64,000 bases of DNA from Candidatus Pantoea bituminis (GTDB taxonomy: Bacteria > Pseudomonadota > Gammaproteobacteria > Enterobacterales > Enterobacteriaceae): the NCBI RefSeq assembly GCF_018842675.1, contig NZ_JAGTWO010000001.1:248001-312000 (forward strand). The letters are read 5' to 3'. Position 1 is the stretch's first letter, and each line of letters begins with the position of its first letter. The translations under genes and the position numbers were made by a program. This document shows, piece by piece, positions 1 to 64,000 of this stretch. Below the pieces are notes generated by a model. The model did no database searches, was not told the origin of the DNA, and saw only the letters and a list, made by a program, of their open reading frames with translations.

Positions 1-957
1 CAAATCTCCCCGCTGTAATCGTTTTTCCAGCGTCTCGCGAAGTTCTCTGGCAAGAGAGCCGTGATGGGGAAAGAATTCATTAGGAACGACCCTTTCCTCA
101 CACATGTCGCTTAGCGTTGCAGCGATACTTTCAGTGCGCTTTCGGCTGTTTGCAAAGACCAGATGAGAATCACCACGGCAAAGCCTGAATATGTCCGCGC
201 ATACGCGCTCTTCAGCAGGCGCCTTTAGCTCGTCACTCTTAATGTTAATCGGTTCCAGATATCCTTTGACCTGCACTTGAAGCATGCCCGAACTGTTATT
301 GTCTGTGATCGTGATACATTCCAGCTGCCTGTCCGGGCGCAGCTGTTCAGGCACTTTCTCCAGCTCTCCAAGTGTGGCGCTTAAGGCTACCCGGGGAACC
401 GGATTATCGTGGCGTCCGAGCACATGTTCAATTCTGTTCAGCAGAGACAGAAGCTGCATGCCGCGCTCTGTGCCAATAAACGCGTGAAATTCGTCAATGA
501 CCACGTAAGCAACGGATGAAAATGCCTGTTTAAGCCAGCCCGATGAGTTAATGAGTAAAGACTCAAGTGACTCAGGCGTAATAAGAAGAATGCCGGAAGG
601 ATTGGCCCGGGCTTTCTGTTTTTTACGCTGTGGAACATCACCGTGCCAGGGAGTTACGTGCATATCCAGTGCCTCGCCCAGACTTTCCAGACGGCGATAC
701 TGGTCGTTGATCAGCGCTTTAAGTGGGCTGATATAGACGATGCCAAACCCACCGATAATATTGGCCGTTGCTGAGCAGGCTGGCAGGAAAAACGCCTCTG
801 TTTTACCCGCTGCTGTACCAGCACTGATCAGCACGTCTCGGTCTCCGGCTAAGACGGCAGGAATAGCTTTTTCCTGCAGGGGTCTTAAAGCCGGCCAGCC
901 CTGCCTGTATACCCATTTCTGAACACGGGGATCGAGACTGTCATACGCACTACTCAT
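1..957 (-). CDS. Lhr-like superfamily II DNA helicase, C-terminus off the left edge
   Basis: ATP-dependent nucleic-acid helicase; 319 codons are visible and the frame is still open at base 1. Reading from the ATG at 957: a Q-motif-like region (RPLQEKAIPAVLAG, residues 26-39), Walker A GTAAGKT (47-53), motif Ia YISPLKAL (75-82), DEFH Walker B (155-158), motif III SAT (193-195), and the start of the second RecA domain with VFANSRKRTE. DEFH and the PLKAL motif are typical of Lhr/BrxHI-like helicases. Its ATG overlaps the stop of the upstream ATPase gene (ATGA), so the two are probably translationally coupled, forming the third gene of the TerB-ATPase-helicase operon. No frameshift was seen in the visible part. 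What lies beyond the helicase core is unknown. Confidence 0.88.
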   Translation of the reverse strand, partial: MSSAYDSLDPRVQKWVYRQGWPALRPLQEKAIPAVLAGDRDVLISAGTAAGKTEAFFLPACSATANIIGGFGIVYISPLKALINDQYRRLESLGEALDMHVTPWHGDVPQRKKQKARANPSGILLITPESLESLLINSSGWLKQAFSSVAYVVIDEFHAFIGTERGMQLLSLLNRIEHVLGRHDNPVPRVALSATLGELEKVPEQLRPDRQLECITITDNNSSGMLQVQVKGYLEPINIKSDELKAPAEERVCADIFRLCRGDSHLVFANSRKRTESIAATLSDMCEERVVPNEFFPHHGSLARELRETLEKRLQRGDL

Positions 958-2268
958 AATTTGAAGCTTGCCAGACCATCATTATCTTCTTCGTTTTCAG
1001 TATCGGCGTCATCCATGTCGCTTGGTCTGTCATCCTCGATAGCAACGCCTGAGAGTAACGACTGCCAGTTCATCGAACTGTTTGGCTCCAGTACGGCCAG
1101 CATATCGAGAAACCCTTTAATAGTATTGCGCGGGGTCCGGAAGTAGGCATCCCCGATAGTGTTACTGCAGTGATGAAGAAAGCCGGTGAGAGCATCGTCC
1201 GAAACAAGATATTTATCCGTATCCCCACCAGCGTATACGTGACGAAGGTTTTTCAGCAGTATAAAAAGTTCTTCTGGCGTCAGACTTGCGAGATGCAATG
1301 CCGGCGAGGAGTAATCGATGACGCCCGAACGCTGAGCAAAGCGGTTTTCGGCCAGACGGGATTGCAGCGCCTCATAACTGTAAAGGCCTTTGCGCGGGTC
1401 AAAGAGGAATTCGGGCGTACCGCCTAGGATAAACCCAAGATTTTCAGCAGAGCCCTGCAGACAGTCATTCAGGATACGCAGTATTTGCTCATAATTTGCC
1501 GTTCTCGCCTGCGTGTTGTTCAGCTTGTAGAGGTTCACCATCTCATCCAGACTGACCAGAAGTCCGGCATAGCCCGCCTGACGGACAAAGAGGCTCATCA
1601 ACTTAAGCGCATCATAGAATGAGGCGTCTGAAATAATCGTGCGGACGTCCAGATCGTTTCGGGCATCTGTTTTCGTCGTGTATTCACCCCGCAGCCAGCG
1701 AATGGCATTGGATTTCAGCACCTCATTATCCTGTTCATGCCCGCGCCAGAAAGCTTCAATAACTTTTGCAAAATCATATCCACCAACCATCTCGGTCAAA
1801 GCTTCTAGGCGTTTGTGGATCACCGCAGAAACGGCAGAGCCGTCAGCATCTGCCTCTTTTCTCGCCTCCGTTACGAAGCGCTCCACGACGCTCAGAAGCG
1901 CATTACCATCCGGCTTATTCCGGGTGGACATATTTTTCATCAGCTCAGAGTAAAGATTACGCGCCTGTCCTCCCGATGAATGGATACGTCTGTCAGGGAG
2001 AGGTCGGCGCTGACTGTGACCAGTTTTTTCTCCAGTGCTATGGAGCGCACAACACTCAGAAAAAGGTCTTTCCCGAACCATGTTCGCCGATGATTAATCT
2101 GAAACTCGCGCCACCGTCGGCTACCCTCTCAATATCCTGATGGAGCGCCGTTATTTCATTCATGCGTCCAACCTGGATATGCTGGATGCCGATTCTTGGC
2201 GTCACACCTGACTTCAGTGACTGAATAATGGCATCACGCTCTTTGGCTCTTATACGTGCTCCTGACAT
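954..2268 (-). CDS. DUF2791 / BrxC-BrxD-like P-loop ATPase (frameshifted)
   Basis: ATP-binding protein of the DUF2791 family, the family that includes BREX ATPases. ATG at 2268 lies directly after the TAA of the terB-like gene. Walker A GEHGSGKT is at residues 61-68; the LVSLDEMVNLYKL segment contains the Walker B/sensor region; GGTPEFLFDPRKGLYSY and FRTPRNTIKGFLDML are recognisable family blocks. The frame is broken twice: a five-base T run at 2060-2064 (coding sense) needs one more T, and the C run at 1996-1998 needs one more C. With both restored the protein reads through GKTFFLSVVRSIALEKKLV and ADLSPDRRIHSSGG into the long downstream frame, about 438 aa. I infer sequencing error rather than loss of function. 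It is probably the motor or switch ATPase working with the TerB-domain protein and helicase. Confidence 0.82.
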
Positions 2269-4574
2269 TTAGACTTCCTCTAATTCTTCGGCGATTTCCT
2301 GGTCTACCCATATATCATCTTCTGCATCGTCCAGCACTGGCGCATCGACCATTGTAAACGACCAGTCATTAATAACTTCAAGCGCTCCGCCCAGCATCAG
2401 CCCAAACTGTCCACACAGTTCGGTGGCTTCCTTGCGGGGCCACTGTTCTTTTTTCTGAGCTTTTTGTAAAGCTGACTGTGTGCGTGGTCCAGGCTGTCCG
2501 TCTGTGGCTGTTGATCGGTTGCGCCCTCGTGCAGCTCAGTTTCGTCTTCTGTAAAAATCGTGCTGAGCAATTTGCGCACGTCATCCGTAGCCGATTCATG
2601 CCGGGCCAGCACATTGGCATCAAGTGTAAACTCCTGCAGAGCCGGAGTTTTATGTACGAAGGCCTGTGTCTGGGGTTGGCCCGTCGCAGAATGCTGATGG
2701 ATAATGCCGGAGAGCGTGGAGGGGTCGAGCCCCAGACCTGAATAAATTTTTTCCAGCTGTCTGATTTCGGCAGCCTCGATGCGGCCATCCGAGCAGGCTA
2801 CGCTCACGATAAACTGGCCGACGGCTGCCTTTTCAGCAGAATTCAGTAACGCCAGCCTGTTTTTCATTCCCGTCATGTTGGTCGGCGTGTGAAGCTGCCA
2901 GGTCAGATATGCATGCAGGGAGCGCTTTTCATCTTCGTTAAAAAGTGCATTGTGATCGATAGCGTTTTCCAGCACAGCCCGTTCTGACTGCTCAATGCTG
3001 TTATCGATCATGGCCACGATCGCACCCAGCCGTAGCATCATGACGGCTAAGGTGAATGCCGAGGTCGGTGAGAAGCGGTGTTCGTCTCCTGCAGCAAATA
3101 ACACCAGCACACCGCCGACTTGAGCCTTCACGTGGTGATAAAACGGATCAGGCACCATGCGGTATCCCATTTTCGCGGCGAATGCCTGCATCAGGTCGGC
3201 CTCTTTTTTATTTAATTTCGTCGGGATACTCGCACCCATGTGCTCCCAGAAATCAGCAACCGAGGTCAAGCCTTCTTTACCCGCAATAACGTCATCAGCC
3301 CAGGTCCTGAATGCATTGAATACGTCGCCTGCGCTTTCCTTAATGATGTCTACTGGAAGTAACATAATCGCGGCAGTATCGTTTTCAGACGTATCTTTCC
3401 TGCCCAGGTAACGGCTGTAAGCATCCAACTCCTCTGTACACACTTCTGCCAGTGTCACAATTTTCTGGACGGGACCTTTCAGGGAGCTGGGATCAGGAAG
3501 ATCGGTAACCGGGAGCCGAACACCACGCAGGCTCGGACTTGCGGGCGCGTAATCAAGCCGCAGCCGTGTTTTGTTCGGCTTAACCACCATCCCATCCCCG
3601 TATTTGAGGGTGTATCGCCGCTTGAAAAGCATCGCAAACTCCCTCGCACAACGACGGGCCGGGGTACGCATCGCGTATTCCGCATGATGTGTCACCCACG
3701 TCAGCGCCTGATCGGCAGACACGGGTATTCCTGCATCCACCGCCTTTGCAAGTGAGAGCTTAAACATCATGCCATTGCTCAATCCAGCCTGGGTGCCAGA
3801 AGCGGCGGAGAGTTTAATCTCCGGTCGCAAGATGGTCATGGCCTCCAGCAGCTGATATGAGTAGTGGCGGAATGAGCGGTTATCAAAAAATACCGATCTT
3901 AACCGTTCAACCTCTGAAAACAGCGAGCGGAACTCAGCGTCAGAGATATTTTCATCTCTGCTGTCCACAAGGGCCCTCCTCTCCAGGCCATAGAGGTATA
4001 TAAAAACATAACCGACAGGACATGACGCATCACATCGGTCACTTGCCAGCCAGCTGAGATATGCGCCGCGAGACTCAGGGGAAAGGGAACTATATTCAGG
4101 CCAGTAACTCAGTGAACTGTCTTCGTAATGATAGGAAACTCGCTGAGTCTTAAGAGTGGCGTCTATCAGTGAGGCTTCACTGCCATCGTTATAATTTCCG
4201 CTGAGGCTTTGCCCCGGCGGCTTCATACGCTGTCCGAAATACAGGAAACCGCCAGCTATGACGACCCCTCCTGCAGAGATCTCATTACCCGGTTGTATCC
4301 ACTGAGCCAGAGCACCGGTGTTTTTTGATGCAGCCTGTCGTGGGGTGGCTGATATCCGGTACTCGACAGACCGTCCAGTAGTCAGCGTAAAAGTCGCAAG
4401 TGCATCATCTTCACTGTCGTCGTTTACCACATTATTCCCGTTGTTCTTGTTATCATTTTTCCACACTCTTGAGGGCGTTTTTTCCGCTTTGTAAGAATAT
4501 GAATTACCTGATTTGTTTTTTTCTTTTTGAAAAACAATAAATAAATCAGATAAATTGCCGCTATGAATATCCAT
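2269..4574 (-). CDS. TerB-N / TerB / TerB-C multidomain protein (frameshifted near its end)
   Basis: Large protein of about 768 aa. An N-terminal low-complexity stretch (residues 1-85) precedes a TerB-N domain with the block AQWIQPGNEISAGG (about 90-103) and the LYFGQRM segment. A TerB (tellurite-resistance/DjlA-like, alpha-helical, predicted metal-binding) domain follows at about 490-620 (MLRLGAIVAMIDNSIEQSE and SVACSDGRIEAAE), then a TerB-C tail. The frame shifts at the AAA run 2468-2470. Restoring one base gives a natural C-terminus (EQWPRKEATELCGQFG to IAEELEEV) whose TAA at 2271-2269 abuts the ATPase ATG. No signal peptide. TerB-N/TerB-C proteins are known to be linked to DUF2791 ATPases and superfamily II helicases in mobile stress or DNA-processing operons; this is a complete example. 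First gene of the operon, with only a weak ribosome site before ATG 4574. Confidence 0.8.
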
Positions 4575-4872
4575 AATTCCATGAGCAATGACCTTTGCAA
4601 TATTCGAGTTAGAACTGAAGACGCAAGTAGATTAATCTTAAAATGATACTTCTATATCTACAGGGTTAACACTAATTTCTTAAACAAGTTAACTTATTGA
4701 TATATATAAATAAACATCAATAAATATAAGCGAAGCCAGTAGGACTTACTGTAGCTAAGCTGGGCGTAACATCCGCATGGGTGAATCAATATCATGCCGG
4801 AATTCTGTTTCTGAAATTGAGAGGGATTTTGAGGCAGGATAACTGTGCGGAGATAAAAACTGCGAACTTCTG

Positions 4873-4891
4873 ATGTTCGCTCATAGCGGAC
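4873..4891. repeat. Dispersed imperfect palindrome, copy 1
   Basis: Arms ATGTTCGCT and AGCGGAC around a short CAT centre. Short variant of the ten-copy palindromic family of this window. Confidence 0.55.
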
Positions 4892-5026
4892 TGTAAGCAA
4901 GCTGCAGAGTTTAACTTGGCCGCTTTTGCCATCAGACCCAGCCGGAATCCCCGGCGCCTCATCTGACGTTTGACGGAGCTTAATAACTCTGGCAGTTAGT
5001 GCAGTAAGGTTGATGACCCGACCCTA

Positions 5027-5180
5027 TCGGGGAGTCAGAGGGGGCCATTCGGATGTTGATGCTTTTGACCACCACAGGAAGGTAACCGGAGGAGCAGCTG
5101 CCGCACAGCAGTAGTAAGTGAAGAAAGCAGACCGTGAGACAGCGCTTTGGAGAGAGGAAGTGCTGGCGAAATAACCGGTA
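5027..5180 (+). repeat. Diverged intergenic element, copy A (candidate structured RNA)
   Basis: Shares an ordered series of blocks with copy B at 8683-8886: GGGGGCCAT, TGTT, TTTGACC, CAGCTGC followed by GCACAGCAG, AGAAAGCA, ACCGTG then GAC, GGAGAG and TAACCGG. Block order and approximate spacing are kept while the sequence between is not. It has no reading frame. The strand is arbitrary. The family is not recognised by me. Confidence 0.5.
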
Positions 5181-5242
5181 CGTCAGCCGCAGCTTTTCCG
5201 GGGAAAAGCCGTATCGCCGGGCGACCCTACTTACCGGTGCAG

Positions 5243-5542
5243 TTAGAGTGTGAAATCGACGTGCTCGCCACCGGGCATATTGACACCGATAGTTAGCTGG
5301 CCGCCGAGCGCTTCAACGTATCGTTTGAGCGTCGCGATTTTCAGATCCTCGCCGCGTCCTTCAATAGCCGCAACGGAAGGTTGTGCTATCCCCATAGCTT
5401 CTGCCTGCTGCTTCTGCGTTTTAGCCAGCGCCTCGCGAAGTTTATACAGCTGAGAATCAAGCCGCATTTCTGCGACTTTATCATTTACCTGAGTCAGTTC
5501 TTCGGGCGTCAAATCAGCCATCAGATCATCCAGCGTTTTCAT
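5243..5542 (-). CDS. higA: HigA-type antitoxin, XRE-family helix-turn-helix
   Basis: 99-aa antitoxin and autorepressor of a type II toxin-antitoxin pair. The C-terminal half carries a Cro/CI-type HTH (KLREALAKTQKQQAEAMGIA then QPSVAAIEGRGE), followed by the LKRYVEALGGQLTIGV block common in HigA/NadS-like antitoxins. The ATG at 5542 overlaps the toxin stop by four bases, with toxin first as in higBA loci. A 43-base piece of the same coding sequence is repeated at 6211-6253. The symbol is assigned by gene order and domain type. Confidence 0.85.
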   Translation of the reverse strand: MKTLDDLMADLTPEELTQVNDKVAEMRLDSQLYKLREALAKTQKQQAEAMGIAQPSVAAIEGRGEDLKIATLKRYVEALGGQLTIGVNMPGGEHVDFTL

Positions 5543-5898
5543 TTTCCACTCCGTTTGAGTTGGTCCAGGTGTCGGTGATACTCGCTTTCAGCCGTTTTAA
5601 TCATAGTTTTGTAGAAACGCTTTTCGTCAGCGCCTTCTTTGTTACCCGCGCATAGGATGATGGCTTTGCGCAGCGGGTCGAAAACAAAGAATCCTCTTAC
5701 AGGTCGGCCATTGCTTTGAACTCTGAGTTCTTTCATGTTTGGGGTCTTTGAGCCGTACAGCGTATCGACATGCGGCCGTCCGAGATGAGAGCCTTCCTGC
5801 TTCAAAAGATTCAGTGCGGCAATCACATCCAGCCGCATTGCTTTGTCCTGCTCTTTCAGCCATTCAGCGAACAAATCCGTGGTTTCAATAATCCACAC
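5539..5898 (-). CDS. higB: HigB/RelE-type toxin (mRNA interferase family)
   Basis: 119-aa RelE/ParE-superfamily toxin, expected to act on translated mRNA. It opens with MWIIETTDLFAEWLKEQD, typical of HigB-like proteins, and has the basic block KELRVQSNGRPVRGFFVFDP plus a lysine-rich end. The start is a GTG at 5898, preceded by a good ribosome site (AAAGGTGAG, coding sense). It overlaps the antitoxin by four bases, and two direct repeats upstream (5915-5928 and 5938-5951) look like the operator. Likely a plasmid-stabilising pair. Both frames are intact. Confidence 0.87.
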   Translation of the reverse strand: MWIIETTDLFAEWLKEQDKAMRLDVIAALNLLKQEGSHLGRPHVDTLYGSKTPNMKELRVQSNGRPVRGFFVFDPLRKAIILCAGNKEGADEKRFYKTMIKTAESEYHRHLDQLKRSGK

Positions 5899-5914
5899 AG
5901 GCTCACCTTTATAA

Positions 5915-5951
5915 ATTACAATCTATATAGCATATATATTACAGTCTATAT
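5915..5951 (-). promoter_or_regulatory. Direct-repeat operator and promoter of higBA
   Basis: ATTACAATCTATAT (5915-5928) and ATTACAGTCTATAT (5938-5951) are 14-base direct repeats with one mismatch, in a very AT-rich stretch just upstream of higB. This is the place and form expected for antitoxin autorepression. Confidence 0.5.
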
Positions 5952-6210
5952 TTTCAACGCTATTCGTTATCAGTTTGGCAGGTAATGCCTGACTTTATCG
6001 CTGTAGGGATCTGTTACTGTTCTGAACAGATCAGAGCCGCCTTACTACCCAGTCCAGCTGGCGTGAAAACCTCATGCGTCATTGCCGGTCTTGCCCTCAG
6101 CAGCCGAATCTTTTTGTGGCCACTGAACGCGTATTCGAACCGTCTATTTTGAGGGAGCTTCCGACAAACTGATTATATCCATGTGAGGTTAACGTCTGCT
6201 CTTCGCTCTC

Positions 6211-6253
6211 GTTAACTGGCCGCCGAGCGCTTCAACATATCGTTTGAGTGTTG
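6211..6253 (-). pseudogene. higA-like fragment
   Basis: About 43 bases match 5292-5334 inside higA with roughly three mismatches. On the minus strand they encode LKRYVEALGGQLT, as in HigA. The fragment opens with ATG at 6260 and ends at a stop about 22 codons later. It has no toxin partner and is probably the remnant of a second antitoxin or of a local duplication. Confidence 0.5.
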
Positions 6254-6259
6254 CAGCCA

Positions 6260-6993
6260 TTACTCTCTTTCAATTGAAGTTTTAACAACATGGTTAACTT
6301 TATTTCTGTGCTGCAAATGCGCTGCTTCACGCCATTCTTCCCATTGTGCTCTGAGCAATTTTCTACCTGAACCTATCGGCTCATCCAGTAAAACAATCTT
6401 TACCAGTCTGTCGGCACGAAAATGTCGGAAACCCCTTTTTTTCGCACCAGGCAATGAGAAGACAATGAGTCAGGTCATATTCAAGGACAATGGGCCAAAC
6501 GATTCTGCCGGAGAATTCGCCATCGGCGGAACGGTACTCAATTAGCAGTTTTTTACCGCAGCGTATTGCGGCTCTGAATAACCGCATATCGGTTTTATAG
6601 CTGCCTGATTCTTCAGGTTTAATAGCGTCCGCCGATTGATTTAAAAATCCCAGCATTTTTCAGGTAACACGGATGATATTTTCGACAAAACATCTTTTGC
6701 GTTGTTCGCGAGTGTGGCATCCGGCAGGTGTTGCACCAGTTCAACGCCAAGAAATACCGCCTCAAGTTCCTCGTCGCTGAATATCAAGGGTGGCATATCG
6801 TAATATGCGCTGAGTTTGTAACCAGTACAGGCCTCCCCTCAACAGGAACACGTTGTCCTGCCAGGTCAGCAATATCCCGATAAATTGTTCGCTTAGATAC
6901 CTCAAGTTCCTCCGCAAGCCTTGCTGCGGTTACCGGAAAATTTGACCGTCTGAGTATCTGGATGATTTGGAAAAGTCGATCTGCACGTGGCAT
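6260..6993 (-). CDS. YafY-like HTH/WYL-domain transcriptional regulator (frameshifted)
   Basis: DeoR-type HTH plus WYL-domain regulator. The N-terminus PRADRLFQIIQILRRSNFPV followed by SKRTIYRDIADLAGQ is the winged-helix DNA-binding part (residues 2-50). The WYL-like core IRCGKKLLIEYRSADGEFSG and the FRHFRADRL motif lie in two further frames. The frame is interrupted at three homopolymers: C run 6835-6838, T run 6656-6660, and the CCCC/T7 tract 6432-6442, which needs one base fewer. Joined, it gives about 245 aa, the normal size for this family. It is divergent from the VOC protein gene, which it probably controls. WYL proteins sense ligands or nucleic acids; the ligand is unknown. Confidence 0.65.
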
Positions 6994-7083
6994 TTTTTTG
7001 TACCTGTTGCCACCACGCTGTCAGCAGGCTTGAACGATGATACTCCAGCAAGCTGCGCTTCTCGCAGCAAAGAGGAAAGTACC

Positions 7084-7500
7084 ATGAAGTTAGTATCAAT
7101 GCGCCTTATTGTACAAGACATCAAAAAAGCTGTTGAATTTTATGAGCTGGTTACAGGTTATCAGGCTGAATGGCTTGCCCATGTCTCTGCTGAAATCATC
7201 ACCCCAGGACCAGTACCAGTACCAGTACCAGTACTAGCCATAGGGATCGTAGAAACGGTCGTTTTCTTCAAAGAAAATTGTGCACAGCCGGCTTCCAATC
7301 AGTCAGCTATTCTCGAATTTATGGTGGATGATATTGATAAGGAATTTTTCAGATTAAAAGAATTTGGCATTGAGTTTTTCCATAAACCGAAAAAAATGCC
7401 TTGGGGAAACAGGGCAATGCAGATCCGCGATCCTGAAGGTACATTGATTTCATTTTTCACACCGGTAACTGATACGGCAATTAATCGCTTTAAACGGTAA
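7084..7500 (+). CDS. VOC (glyoxalase/bleomycin-resistance fold) protein with a hexanucleotide repeat
   Basis: 138-aa vicinal-oxygen-chelate protein. The beta-alpha-beta-beta-beta folds are seen in MRLIVQDIKKAVEFYELVTG (near the N-terminus) and FMVDDIDKEFFRLKEFGIEF (middle), ending in MQIRDPEGTLISFF with the usual Glu ligand. ATG at 7084 is chosen because GAGGAAAG sits just upstream; a longer in-frame start at 6967 would run into the divergent regulator. A (ACCAGT)4 tract at 7209-7232 inserts a Pro-Val run (PGPVPVPVPV) where related proteins, as I recall them, have a short TPxATLAIG turn. Probably a small-molecule-binding or resistance protein controlled by the neighbouring WYL regulator. Confidence 0.78.
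   Translation: MKLVSMRLIVQDIKKAVEFYELVTGYQAEWLAHVSAEIITPGPVPVPVPVLAIGIVETVVFFKENCAQPASNQSAILEFMVDDIDKEFFRLKEFGIEFFHKPKKMPWGNRAMQIRDPEGTLISFFTPVTDTAINRFKR
7209..7232 (+). repeat. Coding hexanucleotide tandem repeat (ACCAGT)x4
   Basis: Four exact copies of ACCAGT followed by AC, inside the VOC gene. The unit length keeps the frame, so copy-number change would only lengthen or shorten a Pro-Val linker. Confidence 0.85.
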
Positions 7501-7847
7501 CGGGCATGTCCATAAAAGTTAAATGACGGGATGATAATACTTTTCATTTTTGTCACTTTGACCTGCGATCATTTGGAATGAAATCCAAATGTATCAGCAA
7601 TGGCTTTATTATTACCGAAAAGCTATTGCTGTTTAAAATAGCGACATCTCCGCTATTCGCTCTTATAAGCCGGACATCATCACATCTCCTTAATAACTGG
7701 AGATTGCTTATGACTACATTGCTCCCTTATTATCGGCCAAAAACGCCCGCTACAGATATTTCCTGTCTGGGCAATTCGTATCCGGCTCGGGCTGAAAGAG
7801 AAAAAACGCAATATTCCTGTTTCTGGCAAAGACAATTTTGGGGTCTG

Positions 7848-7874
7848 ATGTCCGCTTTTCGCTCATAACAGACA
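7848..7874. repeat. Dispersed imperfect palindrome, copy 2
   Basis: Left arm ATGTCCGCTTTT; right arm weakened to AACAGACA, with a CGCTCAT centre. Confidence 0.55.
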
Positions 7875-8114
7875 AGGGGCATCCAGTTCCCGTGAGTATT
7901 GTGCCAGAAGCGGATGCGTGTGCTTTCAGCAAACGCAAACGGTAAGCCGATGCATTTCTCGGTTAAATAAAACGCCTGACTGGGGTTGTCACAGGCATCC
8001 CTGAGGCCAAAACAGCAGCCGGCTAACTTGCATGAGAGCCCATTTATTTTTTAGGCTTTAAATCTGGCAAAATACCGGATTACTTAATAATAACTAACCT
8101 AAACTCCTCATGTT

Positions 8115-8142
8115 CCCGCCATTACGGCGGGATTTTTTTGGC
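8115..8142 (+). terminator. Rho-independent terminator
   Basis: CCCGCC stem, ATTAC loop, GGCGGG stem, then a run of T. No clear gene ends just upstream, so it may insulate the KGG stress gene from upstream transcription. Confidence 0.65.
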
Positions 8143-8310
8143 GAATTGCCTTTCATGGCAGTGCTCCGCTGTTAGATCACCGGTTGTGTGGGTGCGGTAT
8201 CTTTTGCTGCCAGTGGCTTCGATTATAATATTTATCTGTTTAAATCTAACTTCTCAGATAAAAACGCTACGCTCAATGATGTGATGACTCACATTTTCCC
8301 GGGAGGGGCT

Positions 8311-8496
8311 ATGGCAGAAAACCGTGGTGGGGCAGGAAACTTTGCGGAGAACCCGGAACGGGCCGCTGAGGCGGGCAGAAAAGGCGGGCAGGCCAGTGGG
8401 GGAAACTTTAAAAACAGCCCTGAGCGTGCCAGTGAGGCCGGACGAAAAGGCGGTCTGATCAGCCGGAAGGGGCGCCCGGCGGGGTCTGCTTCCTGA
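8311..8496 (+). CDS. KGG-repeat general stress protein (YciG/Con-10-like)
   Basis: 61-aa hydrophilic, glycine-rich protein with two copies of the stress-induced KGG motif: ENPERAAEAGRKGGQASGG and NSPERASEAGRKGGLISRKG. This family (E. coli YciG, fungal Con-10) is induced in stationary phase and stress; the biochemical role is not settled. ATG at 8311 follows GGGAGGGG at good spacing, so the longer open frame from 8188 is rejected. A strong terminator follows at 8519-8548, giving a monocistronic unit. Confidence 0.85.
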   Translation: MAENRGGAGNFAENPERAAEAGRKGGQASGGNFKNSPERASEAGRKGGLISRKGRPAGSAS

Positions 8497-8518
8497 GCTG
8501 CATTTTTCATAAACCAGT

Positions 8519-8548
8519 AAAAAGCCCGCCTCCGGCGGGTTTTTTACT
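8519..8548 (+). terminator. Rho-independent terminator of the KGG gene
   Basis: AAAAAGCCCGCC, TCC loop, GGCGGGTTTTTT. Perfect stem with flanking A and T tracts, so it may work in both directions. Confidence 0.85.
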
Positions 8549-9111
8549 CATGAAAACTGTGCCCTCGCCTCATCCGAAACTGAGAACTACACTTAATTTG
8601 GTGTCAGAACGCTGACCATTTTACCTTTTTCCAACATCATTTGAGGCCAGCCGGCGCAGTCGGGCTGAGCACCTGGTAAAGCCGGGGCGCCGTAGGGGGC
8701 CATCAGCGTGTTAAAGCATTTGACCTTTGCTGACAGACACCCGGGGGACACAGCTGCAGCACAGCAGGAATACCAGCAGCAGAAAGCAAAGAAAGGAAAC
8801 CGTGTGACTACGTCCCGGAGAGGGAAAGCGAAAGCATTAGCTTCTGTCCCTTTCTGAACGGCGTAGGAAAACGCGGTAACCGGAAGAAAACTGCGTTGAG
8901 ATTCTTGTCTCTTGCCTGAGGCCTGAAACCGTAGTTCATCCTCCCTTGCCAGTTTGCGTACATGCTGTGTGATTTTCTTTTTAGGTGGGTGAGTCAGTTA
9001 ATTACATTAAGCTTTAGTTAAACAAAGCTATTTATTTCAGTTGCGCATGCAAGTGTATGAGTGAGAATTAAAAATCAACATTCAGACAGGCTTCGATATA
9101 AAGAGGATGAA
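8549..9111. other. 560-bp gene-free region
   Basis: Contains diverged intergenic element B (about 8683-8886). Nothing else recognised. Confidence 0.5.
8683..8886 (+). repeat. Diverged intergenic element, copy B (candidate structured RNA)
   Basis: Partner of copy A at 5027-5180, with the same block order (GGGGGCCAT, TGTT, TTTGACC, CAGCTGC then GCACAGCAG, AGAAAGCA, ACCGTG, GGAGAG, TAACCGG). The conserved part is slightly longer here because of insertions near 8790 and 8840. No reading frame is preserved, which argues against a decayed gene. Confidence 0.5.
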
Positions 9112-9246
9112 ATGTCTGATAGCCTCGCAGAAGCAAAACTGAGAATGACGCGGTTGCATCTTGTCAAAAGCCAGGCCAAAGTACAGCGCTTTCTGTTTAT
9201 TTATGAAGAAACGGTAAATAACGTGTTCCAGAATTGTTGGGTATAG
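9112..9246 (+). CDS. Possible small protein, 44 aa
   Basis: ATG at 9112 is preceded by AGAGGATGAA, a good ribosome site. The product is SDSLAEAKLRMTRLHLVKSQ followed by a mixed charged/aromatic tail. No domain is recognised. It ends 44 bases before the membrane-protein start and could be a leader or a co-translated small protein. Could equally be chance. Confidence 0.3.
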   Translation: MSDSLAEAKLRMTRLHLVKSQAKVQRFLFIYEETVNNVFQNCWV

Positions 9247-9290
9247 CCAGCAATGGTTATGCTTTACCTTCGATATGCAGGGAAAATGTG

Positions 9291-9842
9291 ATGTATCATT
9301 CCGATCCACAGATGCTGCTGCTGCTTTATTTCGTTTTGCCTGTATGGCTTATTGCCGGATTTGCCGACTGGCTTTGCCACAGGGCAACGGATATAGAAAC
9401 GACTACTGGACTCAAAGAAACTTACATTCATATCTTGATGTTTTTAGAGATGGGCTTGCCTTTACTTTCAGCCCTCTTTCTGGACGTTAACGCGTTGGTT
9501 ATTGCGTTCATGATTGTGTTGTTCTTTTGTCATGAGGCCACCGCCTTATGGGATGTCAGCTATGCAGTGACCGCAAGGCGAGTTTCCCCGGTTGAGCAAC
9601 ACGTTCACAGTTTCCTTGAAATGGTCCCCCTTATGGCCCTACTGCTGGTCATCTCACGTCACTGGCCGCAGTTTCTGGCGTTATTTGGTTTCGGGGAAGA
9701 ACCTGCCCGGTTTGAACTGAAACAGAGAGCAGACCCTTTGCCGACCGGTTATATTGTCGCCGTCCTTACGGGGATTTTTCTCCTGGAAGTGCTGCCTTAT
9801 CTTGAGGAATACTGGCGTGGAAGAAAAGCCAGGAAAGGCTGA
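9291..9842 (+). CDS. Conserved inner-membrane protein of unknown function
   Basis: 183 aa with about five hydrophobic segments (around residues 8-25, 47-64, 67-83, 107-123 and 154-170). Histidines sit in conserved-looking blocks: FADWLCHRATDIE, LFFCHEATALWDVSYAVTAR and VEQHVHSFLEMVPLMALLL. I recall this family from stress and metal-resistance islands, often beside KGG/YciF-type genes, without a proven function. ATG at 9291 is chosen over the upstream 9234 start because AGGGA precedes it and it yields a clean membrane protein. It lies in the same direction as the KGG gene. Confidence 0.7.
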   Translation: MYHSDPQMLLLLYFVLPVWLIAGFADWLCHRATDIETTTGLKETYIHILMFLEMGLPLLSALFLDVNALVIAFMIVLFFCHEATALWDVSYAVTARRVSPVEQHVHSFLEMVPLMALLLVISRHWPQFLALFGFGEEPARFELKQRADPLPTGYIVAVLTGIFLLEVLPYLEEYWRGRKARKG

Positions 9843-9984
9843 TAAGGGGCAGGTTAAACAGGAGAGCAAAATACCTTTATGGGCGATTCAGGGTTTCCTC
9901 TTTTACAGACTGTAATTTATTACGCCGATTTCATGTTGTTGACAGGCGCAATTCAGCAATGGCCATACGAATATCACACCGGTG

Positions 9985-10370
9985 AAAAGCCGAACAGATG
10001 CACCGCAAGCCCCATCATTGCTGCAGCAGCAATGACATGAGTGACTTTCCACTTATAGCGGAAAAGCGCCACGGCGGAAGCAACAGCAATAACAGCTGCC
10101 CAGACATCAATGCCGCCTTCTGCGCCTGCGGGCCAGATGATGTGCCAGATATAACATATCGCCAGGTTAAGAAATAACGCTCGTCCTGCGCCATGAGCCC
10201 GTTTTCGCCGTAGAGTTTTCCGGTGCTATGCGCCTACCAATGAATCCGGTTACGACTGCAAAAATAACAATTGGCGGGAACGATACGTTGACGGCAAAGA
10301 CGGCGATAATTGCCGCCGCCGCGATGGCCCTGTGTGCATCATTTTTTTAGTGCGGGGGAGTCGATGCAGT
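9985..10370 (-). pseudogene. chrA-like chromate transporter remnant
   Basis: Two hydrophobic pieces read on the minus strand: AIAAAAIIAVFAVNVSFPPI continuing to VTGFIGRR (about 10240-10345), resembling the end of the first half of ChrA, then ALFLNLAICYIWHIIWP to KVTHVIAAAAMMGLAVHLFG (about 9985-10180), resembling the end of the second half. The pieces are in different frames with the rest of the second half missing between them, so this is an internal deletion plus frameshift. ChrA exports chromate; this copy cannot. Assignment rests on pattern similarity and the adjacent chrB remnant. Confidence 0.5.
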
Positions 10371-10510
10371 GTGCAGCATGAACAGCAGGTATGCCAGCAC
10401 AGCGCCCCACGTTTTACGCATCTGCCAGCCAATACAGGTTGTCAGTTGCTAAGCCTGCGGGCCAGGCAACACCATACTGAAATTCAGCGCATGCAGAAAA
10501 CGCCGTTCGA

Positions 10511-10990
10511 CTATCCTGCGCCGGTTTTCGGCTTCTTCTGCCTCGGCTGAATGCCGTCCACACCGAGATAGTGCATCAGTTGCCCGAGGGCATTCAGTGC
10601 CTCCTGCTCAAGGCCGAAGCGGGTGACGAATACTTCAAATGTCACCCGCATGTCTATGTGAATGAAAAGCACGCCGTCAAAATCAAACTCAATGGCATCG
10701 GGAAGACAGGCATTTGCATTTTCAAGCCAGAAAAACCAGGCTTCGTCATCAATGAATCGCTGGATAAGCCAGGCGTTTGCGTATCTCTGCACTTCGCTGG
10801 AGAAAAATCAGCCTGCTAAATTCGCTGCGCAGTTTTCTGAGCGGCTTAAGCTGGATGGCTGCGGTATCGCTGGTCAGTCCGTTTCTGCAGGCCATCAGGT
10901 TTTGCAGAAACGCGCCGTACTGTTTGAGCGGTCAAACAGCGAACGACGCGCATCTTCTTCTGTAGAATCTGCTGCAAACTTGTAGGCTGA
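10511..10990 (-). pseudogene. chrB-like chromate-resistance protein remnant
   Basis: The C-terminal part is an open frame (10511-10792) with RYANAWLIQRFIDDEAWFFW and VTFEVFVTRFGLEQEALNAL, matching the pattern of the ChrB C-terminal (chromate-resistance) domain with its WLI-RFID core. Upstream, in other frames, are DSTEEDARRSLFDRSN and YGAFLQNLMACRNGLTS, which fit the ChrB N-terminal region. No start is left. It lies immediately upstream of the chrA remnant, as in functional chrBA operons, where ChrB regulates chrA. Confidence 0.5.
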
Positions 10991-11051
10991 GCCACCTTCG
11001 TCGCGTATCTTCCTCCCTGTCTGAACGAAAGTCTCATACCCGCTTTAACGT

Positions 11052-11243
11052 GAGGAATCAGGCACAGGATGCCTGAAGGTGATGCAGCAGGTAATTGCTG
11101 TCCGGGAAGCAATCAACAGGCTAATGAGTGAGTTGTCAGAAGACCCTATTAGGGGGAACCTGATGGGTGAATCCGTCACGCCGGAAGATCGAGAAAACGA
11201 CCTTGAAGACATCGTGGCGGTTATCCGCGCCTATATGAAATAA
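11052..11243 (+). pseudogene. FrmR/RcnR-type metal-sensing repressor remnant
   Basis: Open frame after a stop at 11046: GCLKVMQQVIAVREAINRLM followed by TPEDRENDLEDIVAVIRAYMK. This is the pattern of the second and third helices of DUF156 (CsoR/RcnR/FrmR) repressors, including the Cys of the GxCxxVMQQ region. The N-terminal third is missing and the usual later His is replaced (SEDPIRGNL). It ends 34 bases before the DUF3147 gene on the same strand. A shorter functional product from GTG 11076 cannot be excluded. Confidence 0.5.
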
Positions 11244-11277
11244 CCGATAAGCCGGATTACCGCAGAAAGGAGAACAA

Positions 11278-11628
11278 ATGCTCTGGATCATAATAAAATA
11301 CGCCATTACCGCCGGTATGGTGGTTCTGATTTCTGAAGTGGCAAAACGCAGCGACAGGCTTGGAGGGATGCTGGCCGCCCTGCCTCTGGTTACGGTCCTG
11401 GTGCTGGTGTGGATGAAGCTTGAGGGGCAGACGCAGGAAAAGATTGCCAACCACGCCTGGTATACGTTCTGGTACGTAGTGCCGACGCTGCCGATGTTTA
11501 TCGCCTTTCCATTTTTGTATCAGCGTTTTGGTTTCTGGCTCACCCTGACGATATGCTGCGTAATGACGATTCTGCTGTTTGCGGTCTGGGCCGTCATATT
11601 GCGTCGCTTTGGCATTGAGCTGATGTAA
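11278..11628 (+). CDS. DUF3147 family membrane protein
   Basis: 116-aa protein with four predicted membrane segments (about residues 2-18, 30-46, 64-82 and 88-108). It starts MLWIIIKYAITAGMVVLISE and carries AKRSDRLGGMLAALPLVTVLV, the characteristic DUF3147 block. ATG at 11278 follows AGAAAGGAGAACAA, a strong ribosome site. Function unknown. The preceding FrmR-like remnant suggests it once sat under metal or aldehyde control. Confidence 0.8.
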   Translation: MLWIIIKYAITAGMVVLISEVAKRSDRLGGMLAALPLVTVLVLVWMKLEGQTQEKIANHAWYTFWYVVPTLPMFIAFPFLYQRFGFWLTLTICCVMTILLFAVWAVILRRFGIELM

Positions 11629-12160
11629 AGTTACTCGTCTCCTTTCCTGCCAGACCCTTCACATTTTCAGCAATGACTGCGTCAGCATTAATCCCGCAGT
11701 CTGTTGAGCTGATTTCATCATGCGTGCGACGCGCCCTTACAGGAAGACATTTCAGGCTAACGTTTGAGGTGTAGACATTTCCAACTCAAGGGCGGTTGCT
11801 GACGTTAAGCGGTGCTCTAACCAAAACCATTAATAGAATGATGTAACTAAAATGGCAAAACTAACACTTACCGTATCGATAAAATCTTCATTATTCTGCA
11901 ACCCACCAGCAGGTGTTCCGCATTGATGGCAGGAAAACGTATTACAAGCAAACTATGCGCAAGCAGTACGCAATCCATTGTTGAGTAAACAACATCACTC
12001 AGCCTGATAAAAGCATTAGCCCTGCTTTTACAGGATAAGGTCTGGTTGCTGGCGTAATGGTGTCAATGAGCCGTAGATCATGTGCAAAGCTGAGTAAGCA
12101 AGGCCGAAATCCTGCTTATTAATGGCGCAGGATTTCGGCCTGAAGTTAGCCCAAAGCATT
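11629..12160. other. 530-bp intergenic region
   Basis: No gene seen. A perfect 14-bp stem-loop near its end (12102-12140) probably terminates the minus-strand cold-shock-domain gene. Confidence 0.5.
12102..12140 (-). terminator. Long stem-loop after the cold-shock-domain gene
   Basis: GGCCGAAATCCTGC and its exact complement GCAGGATTTCGGCC, separated by 11 bases. There is no T tract, so it may be a processed 3' end or a factor-dependent terminator rather than a classic intrinsic one. Confidence 0.55.
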
Positions 12161-12643
12161 TCAGACCTTGAGCATTTTCACTGTGGTATCCACGTCAATC
12201 TCATCTTCCGAGAAAATGAGTGTCGTTCCCTGAAAAGTGGTGATCGCCAGTTTTTTCAGTGAGCGCATTTCACCCGCTTTAGCAGATGTTTTCGGCCTGA
12301 TACTGCCCATCAGTAAACCCACAGACAGTACCGCATTTTCTTTATCAATGCGGGTATCAGCAGGGACTTCTTCGCTGTAAACCAGGTAAGATTTGATTGA
12401 TGTGAGCTTGATGCGCTCGCCAGCGATATAGATGTATTTGCTTTCCGGTGCGACTTTCACAGCATAAGCTGACAAGCCTTTGTTATTTGTGGTGGGTTCA
12501 AAAGTCACCGACGCATCTTTCTTAATCAACTCCGGGTTAGCGACCTTAATCACATGAAAATAACGGTTATCACCGTTTTCATCTTTGATAAATCCAAAAC
12601 CTTTATCTTGAAACCAGGTTGTGATCGTTCCGTTCATCGCCAT
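12161..12643 (-). CDS. Cold-shock-domain RNA-binding protein with a C-terminal extension
   Basis: 160 aa. The N-terminal CSD has GTITTWFQDKGFGFIKDENG (residues 5-24), with the RNP1-like KGFGFI motif and a following RYFHVI where canonical Csp proteins have FVHF. The remaining 90 residues (AGERIKLTSIKSYLVYSEE, LKKLAITTFQGTTLIFSEDE) form a second beta-rich module I do not recognise by name, though the whole protein type is familiar in enterobacteria. Presumed RNA chaperone. The frame is intact. The long leader up to about 12900 has hairpin potential, as in cspA-like genes (inference). Confidence 0.8.
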   Translation of the reverse strand: MAMNGTITTWFQDKGFGFIKDENGDNRYFHVIKVANPELIKKDASVTFEPTTNNKGLSAYAVKVAPESKYIYIAGERIKLTSIKSYLVYSEEVPADTRIDKENAVLSVGLLMGSIRPKTSAKAGEMRSLKKLAITTFQGTTLIFSEDEIDVDTTVKMLKV

Positions 12644-12942
12644 TACCGCCTACTTATTCGTTTATCTACTCAATTTTTTCAGCGCGCAGTGTAAAACACA
12701 ATGCGTGCTCAGACTATGTCTTCAGTTTAAGTCTGGACGATAAATTTCTGCTATGCGAGTAGACAGTCAGAAGAAGGCATAAGCGACGCCAACTGAAACG
12801 CTGAAGAGGCGACAAGAGAGAAGTGAAGGGACCTTAAGGCTGCGCGTTCGGCGCAGCTGGAAACCATTTAGACGTACGCCGGAACGGGTAAGCGGACACA
12901 ACCCACTCACTTTGTACCCTTCTCAAACGACGCTAATAAGCG

Positions 12943-13188
12943 CTACTCATTGCCCCATTGATTCAGGAACGTAGCGATATCATCAATACGCATCTCGTCG
13001 ATACCCGCTTCAACGGCTATCTCTTTCTGGGTATCTTCACTGATCTCTTCGTTATTCATTAAGCGGGTGATCAGCTGCTGAAAATAGCGCGCCAGTGCAT
13101 CGCGTTCTGAATCGCTTACCGGCTTTGCGGCTTCCGTAGAATACTCATCTACGATGTCATAGTATTTTAATGGTACTTCATTGTTCAT
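12943..13188 (-). CDS. ymjA: YmjA family protein (DUF2543)
   Basis: 81-aa acidic cytoplasmic protein. [14 protein letters not shown] at the start, [20 protein letters not shown] in the middle and the terminal FLNQWGNE match E. coli YmjA as I recall it, including the length. Function unknown. ATG at 13188; the upstream sequence carries a GGGAATGA ribosome site. Single gene, minus strand. Usually chromosomal in enterobacteria, so its presence here suggests a plasmid-borne paralogue or gene movement. Confidence 0.85.
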
Positions 13189-13466
13189 AAGTCATTCCCA
13201 GAGTGAGTACGTATGGCAATTGCTGCCTGCATCCTATGGCCTGAATAATAACATTATGATTTTGTTTTTTCTGCTCGCCATGCATAACTCAGCGTGAAAT
13301 TAACATCGTTGTGCTTGCACCGCCAACAGAGTAAATCGCGAAATATCTGGCGCCGTCATTACTGTGACAGGGTGTTCTTAACACGCTTTATTAGACTAAC
13401 AGCCAGAGTCGTCAGTCGACTTAAATTTCGTTATCATCCGCTCCCCTTTTCCATGCGGATAGCCTG

Positions 13467-14165
13467 ATGTCTAAGATTATCGATACCTTTATTGCCCCGC
13501 CGTGCCATGAAAAGATTGAGATTCTCTACCAAGACGATCATCTGGTGCTTATCAATAAGCCCGCCGGGCTGCTCAGCCTCTCGGGGAAAAATCCGCAAAA
13601 TCTCGATTCTGTGCATCATCGGATGGTACAAATATTCCCCGGTTGCACTCTGGTACATCGCCTTGATTTTGGTACTTCCGGGTTGATGGTGATTGCCCGC
13701 AACAAGGCCATAAATGCCGCTCTCTGCCAGCAGTTCAGCCAGCGCAGTGTGACCAAGGTGTACAGCGCACTGCTTTGCGGACATACAGACAATGACGAAG
13801 GAGTAATAGACGCTGCGATTGCCAAAGACCCTGCGCTGTTTCCGCTGATGACGATTTGCGCAATTCACGGCAAGCCTGCTCGCTCTCGCTATCGGGTCGT
13901 TGAGCGCTTTTATCATGAGTTGGACAATGGGATGTCTCTGCCTTTAACGCGGGTGGAGCTAACCCCGGAGACCGGGCGTACCCATCAACTCCGCATTCAC
14001 TGCCAGCAGTTTGGCCACCCTATTTTGGGTTGTGACCTGTATGGTGGTCGCCTGCTGCCCGGTACTGAACAGACGCCGCGGCTGATGCTGCACGCCAGCG
14101 AGTTGCATTTTGTTCATCCCATCAACGGAGAGGGGATCAAAGCCCGTAACGCCTGCCCGTTCTGA
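13467..14165 (+). CDS. RluA-family RNA pseudouridine synthase
   Basis: 232-aa enzyme isomerising uridine in rRNA or tRNA. It has the family signature VHRLDFGTSGLMVIA (residues 63-77) with the catalytic Asp67 in HRLD, the preceding INKPAGLLS block (29-37), and the C-terminal GRTHQLRIHCQQFGHPILGC motif. It lacks an N-terminal S4 domain, as in RluA/TruC types. The target position cannot be told from sequence. Monocistronic, plus strand, intact. Confidence 0.88.
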   Translation: MSKIIDTFIAPPCHEKIEILYQDDHLVLINKPAGLLSLSGKNPQNLDSVHHRMVQIFPGCTLVHRLDFGTSGLMVIARNKAINAALCQQFSQRSVTKVYSALLCGHTDNDEGVIDAAIAKDPALFPLMTICAIHGKPARSRYRVVERFYHELDNGMSLPLTRVELTPETGRTHQLRIHCQQFGHPILGCDLYGGRLLPGTEQTPRLMLHASELHFVHPINGEGIKARNACPF

Positions 14166-14283
14166 ATGCGAATGAATCTATGACGTTGCTTCCGCAAAGT
14201 TACCCGATGTGATGCTAAAGACCTCTGCGGGGAGGCTAAACCAGAGGCATTTGAACGTGAGATCTGGCCTCTGTAACCGATGA

Positions 14284-14823
14284 TTACCACATTAGATCAT
14301 CGGGCACTTTAAAATCAGCATAGGGATCTTCTTCATCCTGCTCTTCCTGACTGAGGGCGCTGTTTAATACAATACTGTTTGCATCTCGCTGCGCAATTTT
14401 ATCGGCTACGCTCGAGGGGATAATCGCGTATTCACTCTCGCTACTGTTATCAACAACCAAACGAGCAATGGCGAGACGCCCACTAATCAGCTGAGCTTGC
14501 GTCATCTTATCCACAACTATTTTTTTAATTAAATTGCCGTCTGTGAAGTTGAAACCAATATCCCCTTTTGAAATGTCGATTCTGTTCATTTCAATGAGTT
14601 GCTTCACCTGAGCTTTATACTCTTTAGATAAAGCGGCTTGTTTTTGTTGTTCACTTAGCTGTTTGTCACGTTCTAGCTGTGCTTTTTTATTTTCTTCAAC
14701 CGCTTCTCTTGCCGCACGGGCCTGAACGCGTGATTTTTTAGCTGTTCTTTGGACTTTATCCATTTTTTTGCTGGTTACTAATCCAGCTTTAAGCATCTGC
14801 TCTTGTAAGGTAAGTTTTGTCAT
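14284..14823 (-). CDS. yaiL: YaiL family nucleoprotein (DUF2058)
   Basis: 179 aa. It begins MTKLTLQEQMLKAGLVTSKK, the hallmark N-terminus of YaiL/DUF2058, followed by a highly basic coiled-coil stretch (about residues 20-70) and the NRIDISKGDIGFNFTDGNLI block; the C-terminus is acidic (EEQDEEDPYADFKVPDD). Described as a polynucleotide-associated protein; the activity is not established. Intact, with its own promoter region in the 230-bp gap upstream. Confidence 0.88.
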   Translation of the reverse strand: MTKLTLQEQMLKAGLVTSKKMDKVQRTAKKSRVQARAAREAVEENKKAQLERDKQLSEQQKQAALSKEYKAQVKQLIEMNRIDISKGDIGFNFTDGNLIKKIVVDKMTQAQLISGRLAIARLVVDNSSESEYAIIPSSVADKIAQRDANSIVLNSALSQEEQDEEDPYADFKVPDDLMW

Positions 14824-14982
14824 CTTTGTTTCTAAACCAGTTGAATAATTTGTGGGATTATACCTGTAATTTTTGCGGCTATACCAGATCGCAAGCGCTG
14901 ATCACTGTGTGGCTTTAGTTTGAAGGGATCTAACAGCGCTGGCGTGACCTTTTATCAGGCTTAGACAACCGCTCTGTTAATA

Positions 14983-15051
14983 ATGCCCGTTTATGGCAGG
15001 AAGCAGACAGTAAGGAGTCGTTCTCTGTCCGCTATGAGCAAAGAGCTGACA
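14983..15051. repeat. Dispersed imperfect palindromes, copies 3 and 4 in tandem
   Basis: Copy 3 at 14983-15010 (arms ATGCCCGTTT and AAGCAGACAG, centre ATGGCAGG); copy 4 at 15026-15051 (arms TGTCCGCT and AGCTGACA, centre ATGAGCAAAG). Confidence 0.55.
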
Positions 15052-15095
15052 TTGTGTCCTTACGGGTACGCCAGCCTAGGCGCACCCAATCACAT

Positions 15096-15620
15096 TCAAG
15101 GCTTCCAGCGGCGCAGAGAAGTATGATCTTCATAAGGCAATCTTGTTGGCAGGGATATCAGCTCAATGACGCTGCCCCACGGCGTGCGGCCGTAACAGAA
15201 GAAGTTATTGTCTCCGACCTCAGTCGGAAACATCAGCGGCTGAGGAGAGGTAAACATTTTCCCGCCGGCACGTTCAAACAGGCTGATGGCTTCATTAATA
15301 TTATCAACGTATACGGCGAAATGCTGTAACCCGTAGTCGCTTGGCCGCACAGGCTGATTCTGTTCTGGCCCTTTCATTTCAAAAAGCTCAAGCCCCGGCC
15401 CGTGCTTCAGCGTCATCATTCTGACTGTGGTGATACGTGTTCCCGGGAACAGATTAAGGATGTTTTCCGTATCTTCCCCTTTCACGTCGTCGTCCGATTG
15501 TGAAACGGAGTCATAGATAACTTCTGCACCAAAGGCTTCTTCGAAGAAGCGGGTCGCCTCATCAATATCAGAAACGGTGATGCCAACGTGGTCCATACCG
15601 CGAATAGTTTCGGTAGACAT
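15096..15620 (-). CDS. VOC family (glyoxalase-like) protein
   Basis: 174 aa with two VOC modules: GMDHVGITVSDIDEATRFFEE (residues 8-28), containing the first metal His (H11), and LQHFAVYVDNINEAISLFER (with H, about residue 104), plus GLELFEMKGPEQ and SVIELISLP supplying Glu ligands. Substrate unknown; possibly a dioxygenase or isomerase acting on small organics. The ribosome site is TTGGGAGAAAATT. It is followed by no co-directional gene; the ChrR-like reductase lies upstream on the same strand, 42 bases away, so the two are likely one transcript. Confidence 0.82.
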   Translation of the reverse strand: MSTETIRGMDHVGITVSDIDEATRFFEEAFGAEVIYDSVSQSDDDVKGEDTENILNLFPGTRITTVRMMTLKHGPGLELFEMKGPEQNQPVRPSDYGLQHFAVYVDNINEAISLFERAGGKMFTSPQPLMFPTEVGDNNFFCYGRTPWGSVIELISLPTRLPYEDHTSLRRWKP

Positions 15621-15662
15621 AATTTTCTCCCAAGGGGTTTACGGATAAGAGTGATGGGATGA

Positions 15663-16229
15663 TCAGCCCTGGTTGGCCGTCATTTTTGCAAGTGCAGCGA
15701 GCTGAGCTGATATCAGGCTGCGGGTGTCAGCATCCGTTATGCTGTCATTTTCGGGATCCAGTCTTGAAGGGACCTGACCGATCATGACTTCAGGCTTGTT
15801 AAGAACCCTTCCGTCCAGAAAGACCAGAATCTGGCGCAGGTGATACTGGGCCCTTGCACCGCCTATCGCCCCGGGTGACGCCGTCAGTATGGCAACAGGC
15901 TTGCCGGCAACTGGGGTGTCCGGCAGGCGGGAAAGCCAGTCCAGCGCATTTTTCAGGGCGCCCGGGACGGAGTAGTTATATTCAGGCGTGACGATAATCA
16001 GCGCATCCGCTGCCGATATTGCTTTTCCCATTGCCACCACCGCATCGGGGAAGCCATGCGCCTGAAGGTCTGCATCATAGTGCGGTATCTCTCCTACAGA
16101 GCCGAGTGCGCTAATCTCCACATGTGTGGGTGCAAGTGAGGCAAGATTGCGCGCCACAATGGCGTTAAAAGATGCTTTGCGAAGGCTACCCAGAAGAGAC
16201 ACAAATTTGAGTGGTTTTTCCTGTGACAT
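15663..16229 (-). CDS. NAD(P)H-dependent FMN reductase, ChrR/YieF-like
   Basis: 188-aa flavodoxin-fold quinone/chromate reductase. The phosphate-binding loop LLGSLRKASFN is at residues 12-22, and the FMN-binding block TPEYNYSVPGALKNALDWLS matches E. coli ChrR/YieF almost word for word, as does the GGARAQYHLRQILVFLD segment. Reduces quinones and can reduce chromate in E. coli. It is divergent from a LysR regulator. Its presence 5 kb from chrBA remnants may be coincidental or may mark an old redox/metal-resistance island. Confidence 0.88.
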   Translation of the reverse strand: MSQEKPLKFVSLLGSLRKASFNAIVARNLASLAPTHVEISALGSVGEIPHYDADLQAHGFPDAVVAMGKAISAADALIIVTPEYNYSVPGALKNALDWLSRLPDTPVAGKPVAILTASPGAIGGARAQYHLRQILVFLDGRVLNKPEVMIGQVPSRLDPENDSITDADTRSLISAQLAALAKMTANQG

Positions 16230-16355
16230 AGCTGTTCCCTGTGGTTAAAAATGAATTATCCGGCGGTTGCCGGTGCTTTATTTACTGTCGGGGATAATCC
16301 TGGTATAGAATTACACATCGATAAACACACCCTGAGTCGCCACAGAGTCAACTTT

Positions 16356-17284
16356 ATGTCTACCGTGTTTACTGCCGATTCCCTGCGGGGAATTACCAAC
16401 TTCGTCATTACGGCAAAATCGAGCAGTTTTACCGAGGCTGCGGAGCAACTCGGGATTACTAAATCAGCCGTCGGTAAGAGCGTGGCACGGCTTGAGGAGA
16501 GGCTGGGAACGCGTCTTTTTCACCGATCAACGCGTAAACTGAGCCTGACGAGTGATGGAGAGGCTTACCTGACCAGTTGCCTCTCGGCGCTTGAAATTCT
16601 CGACTCTGCCGAGAATACGCTCAGCAGACGTCAGGAAAATCCCGCTGGGACGGTCCGTATTGATATGCCTGCGTCTTTCGGACGGAATCTGATGATGCCG
16701 GTATTAATCGAGAAAATGACCCGCTACCCGGCCCTGCGGCTGGCGCTAACTTTCAATGACCGTCTTATTGACCCGGTGGAGGAAGGCGTTGACCTGGTTC
16801 TGCGACTGGGAGAGCTACAGAGTACCGATGAGCTGATCGCCCGTCGGCTGAGCCGGCAGCGGCTTATCCTGTGCGCCTCTCCAGCCTATCTTGAGCAGAA
16901 CGGGCTGCCGGCCGAAATGGAGGATTTGAAAAGCCACTACTGCATTATGGGCTACCGTCGGGGCGCCCCCTTGCCTGGCGGCTGCGAAAGGCCGGGGAGC
17001 GTGAAGTGAAATATATATCCCCCACAGCACATCAGATAAGCGACGGAGATGCCATGATTCAGGCCTGTCTGGCTGGCGTGGGGCTAGCGCAGTTTCCTGA
17101 GTCTATGGTTAACAGCCATATCGCCGCAGGCAACCTGATTTCCGTGATGGCAGATCATGCCCCCATCCCGGTTGAGTTGAACGTCATCTGGCCCCGAACA
17201 AGGCACCTCATACCCAGAGTTCGCCTAATCGTTGACGCACTGCTGAAAAAGGCCGGAGAAGGCTATTTCGGTTCGCTTAGGTAG
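16356..17284 (+). CDS. LysR-family transcriptional regulator (frameshifted)
   Basis: About 310 aa. HTH at residues 5-64 (ITNFVITAKSSSFTEAAEQL, then KSAVGKSVARLEERLGTRLF), then a periplasmic-binding-like effector domain. The frame slips at the CC pair 16974-16975. Adding one C turns GAPLPGGCERPGS into PLPWRLRKAGEREVKYI and joins the downstream frame ending at 17284. ATG 16356 (MSTVFTADSLRG) is preferred to the in-frame 16251 because LysR proteins begin just before the HTH. It is divergent from the ChrR-like reductase, and an MFS exporter follows; it probably controls one or both. Confidence 0.82.
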
Positions 17285-17445
17285 ACTTTTTGTCGTCACT
17301 GAGGAGATACCAGGGCCGTTTATCGCCTTTTAGCAAACTTATATCCTTATCGTCCCGCTGCTTTAATTGCCTTACGGGCTGAAACCTTCCCGTCTGCCGG
17401 AGCAGTTAAAACGTAAAACATAATGTTACTTACAGGATATTTGTT

Positions 17446-18614
17446 ATGCCATTAGCTCTATGGGCGCTGGCGATAGGTGCATTCGGTATCGGAACAACTG
17501 AATTCATCATTGCCGGGCTGCTCCCCGTCATTGCCGTTGATTTTAACGTCACCATCCCCGTTGCCGGCTACCTGGCGACCTCATATGCGCTGGGGTCTTC
17601 GTCGGCGCACCGGCCCTGATTATTCTGGGTTCAAAAGTCCCGCGTAAAGCCATGCTGGTTTTCCTGATGCTGCTCTTCGTGGCAGGTAACCTGGTGACGG
17701 CGTTTGCCCCGACACTTGGCATTGCCATACTAGGCAGAATTATTACCTCGATGACGCACGGCGCTTTCTTTGGCCTTGGTTCGATTATTGCAGCAGATAT
17801 GGTTGCACCGTCTAAGCGCGTGAGGGCCATTGCGTTCATGTTTATGGGGCTGACCGTAGCAAACCTTATAGGCGTACCCGCAGGCACCTGGATAGGTCAA
17901 CACCTCTCCTGGCGTGATGCCTTTATGGCCATAGCCGTGATAGGGGTCATTACGGTTATCAGTATCGGAATGCTCATCCCGCACCAGCCAAAACCCCATA
18001 ACCAGAGATTTGCGCATGAGTTTAACGCCTTCAGAAACGTCAACGTGCTGCTGGCAATGGGTATTACTGTTTTCGGGCCGGGGGCATTTTTTACATCAAT
18101 TACCTACATCGCGCCAATGATGACGGAGCTGGCAGGATTTAGTGAAAGCAGCCTCGCGTGGCTGATGCTGCTGTTCGGACTGGGATTGTTTACGGGAAAC
18201 CAGCTTGGTGGCCGGTATGCCGATCGCGCTCTTATGCCGATGCTCTACATCACGCTGGCTGCTCAGGCCGTCGTGTTACTGGTATTCAACTTTACGGCGC
18301 ACAGCCAGGTTATGTCAGTTCTCTGCATTTTCCTGATGGCTGCGTTTGGATTTGCGACAGTTTCACCTATCCAGAAACTGGTGATGGATAAAGCACGGGC
18401 AGCGGGTGCCCCCACGCTGGCCGCTGCGGTTAATATTGGTCTTTTCAACCTCGGTAATGCCGTAGGAGCCTGGCTGGGTGGCGCAGTGATTGCTGCGGGA
18501 TTCGGTCTGCAATCGCCAAATTGGGCAGGCGCTATATTGTCTGTCATTGCACTGATACTTGCGGTGTTGTCCGGTCTTACGGATAAAACCGGGCACGCTG
18601 CAGAGATGAATTAG
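17446..18614 (+). CDS. MFS efflux transporter, AraJ/YdhP-like (frameshifted)
   Basis: About 390 aa, 12 membrane segments, DHA1 drug-efflux type. It begins PLALWALAIGAFGIGTTEFI followed by GLLPVIAVDF, the typical AraJ/YdhP start, and contains GRIITSMTHGAFFGLGSIIA. The frame breaks at the GGGG run 17592-17595; one more G gives YALGVFVGAPALIILG and restores a continuous protein. Substrate unknown (sugars or drugs in the family). It is downstream of the LysR gene on the same strand. Confidence 0.83.
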
Positions 18615-19319
18615 ACGGTATTTTGACTAGCCAGTGAGAAAGTCATCTGAAACATTCACTGGCTATAACAGTTAACGCAAAAATTATTCGCACTTCACTT
18701 AACCGGTTAACTAACGTCCGCTTATGGCACAAAGCGGACGGTCAAAGTCGGGAGCGTCTGAAGCCGTTTCTGTATTCAGGATTGTTGCTGCCCTGCTTGT
18801 ATCCTGATTATGGTTTGCCGGATTGTATTAAATTCACGTGCACTGGCACTTACCCCGGTATTAAGACGTTCTGTAACTACATATCAACCTGAGCGGGGAT
18901 TACGTCTGGTGAACAAACCTCAAATTGGGACAGGCTAAATACCGCGCATTACGCTCAGTGGATAGTAGTCTGTACAGAAAACAGGCTTAGCGTAGAATAT
19001 TTTTCGTTTTCCAGGCAGCCCCTTTTAGGTTGATGAAAAAGTAACTTTACCTGTTAAATCACATTATGTATTTCTGACTTCCTCTGCCAGCGTTACGGCT
19101 AAGGTCGGCCTGGTCATTACAGACTCCTGTGAACGCTGATTTTTGTTCATGTCTGTCCTGCACCCGGACCTTGTAGAGGCCGTGCACAACTCTCACTGGA
19201 AAGAAGTTCTTTTAAGCCGCCTGGTCGGCTACAACCGTAATTAAATAAGAGAATGCGGGCAATGTGAGGGCTTTCGCCCTCTTCTGGTTATCGGACATTT
19301 CAGGCCTTGTATCGACTGA
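18615..19319. other. 700-bp intergenic region
   Basis: Holds a near-perfect dispersed palindrome (18714-18742). A small GAGGGC/GCCCTC stem-loop near 19267-19282 may terminate the minus-strand DUF1173 gene. No coding sequence supported. Confidence 0.5.
18714..18742. repeat. Dispersed imperfect palindrome, copy 5
   Basis: ACGTCCGCTTATGGCAC then AAAGCGGACGGT; one of the best-preserved copies. Confidence 0.6.
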
Positions 19320-20602
19320 CTACTTCTGAAGATCCTTATGTTTACGTATTTTGGCTGGTGGAAATACAGGGATCATTGCCGTATCTGGCGAGTTATACGC
19401 ATCCCAGTGCCACCAGCCTGCTGTACCATAGCGGGAATTATAGATCGCCATCTTCTGGTTCTTTCTGATGACATACTCAGGCGTACCCATACCAAACACT
19501 TCCATCGGAAGGTGGTTTGTTTCAGTATCCAGCAAATGAAAATCAGCAAACACATCATCTTCTTCGGAATCGTATCGAAGTGGTTTCATAAAGCTTCGTT
19601 TTTCAGCAGCCAGCTTTTCCTCGATAATTCCTTCCAGTGAGGAATCCAGTGGTATCCACCGGGAACTGACGTACATCAAAGCCATCCTCAGCACCTTTGC
19701 CTCTCTGCCTACAGGTACGTCAGTCAGGGCAATAAGGATAACCCGCTCTCCTCGTTTCCAGGCTGCATGTTCTGAGGGATGCCGTCTGAGGGTTTCTTGC
19801 CAGGTTCCGGCATCAGTTTCAAGTTTCGGTAGACCAGCAAAATCTCTGACGGGTACGTGTGTGTTTGCAACTTCGCGTTCTTCATTCCACCCGGCCAGTG
19901 AGGTAATGACAACAAGCCTCTTTTTTGCAGATGCCGCTGAAGCCAGTTTATCGCTGTTGGCCTCAGCCTGCGGTGTCGCGTTTTGAGCACCGATCAGCAA
20001 AACATCGCTCAACCGGGTGCGACCGGCACGTACGCGGCCTGCTGCCTGTTCCAGCCAGCCATGAACCGAGCCGGTGAATCGTTTATTCTTCATTGCAGGA
20101 TGCCAGACGTTAAGTCCCGCCTCCGTCCAAAGAAGGCTCAACAGCCCCAGCAGTTTCATAACCGACTGTGTCTTTCCCCCGCCTGAATACCAGGAGGTCC
20201 GTCTCCTCTTGGTTGCCGATCAACGGGGTTCTCGCCATCAAGGGAAACGGCAAGCTGTACTCTCAGTGTGCCATCGATCTCTTCTTCCACTACTCCCTCT
20301 GTATAGCTTTGTTGTCCACTAATCGAGGCTGATGAGTACCAGACACATTCCGGGAAATGCTCAATGCCACTGTTGCTGAACCGGCTGAGATGATATCTGC
20401 CAGATTCTTTTCGCAGCCGGATTGCAAACCTGCGGTCACCCGTGCCCGGACAGCAGCACTGCACGAGTGGATCATGACCGTGATGTTGTTTCAGAACGGA
20501 TTGCCATGATCTGACGAATTTCTCTTCTGTCTGAAATCCCACGCTGTAAGACTTCGTTTCCCCACTACGGGTAATATTAATTTGGTACCGGTTCTTTTTC
20601 AC
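19320..20602 (-). CDS. DUF1173 family protein (frameshifted)
   Basis: About 427 aa. The N-terminal part (from ATG 20602) has the cysteine-rich QCCCPGTGDRRFAIRL block and the FPECVWY segment. The C-terminal part has LLSLLWTEAGLNVWHPAM, then a helicase-like tail with AAGRVRAGRTRLSDVLLIGA. Both parts fit DUF1173, a family found mainly on integrative elements and plasmids and of unknown function. The frame is broken at the CC/GG pair 20211-20212; one more base gives PVDRQPKRRRTSWYSGGGKT running into MKLLGLLSLLW. It is divergent from the HNH-nuclease gene (168 bp apart), so the two may be one functional unit. Confidence 0.75.
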
Positions 20603-20769
20603 GGTCGACCCCTGTCGTTTTTAACTAACTTATCAGCTCCGGTAAAACAGACCAGTCATAACATGAGGTAAAACAGCACTGTCCTGCCAGTTTTCTGAGC
20701 TCCTCCCTGAATTATCTGTAAAAGGCGCGCATCCATTGCCGATAGTACTTAATCACACCAGGAGGATTC

Positions 20770-21515
20770 ATGAGCTTACCGGAACTCAAGAAAGGAACGA
20801 CAATATATGCCCTGCTTAAAGAGGCGGGTATGGAACTACAAGACTGGCCCCACGCAAACTATCCTCGCCAGAACATGAGATGGGCATGGATTGAGGGCGA
20901 TATCGTTGTCATGAATATCTGGATGCATAAAGTGGAGTCGCCTGCCGCACCGGAAGGCAGCTATGTCACCCGGTACATATCCCGTGGTCAGGGTCATGTT
21001 GGCGAAGAGACAGACAGAATTTACCAGGCCGTTATTGAGCGAAACCTTCCCGTTCAGGTCATCCTGCATAAAGAAAAAACAGTAACCTGCGAGTTCTGGA
21101 CAGCGTCCAGTGGAGTGCGGAATATGAACCGTCAACGGGTGAGATCACACTGACCAGAGGCAAACCGGTCAGGTATATCGATCAGAAAGGATCGGTAGAC
21201 AGCACATCTGATTCCGAAGAATCACCAGCGGTTAAGCGAAGCAGGAAGTTGCGTGAGATGGCTATGGTCAGAAGCAGCGGCACGTGTGAGCTCTGTGGGA
21301 AAAAAGGATTCCGTACGCGCAACGGCGCAATCTTTGCGGAAGTGCATCACATTGTGGCCTTAAAAGATGAGGGGCCTGATGAGCTGTCTAATCTGATCGT
21401 ACTTTGCCCGGATGACCATCGCAGGGCTCACCACGGTGATGATGCGGTTGAATTACAGCAGGCGTTTGTGAAAATAAGGAATACGAAAAACGGCGTGATG
21501 GCTACAGGCAGTTAG
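20770..21515 (+). CDS. HNH endonuclease-domain protein (frameshifted)
   Basis: About 248 aa. ATG 20770 follows AGGAGGATTC, a near-ideal ribosome site. The N-terminal 115 residues (PELKKGTTIYALLKEAGMEL, HANYPRQNMRWAWIEGDIVV) form an unrecognised domain. The C-terminus is an HNH nuclease: CELCGKKGF (zinc Cys pair), EVHHIVALKDEGPDELSNLI, LCPDDHRRAHHG. The frame slips at the TT pair 21094-21095; one more T gives CEFLDSVQWSAEYEPSTGEI in the frame of the HNH part. It resembles the nucleases associated with restriction and defence loci. The specific substrate is not predictable. Confidence 0.8.
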
Positions 21516-21966
21516 TTGTTTTTTTAACGGTGAGGGATGTTTTGGTTGTGGTGGCGACTGTTTAAGTTGCATGGCTTGGCATGGTGATCCAGATGCAATT
21601 GATGCTGTTGAGAGACTTACGGGCGAGAAGGTTGATGTCCGTTCATGTAACGTTAAAATTCAGTTATGAGCAAAAAGCGGACGTTACCGGTTCAGGGAAA
21701 AGACGCCACCAGGCTGAACATCTTTAGCTACCTTGCCAGGCGACGCCTGTCTCAGTGAACTTCCTGCCTTAGGCATTACGGGCCAGTGTTCGCATCAATG
21801 TCACCCCCTTTGTCCTGGAATTTTGACCATAATATCTAAACATACAGGTTCATTCTCTCACCATCCACCTTCTTAACGGTGAAGAAATCAACCTGTTAGC
21901 AGCCAATGTTTCCCGGAGATTTCATTTTTCTGTCATTTTTGTTCTTTATGCTGTTAGCTTCCCTAC
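21516..21966. other. 450-bp intergenic region with a Cys-rich fragment and a split palindrome
   Basis: An open frame without a start (21516-21669) reads NGEGCFGCGGDCLSCMAWHG then DPDAIDAVERLTG, a zinc-ribbon-like pattern of unknown origin. The dispersed palindrome copy here is split: left arm ATGTCCGTTCATG (21635-21647), right arm GAGCAAAAAGCGGACGT (21668-21684), with 20 bases between. Confidence 0.4.
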
Positions 21967-23340
21967 ATGGATATTAACAATATGAAAATGAAAGCTATTT
22001 CTCTGGTTATTGGCTGTGCGCTCTCTTCATCAACGCTCGCGGCGCAGCCGCAGGTCGAGCGCTATATCGTCAGTTTTCCCGAAGGTACGCGCGTAAGCTA
22101 CAACGGCGCGTTTGCCAGCGCGTTTCCAAATGGTTTGCCGGTGGGGATCGGCTCCGGTTTGCTGTTTACCGGCAAACAGGGGGATGCGCTCACCTTCGCA
22201 ACCGTCACCGATCGTGGGCCGAATGCTGACTCGCCTGATGTGGGTAAGAGAGAGGCAAAAATTTTCGTCACGCCAGAGTTCGCCCCGCTGCTGATGAATA
22301 TTCGGGTGCAGAACGGCAAAGCGGAGGCCACGGACGCCCGACCGTTGCATGACGATAAGGGCAATATTAACGGATTGCCGCTGCAGGATGGCGTCATCGG
22401 ATCAACCAATGAAATCGCGCTAAGCGATACGTTGAAAGTGCTGCATGGCGATAACCGCGGTCTGGATACGGAAGGTATTACGCCGGACGGCAAAGGAGGG
22501 TATTGGCTGTGCGATGAGTATGGTCCGTTCCTGATTAACGTTGATGCGCTCGGCAAGATCCTGACAATTCACGGGCCGCAGGCAGCAGAGGGAGAGAAAT
22601 CGATCGCGGGCGGTCTGCCGAACGTTCTCAAATGGCGTCAGCCAAATCGTGGATTTGAAGGGCTCACCCGCATGCCGGACGGGCGTATCATCGCCGCGGT
22701 GCAGAGCACGCTGGATATCAACGGTAAAAGTAAAAAGCAGGCGCGCTTTACCCGCCTGGTGAGCTTCGATCCGGCGACCGGGAAAACCGCGATGTATGGT
22801 TACCCTATCGACAGCGCCGCTTACGCTAAAAACAGCGACGCAAAAATTGGCGATATCGTGGCGCTCGACAATCAGCATATCCTGCTGATTGAACAAGGCA
22901 GCGACAAAGACGATGCGATGCGCAATCTTATCTATAAGGTGGATCTTAGCCCGGCTACCGAGCTTGCAGCGTTCGATAAGCCTGGCGAGTATCCGGAGTT
23001 TGACGACGAGAAAGCGCTGGCGCAGCGCGGCATTAAGCTCGCCGCTAAAACGCTGGTGGTCGATTTACGTCAACTCGGCTGGCAGCAGGAGAAAGCCGAA
23101 GGTCTGGCGCTGATCGACAATAAAACGTTGGCGGTCACCAATGACAATGACTTCGGCGTGAGAACGGTCATGCAAAATCCGGTTGAAGGTAAGAAGCGTA
23201 AGGATTATCGGGTGACCGAACAGGGGACGCTTACGGTAGATGATAAGCCGGTTGCAACGACTATCGGCGTAAAGCCGCTGAAGAAACCTGAGTCGGACAG
23301 CGAATTGTGGATTGTCACGCTGGCGGCACCGCTGAAATAA
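21967..23340 (+). CDS. Secreted esterase/phytase-like protein (phytase-like domain, PF13449 type)
   Basis: 457 aa with an N-terminal signal peptide (MKMKAISLVIGCALSSSTLA then AQ), so probably periplasmic; the true start may be the second Met codon at 21982. The phytase-like beta-propeller is marked by ATVTDRGPNADSP, DTEGITPDGKGGYWLCDEYG and RGFEGLTRMPDGRIIAA. Proteins of this family are annotated as having esterase-like activity; the substrate is not established. Base composition is higher in GC than its neighbours (for example many GCG/GGC codons), which fits a chromosome-like origin. Monocistronic and intact. Confidence 0.82.
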   Translation: MDINNMKMKAISLVIGCALSSSTLAAQPQVERYIVSFPEGTRVSYNGAFASAFPNGLPVGIGSGLLFTGKQGDALTFATVTDRGPNADSPDVGKREAKIFVTPEFAPLLMNIRVQNGKAEATDARPLHDDKGNINGLPLQDGVIGSTNEIALSDTLKVLHGDNRGLDTEGITPDGKGGYWLCDEYGPFLINVDALGKILTIHGPQAAEGEKSIAGGLPNVLKWRQPNRGFEGLTRMPDGRIIAAVQSTLDINGKSKKQARFTRLVSFDPATGKTAMYGYPIDSAAYAKNSDAKIGDIVALDNQHILLIEQGSDKDDAMRNLIYKVDLSPATELAAFDKPGEYPEFDDEKALAQRGIKLAAKTLVVDLRQLGWQQEKAEGLALIDNKTLAVTNDNDFGVRTVMQNPVEGKKRKDYRVTEQGTLTVDDKPVATTIGVKPLKKPESDSELWIVTLAAPLK

Positions 23341-23467
23341 ACACTCTCCCCACCCCAGGCTGCGTCCCTTAATTGCATCACTTTTTGTAAAAGAGCCGGA
23401 TGCAGCCCAGTTTTGCCATCGACAGATCATTCCTCGGCGTCTGGTCACAACGGGCTACGGGCCAGAC

Positions 23468-23497
23468 ATCGTCTGCTATGAGTCAGAAGCGGCGAGG
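23468..23497. repeat. Dispersed imperfect palindrome, copy 7
   Basis: Arms ATCGTCTGCT and AGAAGCGGCGAGG around ATGAGTC; a degenerate copy. (The split copy 6 is described under 21516-21966.). Confidence 0.45.
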
Positions 23498-23631
23498 TAG
23501 GGAGTGGTAAAGCGCCCCTGAAAACATTGTGATTTCGCGTTTTTATACAGCCTGGGCCGCCAGCAGACGCTGAGAGAATGGCTGATCGTGCTAAAAAAGC
23601 TGCGACTTCGATATCGAGCGCATCCTGTAAG

Positions 23632-24541
23632 TTAGGATTTCACTGCTGAGCGCAAGAACTCTACAAATGCGCGTACTCGCGCTGATAGATGACGATTCTG
23701 GGGGTAGAGAATCGAAAACGGGCGAGAGCGGCCTCCATATTTTTGAAGGACCTCTACAAGGACTCCACGCCTTAAAGCGTCTCCCACGGCAAAGCGATAG
23801 GTTTGATAAAGGCCTCCGCCCGCGTTAACCCAAGCGACAGCCCCTAACGCATCATTAAGTACACGCATCCGGCTCGTTATCTGTTTCTCGATTGAAGTAC
23901 CTGACTCATCGGTGAACAGCCACTGCAGTGGGCGCCCTGTATTCGGTGATATGTACTGGATGCAATCGTGTTGATTGAGGTCATCAATACGGTATGGTTC
24001 ACCTTTTTTGCAAGGTATGTCGGCGTTCCGAATACCCCAAGCGAGGCGTCCTCAAGCTTGAAGGCGACAAGACGCGAATCTTGCAGAACGCCTAGCCTAA
24101 TTGCCAGGTCAAAACCCTCTTCAACAAAGTCGATTATTTTGTCCGAGATACTAATCTCGATATCGATCTGCGGATAAAGCTCAGTGAACTTGGGCATTAA
24201 GGGTAAAAGGCGAAACGTGCCGTAAGCAGCACTGACGCTAATGCGTAGCGGTCCGCTAGGGACGGTTTGTGAACCCGTGATCGCTCGCTCAGCCTCGGCG
24301 ATCTGCTCAAGCGCCAGATGACATTCTTTCCAATAGAGCTCGCCCTCAGCTGTAAGCTTGACGGCGCGGGTGGTCCGCAAAAAAGACGTACTCCGAGGCG
24401 CTGCTCGAGCCGACTGATCGACCGACTGACTGCGGCCGGCGTCAAACCGAGAATCTCAGCCGCACTGGTGAAGCTGCCGGTCTCCGCTGCTCTACAGAAC
24501 TGTTCAATGCTGCCAAGCTGAAGTGGATTACCCGCTGCCAT
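23632..24541 (-). CDS. LysR-family regulator of the GST locus (frameshifted twice)
   Basis: About 303 aa. HTH: GSIEQFCRAAETGSFTSAAE then LTPAAVSRSISRLEQRLG; the effector domain runs through ISVSAAYGTFRLLP and the C-terminal FSILYPQNRHLSARVRAFVE. Two breaks: the six-base A run 24379-24384 (one more base gives VRLFLRTTRAVKL) and the six-base T run 24004-24009 (one more gives YLAKKGEPYRIDDLNQHDCI). Both restore textbook LysR sequence, close to the CrgA/DsdC-type regulators of glutathione transferases. It is divergent from the GST gene. An alternative start codon lies at 24553. Confidence 0.8.
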
Positions 24542-24706
24542 ATTGATTACCATTTGTAATAAATGAATTGATTATTACATGGTTTATCAACCAGGAACAA
24601 CGCATTAAGGTACATCTACTGCTTCAACAACAACGCGACAAGGCCGCGCTACTCAAGCAGTGCACGGTTTTGGCTTACACCTCTACATACTTTTAGGAGC
24701 TACACT

Positions 24707-25404
24707 ATGACCAGCAAACTGAACGTTTTCACTTCGCCTTCGGCTTTCCCTAACCCACAGCGCCTGCGCCTGTTCATGCATGAAAAAGGGATCGCTGATC
24801 AGTTCCATGAGACAGTTTATGACATGACGCCGGTTGGCGAACAGCGTGGATGGCGTCACTTGAAAATGAATGCCTGGGGTGAGACGCCGACCCTCGAGCT
24901 TGCTGATGGTAGCTATATCTCCGAAACTGCAGCTGTCGTCCGTTATTTGGACCAGTCCTACCCCGGCCGCAAGATCATGGGGGAGACGCCGCTGGAACAG
25001 GGCCTGGACAACATGTGGGATAACCGCATCTGGGTTCACATCCTGTATCGAATCGTCACGGCTTTCCACGTTCTGCATACCGGTCTCGGCTTCAAACTCG
25101 AACTGACGAAGAACGAAGCCTGGGGCGAACACTGCCGCAAAGAAGCATTGGCCCATGCTGCACTGGTCAACAAACATCTTTCGGACGGACGCCAATGGCT
25201 GCTGGGGGCGACGAGCCTACTTTCGCCGACATCACGCTGGCAACCGCGATCGCGTTCTCGAAGTTCCCGGTGAATGCTACGCCGCTGGACGAACGATTCG
25301 AGTTCCTGGACGCCTACTGGCAGCGCTGGCAGCAGCGTCCAAGTTTCCAGGCTGCATATGCAGACCGTAGCAGCGGTATCCCTGAGCTCGATAACAAGGC
25401 GTGA
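24707..25404 (+). CDS. Glutathione S-transferase family protein (frameshifted)
   Basis: About 232 aa, cytosolic GST fold. N-terminal thioredoxin-like domain: FTSPSAFPNPQRLRLFMHEKG (S in the usual catalytic position) and GETPTLELADGSYISETAAV, with the glutathione-binding E-T/S motif. The C-terminal helical domain has PTFADITLATAIAFSKFPVN. The frame slips at the five-base G run 25204-25208; one more G gives QWLLGGDEPTFADITLA, the standard GST motif. The ribosome site is TTTTAGGAGCTACACT. Divergently controlled by the LysR gene, and followed by a perfect stem-loop (25420-25447). Confidence 0.83.
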
Positions 25405-25419
25405 TCTAACTTTAAAGTC

Positions 25420-25447
25420 GCGCGAAATCCAACCGTGGATTTCGCGC
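25420..25447 (+). terminator. Stem-loop after the GST gene
   Basis: GCGCGAAATCC, AACCGT loop, GGATTTCGCGC: perfect 11-bp stem, 16 bases after the GST stop. The T tract is weak. Confidence 0.6.
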
Positions 25448-25606
25448 AATAGAAGAGGTCTACTTAGAGGCGGTAGCGAGCAGGCGTGGTAGTCTGCTTC
25501 CGCCGAGGGTAGTCGGTTCAGTGAGATTAAAGCTAACGTCTAAAGCGTTGCACGGCAGGTGTATAACCCGCTGCGCTTCTTCTGTCATTTTACGGATGTG
25601 TAACGT

Positions 25607-25978
25607 ATGAACAAACCTATAAAACTGCCTGGGCTGGACCATCCGATCACGATTACGCCCGAATTTCGCCGCGTTACAGTGACGCTGGGCGGAACGGCCA
25701 TCGCGGACACCACCCGAGCGCTATGCCTGAAGGAAGCAAGCTACCCGGCAGTCCTATACATCCCGCGCGACGATGTTCGCATGGAGCAGCTCGAGCGTAC
25801 CGACCATGCAACGTATTGCCCTTACAAAGGGGACTGCGCTTACTACAGCATTCCAGTGGGTGGAGAACGTAGCGTGAACGCCGTATGGACTTATGAAAAC
25901 CCGTTTCCTGGAGCAGCACAAATAGCCTCTTACCTGGCGTTCTATCCTGACCGGGTTGACGCTATCAACATCGCTTAG
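25607..25978 (+). CDS. DUF427 domain protein
   Basis: 123 aa. The block ALCLKEASYPAVLYIPRDDV followed by HATYCPYKGDCAYYSI and the end SYLAFYPDRVDAI are the DUF427 signature (a beta-barrel family, function unknown; often encoded near GSTs and oxidoreductases). ATG 25607; the upstream sequence TGTAACGT has no strong ribosome site. Co-directional with the GST, 200 bp downstream and beyond its terminator, so probably separately transcribed. Intact. Confidence 0.82.
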   Translation: MNKPIKLPGLDHPITITPEFRRVTVTLGGTAIADTTRALCLKEASYPAVLYIPRDDVRMEQLERTDHATYCPYKGDCAYYSIPVGGERSVNAVWTYENPFPGAAQIASYLAFYPDRVDAINIA

Positions 25979-26055
25979 GGCGCGACAGAGCTTTTTGCTC
26001 CTTCAGAAACCCGAACCTTGACGCGCTTCACTCCTTGTACCGTCGGTTGATTTAC

Positions 26056-26122
26056 ATGTCTGCTTTTGGCACAAAGCGGACATGCGGCAGGGCAAGGTCT
26101 GCTAAGAGCGAAAAGCGGGCAT
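26056..26122. repeat. Dispersed imperfect palindromes, copies 8 and 9 in tandem
   Basis: Copy 8 (26056-26083) is the best copy: ATGTCTGCTTTTGGCAC then AAAGCGGACAT. Copy 9 (26097-26122) has arms GTCTGCT and AAAGCGGGCAT around AAGAGCG. Confidence 0.6.
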
Positions 26123-26184
26123 TGGCTTTCCAAACATTATTCAGGCAATCCTGAATTCTGGCTCAGCGTAGCTGGATTAAAGAC

Positions 26185-26916
26185 TCATGCGCCTGATGCA
26201 TAAAAATTGCCATATAACTGGCACGCCAGCTTAGCTGCATCTGTTTCAAGGCAGAGTTCGACATCCTTACTGAATCCGCGCTGTTGAAGTTCACAGGCTG
26301 AGGAACATTTATAAAGAGGAAGCAGATTTTGCTGCTGATAAAACTGCCAGGCTGCAACCGCCGCCTGTGCTTCTGGTGAGCAGTTTCCGCGCCCCATCAC
26401 ATCGATAATGCCGCCAGCTGCTACGTAATCTTCGACACAGGGACGGATGCTGCCATCAGGCCATCGCTCTCCACAGGGAATGATCAGTATACGTTTAAAA
26501 ATGCCACATGCATTCGCAGTTGCAGACATGTTCCTGAGACAACCACTGAAAACCGCAATCCCGGTATCCCGCGCCCGGAAAGAAAGGGTCGATCCGTTAG
26601 GGGATGGCAGGACAAGCCTTTCGCCATCGCTTATGTTTTGAACAGAAACGGGCGACAGGCTGTAACCTTCACCGCTGAATCTTCTCTTCGGGCTGGCTAC
26701 CTTCGCGCCGATTTTCATACCATATTCGTTTGCGGATTCATCTTTCCACGGATAGGGGTAAATGCGGGCACCTTTTTCAACAGCCAGGCTCACACAGGTG
26801 GAAAAGGACATAACGTCGACTATTACGGCGCAGTCTGCTTTTTCGGCTAAGTAATCTACAGCCGCCTGGCCCCATTCAAGGCGAACCTCGAACCCATCCT
26901 GGCTAAACCATTCCAT
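26185..26916 (-). CDS. 2-phosphosulfolactate phosphatase-like (ComB family) protein
   Basis: 243 aa, ComB/PF04029-type Mg-dependent phosphatase fold. Blocks: CAVIVDVMSFSTCVSLAVEKG (residues 29-49), LVLPSPNGSTLSFRA, and CGERWPDGSIRPCVEDYVAAG. The classical ComB acts in coenzyme M or sulfolactate metabolism, but bacterial members without that pathway are common, so the substrate here is open. Single gene, minus strand, frame intact, flanked by dispersed palindromes on both sides (26056-26122 and 27002-27025). Confidence 0.8.
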   Translation of the reverse strand: MEWFSQDGFEVRLEWGQAAVDYLAEKADCAVIVDVMSFSTCVSLAVEKGARIYPYPWKDESANEYGMKIGAKVASPKRRFSGEGYSLSPVSVQNISDGERLVLPSPNGSTLSFRARDTGIAVFSGCLRNMSATANACGIFKRILIIPCGERWPDGSIRPCVEDYVAAGGIIDVMGRGNCSPEAQAAVAAWQFYQQQNLLPLYKCSSACELQQRGFSKDVELCLETDAAKLACQLYGNFYASGA

Positions 26917-27001
26917 TATTTTCTCTCGGTTAAAGTTTTTCTATGAGTCGAATTTAACATAGCTATGTTGAGCTTCGTTTCTTTAAAACCCTAACTAACA
27001 A

Positions 27002-27025
27002 ATGTCCGCTTTTGGCACATAGCAG
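27002..27025. repeat. Dispersed imperfect palindrome, copy 10 (rightmost)
   Basis: ATGTCCGCTTTTGGCACA then TAGCAG; the right arm is eroded. None is seen to the right of this point. Confidence 0.55.
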
Positions 27026-27141
27026 TAGTGATAGGCAAAAAAGTGTTATAAGCAAGGAACGGACATTTAGATTATGTTCAGGAGCACGATTAAAAGCATT
27101 GTTAAAGCGATTTAAACGCTTATGGCTAGTGAGTTCGAATG

Positions 27142-27173
27142 AATCGGGCATTCAATGACAACTGCCCGATTTT
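27142..27173. terminator. Bidirectional stem-loop
   Basis: AATCGGGCA and TGCCCGATT separated by a 12-base loop, followed by TT on the plus strand. It lies just past the minus-strand ADH remnant. Confidence 0.6.
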
Positions 27174-27193
27174 GCTAAAGTCAAAAATCGTTA

Positions 27194-27478
27194 TCAGCCA
27201 TCAATCTTGATGACGATTTTGCCAAATGCTCCACGAGAAAGGTGCTCAAAAGCTTCTACCGCCTCGTTAAAACGGTAAACCTGTTCAATTACGGGTTTGA
27301 TTTGATGTTTATTGAGGAATGGGTTCATCCGATCAAAAGATGAACGTGGTGCAACCGCAATACCCCTGATTGTCGTCTGGCGGAAAATTAACGGCATCAA
27401 ATCAAGTTGTGCTGTCTGGCCAGTAAGAAAACCTACCTGAGCAATCGTTCCGGCAACTTTTGTCGCAGCGATCGACAG
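27194..27478 (-). pseudogene. C-terminal remnant of a zinc-type alcohol dehydrogenase / quinone oxidoreductase
   Basis: 95 codons without a start: AATKVAGTIAQVGFLTG, LDLMPLIFRQTTIRGIAVAP, AVEAFEHLSRGAFGKIVIKI. This is the nucleotide-binding and C-terminal end of MDR-family NADPH dehydrogenases. The 5' two-thirds are absent; at 27479 the sequence changes to AT-rich DNA without coding signal, so it looks like a recombination breakpoint rather than gradual decay. Confidence 0.75.
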
Positions 27479-27585
27479 TAAAAAATATCTATTTTATTGC
27501 TCGGCCCAATCACAGTATGCGCTGGTCCTGATAAGCAAAATAGATCAGATCACGCCAAAGTTCAGACGTAAAGTGAGTGTTATTT

Positions 27586-28707
27586 TTAATAATAAGAACA
27601 TATTTCCTGTGCCAGTTTACCCACTTCTGCGTTTTTGAAAATTGTACTTGCACAGTGAGCTTCAGGACTAGCATGCATTGATCCAACATTGGTGAGTATG
27701 GCAAGTGCACAGTTTGTTTTTTCATACCACCATACGCAGGCGCTGGCACCAAGAACGTTTCCACCGTGACCGATGGCTGTGCCGTAATCAGTATCCATTC
27801 TAAATAAACTTAATCCCATTTCAGCATTATCGGCTGGCATCCACTGTTGCATTTCTTTCATACTTTTGGGATTGAGCAATTCACCGTTTTTGAGCGCCAA
27901 AATAAAATTAACAACATCCTGTGCAGTAGAAACGATCCCTCCGGCCGCCCACTCTACAGAGAGATTGATCGCGGAAACATCCAGAATATTGTTAGGCTCA
28001 ATCTTAAAATAGTCTGAAACTCCGGCTTTTTTAATAAAATGAAGATCCAGCCTGTGGAATCTTTTGGAAGAATACTGATTTTCTAATGAGGCAACCGATT
28101 CAAGAGAGGTGCTTTTCAGCAAAAGCGGATTAATAATTCTTTTATATAACTCCTCTTCGAGGCTATTAGAAGTAAGTTTTTCGATCAACAGACCTAATAA
28201 AGTGAAATTACTATTAGAATAATGAAATGCTTCTCCTGGAGCACACAGCGGTTTTTTACCCCGGATATAGTCGAGGTTTTCCTGTGGCAGCCAAATCTTT
28301 TCCGGTTTGACCCTCTTACCGCGAGCATCATGAATCCATGAGTGCTGATCTTCCCAGCTGGGTATACCTGAATAATGCGAGAGTAAATGCCTTACAGTCA
28401 CGCTTTCTGCATTTGCGACGTCTGCAAGGACATTTTTGTCCAGCCAAGTTGATATAGGTTCATCGAGAGTGAGATAATTTTCCTCGTTTAACTGGAGAAT
28501 TAACACTGCAACAAAAATTTTGGTTATGCTGCCAATACCAAAAATCATTTCTGGATTGTTTTTAATTTTATTTTCAGCATCAGCATAACCCACTCCATGC
28601 TGCCATATTGTTTTGTCTCCTTTGCCAATAGCCATAGTAAGGCCCGGAAAGGTTTTCAATGCCATCTGATTAAGCAGATTTATTAACGCAATTTCACAAG
28701 GACTCAT
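27586..28707 (-). CDS. Serine hydrolase of the beta-lactamase / DD-peptidase (class C-like) family
   Basis: 373 aa from ATG 28707, chosen over 28716 because AAGGA lies nine bases upstream. The SxxK motif is in FGIGSITKIFVAVLI, the tyrosine motif is YSNSNFTLLGLL, and the third motif is GHGGNVLGA. These are the three active-site elements of PF00144 proteins (esterases, D-aminopeptidases, beta-lactamase-like). No signal peptide, so probably cytoplasmic and not a resistance beta-lactamase. AT-rich codon use compared with flanking genes suggests separate acquisition. Confidence 0.83.
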   Translation of the reverse strand: MSPCEIALINLLNQMALKTFPGLTMAIGKGDKTIWQHGVGYADAENKIKNNPEMIFGIGSITKIFVAVLILQLNEENYLTLDEPISTWLDKNVLADVANAESVTVRHLLSHYSGIPSWEDQHSWIHDARGKRVKPEKIWLPQENLDYIRGKKPLCAPGEAFHYSNSNFTLLGLLIEKLTSNSLEEELYKRIINPLLLKSTSLESVASLENQYSSKRFHRLDLHFIKKAGVSDYFKIEPNNILDVSAINLSVEWAAGGIVSTAQDVVNFILALKNGELLNPKSMKEMQQWMPADNAEMGLSLFRMDTDYGTAIGHGGNVLGASACVWWYEKTNCALAILTNVGSMHASPEAHCASTIFKNAEVGKLAQEICSYY

Positions 28708-28834
28708 TCTCTCCATTCCTTTATTTTATCTATTATTTTATCTATTCCACTGCGTACAGTAATTTTAAGCCACCAGCAGGTAAATACCGTTTGTCAGCGA
28801 ATCAACTTAATCACCCCCGCTTTCTTAACTGCTC

Positions 28835-29809
28835 TCACATCCTTTTGTGATCAACAGGCTCAGGCCCTCGAAATGCCCGACGCCATTCGCTTGGGCTGAC
28901 ACTGAATCTCGCTTTAAAACTCTGGCGAAAAGAGATGGGCGACTGAAAACCAGCCATTTCAGACACGCTTTCAATACTGCTATCCGTTGTTTCCAACAGT
29001 TCCTGGCTTCTTTGAAGGCGCTCCGCGTTCAGCCATTCTCCGAGTGTCGTTCCGGTTGCCTTGGAAAAATGACGCGTCAGCGTTCTCCGGCTCATATTGG
29101 CAAATCCAGCCAGCGAGTCGAGATCGTGCGGCTTGTCCAGATTGCGACGCAGGTATTCAATCAGCTCGTTGATTTTGCTGTCTCGCGTCGAGGCCGGGAC
29201 CGGGCGTTCAATAAACTGGGCCTGCCCGCCCTCCCGGTAAGGTGGCACAACCATTCTTCTTGCAACGCGGTTGGCAATTGCAGAACCGTAATGGTTACGA
29301 ATGATATTCAGACAGCAGTCAATACCGGCCGCCGTGCCTGCAGAGGTAATAAGACGTTCGTCGCTGGTATACAGCGAGTTGCTGTCAAGATGAACGGCAG
29401 GAAATCGTTTGATGAAGTCCTTTTCATATTCCCAGTGTGTTGCAGCACGGTGCTGATTAAGTAAGCCTGAATAGGCCAATACGTAAGTGCCTAAACAAAG
29501 ACCCACCACCTCAGCGCCACGCTGCCATGCGCTTATCAGCTTATCCAGCAGAGCCTGCGAGGGTTTTTCATCAGGATTATGCCAGTAAGGCACAATGATG
29601 ATGTCTGCAACGTCAAGCTGCTCAAGTCCGTGCTCTACGTTGATGGACAGCCCAATATCAGAGAGCACTACAACGGGTTTTTCGGCACAGATTTCCAAAT
29701 GAAATAAGTCTGGCTGCGGCATCGACTGCCCAAAAAGAATACAAGGTACTGAAAAGTGAAACGGGCTAAATCCAGCCGTGGCGATCACGGCAACCGTCAG
29801 AGCAGACAT
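28835..29809 (-). CDS. GlxA-family transcriptional regulator (DJ-1/PfpI domain plus AraC-type HTH)
   Basis: 324 aa from ATG 29809 (AAGGTGACTTTC ribosome site; the GTG at 29818 is rejected). N-terminal DJ-1/PfpI-like domain (residues 1-190) with the nucleophile-elbow-like EVVGLCLGTYVLAYSG and a TSAGTAAGIDCCLNIIR block. C-terminal AraC HTH (about 215-315): LDSLAGFANMSRRTLTRHF and VSEMAGFQSPISFRQSFKAR. It probably activates neighbouring genes in response to a small amidase or isomerase-type ligand. The adjacent MBL hydrolase (same strand, upstream) is the likely partner. Confidence 0.87.
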   Translation of the reverse strand: MSALTVAVIATAGFSPFHFSVPCILFGQSMPQPDLFHLEICAEKPVVVLSDIGLSINVEHGLEQLDVADIIIVPYWHNPDEKPSQALLDKLISAWQRGAEVVGLCLGTYVLAYSGLLNQHRAATHWEYEKDFIKRFPAVHLDSNSLYTSDERLITSAGTAAGIDCCLNIIRNHYGSAIANRVARRMVVPPYREGGQAQFIERPVPASTRDSKINELIEYLRRNLDKPHDLDSLAGFANMSRRTLTRHFSKATGTTLGEWLNAERLQRSQELLETTDSSIESVSEMAGFQSPISFRQSFKARFSVSPSEWRRAFRGPEPVDHKRM

Positions 29810-29938
29810 GAAAGTCACCTTACCGTAAAGAATAACTACCGGCTTACCGGCAGATAAGTCGCTGATAGTTTAGTTTAAAGAGGGGAACAGATAGCACTGC
29901 GTGAGTGTATGCTCCCCTCAACCGGGCGGAAAGCGCTA

Positions 29939-30718
29939 TTAGAAAGCCATTGTCTCACCGTCTGCCGGAATAAGAATTTTATCCTGAATGCCGTGCTCAA
30001 GCGAAAACTCGCGCAACTCAGCGCGGGTGAGAAGACAGTGATTTATTGATTCCATGTGCGAGGCCACGACGGTCGCAGTTGGCAACATCTTAAGCGTGCG
30101 CAATGTGTCTTCTTTGCCCATGATAATCGGTCCGTAAAGATCGTTAACAGCATAGCCAGTGTTAAGCACCACAACCTCCGGCTGGAAACGCTGCAAGCTT
30201 CTTACATAAGGTTTAACCCAGACGGTATCACCTGCAATATAGAGAGTTTTCTCATCATGATGTGTGAAGACCAACCCACACGCATCGCCTAGCAAATCGC
30301 CCCACAGCGCATCGGCATACAATTCGTTACTGCCGTGCTGACCATCGGTTTTATAAATAGTCAGCCCATCGACAAAATGATTTTCTTCTTTCAGAACACG
30401 CACATTAAGAAAACCCTGCGAGCTAACCAGCGCTGCGTCACTCTCGTTCTGCGTATAAACAAGCATGTTTTTAGGTACTGCCTGCTGCGCCGCTTCGTCC
30501 CAGTGGTCGGTATGTGTATGTGTCAGGATAACAGCATCTACAGACAGTAAACTCTCAACATTAACCGGCAAGGAAACCATAGGGTTGCGAAGATGGGGTC
30601 GTGCATTCCCGGCAAAGCCATCCCAGGCTTCTTTCTCTGCCAGCATCGGATCGATAAGGAACTTTTTACCGGCATATTCCAGCACAAGCGTAGCATTGCG
30701 GATTTGTGTTAATTTCAT
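29939..30718 (-). CDS. MBL-fold metal-dependent hydrolase
   Basis: 259 aa, metallo-beta-lactamase fold of the UlaG/YtkL-like type. N-terminal MKLTQIRNATLVLEYAGKKF then LIDP; the metal motif HTHTDH at residues 67-72 (H67, H69, D71, H72); a second site in YIAGDTVWVKPY; and the terminal SHMESINHC. Substrate unknown. The ribosome site is GGGGTAATAA before ATG 30718. It is followed by the GlxA-type regulator 130 bp downstream on the same strand. Confidence 0.85.
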   Translation of the reverse strand: MKLTQIRNATLVLEYAGKKFLIDPMLAEKEAWDGFAGNARPHLRNPMVSLPVNVESLLSVDAVILTHTHTDHWDEAAQQAVPKNMLVYTQNESDAALVSSQGFLNVRVLKEENHFVDGLTIYKTDGQHGSNELYADALWGDLLGDACGLVFTHHDEKTLYIAGDTVWVKPYVRSLQRFQPEVVVLNTGYAVNDLYGPIIMGKEDTLRTLKMLPTATVVASHMESINHCLLTRAELREFSLEHGIQDKILIPADGETMAF

Positions 30719-31324
30719 TTATTACCCCAGTGATTAATCAGATTCAGGCTCAGCCCTGTATGTGTTGTGGTACCGCAGCTGCCTGCGAGATGGCTTACTC
30801 TAAAAGGAAAAAGGGAGGATACGTGACAGGCTCTCAGGCCATTAGTCGATGAAATCGGGTCAATATCAGTGGTCCGTTTTTGCCGCGCATTTGTAAACAA
30901 GCAGCAGGCTATACAAGGTGATTCGTGTTATTCCTGAATCAATAGCAGCGATTGCGGTCAACGATCATGAAGGCTTAACAGAGCAAGGGAAAAGCTTGCG
31001 TTGAGTTAAATTGATTAATTTATCCTCAGTAAATATCTATTGATCACTCAGAAGAAAAATCTTCTTGCCTAAAGGCAGCTTTTTAGCTAATTATTTAGGA
31101 AGTGATCATTCTATAAATAGATTGTGATAGTTCATGCCAAAATCATTTGCAGTAAAAATCCGTGGTCGGGTACGGATTTTCAATAAACATTGACTTTTAA
31201 ATCAAGGAATTATGCTGCTTTCCTTTGCGGGTTACTCAGCAGTGAAAGAGATCCATACAAATTTGTTTGCTTTGAAAAAGCGATGACTCACCCACTAACC
31301 GTTTACAAACATCCGGAATTAATA
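30719..31324. other. 600-bp intergenic region with an orphan terminator-like hairpin
   Basis: Promoter regions of the divergent MBL hydrolase and alpha/beta hydrolase genes. A perfect 9-bp stem-loop flanked by A and T tracts at 31155-31180 has no gene ending at it. No coding sequence supported. Confidence 0.5.
31155..31180. terminator. Orphan bidirectional terminator-like hairpin upstream of the hydrolase gene
   Basis: AAAATCCGT, GGTCGGGT loop, ACGGATTTT. It lies 145 bases upstream of the hydrolase start, so it could be an attenuator in its leader. Confidence 0.5.
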
Positions 31325-32227
31325 ATGCAAAAATTTGATATGCCCTCTGCGCCTAAAGGATTCGAGCACAAATTTGTGCGCGTCAATGATTTGAGATTCC
31401 ATTATGTTGATGGGGGCGCGAATACGTCTGAAACTATCGTTCTTCTCGCTGGCTTCCCGGAATCTTGGTATGCGTGGAGGCATGTTATGCCCACGCTCGG
31501 TGAGCAGTTTCGCGTGTTAGCGATTGATTTACCCGGACAAGGAGACAGCGACAAACCTTTAGATGGCTATGATACACAGACCGTTGCAGAACGCCTTCAT
31601 GATGCTATCGCCTCGCTAGGTCTGGATAACTATCATCTTGTCGCTCACGATGTGGGTGCCTGGGTCGCTTTTCCCTATGCATTAACTTTCGGTAGCGAAG
31701 TCAGTTCTTTGGTTTTAATGGATGCAGGCATACCCGGCGTCACAATGCCGGAGTTTCTTCCCACTTCTTCTGATAAATCATGGAAAACATGGCACTTTTC
31801 ATTTAATGCTCTGCCAGATCTTCCCGAAGTTCTTTTACAGGGACGGGAGCGTGAATATCTCGCATGGTTTTTCCACGAGAAGACCGTCAATCCTCATTGC
31901 TACTCTGAAGAAACGTTAAATGAATATGTTCGTATTTTCAGTGCGCCAGGCGGTATGCGAGCAGGATTGAGTTTTTATCGGGCGGCCGCAATGTCTACGT
32001 CTCAGAATAAATTATTGCTGAGCACAAATAAGCTGACCATGCCGGTACTCGGATTAAGTGCGGACCAGGGATCGATTCCGGATATCGCAGCTGCGGTAAG
32101 ACCCTACGCAACAAATATCAGAGGCGATTTGATTAAGAATTGCGGGCACTTTCAGCCAGAAGAGCAGCCGCAGGCAGTAACAAATGCTGTTCTTAAATTC
32201 ATTGAAGACGTTAAAGCGCATGAATAA
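31325..32227 (+). CDS. Alpha/beta-hydrolase, epoxide-hydrolase/dehalogenase type
   Basis: 300 aa from ATG 31325 (GGAATTAATA upstream); longer in-frame starts at 31190 and 31281 add sequence not typical of the family. Oxyanion HGxP-like block LAGFPESWYAWRHVM; nucleophile Asp109 in HLVAHDVGAWVAF; cap domain with LLQGREREYLAWFFHEK; catalytic His in KNCGHFQPEEQP. It resembles the second hydrolase at 44281-45126, sharing the QGREREY and GH-x-PEEQP blocks. Substrate unknown (epoxide, ester or haloalkane). Confidence 0.82.
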   Translation: MQKFDMPSAPKGFEHKFVRVNDLRFHYVDGGANTSETIVLLAGFPESWYAWRHVMPTLGEQFRVLAIDLPGQGDSDKPLDGYDTQTVAERLHDAIASLGLDNYHLVAHDVGAWVAFPYALTFGSEVSSLVLMDAGIPGVTMPEFLPTSSDKSWKTWHFSFNALPDLPEVLLQGREREYLAWFFHEKTVNPHCYSEETLNEYVRIFSAPGGMRAGLSFYRAAAMSTSQNKLLLSTNKLTMPVLGLSADQGSIPDIAAAVRPYATNIRGDLIKNCGHFQPEEQPQAVTNAVLKFIEDVKAHE

Positions 32228-32536
32228 TTAACACATTATGCAAAAGCTGAGGCAGATTATGTGGGCGGTTACGAGGCGGGATTAAGGCATTTTTTTGATC
32301 AGCCTGCGCATTGCTTTCCCGGTCGCAGACGACGATAAGGCATTGTTCCGAACTGACAACAGACGAAATAAAGCAGGCTGCTGCCAGGACACGGGCACCT
32401 GCAAACCGAGATGCGCTCATCAATCATTTCATGGCGGCCAGCGGCCTGCTCAGCCATGATTATGTTGTTGCCTGCAACCGTGCCCTAACTCCCTAAATGC
32501 ACCGTTGCTCCCAAGAATCATTGAAGAGAGGTATTG

Positions 32537-33195
32537 ATGGCTAACGTATTTATCATTGGTGGTGCTGGGAACATAGGTTATCGCCTGTCATCCCTGCTCG
32601 CCAAAAAAGGGCACACTGCTCGCCCGCTTTATCGCAAAGATGACCAAGAGCCGTCGTTGCGCCAGATTGGTGCCGAGCCGGTAAAAGGCGACCTGACGAA
32701 ACTGGATACCGGATCACTTGCATCGCTGATGGCAGGAAGCGAAATTGTGGTTTTTCAGCCGGTGCAGGGGGAAAAGGCGGAGAGGAAATGACGAATGCTA
32801 TCGATGGCGAGGGGTTAAAAACCGCCGTTGCCGCTGCAAGCCAGGCCGGGATCACGCGCTTTTTGCTGGTCTCCGCATTCCCGGAAGCCGCCAGAGGAAA
32901 AGGCCTTCCGGCTAGCTTTGAAAATTACATGCGCGTCAAAAAGATGGCAGACGTCGCGCTTGCGGAAAGTGAACTGGATTGGGTGATTTTACGGCCCGGA
33001 ACGCTGACTGATGAGAAAGGTAGCGGACTTGTTCGTGCCGGCCTGGCGATCCCCTATGGCGATATTTCCCGTGATGATGTCGCGATGACACTGCTGGAAA
33101 TCATAGAACAGCCTGATGTCAGCCGCATCATTATTGAACTGACGGGTGGAAGTGTACCCGTGCGTGAAGCTATGCAGCGGATGGCAGCGCGATAA
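32537..33195 (+). CDS. NAD(P)-binding NmrA/atypical SDR oxidoreductase (frameshifted)
   Basis: About 220 aa. Rossmann start VFIIGGAGNIGYRLSSLLAK (GGAGNIG dinucleotide motif), then LVSAFPEAARGKGLP and LDWVILRPGTLTDEKGSG, the YhfK/NmrA-like core (no YxxxK). The frame breaks at the five-base T run 32751-32755; one more T gives VVFSAGAGGKGGEEMTNAID. ATG 32537 follows AGAGAGGTATTG. It lies downstream of the alpha/beta hydrolase on the same strand, separated by 300 bp without a gene. A perfect 11-bp stem-loop (33229-33255) follows. Confidence 0.8.
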
Positions 33196-33228
33196 AATGT
33201 GCCTTCCGATGTCGCCACCAGCAAGTAT

Positions 33229-33255
33229 CAGTCTGCTCCTGCATGGAGCAGACTG
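33229..33255 (+). terminator. Stem-loop after the NmrA-like gene
   Basis: CAGTCTGCTCC, TGCAT loop, GGAGCAGACTG: perfect 11-bp stem, 33 bases after the stop. No T tract. Confidence 0.55.
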
Positions 33256-33439
33256 ACGGGTTGGCAGCGCCCTTTTACAGCAGCTTGCTAAGCTCGCTAG
33301 TGTCATTTTCATTGCGCCCAAGTGCAGCAATTCGCGAACCGATCCGGTTTGATAAACCCTCATTGGGGCTTCAGTTCCCACAATGAGCGATCCCTAAATA
33401 AGAACAGGGATGCTGCTGCGCTTTGGGTGATTTAACGCA

Positions 33440-34027
33440 TTAGCGATATCGCTCTACCAAATTAATGATCAGTAAAGTGAGCTCCTGAAGACCTTCCTGT
33501 TGAAGAATATCGCCACAGACAACCGCATTTGAAATGGCGTCCGCCGCACCCAGCATTCCCCACAAACTTGATTGTGGGATGCCGGCTGGTTTAACAAACT
33601 CAGCAAACCAGTTGCGAAATTTTTCCATAAAGTCGCGCTGATATTTGAGCTTGATTTCAGCAAGTTCTGGCGTGCTATCCAATGCTGACAGCACATCAGG
33701 GATTTCACGCCCTTGCGTCAGCACGCAGTCAACATAGCGTGATGCCACTACAGCTGCCTTCTCTTCCAGGCTGTTGTCCGCAGCAGCCATTGCGGCATCG
33801 ATAATCGCAGTCTGTCGCACATCAAAATCTTCATAAAGGGCTACCAGCAAGCCTTGCCGTGACTTGAAATGGTCATAAACCACTGGCTTACTCACACCCG
33901 CTTCAATGGCCAGACGTCCCAACGCTAACGCATCAGTGCCTTCATGGCGCACGAGATTCCAGCCTACGGTAAGTAACTGTTGTCGCCTTGCCTGATAAGT
34001 CATGCGCTGACGAGGAGCCTGGATCAT
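33440..34027 (-). CDS. TetR-family transcriptional regulator
   Basis: 195 aa. HTH at residues 12-58: RRQQLLTVGWNLVRHEGTDA then GVSKPVVYDHFKSRQGLL. The C-terminal domain is ligand-binding and unclassified. The start overlaps the stop of the upstream flavodoxin-fold oxidoreductase by four bases, so the pair is one operon. A palindrome at 34658-34676 before that operon is the probable autoregulatory operator. Intact. Confidence 0.85.
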   Translation of the reverse strand: MIQAPRQRMTYQARRQQLLTVGWNLVRHEGTDALALGRLAIEAGVSKPVVYDHFKSRQGLLVALYEDFDVRQTAIIDAAMAAADNSLEEKAAVVASRYVDCVLTQGREIPDVLSALDSTPELAEIKLKYQRDFMEKFRNWFAEFVKPAGIPQSSLWGMLGAADAISNAVVCGDILQQEGLQELTLLIINLVERYR

Positions 34028-34620
34028 GCGGGTTCCTTTTGTTCAAAAAGCCGCTCGCCAAGGTTATATGCCAGAGCGTAATGTGAGTCAGGAAAGTTTT
34101 TATCCGACGCTAACAGTAATTCACTGGTCACTACCGGCGCACCGCAATAGCCAAAAATTCCGTGGTCAATTTGCGTGCGCATACTGCCGAAATAACCGTG
34201 GCGAACATAGGTACGCTGGCTCGCTGCGCCCACCGCAATCAGATGCACCTGTAAATGTTCAAGCTTCTTGATAACATTCTGGCCCGTATCGTCGTACGCC
34301 CAGCCTTGTGTAAACACTCTATCAATCCACCCTTTTAGCAGGGCTGGAAATGACCACCAGTAGATTGGATAAACCAGTATCAGTGCATTCGCGCGATCTA
34401 CGCGCACCTGTTCGGCAATGACGTCAGCAGGTGAAGCTAACTTGCCCTTAAATTGGTCGAAATCCGCTTGATTGAAACGAGGATCAAACTGTTCAGCTGC
34501 TAAATCAGCATGCTCAACGGTGTAATTGCCGCTGGCAACAACGCCTTTGGCCAAGTGTGATGCCACCGTTTGGGTATGTGAATTGCAGTCAGGATGGGCA
34601 GTAACGATCAGTGCGTGCAT
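34024..34620 (-). CDS. NAD(P)H dehydrogenase (quinone), flavodoxin-like fold
   Basis: 198 aa. It starts MHALIVTAHPDCNSHTQTVA, the FMN phosphate loop of the MdaB/KefF/YwrO-type quinone reductases. LILVYPIYWWSFPALLKGWI then DRVFTQGWAY is the flavin-binding and active-site block. A two-electron reductase of quinones or electrophiles, cytoplasmic. First gene of a two-gene operon with a TetR regulator, probably electrophile-responsive as in NemR- or KefF-type circuits (inference). Confidence 0.87.
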   Translation of the reverse strand: MHALIVTAHPDCNSHTQTVASHLAKGVVASGNYTVEHADLAAEQFDPRFNQADFDQFKGKLASPADVIAEQVRVDRANALILVYPIYWWSFPALLKGWIDRVFTQGWAYDDTGQNVIKKLEHLQVHLIAVGAASQRTYVRHGYFGSMRTQIDHGIFGYCGAPVVTSELLLASDKNFPDSHYALAYNLGERLFEQKEPA

Positions 34621-34640
34621 GTCGGCAATCTCCGTTAAGG

Positions 34641-34680
34641 CATTACCTACTAGTAGTAACCTACGATTGGTAGGTTGTCA
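34641..34680 (-). promoter_or_regulatory. TetR operator of the quinone-reductase operon
   Basis: AACCTAC, GATTG, GTAGGTT (34658-34676) is a perfect 7-bp inverted repeat; beside it is ACCTACTAGTAGT with a second partial CTACTAGTAG palindrome. Just upstream of the first gene of an operon that encodes its own TetR protein. Confidence 0.55.
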
Positions 34681-34764
34681 AACCACGTCTCAAACAGCAA
34701 AGGCTAAATAAACGCTGTTTTTCTTTTATCCCCGACAGGCTTGATGTAAAGCAGCAGCGTTGAT

Positions 34765-35396
34765 TTAGGGCAATTTCGCCCTATTCAGATAGGTACAGAA
34801 CATTATTATCAGCTGTTCCTGCAACTGACTGTTGAGAAGCTCCGGCCGATTGCGGTCAAAAAAGTCCGCACGGTTCCAAAAAGCACGTTCAATAAGGTCA
34901 CGTTGAGAGAGGAAAGGTTCTGAAATTTCGCATCCGATGCTGAAGCAAGCATCCCTTCACTGGCTACCTCAATGCGCCGACACATGCTTTCAACAATATC
35001 ACTCACGTCGATTTCAGCAGCTGCGCGATAAAGTGCGCAGGTAACGTCATAACGTTCTGTTTTAATGTTGATGTATTCACTGATAACGCCCTGAACCATT
35101 TGGGTATACGGGGCGCCCTGCAAGGTCTCACATACTTTTTCAATTCGTCCGGCGAGATGGTCTAAATAGTGATCAATCAATGCAAAGAACAGCGCCTGCT
35201 TGTTAGGAAAATATTGGTAAAGCGAACCCACCGACACCCCTGCCCGCTCGGCTACTCGCGTAGTGGTCAATTGCGAGGTTCCACTACTCAGTAAAACCTG
35301 AATAGTGGCTTCGAGAATAACGTCGACGGTAGCAGCTGATCTTCTCTGGCGCGGTGATCTACGCGGGTTATAGCTGGACAGGGTTTTCAACGTCAT
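34765..35396 (-). CDS. TetR/AcrR-family regulator (frameshifted near the C-terminus)
   Basis: About 211 aa. HTH: DVILEATIQVLLSSGTSQLT then ERAGVSVGSLYQYFPNKQAL (residues 25-70), very typical of TetR regulators beside SDR genes. The frame breaks at the A run 34858-34863; one more base changes RTFLTAIGRSFST to RTFFDRNRPELLNSQLQEQL and extends to a TAA at 34765. It is divergent from the SDR gene, with an inverted repeat (35410-35454) between them that is the likely operator for both. Confidence 0.8.
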
Positions 35397-35409
35397 ACGC
35401 GAATTCTTT

Positions 35410-35454
35410 TTAGTGAAGGATTATTCATATTATAGAGGACACCCTCTTCACTAA
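35410..35454. promoter_or_regulatory. Inverted-repeat operator between TetR and SDR genes
   Basis: TTAGTGAAG (35410-35418) and CTTCACTAA (35446-35454) are exact complements; a smaller GAGG-ACAC-CCTC palindrome lies within. Centred in the 78-bp divergent promoter gap. Confidence 0.55.
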
Positions 35455-35474
35455 TAAATCTAAAGGAGTAAGCG

Positions 35475-36200
35475 ATGACCGTTTCACTTGCGCTGGTCAC
35501 GGGCGGCAACAAAGGTATCCGCTATGAAATCGCGAAACAGCTGGCGCTGGCGGGTACCAAGGTATTACTTGGGGCACGCAATTCAGCCCGCGGGCAGGCG
35601 GCGGCTAATACATTGATGAACGAAGGACTTGATGTTTCATTCCTTCAAATTGATATTTGCGACGGTGAAAACATCGCTGCGGCGGCGGAACACATCGAAA
35701 ATGCATACGGTCGTCTGGACATTCTGGTTAACAATGCCGGCATTGCAGATGCCCGTGATGGTTTACCGGGTAGCACTTCGCCAGACACAGTACGTCATGT
35801 ACTTGAAACCAATTTTATCGGACCGCTGGCTGTTACCCAGGCGATGTTGCCTTTGCTGCGTAAGTCATCAGCCGGGCGTATTGTGAATATCTCAAGTAGT
35901 CTTGGTTCGCTTACGCTGAATAATGATAAAGAGTCACCGTTTTATAATGTGAAACTTATAGGCTATAACACGTCAAAAGCTGCACTGAACATGCTGACTA
36001 TTCAGCTCAACGCAGAACTGAAAGATACCGCGATAACCGCTGTCTCGGTTTGCCCCGGATTAGTTAATACTGATTTAAGCGGGCATTTGGGCGACCGCAC
36101 GCCCCATGAAGCAGCGGCTTTCCCGGTCCGTCTAGCTTTGCAAACGGCGCCAAATAATGATGCCGCGTTTCAGAATGAAGCTGTCGTGCTGCCCTTGTAA
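35475..36200 (+). CDS. SDR-family NAD(P)-dependent oxidoreductase with an altered cofactor loop
   Basis: 241 aa classical short-chain dehydrogenase (carbonyl-reductase-like). VTGGNKGIRYEIAKQLALAG should be the TGxxxGxG loop, but the last glycine reads Arg (CGC where GGC is expected). LDILVNNAGIAD (NNAG), IVNISSSLGSL (catalytic Ser) and YNTSKAALN (YxxxK) are intact. ATG 35475 follows AAGGAGTAAGCG. It is divergent from the TetR gene that presumably represses it. The Arg could be a base-call error or a real change that alters NAD(P) binding. Confidence 0.85.
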   Translation: MTVSLALVTGGNKGIRYEIAKQLALAGTKVLLGARNSARGQAAANTLMNEGLDVSFLQIDICDGENIAAAAEHIENAYGRLDILVNNAGIADARDGLPGSTSPDTVRHVLETNFIGPLAVTQAMLPLLRKSSAGRIVNISSSLGSLTLNNDKESPFYNVKLIGYNTSKAALNMLTIQLNAELKDTAITAVSVCPGLVNTDLSGHLGDRTPHEAAAFPVRLALQTAPNNDAAFQNEAVVLPL

Positions 36201-36357
36201 CTCTCTGACTGTATCCGTGATGCTTTTCCGTATTAATCACCGCTCACAAGTCTTTAGCTTTCCACATCTATGGATAACAGGAAAATCTGCTGCTACCCAC
36301 GGTAGTTGGGAAATATCACTATGATATTCACCTGTTTTGAGGCAGTTCAGATCGGGC

Positions 36358-36378
36358 AAAAGGCTCCTTACGGAGCCT
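36358..36378 (-). terminator. Rho-independent terminator downstream of togT
   Basis: On the minus strand GGCTCC, GTAA, GGAGCC, TTTT. A second hairpin, CTGGCCGG-GAAT-CCGGCCAG (36424-36443), lies between it and the togT stop. Confidence 0.65.
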
Positions 36379-36463
36379 CATAGCATAAAGTGTATTAAAA
36401 GCGGTTTTGAAAAGAGTGAAATAACTGGCCGGATTCCCGGCCAGAATGGGGATGCAAGCCTGT

Positions 36464-38030
36464 TTATTGAGAACTTTTGGTGATATTCACAGGCTGTCTG
36501 GTATTTATTTGGCCATCATTTGGTGTATCGAATATATTTCGGCACACGGCGCTATTACCCCAACACTGCTCGTAAACGTGTCCCGTAAGCTCTTCGATAA
36601 CGGCGCGAGCTTCGGGGTCAATTTCACTGATTTTCCCCCTGCTTTTATACGCGACACTTCGTTGAGAACCACCAGATGTGTTTTGCGATTTAACTTCATT
36701 TGATAGCTGAAAACCATCGACATAAAAGCAAGGCTGATCACGCCAATGCCAAAGACCATGGCTATCGCCGTGACAGCACTTTCAGGCTGGGTATGGGATT
36801 TAGACTGGAAACCGTAAAAACTCAGGATTGCCCCCATTGCGAAGACAATGACCGAACGCATTAACCTTCCTGAGAAGGTCATCGCTCCAGCATAGATGCC
36901 CTCACGACGGCGGCCAGTAAATACTTCATCAATATCTGCCAGGAATGTGTAAACCGTCCAGGGAATGTAGTACACACCGCCGGTACCGATACCGAAAATT
37001 ACCGTGATAGTTAACATGGCTACAGTGACATACTGTTGCGGTAGTTTAAGGAAATGCAGCAGGCTATAACAAATAACGGCGAATACAACAATACAGAGTG
37101 CCCAGATATAAGGTTTACTGAAACCGTGCTTTACACAGATACCGATAAAGATCGCTGTAGAGAATAATTGAAGAATGGAATTAAGGCTGTTAAGCCCAGC
37201 TACCATGGCGGGATCGTACTGTAATACGAATATTATAAAATAGGTGAAGACAGAGGCAAATAGCCACTCTGCACCAAATCCGCAAAGGTACATTCCTAAG
37301 TGCTTACGAAAAACGCGCAGATGAAAGGTCGATTTCATGTCCCGCACCAGCGTTATTGCTGTTTTCGCTAAACCTATTTTCTTCTCTTCGGCTATCGAGG
37401 TTTCTTCTACTGGCCGTTCCCACGAATAGAAATAGAGTAACCCAATAGCGATAAACAGAATAACGCCATAGGTTAAAGCGGTAAAAAAGAAGGGCTGCGC
37501 AGAGTCTTTGCCGTAGATCAAAATGAACTGGCCCGGAATTAAAGCAGCCAGGAAGTTAGCTATCTTACCGAAAATGGCTTTGTAACCGGTAAGTTTAGAG
37601 CGAGCGGAAAAATCGGTCGTCATTTCTGTCGCCAGCGTTTCATACGGCACCATCACCGACGTATAAATCAGCTCGAATAAAACATAAGTAGATAAGTAAT
37701 ACCAAAAACCAAAGCCCTCTATCCACAAGAATGGATAGAACATCATCAGGGGTATGCCGAGTAAAATGAAAAATCGACGTCGGCCAAAACGTTTGCCAAG
37801 TCGCGTTTTGCCAAAATTATCAGAAAGATAGCCCATCAAAGGGTTACTTACGGCGTCAATGATGCTTGCGACAGAGAAAATAACTGAAGCCTGTAAAAGC
37901 GTCAGCCCACAGAAGGTGGTGTAAAAATACAATAGCCAGATGCCGGCGATAGCCAGAGCCCCGCTACCGAGTAGATTCCCTCCTCCGTAAGCAAGTTGAT
38001 GTCTGAATAGAATTCTTTTTCTACGTTCAT
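36464..38030 (-). CDS. togT: Oligogalacturonide transporter TogT-like, GPH cation symporter family (frameshifted twice)
   Basis: About 522 aa inner-membrane symporter importing pectin-derived oligogalacturonides. Restored N-terminus MNVEKRILFRHQLAYGGGNL then LGSGALAIAGIWLLYFY, a GPH-family hallmark (one A missing in the T/A run 38016-38020); restored C-terminus from GGKISEIDPEARAVIEELTG to TAA at 36464 (one base missing in the T run 36631-36634). Core blocks DAVSNPLMGYLSDN and YYIPWTVYTFLADIDEVFTG are GPH-type. It is divergent from ogl, each with a KdgR-like palindrome. Other tog or kdg genes are absent from the window. Confidence 0.82.
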
Positions 38031-38060
38031 CCTGATACCCACCCAGATAGTATTTGCAAT

Positions 38061-38077
38061 ATGAAACACTGTTTCAT
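38061..38077 (-). promoter_or_regulatory. KdgR-like operator of togT
   Basis: ATGAAAC-ACT-GTTTCAT, a perfect palindrome matching the TGAAA-N-TTTCA core of the KdgR box; the flanks are AT-rich. It lies 31 bases upstream of the togT start. Confidence 0.7.
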
Positions 38078-38432
38078 TTTTATTGATAGAGGGCTTTATA
38101 TGTCAATCTGTGATCGATAGCTGTGAATGACTTCACATTAAAGAGATTGTTAAACAGTACCTATGGGTTGAATCTTTCGTCATTGATAGCTAAATCATCG
38201 ACTATTCATGTTCAGAGCGAAGCATATAAGTGAGCTGATCCCGCTCATAACGGTTATTGAGAGAATAATTTCTACAGGAGAGCAGGATTTTAAAAGAAAT
38301 AACGCCACGAAAATATTGCTTTTGAATCAGTTTTAGGACGGTACAAATAATTATTTGAAATGTGATCGACTCTACATTTTCAAGGGTGATTAGCGTCTCA
38401 TGGAGCAAATCGTTAATGTATTATTATAAAAA

Positions 38433-38447
38433 TGAAACGATGTTTCA
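38433..38447 (+). promoter_or_regulatory. KdgR-like operator of ogl
   Basis: TGAAAC-GAT-GTTTCA within AATGAAACGATGTTTCAATT (38431-38450), an excellent fit to the enterobacterial KdgR consensus, upstream of ogl. Confidence 0.72.
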
Positions 38448-38514
38448 ATTTAAATTATGTAAATTATCCTATTTATTTCAGTGAGTTAATGTAAAGCCAC
38501 TCATGGAGAACATC

Positions 38515-39692
38515 ATGGCCAAGGGTTCAAGCATTCAGTTTAACTTCTCTACATTTAAGGATCCGAAAACCGGCGCCTCTGTTACACGCTTAACGCCTCC
38601 CGATGTCCTGTGCCATCGCAATTATTTCTATCAGAAATGTTTTACCAACGAAGGTAATAAAATACTTTTTGCGGGGAGTTTGATAAAAATCGCAACTACT
38701 ATCTTCTTGATTTAAGTTCGCAAAAAGCCATTCAACTCACAGAAGGGAAAGGTGATAACACTTTTGGCGGCTTCCTTTCACCTGATGATAAGTTCCTCTA
38801 TTACGTTAAAAACGAACGTAATCTATTACGCGTTAACTTAGATGATTTAAGTGAGGATATTGTTTACCAGGTACCAGATGAATGGGTTGGATACGGTACT
38901 TGGGTGGCAAACAGTGAATGTAATAGTTTAGTAGGCATTGAAATCAGCCGTGAAGACTGGAAACCGCTGTCTGACTGGACCATATTTCAGGCGTTTTATC
39001 ACAGTAATCCACATTGTCGTCTGCTAAAGATTGATCTACTGAGTGGCAAATCGAAGGTAATACATGAGCGAAATGAATGGCTAGGACATCCCATTTATCG
39101 GCCGTTTGATGATAATACCGTCGCATTTTGTCATGAAGGACCTCATGACCTTGTTGATGCACGCATGTGGTTAATGGATTCAGAGGGCAATAATGTCCGT
39201 AAGGTAAAATCACATGAGTCCGGTGAAAGCTGTACACATGAGTTTTGGGTGCCTGACGGATCGGCGCTGATTTACGTGTCGTATCTTAAAGGTCAGCATG
39301 ACCGATATGTGCGCCGCTATGATCCGGTCACTCACGAAGATACGTGCTTGATGAAGATGCCTGCATGTTCGCATCTCATGAGCAATGAAAACGGCACAAT
39401 GCTCGTCGGCGATGGCTCTGGTACTCCTGTGGATGTACAAGATACTACCAGCCATACGATTGAAAATGATCCGTGGTTATATTTATTTGATGTTAAAACA
39501 CGCCAATATACGCCGCTTGCGGCACATAATAGTTCATGGCGCGTTCTAGATGGCGATCGCCAGGTCACTCATCCTCACCCTTCTTTCTCCCCAGATGATC
39601 GTCATGTCCTGTTCACCACAGACTATGAAGGATTACCTGCGTTATACCTGGCAGAAATCCCTGATGCGATGCGTCAAGCTCTCAGAGAATAA
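38515..39692 (+). CDS. ogl: Oligogalacturonate lyase (frameshifted)
   Basis: About 393 aa. Cleaves unsaturated digalacturonate to 4-deoxy-L-threo-5-hexosulose uronate in the cytoplasm (EC 4.2.2.6), feeding the KdgR-controlled pectin pathway. Seven-bladed beta-propeller. LTPPDVLCHRNYFYQKCFTN (near the N-terminus), HPIYRPFDDNTVAFCHEGPH, and HTHPSFSPDD-like VTHPHPSFSPDDRHVLFTTD carry the Mn-binding His and Gln region of the family. The frame breaks at GGGG 38673-38676; one more G gives FAGEFDKNRNYYLLDLSSQK. ATG 38515 follows GGAGAACATC. A hairpin terminator follows at 39728. Confidence 0.88.
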
Positions 39693-39727
39693 CAGCGACA
39701 ATCAGGTTAAGCTCAATCAAACCAATG

Positions 39728-39752
39728 GCGACGGTCATCACCGTCGCGTTTT
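39728..39752 (+). terminator. Rho-independent terminator of ogl
   Basis: GCGACGGT, CATC, ACCGTCGC, then GTTTT. Confidence 0.75.
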
Positions 39753-39802
39753 GGTAGAGAATAGATGTTATGGATGAGGTACCCGCTGACATCTCTCTGC
39801 TA

Positions 39803-40132
39803 TTAAGCGAATTTAATCAACACCATGCCCACTAATAACAATCCCACGCCTAACCAGCCTCGGGAACTCAATCGTTGCCCGAATAAAATCCAGCCAGCGG
39901 CGACCGTAGCGACCAATCCGAAACCGCCCCAAAGCGCATAGGCGACAGACAAATCGATGCCTTTTACGGCCTGAGCCAGCGCACTGAACGCGGTCAATAC
40001 CGCGATAAGTGACAATACACCATACAAAGGGCGGCGAAAGCCATGGGAAAACTTCAGAAAAACATTCGCTATGATCTCTAATCCAATCGCCAAGGCTAAC
40101 CAGGCAATATGCACCCAATTAAAGGTGGCCAT
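39803..40132 (-). CDS. mdtI: Spermidine exporter subunit MdtI (SMR family)
   Basis: 109 aa with four membrane helices. [20 protein letters not shown] has the membrane-embedded Glu typical of small multidrug resistance pumps; [20 protein letters not shown] is the second signature. It forms the spermidine-exporting heterodimer with MdtJ. ATG 40132 lies inside the end of mdtJ (14-bp overlap, as in E. coli mdtJI) with AGGAGGTGCAAC upstream. Intact. Confidence 0.9.
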
Positions 40133-40469
40133 GTTGCACCTCCTTGCGCGCTAGCGTGCCAGATTTAATCAATACAATGCCCGCAACCAGTGTCAGCAAT
40201 CCGGCGATTTTCATAGCGGATAACGCTTCCTCAAACAGCATTATACTAAACAACGTAATAAACAGAATGCCAACACCTTCCCACATTGCGTATGCCACAC
40301 CCAGCGCAATGCGCTTAATGGCAAACGACAGGAAAATATAAGAAAGCGCGATCATCACTAACATAAAAATATAGCCTGCACTGCCACCATTAACAGTGGC
40401 CCATTTCATTGAAACGGTGCCAATAATTTCCGACGCAATTGCCAGCGCTAATAAAACCCAATAGAACAT
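40119..40469 (-). CDS. mdtJ: Spermidine exporter subunit MdtJ (SMR family)
   Basis: 116 aa with four helices. [20 protein letters not shown] carries the SMR Glu; [19 protein letters not shown] and [15 protein letters not shown] match E. coli MdtJ closely. ATG 40469 is used (TAGGAGAGAAATC ribosome site); the frame extends to 40505 without support. It is preceded by a leader of nearly 200 bases that contains a candidate mdtU ORF (40563-40661). In E. coli, translation of mdtU controls spermidine-dependent expression of mdtJI. Confidence 0.9.
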
Positions 40470-40562
40470 GATTTCTCTCCTAAATGATAAATAATGGCCA
40501 AGCACGCGAAAAAAGGCGCATTAGCCCTGTTAATTTTAAAAAAACAAAAGGAGAGAAAGGAA

Positions 40563-40661
40563 CTACAGTCCGAAACGCCAGTGCTGATCGCAGATCAGGC
40601 GGTTTGAGCCAGAGAGAGATAAAGAGAGCTGAGCCATTATTGAAGCGAACATTTTGTCCAT
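40563..40661 (-). CDS. Candidate MdtU leader peptide
   Basis: 32-codon ORF in the mdtJI leader, starting MDKMFASIMAQLSLSLSG and ending CDQHWRFGL, with stop TAG 94 bases before mdtJ. Position, strand and size match the E. coli mdtU small protein (34 aa), whose translation mediates spermidine induction of mdtJI. I cannot align it to the real MdtU. Start choice is uncertain (three in-frame Met within the first nine codons) and there is no strong ribosome site. Confidence 0.45.
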   Translation of the reverse strand: MDKMFASIMAQLSLSLSGSNRLICDQHWRFGL

Positions 40662-41319
40662 AATTTTACAACTTATCCACGTTGTTGCTTTTCGTCAGTG
40701 TGGATGAAAAATTGTCCTCTGTCGTTATACACGCGCTTATTCTCGCATATGTGAAATTATATTTTAAGGGACTTTCCTTTTTTTACGTCAGCTCGTTTAA
40801 TAATCTGCGCGTCGGTTCCCTTCTTCCATTCTAATTAACCAAACTGAATAATAAACATTAAAATTCTAACATTTTTAACATTCAGGCCTGTTAAATAAAA
40901 TTTTAATAACAAGAAGGCTCAGGCGACGTCAAGTCATGCCACAACACACTACGATCTTTGCTTCATTTTCAGTACTTATCAAGCGCACCAACAGAGTGAC
41001 GGGGTCAGCCTGACACGATTGATAGGTTGTTATCTTAAGGACAGTTCCCCTATGCTAACCTTGAGCGACGTCATTGAGCCCAGCATTAACCTGAATTTCT
41101 GCACTGGCCCTGTTCACCAAACAGGGCCAGTGCAGCAGGTCGCGCAACGTTTCAGCGAAAATCCACAACGCAATATCTTGTATAGGCTGAGGCGTCCTAA
41201 TAGGCGTTTTTCAAGATATACAGGGCATCACGCCCAAGTTGCAAAAGGCTAAGTAACCCGTTTGTGTCATCATTCAGGTATGACCGAAATCCGCCTTAAT
41301 GTCGTTTTTTTAGCGAACG
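40662..41319. other. 660-bp intergenic region with a large perfect hairpin
   Basis: AT-rich promoter side for mdtUJI on the left. A 15-bp perfect inverted repeat lies at 41100-41134. A GCCT/AGGC-type hairpin followed by TTTTT (about 41187-41213) could be a terminator. No gene supported. Confidence 0.5.
41100..41134. repeat. Perfect 15-bp inverted repeat, 5-base loop
   Basis: TGCACTGGCCCTGTT, CACCA, AACAGGGCCAGTGCA. No T tract and no gene end on either side, so not an ordinary terminator. Confidence 0.8.
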
Positions 41320-41724
41320 TTACTTAGGGACATAAGAGAGATAACCCGCCACACCGCCCTTCCCACCATCTTTAGGATGATTATTCCCATCACTTACAAT
41401 GACCGATGTAAAGTCAAACGGCGATATTCCTTTAATGCAGGCAACATTGACACCAAATTTTTCAGGATCAGAACGGCTCTGATGAAATGTATAGATACCG
41501 CAAACTGAACAGAAATAATGTGCAACTTCTCGACTATTAAAGCGATATTCAGTGAGTTGGTTTCGCCCCTCTGTTACTTCTACGCCTGCGGCATAGACAA
41601 CCACGGCACCACGCATACGGCAAAAAGAACAGTTGCAGCGCCGGACTGAGTCAAACCCGTCTATCAGTTCCACAGTGAAAGCGACCGCACCACAATGGCA
41701 CTGAGCAGACATTTTATCTGGCAT
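41320..41724 (-). CDS. GFA/CENP-V family zinc-binding protein
   Basis: 134 aa. Zinc cysteines in AQCHCGAVAF (residues 7-16), RRCNCSFCRMRGAV and YFCSVCGIYTFHQ, the conserved arrangement of glutathione-dependent formaldehyde-activating-enzyme-like proteins. Most single-domain members are not proven formaldehyde enzymes. ATG 41724 follows CGGGAGATTGCT. Monocistronic, minus strand, intact. Confidence 0.87.
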   Translation of the reverse strand: MPDKMSAQCHCGAVAFTVELIDGFDSVRRCNCSFCRMRGAVVVYAAGVEVTEGRNQLTEYRFNSREVAHYFCSVCGIYTFHQSRSDPEKFGVNVACIKGISPFDFTSVIVSDGNNHPKDGGKGGVAGYLSYVPK

Positions 41725-42282
41725 AGCAATCTCCCGGTGATGTTCGGTGAAATTATTCGAAACGCCATAACAGGGCTTACTTCTGTAGCATTGGCGTTTT
41801 AGCTAATAATCTTATGCTGAGTAAGGCAAAAGATACAAACGTTATACTCACGTGTTCACGTTGCAGACGTAGTGTTACTATCTTTTAGCGCCGTATTAAT
41901 CTTATACTTTTTGTGCTGGCAACTATCTGTATTCAAAGAATTTCTGGTATAAAACATTTTTCGGTCAGAGTTAAAATATGAAAAATCCTCTTTTTTGCCA
42001 GAAATAGCATGGGATTTAATAAATCTTAGAAATTATTATATAGCTCATGCCTTATATAGGATTTTTCATAGATACCCGTTTGCACGCCTGTGTCTCTCAT
42101 CAATATAAACTCAGATGGGCAACTATTGTGAAATCAATCTTCGGCATAATTTTCAGGTAATTTATAAAAAAATAAACCAATGAGAAATAAGATAATCACA
42201 TGGCATTGAATTATGATGTTAGATCTGTGATACAATCCTGTTTATAAAAAGCCAAATAGCGACTTATAAAAAAGATAATCTC
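41725..42282. other. 560-bp AT-rich intergenic region
   Basis: No gene, terminator or repeat that I can support. Confidence 0.4.
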
Positions 42283-42632
42283 TTAAGATGTGATATCGGG
42301 AATGTCGAAGCGATCGCCACGCGTGGTAGGTTGAGAGATAACAATAAACTCAACCGGGTTATTTGAATCGTTTCTGGCCTGATGTTTTGCCTCGGGAGGG
42401 ATTTCAATTCCCTGCTGGGCTCCGATCGCATGTTTCTCTCCTTCCAGTTCCATTGTCAGGACGCCTTCAAGAACGAAAAAAACTGTCTCGATACAGCGTG
42501 ATAGTGCCTTTTTTCTTGTGTACCGGCAGGCATTTTCTCATGAATAACGAGCATATCCTGGTGTTTGACCAAATACCATCCGTCGCACTTATCACCCCAA
42601 ACGTAGTGCTCTGCATTATCCTTAGAAATCAT
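42283..42632 (-). CDS. Cupin-domain protein (frameshifted)
   Basis: About 117 aa, single-domain beta-barrel cupin. Motif 1 is in KMPAGTQEKRHYHAVSRQFF continuing FVLEG (metal His in HYH), motif 2 in IEIPPEAKHQARNDSN. The frame breaks at the seven-base A run 42476-42482; one more base gives RQFFFVLEGVLTMELEGEKH and carries the protein to TAA 42283. ATG 42632 follows GAGGTGAAT. Substrate unknown. It lies downstream of a TetR gene on the same strand, 140 bp apart. Confidence 0.8.
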
Positions 42633-42770
42633 ATTCACCTCAATTATGTCGAATTTTTATTTCACAAAATCAGTGTTTGCGCTAAACATCGAAAGCCTGA
42701 ACGTCCCCGCATTACTAAGAGTCTTTCTTCAACGTTTAACCGAAACAGCAAAATCCTTGTTCTTAAGCGC

Positions 42771-43388
42771 TTACGCTGGCCAGGCCTGCATAGCAGCCTG
42801 AACGACCAAATCGAGTTCGGCGCGTTCTGCACCATCCACCGCAGCAACCGAAAGCCCTTGTAGGACCGTTGCATAAAAGCGGGCGAGCGCAGCCGAATCA
42901 ACAGTAGGCGGCAGTAATCCCGCCTCCACGTCGCACAATATACGTTGCTCCAGCGCCTCGCGTAGTTCCGCTCTCATCGTGCGCAACTCCGCTGCGATAT
43001 CCGCGTTTTCTACGCCAACCATGAGCATTCCGCTGGAAATCATACAACCAACCGGTTTGCCCGGCTGCGTCACCGCTTTAACGCCGAACGCCAAAACGTT
43101 TTGTACCGCTGAACGGGCAGAAGGCATCGCCGCGATCTCCTCTACGGTTAGATTGCCCGCGGCATAAAGCCGCAGAGCACTTCGATAGAGACCAGCCTTG
43201 CTGCCAAATGCATGGTAAAGACTGGGCGGCGCTATGCCGATCGCCTGACACAAATCGGTTATCGACACGCCTTCATAGCCATGCCGCCAGAAGAGATTCA
43301 AAGCAATGCTGAGCGCGTCGTCCCGGTCAAACGTGGACTTGCGCCCAGGGGATTTAGAATCAGCTGTGGGAGAGGTATTCGTTGTCAT
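42771..43388 (-). CDS. TetR-family regulator
   Basis: 205 aa. HTH at residues 18-62 (DALSIALNLFWRHGYEGVSI then IGIAPPSLYHAFGSKAGL), of the AcrR/NemR type with the C-terminal block GCMISSGMLMVGVE. ATG 43388 is preferred to 43412. It is divergent from an SDR gene across a perfect operator-like palindrome (43428-43453). Intact. Confidence 0.85.
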   Translation of the reverse strand: MTTNTSPTADSKSPGRKSTFDRDDALSIALNLFWRHGYEGVSITDLCQAIGIAPPSLYHAFGSKAGLYRSALRLYAAGNLTVEEIAAMPSARSAVQNVLAFGVKAVTQPGKPVGCMISSGMLMVGVENADIAAELRTMRAELREALEQRILCDVEAGLLPPTVDSAALARFYATVLQGLSVAAVDGAERAELDLVVQAAMQAWPA

Positions 43389-43405
43389 TTGCGCATTATA
43401 TCTGC

Positions 43406-43453
43406 TTGACACCTCTGCGCAAGAAAGTATTGTTTATCGATCACTAAACAATA
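43406..43453 (+). promoter_or_regulatory. SDR promoter with overlapping TetR operator
   Basis: A -35 TTGACA (43406-43411), 16-base spacer, -10 TATTGT (43428-43433). The -10 is inside a perfect 9-bp inverted repeat, TATTGTTTA (43428-43436) and TAAACAATA (43445-43453). Binding of the divergent TetR protein here would block the promoter. Confidence 0.6.
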
Positions 43454-43501
43454 AGGGCGCCTCAGTACCCGCGCCACATTTTGAAAAAGGATGAAGATTT
43501 T

Positions 43502-44212
43502 ATGATGAATGATCAGCAGGTTGTGATTATTGGCGGCTCAGAAGGGATTGGTCTTGCCGTCGCTAAAGCCGCCACCGCACTTGGCGCACGCGTGCTAGCC
43601 GTCGCAAGGACAAGGGAAAAACTCGAGGCCGCACAAAGAGCTGTGAATGGGCTGGAAATCCAGGTCGCTGACATCAACAACACAGAATCCCTTCAGGGAC
43701 TCTTTGCTCAGCTCCCTTTTGTCGATCACGTTTATATTGCTGCGGGTAGCACCAAAGTAGGCAGTCCACTTGAAGCTGAAATCGGTGATTTTCGACATAA
43801 GTTTGATGAACGTCTTTGGGGCTCCGTTGAGGTGGTGCGTGCTGCGCATGGTCTTATGCGGCCTAGTGGATCATTTACATTTACCGGTGGGCTCTCATCA
43901 GACCGCCCCGTCAACGGCGCATGGGTATCTGGCATTGCCACAATGGCAACTGAACAATTGGCGCGCGTGCTGGCGCTGGAACTCGCTCCCCTTCGCTTTA
44001 ACGCCGTTGCACCCGGTTATACGGACACGCCAATGTGGGACGCTATTTTCCCAGAACTCGGCGTGCGAGTACTCGATGAGGTCGCAAAGAAAAATCCTGT
44101 TCCTCGTCTGGTAACTGCTGATGAAGTGGCGCAGGCGGTGTTGCTCCTTATGCAGAACAAAGCCATCACCGGTGAAACCATTCATGTGGATTGCGGAGCC
44201 CGCCTGGTCTGA
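43502..44212 (+). CDS. Atypical SDR-family oxidoreductase lacking the YxxxK pair
   Basis: 236 aa. Rossmann loop GGSEGIGLAVAKAATALGA intact; IAAGSTKVGS replaces NNAG. In the catalytic region FTGGLSSDRPVNGAWVSGIA has no Tyr-x-x-x-Lys, as in a known divergent SDR subgroup. VAPGYTDTPMWDAIF follows as usual. It is repressed, by inference, by the TetR protein encoded divergently and is followed 68 bp later by an alpha/beta hydrolase, probably the same transcript. Substrate unknown. Confidence 0.82.
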   Translation: MMNDQQVVIIGGSEGIGLAVAKAATALGARVLAVARTREKLEAAQRAVNGLEIQVADINNTESLQGLFAQLPFVDHVYIAAGSTKVGSPLEAEIGDFRHKFDERLWGSVEVVRAAHGLMRPSGSFTFTGGLSSDRPVNGAWVSGIATMATEQLARVLALELAPLRFNAVAPGYTDTPMWDAIFPELGVRVLDEVAKKNPVPRLVTADEVAQAVLLLMQNKAITGETIHVDCGARLV

Positions 44213-44280
44213 TCCCTCTAAAAGCCATCAATGCTTTAAGCCATGCCGATAGATTTCGCTGAATGGAAGGAGAAGACAGC

Positions 44281-45126
44281 ATGAATATTGAGAGTTTCGA
44301 ACACCGTAGGGTAGTAGCTGGCGACATTAACATTCATGCCGTGATTGGCGGTAGTGGATCGCCACTTGTGCTGATTCACGGTTTTCCGCAAACGTGGTGG
44401 GAATGGCGTCACATGATGCCGCAACTTGCTAAACGGCACACTGTCGTGGCCGTTGATCTTCGCGGAGCCGGGCATTCTGAGAAACCTCAGGGCGGATATG
44501 ACAAGCACAGCATGGCCAGTGATGTTCACGCCGTTATGACAACATTGGGTTTTACGAAATATGCAGTCTGCGGTCATGATATTGGGGCGATGACGGCTTT
44601 GGCGCTTGCCCTGACGCAGCGGGATGCCGTTACGCACCTGACCGTGTTGGATGCATCTCAACCTGGCTGGAGCCGTTGGGTGCAAAACTCGCATGAGCAA
44701 AAGGTCTGGCATTTCGCCTTCCACATGAAACGTGATTTGCCAGAGTTATTGATACAAGGCCGTGAGCGGGAGTATGTCTCTGCCTTTATCTACGATCGGG
44801 CGTTTGATCATGGCGCGCATTCGGTTGATGAAATAGACACATTTGCGCGCGCGCTGGCACAGCCGGGAAACCTGAGAGGCGGTCTGGAATGGTACCGCGC
44901 CTTTCCGCGCGATCACGAGAATGCCCTTGTCTGGAAAGAAGAGCGGCTCTCCATTCCTGTGCTGGCGCTTGGGGGCGAGCATTCGTACGGTTCTCTGATT
45001 GTGCCAATGCTGGAGGAGTTCGCATCCAACGTGCGCGGTGGCAGCGTTTCAGGCTGCGGCCACTGGCTACCGGAAGAACAACCTGATGAAGTGGCAAAGC
45101 AGGTAATGCAGCTTTTGTCCGCGTAA
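44281..45126 (+). CDS. Alpha/beta-hydrolase, epoxide-hydrolase type (second locus)
   Basis: 281 aa. VLIHGFPQTWWEWRHMMPQL (HGFP oxyanion block), nucleophile Asp100 in YAVCGHDIGAMTALAL, cap block LIQGREREYVSAFIYDRAFD, catalytic His in SGCGHWLPEEQP. It shares cap and His motifs with the hydrolase at 31325. It follows the atypical SDR gene; a hydrolase and reductase under one TetR repressor suggests detoxification or catabolism of an epoxide- or ester-containing plant compound (inference). ATG 44281 follows GGAAGGAGAAGACAGC. Confidence 0.87.
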   Translation: MNIESFEHRRVVAGDINIHAVIGGSGSPLVLIHGFPQTWWEWRHMMPQLAKRHTVVAVDLRGAGHSEKPQGGYDKHSMASDVHAVMTTLGFTKYAVCGHDIGAMTALALALTQRDAVTHLTVLDASQPGWSRWVQNSHEQKVWHFAFHMKRDLPELLIQGREREYVSAFIYDRAFDHGAHSVDEIDTFARALAQPGNLRGGLEWYRAFPRDHENALVWKEERLSIPVLALGGEHSYGSLIVPMLEEFASNVRGGSVSGCGHWLPEEQPDEVAKQVMQLLSA

Positions 45127-45154
45127 TAGAGTGATGGCGCCGAACAGGTCGCCG

Positions 45155-45373
45155 TCATCCCTTCTTGTCGCCGGTTGCGGCCAGCCGCCAAATTCGCTCC
45201 CGAATCACCGTTTTCTCATGTTCATTCGTTTCAGCTTCTATTTCCCCAAACAAACCCCAGATTTCTTCTTCCAGTTTATTGCTCTCCTCATTGGACTTAC
45301 TGGTTTTATCGACATGCTGAATCGAAAACCCATTACAGGGCATCACGACTACTGCATCATGCTTGATCATCAT
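45155..45373 (-). CDS. Small hypothetical protein
   Basis: 72 aa from ATG 45373 with a clear GGGGAGTG site. The second half is a charged helix (SNKLEEEIWGLFGEIEAETN then RIWRLAATGDKKG), with a coiled-coil look. It converges with the alpha/beta hydrolase, ending 28 bases past its stop. No family recognised. Coding potential is moderate. Confidence 0.4.
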   Translation of the reverse strand: MMIKHDAVVVMPCNGFSIQHVDKTSKSNEESNKLEEEIWGLFGEIEAETNEHEKTVIRERIWRLAATGDKKG

Positions 45374-45601
45374 CACTCCCCTGATGCCGGTCATCGGCCA
45401 CGCCAGATGCATACACCGTTAATCCCGGACATCATCAGATGTCTCAAGGTTAGTCACCGCAGGGAATCCAACAAGCGTAAGCGCAAAGAATATCTGTGTC
45501 TGTTTTTGATATTTATCCATTGAGAAGGTAATGGCTTAATACCAGCCAGGTGAGGTGGAAGAGATGCTCTCTTGATGTTACCTGCCAGTGCTCGGGAACA
45601 G

Positions 45602-46063
45602 TCAATCCTGGCCTAATAACAGCGGGCGATCCTGAATAACTGTCTTCATCACCAACGTGGAAGTTAAACGTTGCACTCCCGCCATACCTGACAGCTTTTC
45701 ATCATAAAGTTGCTGGAACGCCGGTAAGTCTCGCGTGGTGACGTGTAACAGATAGTCGGGATCGCCAAACAGACGTTGCGCCAGCGTAATCTGCGGTACC
45801 TGTTTAACGGCTTCCTCAAAAGCGTTTACAGCTTGCCGGTCGCCATCCCGTAATGTCACGAAGACAAGGGCTGTAAAGTTGTATCCCAGAGCGCCGGGAT
45901 CAAGCTGCGCATGATATCCCCGTATTACGCCACTTTGCTCCAGCGCTTTAACTCTTCGATGGCAGGGCGACAAGCTGAGCCCTACTCGTTCTGCAAGCTC
46001 AGTTATAGATAATCGACCATCACTTTGCAGCGCGGCAAGAATATTGCGATCAATGCGGTCCAT
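45602..46063 (-). CDS. Lrp/AsnC-family transcriptional regulator
   Basis: 153 aa. AsnC HTH: DRIDRNILAALQSDGRLSIT then VGLSLSPCHRRVKALEQSGV. C-terminal RAM ligand-binding domain with VFVTLRDGDRQAVNAFEEAV and the GDPDYLLHV block. ATG 46063 is chosen over 46114 because the family starts two residues before DR-D. It is divergent from the LysE exporter, the usual arrangement for amino-acid-responsive control. Intact. Confidence 0.87.
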   Translation of the reverse strand: MDRIDRNILAALQSDGRLSITELAERVGLSLSPCHRRVKALEQSGVIRGYHAQLDPGALGYNFTALVFVTLRDGDRQAVNAFEEAVKQVPQITLAQRLFGDPDYLLHVTTRDLPAFQQLYDEKLSGMAGVQRLTSTLVMKTVIQDRPLLLGQD

Positions 46064-46249
46064 TTGGAAAGATCTACCTTTAGCGAAGGTTTTATGCATA
46101 AACATTGGAAGCACATTTTAATCAAGTAAGGATATTCTTTCCAGCAACGGTGTTTAGCCATTAGGTAGGGAAATGTTCATCATCACGCTACAAAATAAGC
46201 CTCCATTTCATTGCATCATGCGGACGATAAAAATGCATGAGGTGCAGAC

Positions 46250-46864
46250 ATGGCGGTAAGTTTATTTGCAGCCTTTTGGGGTGTTTCGATCTTATTTGTT
46301 ATCACGCCCGGCGCGGATTGGGCCTATGCCATATCGGCGGGAATACGGGGTCGTGTTGTTCTCCCCGCTATTGCCGGATTACTAAGTGGTCACCTGCTCG
46401 CAACGCTGATTGTGGCAACGGGCGTCGGCGCACTGGTCACCAACGTGCCGATCATCATGACAGTATTAACATTGGCTGGTGCCGGTTATCTGTTCTGGTT
46501 GGGTATCGGCATGATAAAACACCCTTCGGTACCGACATCCAGTGAAACGAAAGAGGTCGGGACAGGGTCGAATTGGGCCTGGAAAGGACTATTTATCAGT
46601 GGGTTAAATCCCAAAGTCTTTTTGCTTTTTCTGGCTTTATTGCCGCAATTTACCGATCCGGAGAGCAATTGGTCGCTGTCGCTCCAGATGATCGCTTTGG
46701 GAATGGTGCACGTTTTTAACTGCGCGGTAGTCTATTTGATTGTAGCCTGGGGTTCCCGGCGAGTGTTACAGACCCGCCCTAAAGCAGCACAGCGTGTGAG
46801 CCAGATTTCCGGCGCCCTGATGATCCTCATCGCGGCGTTTTTAATTACCGAATCGTTCATGTGA
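46250..46864 (+). CDS. LysE/RhtB-family amino-acid exporter
   Basis: 204 aa with six hydrophobic segments. It starts AVSLFAAFWGVSILFVITPG with the conserved ITPGADW motif of LysE-type exporters, later GLNPKVFLLFLALLPQF, the second signature. It exports an amino acid or derivative. The ribosome site is GAGGTGCAGAC. It is divergent from the Lrp-type regulator and only nine bases upstream of panB, so the two are co-transcribed. Confidence 0.87.
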   Translation: MAVSLFAAFWGVSILFVITPGADWAYAISAGIRGRVVLPAIAGLLSGHLLATLIVATGVGALVTNVPIIMTVLTLAGAGYLFWLGIGMIKHPSVPTSSETKEVGTGSNWAWKGLFISGLNPKVFLLFLALLPQFTDPESNWSLSLQMIALGMVHVFNCAVVYLIVAWGSRRVLQTRPKAAQRVSQISGALMILIAAFLITESFM

Positions 46865-46873
46865 GAAAATAAA

Positions 46874-47680
46874 ATGCCCGGTATCACCCTTACGCATCTG
46901 CAAAAAATGAAAGTGAGTGGCGAGAAAATCGCCATGCTGACGTGTTATGACGCTACCTTTGCCCATGAGGCCAGCCATGCTGGCGTAGACATGCTGCTTA
47001 TCGGCGATACCCTCGGCATGATCCTTCAGGGTCATGACAGCACCCTGCCCGTCACGCTTGAAGATATGGTGTACCACACTGCCAGCGTGAAGCGCGGTAA
47101 CGCCGGAAGTTTTATCATTGCCGATCTCTCTTTCATGACTTATTCCAATCCTGAGCAAGCGCTTTATAGTTCAGGGCAATTGATGCAGGCGGGTGCGCAG
47201 ATGGTGAAATTAGAAGGCGGAGAATGGTTGTGCGATTCGGTGCGTCAGTTGACGCGCAACGGCGTACCTGTGTGTGCTCACATTGGGCTAACGCCACAAT
47301 CGGTAAATATGTTCGGTGGATTTAAAGTGCAGGGACGTGGACAACAACAAGCACAAGCATTGATTGATGCCGCCATAAAACTGGAAGCGGCAGGTGCGGC
47401 GATGATCTTGGTTGAGGCCGTTCCATCCTCGGTGGGTAAAGCGCTGAGCGAGTCAGTAACAGTCCCTGTGATCGGGATTGGCGCGGGTGTTGATACCGAT
47501 GGTCAGGTTCTTGTCCTGCACGATATGCTGGGTCTGAGCCAGGGTGGCAAGGTACCTAAGTTTGTGCGCAACTTTATGGTGGGACAGGAAAGCATTCAAG
47601 CGGCGCTGAAGAGTTATGTAGCAGCAGTGAAGGAAGGGTCGTTTCCCGCATCTGAACATGCTTATGCAGAACAGGTTTAA
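46874..47680 (+). CDS. panB: 3-methyl-2-oxobutanoate hydroxymethyltransferase (ketopantoate synthase)
   Basis: 268 aa. Transfers the hydroxymethyl group of 5,10-methylene-THF to 2-oxoisovalerate in pantothenate synthesis (EC 2.1.2.11). [60 protein letters not shown] and [19 protein letters not shown] contain the Mg- and substrate-binding Asp/Glu residues of the family. Full length. It is unusual in lacking panC and in following an amino-acid exporter. Probably a plasmid-borne second copy. Confidence 0.92.
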
Positions 47681-47689
47681 GGGATAAGT

Positions 47690-47945
47690 TCAGTGAGAAC
47701 TTTAATTCAAAGAGAGCGGCATCGGCATAAAAAGTTATCGTAAAACTTCTCTTGCTTATCTGCGCGATGAGGATCTCACTCTCGCGTCAATGCCAAGTCG
47801 TTCAGATAGCGCTAATCAGACATGCCATGAGCTTGGTCTAAAGCGCGAAGCTGGTGCTGCTCGAATAACCTTGGCGTTGCGACAGGCTCTAATGACCTGT
47901 CCTGTTTTATCAAAATAGTTGTAATGGCCTACCCCAGTGCGCTCA
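47690..47945. other. Unassigned segment abutting the eamA truncation
   Basis: Plus-strand open frame without a convincing start (IKSYRKTSLAYLRDEDLTLA and onward to a stop near 47920). It replaces the 3' part of eamA, so it marks a recombination or insertion scar. No insertion sequence could be named. Confidence 0.4.
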
Positions 47946-48263
47946 TTCAGAAACAGCGCGGTTCCCGATATGGCGAACGGCGTACCTAACTGCACAATCA
48001 TAGCTGCGTTCCCGACATCGGTATAGGTCATACCCAGGAACAACAGCGAAAAATGCATCAGGCCAACACTCAGCGCCAGTTTGAGTAGCAGCGGCAGTTG
48101 TCTGCGTTTGATCCGGATAAACGGTATCAGTATAAGAACGCAGTGTGGTAAGAAATAAAGTGAACATCTCATTGACGCCCCCTTTGATCACCACGGCATT
48201 AAAAGCCCATGCGGCAAGAATGGCGAACACGAGCAGCAGATATCTTAACGGAACAATAAGCAT
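47935..48263 (-). pseudogene. Truncated EamA-family exporter
   Basis: The first ~110 residues of a DMT/EamA permease: LRYLLLVFAILAAWAFNAVV then KGGVNEM, LILIPFIRIKRRQLPLLLKL, LLFLGMTYTDVGNAAMIVQL then GTPFAISGTALFLNE. There is one frame change near 48140. The remaining eight helices are missing beyond about 47940, where unrelated sequence begins. Not functional. Confidence 0.75.
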
Positions 48264-48280
48264 CCAGTTTTAAACGATAA

Positions 48281-49552
48281 TCAGGGATAAAGGCCACGCT
48301 CTTTGCGGGCTGTCAAAATACGCTCACAAGCCACAGCATAGGCGGCGGTTCGCAGCGTGACCTTAAGCGATTGCGCTTTTAGCCAGACGGATCCCAGCGC
48401 CTGCTCCATGATGTTATCGAGGCGCGCATTGATTTCATCCTCGCTCCAGAAGAAGCTGGAAAAATCCTGTACCCACTCGAAGTAACTTACGGTGACGCCA
48501 CCCGCGTTACAGATCACATCTGGCACCACCGTAATATCGCGGTCTCGCAGGATGTCATCAGCAGCAGGAAGCGTCGGTCCATTCGCACCTTCAAGCACCA
48601 GGCTGCACATGAGCTTTCTGGCACGTTCAGCGGTGATCTGCCCTTCAAGTGCTGCCGGGATCAGAATGTCACAACCCTGCTCCCAAAATGCCTCATTGCT
48701 GACGGCAGTTGCACCACGGAAATTAGCGATGCTGCCATGCTGCTTTTGCCACTCAATCAGCGCCGGAATAGCGATGCCGTTGGCGTTAAAGAGCGTAGCG
48801 CTGTGATCCTGAACACAGATGACTTTCGCACCCGCTTCAGTAAAAAGCTCAGCAGATACGCTGCCGACGTTGCCGAATCCCTGAACAGCAACACGGCAAT
48901 TTTCCAGCGGCAAACCCATGCGTAATGCCATTGCTCTGCCCGTCACGAATACCCCGCGGCCAGTCGCTTTTACTCGCCCCAGCGAACCGCCAAGATGAAT
49001 CGGTTTTCCCGTTACGACGCCGGTTGTGGTTGCCCCAACATTCATCGACCAGGTATCCATCATCCACGCCATGACCTGCGCATTTGTGCCGACATCTGGA
49101 GCGGGTATATCCTGCTGCGGACCAATAAGAGAACCGATTTCACTGGTGTATCGGCGCGTCAGCCGCTCCAGTTCTTTAACGGATAATTCGCGTGGATCAA
49201 CGCGAATGCCGCCTTTAGCACCACCAAAGGGAAGATTGAGCGCCGCGCATTTCACTGTCATCCAGGCGGACAGCGCCATCACTTCTTCCAGATTGACATC
49301 AGGGTGATATCGCACGCCGCCTTTCCCCGGACCGCGTGAGAGATTGTGCTGTACGCGGAACCCCTCAAAATGGCGTACGCTGCCATCATCCATTTCCAGT
49401 GGTATATCGACAATCAATGCTCGCTTGGGATGCCGCAGCGTATCGGCCCAGCGCGACAGCTCGCCCAGATAAGGCAGTACGCGCTCAACCTGCGACAAAT
49501 AGGTTGCCCACGGTGAGTTTACTTCGTCAGAAACATAAGAAAGTGAAGCCAT
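48281..49552 (-). CDS. Glu/Leu/Phe/Val dehydrogenase, glutamate dehydrogenase type
   Basis: 423 aa. Oxidative deamination of glutamate (or reverse amination of 2-oxoglutarate). [20 protein letters not shown] and [14 protein letters not shown] hold the catalytic lysines; [20 protein letters not shown] is the Rossmann dinucleotide site. ATG 49552 follows AGAGGTGGC; the preceding Met at 49555 is an alternative, and the long extension to 49744 overlaps the TetR gene and is rejected. Last gene of the 48-58 kb cluster, where it could regenerate the amino acceptor 2-oxoglutarate for the aminotransferase. Intact. Confidence 0.87.
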
Positions 49553-49652
49553 CATGCCACCTCTTTGGTGCGATTCAGGGCGCACGAAGCCCTCATCGCC
49601 GATGTGATGATAAGAAGAATTTTCAGGAAAATGGCCGCTAACGCGGCCAGGA

Positions 49653-50273
49653 TTATTTCGCTCTATAGGCCTCAACAGAGAAGTTGTTAGCCATTGCGAA
49701 ACCGCGCAAACCGCCGACCAGCACTGACAACAACTGTGTGCCAACCTGCTTTTCAGTCAGGCCGACGGTGTCCAGCAAATCGAAAATTTCACGCGGGTCA
49801 AACAGGATGTTCCAGAGAAACACCGCTTTGTCGCCAATATCCGGCAAATCCATCTCTTTCATGGCTTCGCGCAATGCCGGACGCAGCGCATTCGCCTGCA
49901 CCAGCAGATATTCAGCACCTTCCCACAAACGCTCGAGGTATCCACGCCGGTTACGCATTGGCACCATTGCTGCACCGCGTTCTCGCACTAATTTGATCCA
50001 GTAACGGCTGACATTCTCCAGTTGCTGCAAGCCGCTGCCGGTCTGTTTCTGGCTGAATTCAAGCAATAACAGACCCACATCATGACGGTAGGTATTCAGC
50101 ACCTCTTCGACCGAGGTGAACTGCCGATACGCGGTCGCCACCGACACGCCAGCTTCAGCTGCGATTTCTGTCATGCTGATCGGCGTTTCCGATCGCTCGA
50201 ACAGCCTTGCCGCTGCCTGAATCAGGTTTTTACGGTTTCTTTCGGTGTCACTGCGCATGATTTTTCCCGTCAT
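49653..50273 (-). CDS. TetR-family regulator of the catabolic cluster
   Basis: 206 aa. [23 protein letters not shown] then [20 protein letters not shown]. The C-terminal domain contains a short [17 protein letters not shown] block. It is embedded between the aminotransferase and glutamate dehydrogenase genes on the same strand, so probably the cluster's own repressor. An alternative start is at 50258. Intact. Confidence 0.83.
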
Positions 50274-50303
50274 TGTCGATCTCTCTTCCAGTAAAACGTA
50301 CTG

Positions 50304-51455
50304 CTATTTCAGCCCAGCCAAACCGCGTTTCAGACGGCGAACACCTTCACTGATCGCCTCGCTGCTGGCAGCATAAGAGAGACGTAAATGTCCTTCTCCC
50401 GCCGCGCCAAATTCACTGCCCGGCCGTACGGCGATGCCCTGCTCTCGCAGCAGCGAAACCATATCAATTGCCGGAATCGGCAGCGAGTAAGAAGGGAAGC
50501 AGTAAAATGCCCCTTCAGGCTCATTCAGTTTCAGCTCAGGGATCGCCGCCAATCCGTTCATCATCAGCAAACGACGTTCACGGTAGATATCATACATACG
50601 TTTGACATCATCTTTGCACTCGGTGAGCGCAACCAGCGCCGCGCGCTGCACCGCACTGTTAACGGAACCATTCACGCTGTTGTGTACGCGTGCCGCTGCC
50701 GCAATCATTTCCGCTGGTCCCGCCAGATAGCCCACGCGCCAGCCCGTCATGGCATAGCTTTTGGAAAAAGTTTGGCAGAAAAGCGTTCGCCCAGTGAAGG
50801 CCGGAACCTGAAGCACTGAGGTAAAAGGACGATCGGTAAATACCAGATCACTGTAGGCTTCATCGGCAATAACCAGCGTATCATGACGATTCACCAGTGC
50901 GCCGAGCGCTTCTATCTCTTCACGGCTGTGAACAATACCGGTTGGGTTGCCAGGATTACAGAAGACAAACAATTTTGCCCCTTCCAGCGTCTGATCAAGA
51001 CGGGTTAAATCCCAGTGCAGATCGGCACGACACGGCATCGGTATACAAATCCCACCCGCCATATTCACCAGATCGGCGTACAACGAATAAGTCGGATCTG
51101 GAATGACCACACGATCGCCGGGGTTCACGATCGAGAGGATTGCTGCCGCCAGTCCCGCCGTTCCGCCATGCGTCACCAAAATTTCACCGGCCTTGACCGA
51201 ATTGCCACTTTGCGCCGATACATCCTCAGCCAGTGCCTGACACAGCGCGTTGTCACCCAGTAGCGGTGCGTAATGAGTGTATCCGCTTTGCAATGCATCC
51301 ACCGCAGCCTGAATAATGCGCGGCGGCGTGTCAAAATCGGGCTCGCCCATGGCCAACGAGACCATGTCGGCATTCGAGACGGGTTGTTGCACGCGCAGCG
51401 ATGTGCGTTCGATGCGCAGCACTGCCTCAGCGGCTTTAAATGATTTGGAAGACAT
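50304..51455 (-). CDS. Class I/II pyridoxal-phosphate aminotransferase
   Basis: 383 aa, aspartate/aromatic aminotransferase fold I. MVSLAMGEPDFDTPPRIIQA (N-terminal gate), FCNPGNPTGIVHSREEIEAL (substrate and PLP contacts), VIADEAYSDLVF (PLP pyridine Asp), and the PLP lysine in CQTFSKSYAMTGWRVGY. The C-terminal Arg block VRPGSEFGAAGEGHLRLSYA binds the alpha-carboxylate. Substrate not predictable; context suggests an amino acid released by HyuAB. The ribosome site is AAGAAAGG. It lies 21 bp after the SDR gene. Confidence 0.88.
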   Translation of the reverse strand: MSSKSFKAAEAVLRIERTSLRVQQPVSNADMVSLAMGEPDFDTPPRIIQAAVDALQSGYTHYAPLLGDNALCQALAEDVSAQSGNSVKAGEILVTHGGTAGLAAAILSIVNPGDRVVIPDPTYSLYADLVNMAGGICIPMPCRADLHWDLTRLDQTLEGAKLFVFCNPGNPTGIVHSREEIEALGALVNRHDTLVIADEAYSDLVFTDRPFTSVLQVPAFTGRTLFCQTFSKSYAMTGWRVGYLAGPAEMIAAAARVHNSVNGSVNSAVQRAALVALTECKDDVKRMYDIYRERRLLMMNGLAAIPELKLNEPEGAFYCFPSYSLPIPAIDMVSLLREQGIAVRPGSEFGAAGEGHLRLSYAASSEAISEGVRRLKRGLAGLK

Positions 51456-51476
51456 AGTTTACCTTTCTTGTAGGAT

Positions 51477-52286
51477 TCAGCGTTTGTTCTCACGCTCGGC
51501 ATTGCACTCTGCTGGCGCATTCTTCCAGCGGCTCACTTCGATATCGCCGGATACATCACGGAGGAAGGTCGGCGCGACAATCAATTCTTCAATTACCGTG
51601 CGCGCAGGCAAGCTGGCACACAGTAAAATTGCCTCGGCCACATCTTCCGGCTGCACCATCTGGTCACGAATACTTTGCAACGGCGGATTAGCACGGTTAT
51701 CCATGATGGGCGTATTCACTTCGCCCGGTAAAATGCAGGTGGAACGAATGCCATCATTGCGAAAGGTGTTATGCAGATAAGTCATGAAGTTGCGAACGGC
51801 CGCCTTGGCAGCACCGTATGCTGCGCCGCCTAGCAGGTTTGGTCGCAGCGCCGCCAGCGATGACACGGTAATGATGGTGCCGTTTTTACGCGCCAGCATG
51901 GTTGGCAGCAGTGCTTGCGTCAACAGGAACACCGCTTTCATATTGACGTCCTGCACCTGATCCCACTCTTCCTCTTCAATCCAGCGCGCATTCAGGGTCT
52001 TGCTGGCGCTGCCGGCGTTATTCACCAGAATATCGACGCCGCCCAGCTCGGTATTCGCCCAGGTAACGAGTGTGCTCACGTCACGCTTTTTAGCGATATC
52101 CGCCGCATACGCCCAGGCTTCACCGCCCTGCAGTTGCAGTGTTGCCACGACGTCATCAAGCACGCTCTGACGTCGCCCAACCAGTACCACACGTGCGCCA
52201 CGCGCTGCGAATCCCGCAGCTGCCGCTTTACCAATGCCGCTGCCGGCACCGGTAATCACTACCACTTTCCCTCTTAACGATGCCAT
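51477..52286 (-). CDS. SDR-family oxidoreductase of the catabolic cluster
   Basis: 269 aa classical SDR. VVVITGAGSGIGKAAAAGFA (TGxxxGxG), DILVNNAGSAS (NNAG), ITVSSLAALRPNLLGGAAYG then AAKAAV (Ser and YxxxK). It starts only three bases after the hyuB stop, with AGGAGGTAGAAC as ribosome site. It would oxidise or reduce a hydroxyl/keto group of the pathway intermediate. Intact. Confidence 0.87.
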   Translation of the reverse strand: MASLRGKVVVITGAGSGIGKAAAAGFAARGARVVLVGRRQSVLDDVVATLQLQGGEAWAYAADIAKKRDVSTLVTWANTELGGVDILVNNAGSASKTLNARWIEEEEWDQVQDVNMKAVFLLTQALLPTMLARKNGTIITVSSLAALRPNLLGGAAYGAAKAAVRNFMTYLHNTFRNDGIRSTCILPGEVNTPIMDNRANPPLQSIRDQMVQPEDVAEAILLCASLPARTVIEELIVAPTFLRDVSGDIEVSRWKNAPAECNAERENKR

Positions 52287-52289
52287 GTT

Positions 52290-53969
52290 CTACCTCCTTT
52301 TCAGCTCAGTAACGTCAACGCCGTAATCGCGCAGCGCGCCCGCTTCGGTGATGTAACCTTCCTGCAGATCCCACAAAATCGCCTGCTGATCACGCTCGCC
52401 GACCGGCATTTTTCCGCCGCCGCCGGGCATCTGAATGGTGATTTCATCGCCCGGTAACACGTCATGACGACCCACCGGTTTTGCCAGCGACTCGCCATTG
52501 ATGGCGACATAGTTCGGCGCGCCCGCAGACGCACCCAGTACACCTTCAGCCGCGTGTTTCTGTCGCGAATAGAACATACTGTGAGAAAGCGGAAATTTGC
52601 TGGTATTGCGAATCACCATGCGCTGTGCCACGCCGCCGCGATAGCGCCCTGCCCCCGGAATCGGGCACAATTGCTTTTTGCATGAACAGCAACGGTGTAG
52701 CCGACTCGATCAGCTCAACCGGTGTTGATGACATATTGCCTGGAAAGCCGGTCACAATGCCGTCAGCAGCAGGACGGGCGCCGGTTCCGCCGTTAACGCA
52801 CAGGCTTTCAACAAAGCGCCGACCATCATCAAACTGGCCGGCGAAAACGTCACAGGTCACAGGCGCGCTGCCGGAGTGTCCCATTACCCGTTCGGGCATG
52901 ATTTCGGAAAGCGCAGTAAAGATCGCGGCGTGCGCCATGTGCCCCACGCGGTTACGCATCTCCACGGCGCAAGGCGGTCGTGCATTGGCAATAGAGCCTT
53001 CCGGCGCTGTCACCCTAATTGATTTAAAACAGCCTTCGTTGTTGGGCAAATTTGGCTCAAGCAGGCACTTCAGTGGGTAGACGCTGTAGGCATAGGTAAA
53101 GGACATTGGGCAGTTGCTGCCGAACAGCGATTCAGCCGATGAGCCCGCATAATCAATCGTGATATTGCTGTCATCGACAATTACTGCCACGTTGAGATGG
53201 ATATCACCTTCGTAATCGCCAATGTCCACAGCCGCTTCGTAACGCCCGTCCGGCACCGCCTGAATCGCTTTACGCATCGCATTTTCTGTCAGCGCATGGA
53301 TCTTCTCCGCCAGCGGCGTGACAGAGTTCAGTTTCAGATCGTCCATCAGCCCAAGCAATCCATTGGCACCAATCTGGTTGGCGGCCAGCATTGCGTGCAA
53401 ATCACCCTCAACCTGATCAGGTGAACGCACGTTGGCGAGGAACAGATCCAGCAATTGCTGGTTGACCTCTCCCTCGATCATCAATTTGCTTGGCGGGATC
53501 AAAAATCCCTCTTCAAACATGTCTCGCGAGGACCCCATATTCAGCGATCCGCCAATATCAGACATGTGCGCAGCGGCGCCAGTGAAAGCCACCAGCTTAC
53601 CGTCACGGAATACCGGCGTTACGACGGTGACATCATTTAAGTGGCCAGTGCCCAGCCACGGATCGTTGGTGATTAGGCTGTCACCAGGCTTCAGCGTTTC
53701 CGCCGGAAACTTCGCCAGCAGATGTCGCACCGTAGCGGGTAACGTACCAATGAACACCGGTACGCTGGTTTTAGGCTGTGCCAGCGAACTGCCGCTGGCG
53801 TCCATCAGCAAACACGAATAATCACCCACTTCGCGAATGATGCTAGAGAACGCCATATTCACCAGCGTGGCCGCCGCCTCTTCGGAAATACTCACCAGGC
53901 GATCCCAGGTAATGCGCAGGCTGATCGGGTCGTCCAAAAACGCAGATTATCGGGGGTTGCAACAGTCAT
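52290..53969 (-). CDS. hyuB: Hydantoinase B / 5-oxoprolinase beta-like subunit (frameshifted twice)
   Basis: About 560 aa, HyuB family (ATP-dependent N-methylhydantoinase, 5-oxoprolinase or acetone-carboxylase-like). NMAFSSIIREVGDYSCLLMD, ITNDPWLGTGHLNDVTVVTP, and the C-terminal RYRGGVAQRMVIRNTSKFPL and MPGGGGKMPVGERD. Two breaks: A run 53936-53940 (one more base gives MTVATPDNLRFLDDPISLRI) and the C/G run 52652-52656 (needs a two-base gain or one-base loss to give PDSGG-GRYRGG). ATG 53969 overlaps the hyuA stop (TGATG), a normal coupled pair. Forms the amidohydrolase complex with HyuA. Confidence 0.83.
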
Positions 53970-56053
53970 CAGTTCAGCTCCATCAAAATATTGCCTTGTT
54001 CATCCAACTGCGCCCAGGCGCCCGGACCGACGTAGATAGCACACTCTTTTTCCTGCAGCAGCGCCGGTCCCTGCACCGCTTCCCCGTTACCAACAGGCTC
54101 CGAGGGATAACGCGACAGGAACTAAAACCCTGTTCACGGCCCAGATAGACCTGCAAGTTTTTTCCACAGCATCCGGTACTGGGTGGCTCAGTTGATCAGT
54201 GGTGTTGAGTTTTGGCGGCGTGGTTTGCACTCGACCGCGCCAGTTCACCACTTCAACGCCCTGTCCCGGCAACGTACGGCCAAAGCGCGTCAGATGTGCT
54301 GCTTCAAACGCGTCGATCAGCGCCTGCACATTACCCTCTGTAAGGAAAGCTTCGGGTAGCGTTACTGTCAGTTCAGAACCCTGACCGACGTAACGAACGC
54401 CAGCCAGTTTCTGCTGCACCGCGCTGGCGGGATCGGCATTGGCAGCAGCTAACGTTGTCATCGCTTCATCAAAGCCTTCTGCGAACACCGCATTGATGCG
54501 CGTGATATCCACACCGGGTAACAGGCGACAGCGATCGCTTCGCACAAAGTCAGCGCTCGGCGGCGCCGTCAGCAAGCCAAACGCGGAATAGACGCCCGCA
54601 CCATTGGGGAAAAAGACCTTTTTCACACTCAGCTGTTTTGCCAGCGACCAGGCGTGGCTCGGACCAGCGCCGCCAAAAGCGAGCATGGTCATCTGCGACG
54701 GGTTAACATTTTTTCCACCGAATGGGTGCGCAGCGCTTCGGACATTTTACTGTTGGCCACTTCATGTATGCCCCACGCGGCATCTTCAATGCTCAAACCC
54801 AGCGGTTCTGCAATGCGGCGAATCGCCTGGCGTGCAGCGTCAACGTCCAATTGCATACGCCCACCAAGAAACGCATCCGGATCCAGCAGACCCAATACCA
54901 GATTGGCATCCGTTACCGTTGGACGATCGCCGCCTCGGGCATAGCACGCCGGGCCAGGCCAGGCGCTGGCGCTTTCCGGGCCAATCTCCAGCAGCCCAAG
55001 AGAATCGACACGGGCGATACTGCCGCCCCCAGCGCCAATCTCAATCATGTCCACCACCGGTAACTTCACCGGCAGCCCGCTGCCTTTCAGCAGACGATCC
55101 GCGCGACCGACTTCATAATCCGTGGTAATTGAAGGTTCGCCGTCGCGCACTACGCAGGCTTTCGCGGTGGTGCCGCCCATATCAAACGCCAGAACCTGAC
55201 GCTCCTGATTTTTGCGGGCAAACGCCGCAGTCGCCACAATGCCGCCCGCCGGGCCGGACTCGATAATCCGCGTGGGATAATCCGCAGCGACCTGTGGCGC
55301 CATTAATCCGCCGTTAGATCCCATTACCAGCCAGTCACAGGTAAAGCCGCCTTCGCGTAGCTTGTTCTCTAGCCGCGCCATGTAGCGGCGCGCTTTGGGC
55401 TGAACAAAGGCATTCATCGCCGTCAACACGCCACGATCGTATTCACGAATCTCACGTGACACGTTGTGTGATACTGAAATCGAGATGCCTGGCAACTCGC
55501 GGCTGAGAATGGCTTCAATTTGATTCTCATGTTCCGGCCAGGCATAGGCATGCATGCATAGCACCGCGACCGCTTCATATTTTTGCTCACGTAACTCAGC
55601 GGCCAGCCGCACGACCTCGGCCTCATCCAGCGGCGTGATGATTTCACCCCGCGCTGTCACGCGTTCGGAGATCTCATACGCCTGCGAACGGGGCAGCAGC
55701 GGCTGTGCCGGTGCGCCGTTTAGGTCATAGATGTCGTAGCGGTATTCACGCCCCAGCACCAGCACGTCCCTAAAACCTCGCGTCACTACCAAGGCGGTTT
55801 TCGCACCGTGCCGCTCCAGTAAAGCATTGATCGCCAGCGTGGTCCCGTGAGTGATGGTGTAAATGTCACTTGCCTGCAAACCGGCCAGCTCAACGAGCTG
55901 CGTCAGGCCGGTATAAGCGCCTTCAGAAGGATCCTCCGGCGTGGTGAGCGTTTTATGACGAATGGCTTCGCCCGTCGTGTCATTTAGCAGCACCAGATCG
56001 GTAAAGGTGCCGCCGATATCAAACCCTATACGCCAGGGTGACGCGTTTTTCAT
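53969..56053 (-). CDS. hyuA: Hydantoinase A / 5-oxoprolinase alpha-like subunit (frameshifted three times)
   Basis: About 695 aa, HyuA family ATP-binding subunit. Actin/HSP70-like phosphate motif RIGFDIGGTFTDLVLLND (residues 8-25), THGTTLAINALLERHGAKTA, IESGPAGGIVATAAFARKNQ, and the second phosphate motif LAFDMGGTTAKACVV. Breaks at T run 54709-54714 (restored: KNVNPSQMTMLAFGGAGPSH), T run 54159-54164 (restored: KNLQVYLGREQGFSSCRVI) and GGG 54104-54106 (restored tail: VQGPALLQEKECAIYVGPGA, ending LMELN). ATG 56053 follows GAGGTCATT. It phosphorylates a cyclic amide for ring opening. Confidence 0.83.
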
Positions 56054-56094
56054 AATGACCTCGAATACCAGAGTGGATACTTTTCTTGCAGCAG

Positions 56095-57435
56095 TTACTC
56101 GTCACAGAGCGGCTTGCCGGCAGTTTCTTTCAGATAGAGGGCACTGATCAAAGTCAGTGCTGCCGTGAACATCACCATGTAACTAGGGATGCTAGCGATA
56201 CCGGTCAGGCCAATTAACCAGGTCATCAGCAACGGCGCTGAGCCACCAAATATTACCGTTGAGAGGTTAAAGCCGATGCTGTATGCGCTGTAACGCACGG
56301 TTGTCGGGAACATCTCAGCAAGCGTTGCCTGAATGACCGCGGCATGTCCGGCAAAGGCGAAGGCCAGCAATATCGCCGCCATGCACGCCAGCGGCATCAT
56401 GCCCAGCGTCAATAACCAGAAACAGGGCCACGCCAGCAGCGCCATAGCAATGGCCGAGGCAATAAGCATGGGTTTGCGTCCCAGGCGATCAGAGAGCCAG
56501 GCCATCAGAGGAATGGTGGCAACGATAGTCAACAGGCCACAAGCCGTCACCATCAGGCTCTGTATCTGTTGGAAATGCATGACTTTATTCAGGTAGGTCG
56601 GCATGTATACGAACAGAATGTAATAGCCTGGTCCATTGACAGCAGGCAAGGTGATGGCAAGGCCAATCGCTTTCAGGTGGCGCTTTGAGGTGAGCACTTC
56701 TTTAAGGGGATTACGCACCACACGCTTGCTGGCTTTCACCATCTGAAAGTGCGGCGTGTCCTCAATGCGGGTACGGATATAAACACCAATAAGCGCCATC
56801 GGAATAGCCAGCAGGAAAGGCACACGCCATAACCAGCTGTTCATTGCGTCGGTGCCGAAAATGTTAATTAAACTACTGATTAAGAGGCTGCCAAACAGCA
56901 GTGCAATAAACGATCCCATTACCAGCGGCGACATCACCACGGCGCGACGATTATCTTCCGCATATTCAGCCACGAAAGACCCCGCTCCAGAGACTTCTCC
57001 ACCCGCAGAAAAACCCTGCACGATGCGCAGCAAAATCAGCAATGCGGGTGCAGCCCAGCCGATGCTGGCATAAGTCGGTAATAAACCAATCGCGGCGGTA
57101 GCCAGCGAGATCATCAACAGCAGAATGGCGAGCAGTTTCTGGCGGCCCATTTTATCGCCCAGATAACCGCAGATAACGCCGCCAAAAGGTCTGACTAAGA
57201 AACTCACGGTAAAACCGACATAGGTCAGCATTAAGCCAGCATCGGTTGTACTCATATCACTGGCAGAAAAAACCAGCACTAAAGAACTGACGAGTAAGCC
57301 GTAAATCCCATAGTCATACCATTCCACAAACGAACCCACGCCACCCGCAATCGAGGCGCGGCGCACTACGTTGTTCTTCGTCTTTCCATCCTTCGGCAAA
57401 GCGTAATCCATAGTTACTGCATGTGATTTCGTCAT
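56095..57435 (-). CDS. MHS-family MFS permease (metabolite:H+ symporter)
   Basis: 446 aa with 12 membrane segments. VGSFVEWYDYGIYGLLVSSL is the MHS signature N-terminus; VGFTVSFLVRPFGGVICGYL then GDKMGRQ is the loop 2-3 motif; GFSAGGEVSGAGSFVAEYA is also diagnostic. The family (ProP, KgtP, ShiA types) imports organic acids and osmolytes. It lies upstream of hyuA by 41 bp and is presumably the uptake system for the cluster's substrate. Intact. Confidence 0.89.
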   Translation of the reverse strand: MTKSHAVTMDYALPKDGKTKNNVVRRASIAGGVGSFVEWYDYGIYGLLVSSLVLVFSASDMSTTDAGLMLTYVGFTVSFLVRPFGGVICGYLGDKMGRQKLLAILLLMISLATAAIGLLPTYASIGWAAPALLILLRIVQGFSAGGEVSGAGSFVAEYAEDNRRAVVMSPLVMGSFIALLFGSLLISSLINIFGTDAMNSWLWRVPFLLAIPMALIGVYIRTRIEDTPHFQMVKASKRVVRNPLKEVLTSKRHLKAIGLAITLPAVNGPGYYILFVYMPTYLNKVMHFQQIQSLMVTACGLLTIVATIPLMAWLSDRLGRKPMLIASAIAMALLAWPCFWLLTLGMMPLACMAAILLAFAFAGHAAVIQATLAEMFPTTVRYSAYSIGFNLSTVIFGGSAPLLMTWLIGLTGIASIPSYMVMFTAALTLISALYLKETAGKPLCDE

Positions 57436-57500
57436 TTTTTTGCCCTGAAAATGTGTTGGAATTACCCCGGCGTTAACGCAATAATTTTCACAGTTCCGTG

Positions 57501-58133
57501 TTACTGATACTGCTGCGTTACTTCAGCCGTCATTTCAGCTTCACGACGTGCCACTTCTTGCACCGCTGCCAGCACGGCTTCAGCGCGCCAGAATGGAATA
57601 ACAATGATGCCGTCTTCGTCACCCACTACGATATCTCCGGCACAGCAAACGACGCCGCCAATTGCTACCGGCTCACCAATTACGCCCGGACCATTTTTGA
57701 ATGGCCCGGCAGGAGTGGTTCCACGGCTGAAAGTAGGCAAACCGGTAGATTCAATCACTTTGCGATCGCGTATTGCGCCATCAATAACCTGTGCAACAGC
57801 ACCTGCATGTTGAAAACGTTGGGTGAGCTGTTCGCCCACCAGTGCACGGTCGATATGGCCTAATCCATTGATCATCATCACGTCACCGGGCTGGATGTAA
57901 TCCAGCGCTTTGATTACCGCAGCGTTGTCACCCGCAGTGACCAGCACGGGGAAGGCAAAGCCGACAAAGTCGGTATTGCTGCTGATCGGCACGATGCCTG
58001 CATCACACATATTCAACCGCTCCATGGCATCGCCAATATTGGCCACAGGAAATTGTGCAAAAGCAGTAAGCCATTTTTTATTAGGGCGATTCCAGGACAA
58101 TGAAATACGAACATCAGCCGTTTCAAGAGCCAT
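57501..58133 (-). CDS. RraA-like 4-hydroxy-2-oxo-acid aldolase / oxaloacetate decarboxylase family protein
   Basis: 210 aa from ATG 58133 (AGGTTAAAGATT upstream). VANIGDAMERLNMCDAGIVP at residues 30-49, then GDVMMINGLGHIDRALVGEQ, and GAVAQVIDGAIRDRKVIEST with R122-D123. E101, R122 and D123 keep the acid-X20-Arg-Asp spacing of the class II 4-hydroxy-4-methyl-2-oxoglutarate (HMG/CHA) aldolases, which distinguishes them from RNase E inhibitors. It would cleave a 4-hydroxy-2-oxo acid to pyruvate-type products with a divalent metal. First gene of the cluster. Confidence 0.83.
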   Translation of the reverse strand: MALETADVRISLSWNRPNKKWLTAFAQFPVANIGDAMERLNMCDAGIVPISSNTDFVGFAFPVLVTAGDNAAVIKALDYIQPGDVMMINGLGHIDRALVGEQLTQRFQHAGAVAQVIDGAIRDRKVIESTGLPTFSRGTTPAGPFKNGPGVIGEPVAIGGVVCCAGDIVVGDEDGIIVIPFWRAEAVLAAVQEVARREAEMTAEVTQQYQ

Positions 58134-58634
58134 AATCTTTAACCTCAAAAGTGAAAACTACTTATCAAGTGAGAATGTTTTATCACTTTAAAAAATCTTT
58201 TTGCAACGTTTTTTTCACAGTTTCATGACGTCATTAAAATAAATTTATTGCCCTTAACTGTGTTATTTATTTATCATGAAAATTTTCAAATTACTGATTT
58301 GTATATTTTTTATTGGGTAAATAGTAATTAAACCACAAGAAAACCTCTCTAAGAAACTGCTGAATAGTCCCAAAAAGACAAACATATGGTTTACTTATCT
58401 CCTTTAAAAAGAATAAGCACATAATTAGTGCAAATTAACATTTATTATCGATCGCGATCACAATAATGGTGCAATCACATAGCGGAAAATATAAAAATTA
58501 AATAAAAGTCGCTCTGTAGCAATAACTGCCGTCGCAATGAGCGTTATTAATTTGCATCATTTTGGTGCCCAATATCGGGTAAGCCTTGACGGGCAAGTTT
58601 AACAAGTATGAAGAAAATTCGATGAGGTAAAGCG
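58134..58634. other. 500-bp divergent regulatory region
   Basis: Very AT-rich. It should contain the promoters of the catabolic cluster (minus) and idnD (plus). The ATCGATCGCGATC area near 58447-58460 is a small palindrome. No further site is firmly identified. Confidence 0.5.
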
Positions 58635-59678
58635 ATGCCGTCTCAAGCAGTGAGTGCTGTTGTTATCCATAAGGCTCACGATGTGCGATGTGAGCCCTAT
58701 GTCATGCAGTGGAATGAAGATGAGGAAGTTTTACTGAAAGTTGAGCGTGGAGGGATCTGCGGATCGGACATCCATTACTATCTACACGGTCGCGCAGGCA
58801 TGTCAGTGCTTAAGACTCCAATGATTCTTGGTCATGAGCTTATCGGCGTGATTGAACAAGCTCCTCAGCATAGCGGTCTTTATCCGGGTCAGCGTGTTGC
58901 TGTAAATCCGTCGCGGGCGTGCAATGTGTGTGCGCTGTGCCTAGCGGGAAAGCAAAACCTTTGCCGTTCTATGCGCTTTATGGGAAGTGCGCAATTTCAT
59001 CCACATGTTAATGGCGGCTTTGCCCAATACATCGCCCTTAATCCGCAACAGTGCGTGCCCTGTCAGTCTGATGCCGATTCCAAAAAACTGGTCTTTGCCG
59101 AGCCGTTAGCCGTTTGTATTCATGCCATTCGTCAGGCTGGGGATCTGGTAGGAAAATGCGTGTTGGTAACCGGCGCTGGCCCCATTGGTTGTCTGGCCAT
59201 TGCGGCGGCGTTGGCGTCCGGTGCAGCAGACGTTTTTGCTACAGATATCAGCGAACGCTGCCGCTCTCTGGCGCTGCAAATGGGCGCGACCTCTGCATCG
59301 GATCCGCGTGATGAGGAACAGTTTCAACGCTGGTCAGAAAACGGGGGATATTTTGATGTCTGCTTTGAAGCCTCGGGAGCAGTTGCGGCAGTGACATCCG
59401 TAGTGAACTTCACACGTCCCGGTGGAACCATCGTTCAGCTCGGCATGGGGTCCGCCAGCGTGGATTACCCGATTGGGAGCTTGTTGGTAAAAGAGATCAC
59501 ATTGAAAGGATCGTTTAGATTTACCGAAGAGTTTACAACTGCAGTGAAATGGCTTGAACAACAGCGAATAGATCCCTCTCCCCTGCTTTCTGCTGAAGTG
59601 CACATGGAAGATGTGACCCGTGCATTTGAAATGGCTTCAGACAAAGAGCGTTATGCCAAGATTCAGATTTTGTTCTGA
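58635..59678 (+). CDS. idnD: L-idonate 5-dehydrogenase, zinc-dependent
   Basis: 347 aa, medium-chain dehydrogenase. Catalytic zinc in GGICGSDIHYYLHGRAG (Cys) and MILGHELIGVIEQ (His-Glu); structural zinc Cys cluster RACNVCALCLAGKQNLC; Rossmann VLVTGAGPIGCLAIAAALAS. MRFMGSAQFHPHVNGGFAQY and LKGSFRFTEEFTTAVKWLEQ match E. coli IdnD closely. It oxidises L-idonate to 5-ketogluconate. No idnO, idnT or idnR neighbours are present, so it may serve another polyol. A hairpin terminator follows (59693-59730). Intact. Confidence 0.87.
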   Translation: MPSQAVSAVVIHKAHDVRCEPYVMQWNEDEEVLLKVERGGICGSDIHYYLHGRAGMSVLKTPMILGHELIGVIEQAPQHSGLYPGQRVAVNPSRACNVCALCLAGKQNLCRSMRFMGSAQFHPHVNGGFAQYIALNPQQCVPCQSDADSKKLVFAEPLAVCIHAIRQAGDLVGKCVLVTGAGPIGCLAIAAALASGAADVFATDISERCRSLALQMGATSASDPRDEEQFQRWSENGGYFDVCFEASGAVAAVTSVVNFTRPGGTIVQLGMGSASVDYPIGSLLVKEITLKGSFRFTEEFTTAVKWLEQQRIDPSPLLSAEVHMEDVTRAFEMASDKERYAKIQILF

Positions 59679-59692
59679 CTGAATTAACTGAA

Positions 59693-59730
59693 ACACGCGC
59701 CGGTTTATGAAATAACTGGCGTGTATTTTC
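59693..59730 (+). terminator. Terminator of idnD
   Basis: ACACGCGCCGGTT and AACTGGCGTGT arms (with a bulge) around TATGAAAT, followed by ATTTTCTC. Confidence 0.6.
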
Positions 59731-60062
59731 TCAGAAATGAATGAATGCGGATAAAAATGCTTTGCTTAGCGCAACCATTTACCCCTATTTCCAAAGCAGT
59801 GATCATCGCGCAACATACTCAGGATTGAGACTTAAAGTTGCGATAGCAAGCTCAGCGTGTCTCCCGTGGCAATTCATCCACATGCCCTGCCCAATTCACA
59901 ATTGAAATGAGTGCGCTTTCCCGCCTCACTTTGCGGATAACTGTGATGAAATCCATGTCACCTAAACGTGGTTGTGCCGTATCAGTAAAAAAGAGGAGGA
60001 GCGCGCTGGCATGACTTAATTATGCGGCATCATTCTGGATGAGAGTTTTGACTTCAAATGCG
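59731..60062. other. 330-bp intergenic region
   Basis: No gene or regulatory signal that I can support. Confidence 0.4.
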
Positions 60063-60090
60063 AAAAGGCCACCCTATTGGCCAGCCTTTC
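60063..60090 (-). terminator. Rho-independent terminator of the BhsA/YhcN-type gene
   Basis: On the minus strand AAGGCTGGCC, AATAGG loop, GTGGCCTTTTC; it lies about 15 bases past the stop. Confidence 0.65.
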
Positions 60091-60105
60091 CTGAATCAAT
60101 TCTGT

Positions 60106-60315
60106 TTATTTGGTCAGTTCGGCTGATACGTAAGCTTTGTTATCAACTCGGGCGCCAGTAATTTTATATGAAGCGCCAATCTTATGAGCCTGAGCCGCAA
60201 TTTTGGCTTCGGCACCGTCAAGTGTAGAAGCGGAAGCAGTAACGCTTTGTGCGAAGCTACCGAAAGAAACCAGGGTCAGGGCCGCAACTGCAACGAAAGT
60301 TTTGATGGATTTCAT
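60106..60315 (-). CDS. BhsA/McbA/YhcN-type periplasmic stress protein (DUF1471)
   Basis: 69 aa. Signal peptide MKSIKTFVAVAALTLVSFGS then FAQ, followed by the DUF1471 mature domain (ASASTLDGAEAKIAAQAHKI, GASYKITGARVDNKAYVSAE). The family affects biofilm formation, acid or peroxide stress and outer-membrane permeability in E. coli. ATG 60315 with TAAGGAAATGACT upstream is preferred to 60372. Own terminator; monocistronic and intact. Confidence 0.88.
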   Translation of the reverse strand: MKSIKTFVAVAALTLVSFGSFAQSVTASASTLDGAEAKIAAQAHKIGASYKITGARVDNKAYVSAELTK

Positions 60316-60776
60316 AGTCATTTCCTTAGTTAATTTTATACGGTGTGAGGCATTGTGCCTCGATGCAAACAATCATAGAGCTGAGGAAGCTTGATTAAAA
60401 GCAGTACTATTTGCTCAAATAAATCAAAAAATTTGAATATTCATTCGTGGTGTATAAACTTTAAAGCGTGAACACGGATTCAACACCAAAGCATGGATCG
60501 ACGCCTCAGAGAATAAACATATTTGTTAGGTTCGCGAAAGTGATAGGCGTTAAGGTTGAGTGGACGAGAAGGCTTTAAGCTAATAAAGAACCCGCAACTG
60601 ATTGTTGTCAGGATATAGGACGCGCTTAATGATAGAAGTCATGACTCCCAAACGGTGTGCTTTGATTTATTGGTAAGCGTTATGTTAGAAGCTGTGCCGA
60701 GACCATTCTGAGGTTAAATGCTCTGCGGCACGGTTCATTCTAAATAGCAGCTTAACTGTTACGCTGTAACCTGTAC
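60316..60776. other. 460-bp intergenic region
   Basis: Promoter side of the BhsA-type gene. A long imperfect GTGCCG to CGGCAC stem-loop lies at about 60693-60733. A centromere (parS) could lie here or beyond, but no iterated ParB box was seen. Confidence 0.4.
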
Positions 60777-61022
60777 TTACCAGAGAGCTGCTTCAATGAG
60801 TTTATCTTGCGCGATATAGACACGTTGTTTTAGATCTTCACTTTCATTGAAGCCCAGCTTTTCGGCCGCAAACTCTTCATTAATGAGCGCCAAAACAATT
60901 TTAGTTTTATTTTTTAACCCAACATGCCAGTTACCGTCGGGAAAAGTCGCAACCTGATTCTCTATCATTGATACACACTCAACTGCACTTTTACCCGCGG
61001 TAGAATTTAAATACGCACACAT
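60777..61022 (-). CDS. Conserved-looking hypothetical protein
   Basis: 81 aa from ATG 61022 with AGAGGTAGAT ribosome site; the ORF to 61040 is not needed. CAYLNSTAGKSAVECVSMIE then NWHVGLKNKTKIVLALINEE; mixed alpha/beta character, no signal peptide, no recognised domain. A TATAAT box lies about 30 bases upstream of the start (61049-61054, minus strand). It lies downstream of parB with its own promoter, perhaps a plasmid housekeeping protein. Confidence 0.6.
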   Translation of the reverse strand: MCAYLNSTAGKSAVECVSMIENQVATFPDGNWHVGLKNKTKIVLALINEEFAAEKLGFNESEDLKQRVYIAQDKLIEAALW

Positions 61023-61169
61023 ATCTACCTCTTTAACCAAAAGAAAAAATTATACCTTAGGTTGCCCATTCGAAGGGCTCTTTTATGAGCATTCACACCT
61101 TATGATTACGCTCAATTGAAGACGCGTAACTTGAAATGCCACTAACATTTTAAATTATCAAAACCAATA

Positions 61170-61190
61170 AAAAACCGGCTCGTAGCCGGC
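61170..61190 (-). terminator. Terminator of the parAB operon
   Basis: On the minus strand AGCCGG-type stem (CCGGCT/AGCCGG) with a 3-base loop, followed by TTTTTTATT, 60 bases past the parB stop. Confidence 0.8.
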
Positions 61191-61250
61191 TTCTTAAATG
61201 TAATCATAAAGCAGAGAACTCAGCACCTTCCCCTGCCCTACTCAACGGCG

Positions 61251-62228
61251 TTATTTCATTGTCGCCAAAATTTCTCTAATTGAGCGGTCGATCTGATCTG
61301 CAATCTCTTTCGGCAAACGGCTGAACTCATACTGCACAGTGCGCTTCTCTTCATTGGTTTTACGACGTGCATAGGTATTAGCCGTGGTAAAACTTGCCAA
61401 TTTTTCTGTAACTGCTTTATTGATCTTAACAGGCGCTTTTAGTTGCCGTTTCGTCGCTTTGAAGAATCCCAGGATTGCAGACTTCTTCTCGTCAGCATTG
61501 CTGGTGTTTGGCAACTCAGCTTCGGTGATCTTTTCCTTAACCTTCGCGATTACATCTGTAATGTCGACAGCTTCCGCTTTCGCCTCTTCCCAAACATCCA
61601 ATAGCAGTTGATAGTCCTGAAGCGTCAATTCTGAAACCACCGGGAACAGCTCAATAAATTCCACTGGCACTGCGGCGGCTTGAAAAGCACGCGTCACCTT
61701 GGCATTAGAGATACCTTCAGCTTTGGCAATATCGCTTTTGCTCATGCCTGCTTCATGCAGCAACATGAAGCGCAAACCTAACTCGCGTAGGTTGTGCTCT
61801 TTAGCTGTCTGTATATCTGCAGCTAGCTGGCGCGCATCGCTGATATCGAGTTCGTCTACGGTAGTCAGGACTTCAAGGCTGGCACCGGAGAAAAGACAAG
61901 CCGCTCGACGACGCGAACCATCCATGATTTCAACACGATCGCCCTTCATACGGCCAATCGCTGGAAAGAACTGCTGTAAGGTGATAGTCCGCGTAATGTC
62001 TTTAACGGACTCTTCCGTCAACGTTTTTTGGTCACGTCCATTGATCTGCGGATCAACAAAAGTTTTCGCTTCAATATCATCATGTGGCACTAACTGACGA
62101 ACAAAGGTCGCTGTTTTTCCTGACTTCAGCGTGAAGACGCGAGACTGGCTACTGCTGTCGATCATACTCGCGATCGCTGATTGGCCAAGGGTTCGGCCGA
62201 TGCGCTTTAGTTGTTTTGGATCGCTCAC
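61251..62228 (-). CDS. parB: ParB-family plasmid partition protein
   Basis: 325 aa centromere-binding CTPase of the P1 ParB/F SopB type. The N-terminal arm is followed by the ParB/Srx core with GRMKGDRVEIMDGSRRRAAC (Arg-rich GxRR motif, about residues 92-111), central HTH AGMSKSDIAKAEGISNAKVT, and a basic C-terminal dimerisation domain. The start is a GTG at 62228 overlapping the parA TGA (GTGA). It shows that this DNA is a low-copy plasmid. Intact. Confidence 0.9.
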   Translation of the reverse strand: MSDPKQLKRIGRTLGQSAIASMIDSSSQSRVFTLKSGKTATFVRQLVPHDDIEAKTFVDPQINGRDQKTLTEESVKDITRTITLQQFFPAIGRMKGDRVEIMDGSRRRAACLFSGASLEVLTTVDELDISDARQLAADIQTAKEHNLRELGLRFMLLHEAGMSKSDIAKAEGISNAKVTRAFQAAAVPVEFIELFPVVSELTLQDYQLLLDVWEEAKAEAVDITDVIAKVKEKITEAELPNTSNADEKKSAILGFFKATKRQLKAPVKINKAVTEKLASFTTANTYARRKTNEEKRTVQYEFSRLPKEIADQIDRSIREILATMK

Positions 62229-63426
62229 AGCGTGCTCCTGATATATTCAATGCGGTCAAAAACAGCCCGTGAGAACTGCTCAGCTTCATGTTTGGCTTTA
62301 CGTAATGCGTCCGCACTACCAGGATAAGAAGAAGGATTTGCACTTATCACAGTATCAAAGGATTCACCGCAGCGCTCAAATCCATCCAATCGCGGTAAAC
62401 CGCAGTCCAGCATTGATTTGGTAAAAACTTCGCGCGCGTAGCTCTGAGAGGTTAAATGGTCATGCTTAGACGTCATCTTCGACATAAAGCCAATATTAGC
62501 TTTAAGTCGCGGCTCAACCCTTCTGACTCGATGCGCTCAAGCATTTCCGGTAGGCGCGTCAGGTACTTCATCGTTGAATGGAAATCAACTTGTGCAGGCG
62601 GTGTCGGTGTAAGCAGAACATCACTGGCGGCGATGGCATTCAACATAAAGGAGTCAAGATGCGGACCCGTATCAAGGAAGATAAAGTCGTAGTCGCCTGC
62701 CAGGCGATCAATCACATTTCGACGCAACACTTCTGAAGGTGCAACTCCTGGTAAATGTTCCGCAACCAGCTCTTCCCAATCGCTGGCCACAAAGCCGTCA
62801 TCAATTGAAGCAGGTATAACATCAACGCCTGGCATGACTGTCGGTTTGATGAATTGAGCACGCAACTGATCCGCATCCAGATCGTTAAGCATCGCTTGGG
62901 CAGCCGTCTCGAGTACAGAACCGACGCTGTTGGTATGGCTTAAGAACATGGTGCTGGATGCCTGCGGGTCAAGATCGATGACCAAAATGCGCAAATCGTT
63001 GTGCAGCATGGACGGATGGGCGCGCATACCATGAGCAAGCGTGACAGTGCTGACGGTTTTAGACACGCCACCCTTGAGGCTCACCACAAATACAACGAAT
63101 GGCCCTTCATGCTTATCGCGGTACTTTGGCACTTTGCGATGCTGATAGATGTCGATGACGTTTTGTAAGCTCAGTGCGTATTGTGAAGTGCTGCCCGTTT
63201 GCTTTTTACCAAACTGATAACCGGCTTCTTCCATATCATTTATGGCAGCAACGACAGCGTGTTTACTCAGCAAAGGCATGTTAGCTACAGCGTTGCGGGA
63301 AAAAGTTTGATAAAAGCTTGTTTGATTAAATTCCTGCCGCTGCTGTTCAATGTGACTGCTTAACCCGTGCAACATGGAATTAGCACGCGTCGCCATCTCC
63401 AGCACACCACCGTAATCACGCTTCAT
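62225..63426 (-). CDS. parA: ParA-family partition ATPase (frameshifted)
   Basis: About 400 aa, P1 ParA/SopA type with an N-terminal DNA-binding extension (residues 1-100, winged-HTH region LSKHAVVAAINDMEEAGYQF). Deviant Walker A VVSLKGGVSKTVSTVTLAHG (KGGVSKT), Walker A' and B ILVIDLDPQASSTMFLSHTN and FIFLDTGPHLDSFMLNAIAA. The frame breaks at TTT 62501-62503; one more base gives RDLKANIGFMSKMTSKHDHL and joins the C-terminal frame. ATG 63426 follows TGAGGTGCTT. Because parA is needed for stable inheritance, the break is probably a sequence error. Confidence 0.87.
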
Positions 63427-64000
63427 AAGCACCTCAGTATTAATGTTTTTTGGCATACTACACAAAAAACTGAAATCTGCCAATTTTTTAGGAAAATCCC
63501 AAAAACTTGGATTTTTTCTGACTAGGTGGATCAAAGCATGCGGTTCATTATTAGATGATTTCAAATTACTACTTTTGAATTAAAAGAAAGAAACTGACAT
63601 TTACCCTAAATAAGGTTCATAACGATATAACGCTAAGTCGCGTAACAAGGAAAATGCACATCTATTATTGACCTTTTCTTACAACAACAATTTGGCTGGC
63701 TGTTCTTACTGAAGCGATTTTATTGCTTTGTTGCAGTTTCAACACGCTTATAAGCAAGAGCTTTTCAGATCGAGAGCATTTCTTCTCTTTAGGGGAAATC
63801 AATGCTTCTATCTGTAATCATTTTAATACAGTAAATGATGCTTAGAAGGCTGCGTGTTTCGAGCATAACTTTGTGGGTTTATTCATAAGAGGGGGTATCC
63901 AAATTCCGCTATCGTAAAGTCTTAAAGACGAGTGCAAAGAGGTGTTTTCATCATGAAAATTATAATATATTCCTTTAGATTCAATAGCATATAATTAAAA
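63427..64000. other. 570-bp region upstream of parA, to the window edge
   Basis: AT-rich. An inverted repeat AAAATCC (63493-63499) and GGATTTT (63509-63515) lies upstream of parA and could be its autorepressor operator. At the right end a 13-codon ORF (63954-63995) with an AGAGGTG site could be a leader peptide of a gene outside the window. The replication gene is expected to lie further right but is not seen. Confidence 0.45.

What the first reader, a model, noticed from the sequence alone, without database searches (positions are those of the whole stretch)
1990..62503. About 25 one-base homopolymer indels break 17 genes, including parA: likely consensus error, not pseudogenes
By reading adjacent frames I restored continuous proteins at these runs: 1996, 2060, 2468, 6432 (one base too many), 6656, 6835, 16974, 17592, 20211, 21094, 24004, 24379, 25204, 32751, 34858, 36631, 38016, 38673, 42476, 52652 (size unclear), 53936, 54104, 54159, 54709, 62501. 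All but one or two need exactly one extra base in a run of two to seven identical bases. Real decay would also give stops, large deletions and insertions at random sites. Loss of parA in an otherwise intact parAB operon would destabilise the plasmid.
Basis: partly seen in the sequence, partly recalled or inferred. Interest (0 to 1): 0.75.

Follow-up and report, generated by a model that had tools for sequence, protein, structure and literature searches.

The report
Missing-base assembly errors mimic broken genes
The "broken" genes on this Pantoea-type plasmid are almost certainly errors of the assembled sequence, because the same kind of break also hits chromosomal genes that a cell cannot live without; it is an ordinary artefact, but a warning about this genome's predicted proteins.

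Summary
Four positions are off by 8-21 bases, and at least one break (about 4517) was missed. The interpretation also holds. In the same assembly 14 of 85 core chromosomal genes that were found are broken (7 of 51; 7 of 34), among them rpoB, dnaN, leuS, rpsB, rplC and ftsI. Relatives G003, G005 and G006 have 0 of 51 broken, and G008 0 of 35. Of 37 breaks placed by alignment, 25 lie at runs of five or more identical bases (2.0 expected). A/T runs of eight or more number 14 in 1,705.5 kb of this genome, against 31 in 517.3 kb of six relatives. parA is intact in 17 of 18 examined relatives; the 18th breaks at another site, in another error-rich draft. The cause is most likely genome-wide shortening of homopolymers in the consensus, a well-known error of long-read assemblies. 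Sequencing platform and reads were not available, and a few true indels cannot be excluded.

The parts
957..2268 (-). SngB-like ATP-binding protein gene in three frames; two breaks, near 1996 and 2060
   Evidence: Pantoea vagans protein matches at 95%, 82% and 91% identity in three frames; PADLOC SngB model E=1e-139 on the largest piece
2272..4582 (-).
6329..6999 (-). YafY-type regulator (HTH_11 + WYL); break near 6835 confirmed, 6656 and 6432 supported
16356..17281 (+). LysR-family regulator; break near 16966
   Evidence: Rahnella homologue 93% and 91% identity in two frames
17446..18614 (+). MFS transporter; break near 17592
   Evidence: Rahnella homologue 98% and 98% identity in two frames
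19320..20602 (-). DUF1173-family gene; break near 20211
   Evidence: Pfam PF06666 in both pieces; homologue at 40% and 48% identity
20746..21515 (+). HNH-endonuclease-like open frames; break near 21094 not confirmed
   Evidence: HNH model matches only the piece behind the site; homologue match to the front piece not significant
23635..24553 (-). second LysR-family regulator in three frames; breaks near 24004 and 24379
   Evidence: Rahnella homologue 95-98% identity in three frames, also relative G008
24707..25401 (+). glutathione S-transferase gene; break near 25204
   Evidence: Rahnella homologue 98% and 98% identity in two frames
32525..33195 (+). NAD(P)-binding (PF13460) gene; break near 32751
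34809..35396 (-). TetR-family regulator; break near 34858 supported only
   Evidence: homologue at 54% identity up to 34866
36521..38019 (-). sugar transporter (MFS_2); break near 36631 confirmed, 38016 at the start not testable
   Evidence: Rahnella homologue 88% and 69% identity in two frames
38485..39692 (+). oligogalacturonate lyase gene; break near 38673
   Evidence: Pfam PF14583 positions 1-56 and 52-385 in two frames
52296..53970 (-). hydantoinase B-type gene; breaks near 52652 (two bases short of the relative) and 53936
   Evidence: Pantoea sp. SOD02 homologue
53972..56053 (-). hydantoinase A-type gene; breaks near 54083, 54159 and 54709
   Evidence: Pantoea sp. SOD02 homologue
62228..63426 (-). 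parA; break near 62518
   Evidence: homologue 95% and 97% identity in two frames; intact in 17 of 18 examined relatives
61251..62228 (-). parB, unbroken

Best explanation
The breaks are errors of the assembled consensus. Reads, or the software that built the consensus from them, lost one base (sometimes two) from runs of identical bases all over the genome, as long-read assemblies without accurate-read polishing do. Each loss inside a coding run shifts the frame and splits one gene into two or three open frames. parA and the other listed genes are most likely whole in the organism. Shown: frame breaks at homopolymers, nearly all shortfalls, in the window and in core chromosomal genes; depletion of A/T runs of eight or more. 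Inferred: the platform (long-read, probably nanopore-type) and that every single window break is an error.
For: 14 of 85 found core chromosomal genes are frame-broken in this assembly (7 of 51; 7 of 34 found of 48 queried), against 0 of 51 in G003, G005, G006 and 0 of 35 in G008. 25 of 37 break segments hold a run of five or more, 2.0 expected. All 25 chromosomal and 10 of 12 window breaks fall in the one-base-short class; the other two resolve to a two-base and to two neighbouring shortfalls. A/T runs of eight or more: 14 in 1,705.5 kb here, 31 in 517.3 kb of six relatives, 20 in 360.6 kb of E. coli K-12. Third-position share of differences is 78.8% before and 78.6% behind the first break, no in-frame stop in 3,137 compared codons. 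parA intact in 17 of 18 examined relatives. The profile matches published descriptions (passages).
Against: No reads or platform information were available. The window's break rate (12 in 22.3 kb) is about three times that of the chromosomal sample (25 in 132.0 kb, p=0.008), more than its 1.3-1.5-fold higher density of runs of five and six explains; a few true indels could add to it. Eight of 37 break segments hold no run longer than three. G+C runs of six or more do not separate this genome from relatives. One search also lists 24 places where the window has one base more than some relative: 17 lie outside the genes, 3 are against the error-rich G004, 4 lie in genes against single or distant relatives.
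Confidence: 0.97

Rival explanations
1. True decay: the listed plasmid genes are recent pseudogenes, inactivated by replication slippage at homopolymers.
For: Plasmid genes are dispensable; slippage in cells also favours homopolymers; the break rate in the window exceeds that of the chromosomal sample.
Against: The same breaks hit core chromosomal genes. No in-frame stops in 3,137 compared codons and equal third-position share on both sides. Nearly all breaks are shortfalls, where decay would give gains too.
Confidence: 0.02
2. The runs are truly short and the cell rescues the genes by transcriptional or translational slippage, as described for poly-A tracts in insect endosymbionts (recalled).
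For: Most break segments contain homopolymers, and essential genes are hit.
Against: Runs are short (mostly 4-6; none above 8 in the sampled 1,705.5 kb), include G and C, and sites differ from gene to gene. The genome is 5.2 Mb, not a reduced one, and relatives of the genus have unbroken genes. G004 shows the same signature at other sites.
Confidence: 0.01

Closest known systems
Homopolymer indel errors of long-read bacterial assemblies (passages of PMC8011154, Homopolish, and PMC12007338, Kastor)
   Same: Frame-shifting indels in homopolymers, mostly false deletions at runs of about two to eight with most at four to five, A/T above G/C, surplus of false pseudogenes, genome-wide
   Different: Nothing tested differs; platform of this assembly unknown
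Relative G004 (Candidatus Pantoea haifensis EnvH by shared 31-mers)
   Same: 10 breaks in 51 core genes, no A/T run of eight or more in 109 kb, its own parA frame-broken
   Different: parA breaks at residues 108-119 and not 304-309; two stops inside aligned stretches of core genes, none in ours in the same test

Membership tests
Homopolymer consensus error of an assembly | Breaks sit at homopolymer runs | tested here: met
   25 of 37 segments with a run of five or more, 2.0 expected
Homopolymer consensus error of an assembly | One-sided: bases missing, not gained | tested here: met
35 of 37 in the one-base-short class; remaining two resolve to shortfalls.
Homopolymer consensus error of an assembly | Genome-wide, essential genes included | tested here: met
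   14 of 85 found core genes; other plasmid contigs 4 breaks in 16.4 kb
Homopolymer consensus error of an assembly | Long runs depleted in the whole record | tested here: met
   A/T runs of eight or more 0.8 per 100 kb against 3.3-9.4 in six relatives; G+C runs inconclusive
Homopolymer consensus error of an assembly | Reads disagree with the consensus | not testable with these tools
   no reads held
True pseudogenes | Confined to dispensable genes | tested here: not met
   rpoB, dnaN, leuS, rpsB, rplC, ftsI and others broken
True pseudogenes | Stops and relaxed constraint behind the break | tested here: not met
   very recent decay would not show either
True pseudogenes | Same break in independent relatives, if old | tested here: not met
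   parA: 17 of 18 examined relatives intact, the 18th broken elsewhere; other genes compared with one to three relatives each

The most novel reading that the evidence does not exclude
The short runs are real, and this bacterium makes working RNA polymerase, DNA clamp, ribosomal proteins and ParA through genome-wide slippage at short homopolymers.
Probability: 0.01. Interest if true: 0.9.

Novelty: not a real feature. Interest (0 to 1): 0.12.

Why it matters
Users of this genome would count false pseudogenes and miss whole proteins. At 25 breaks in 132 kb of chromosomal coding sequence, a rough extrapolation is several hundred to about a thousand affected sites in 5.2 Mb. Two cheap checks, scarcity of runs of eight or more and split core genes, would flag such records; G004 fails both, and G001 has split core genes too.

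Tried and rejected
Tried: link of breaks to methylation-type motifs. CCWGG in 2 of 37 contexts (1.2 expected), GATC 1 of 37 (3.1 expected), CCNGG 3 of 37 (2.3 expected): no enrichment. Tried: break rate on other plasmid contigs; only 15 genes, 16.4 kb, usable. Tried: references for the EamA pieces; the Klebsiella record fetched had only a partial gene and was not used.

Weak points of the counts. (27 breaks in 133 ORFs) used some antisense ORFs and was replaced. The 141 ORFs are mechanically picked E. coli ORFs plus 51 annotated genes; at least one lies in an rRNA gene and some starts differ from annotation, so essential genes were recounted with annotated starts. Of 48 queries, 14 were not counted: dnaE, infB, ftsH and obgE partial or absent in the fetched stretches, ten without a hit; only 1.4 of 4.0 Mb of the chromosome was fetched. 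Of 23 annotated proteins aligned to the window, three (a regulator, LysO, FCD) had no usable match and drop out of the 20; the DEAD helicase is cut by the window edge. The automatic placement put the LysR and hyuB breaks some 10-30 bases from where DNA alignment puts them. L075, L103 and L155 are one relative (Pantoea sp. SOD02). G001 and G004 were kept out of the pooled run-length controls because they have breaks themselves; G001 has 1 A/T run of eight or more in 44.1 kb, G004 0 in 109 kb. In one search, 18 of the 67 loci were examined (those with ParB at 64% identity or more). Essentiality of the named genes is recalled E. coli knowledge. Papers: passages only of PMC8011154 and PMC12007338; the other papers as listings.

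Full report
What the window is. The window is bases 248001-312000 of contig C1 (354 kb) of a 5.22 Mb genome in five contigs; C4 (4.01 Mb) is the chromosome and C1, C2, C3 and C5 are plasmid-sized. Completeness is listed as 95.96%. The genus is that of Pantoea sp. SOD02: the relative G003, marked 'same genus', has a contig of 926,844 bases, the length of plasmid pSOD02, and gives the same matching coordinates.

Observation. Proteins of annotated relatives were aligned to the window by tblastn. Of 20 with a usable match, nine are split between frames (SngB-like ATPase, SngA-like protein, LysR, MFS, second LysR, GST, HyuB, HyuA, ParA) and eleven are not (part of a DEAD helicase, VOC, phytase-like, AraC, MBL, TetR, aminotransferase, SDR, second MFS, RraA, ParB). 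Relatives' open frames, Pfam models and further homologues add the NAD-binding protein, the oligogalacturonate lyase, the sugar MFS, the DUF1173 protein and the YafY regulator. In all 19 of 25 listed sites are confirmed, 3 supported, 3 not confirmed. DNA alignment moves four sites by 8-21 bases and shows one unlisted break near 4517.

The decisive test. If these were real losses, essential chromosomal genes of the same assembly should be whole. They are not. With E. coli K-12 proteins as queries, 7 of 51 genes of the ribosomal-protein, rpoBC and cell-division clusters are frame-broken here (rpsE, rpsH, rplV, rplD, rplC, rpoB, ftsI). The same 51 are unbroken in G003, G005 and G006, and the 35 found in G008 are unbroken. 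G004 has 10 breaks in 51, and G001 5 breaks in 49 found. A second set gave 7 broken of 34 found (rpsB, fabZ, ispU, dnaN, leuS, mrdA, lnt). A cell without RNA polymerase beta subunit, DNA clamp or leucyl-tRNA synthetase does not live, so these breaks are in the record, not in the organism. The window's breaks, of the same type and in the same assembly, are most simply explained alike.

Signature. Of 37 breaks placed by alignment, 25 segments contain a run of five or more (2.0 expected) and 29 a run of four or more (6.3 expected); eight contain no run longer than three. All 25 chromosomal breaks and 10 of 12 window breaks are one base short; the other two resolve to a two-base shortfall and to two neighbouring shortfalls. 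Without any reference, A/T runs of eight or more number 14 in 1,705.5 kb of this genome (0 in the window, 2 in 240 kb of other plasmid stretches, 12 in 1,401.5 kb of chromosome), none longer than eight. Six relatives have 31 in 517.3 kb and E. coli K-12 has 20 in 360.6 kb, while runs of five to seven are not scarcer here than in those relatives as a whole. G+C runs of six or more are too variable among relatives to decide. G004 again resembles this genome: none in 109 kb. Methylation-type motifs are not enriched at breaks.

Selection. In the nine split genes, differences from the relative fall on third codon positions in 78.8% of cases before the first break and 78.6% behind it, with no in-frame stop in 3,137 compared codons (25 residues at each end of every aligned stretch were left out). 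The pieces behind the breaks evolve as translated sequence. This excludes old decay; very recent decay is made unlikely by the essential genes.

parA. The ParA frame breaks at residues 304-309 of 400. In 18 relatives examined of 67 loci found, parA is intact in 17. The exception, Candidatus Pantoea haifensis EnvH, shares almost all 31-mers with G004 at this locus and breaks at residues 108-119, a different site in another error-rich draft.

What remains open. The window's break rate, 12 in 22.3 kb, is about three times that of the chromosomal sample, 25 in 132.0 kb (p = 0.008), more than its 1.3-1.5-fold higher density of five- and six-base runs explains. Other plasmid contigs show 4 in 16.4 kb. 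Lower plasmid coverage, or one or a few real indels, may add to it. In one search the window also has one base more than some relative at 24 places, 17 of them outside the genes, 3 against G004, 4 in genes against single or distant relatives; none of these four belongs to a listed break. Only reads can settle single sites.

Known kind. Passages of two papers describe this error: homopolymer indels that shift frames and create surplus pseudogenes in nanopore assemblies (PMC8011154), and mostly false deletions at runs of two to eight, most at four to five, A/T above G/C (PMC12007338). The platform of the present assembly is inferred.

Noticed in passing
1-4582: Three adjacent genes match PADLOC models SngC, SngB and SngA (E=3e-128, 1e-139, 3e-75), which I recall as the Shango anti-phage system; SngB and SngA are split by the frame breaks here.
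   Followed up: partly
G004 core-gene loci L118-L120 and G001 loci L121-L123: Two other species-representative genomes of the same genus also have frame breaks in core genes (10 in 51 and 5 in 49 found); G004 also lacks long A/T runs.
   Followed up: partly
15059-18739 and 23492-25475: Stretches 93-95% identical to Rahnella plasmids beside Pantoea-type stretches at 75-88%, which points to a mosaic plasmid with exchange between genera.
   Followed up: no
39803-40505: Intact mdtI- and mdtJ-type small efflux pair, above the NCBIfam cut-offs.
   Followed up: no
27586-28716: Beta-lactamase-fold (PF00144) protein, far below every NCBIfam class C beta-lactamase or AmpH cut-off shown, so its role is open.
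   Followed up: no
   Followed up: partly
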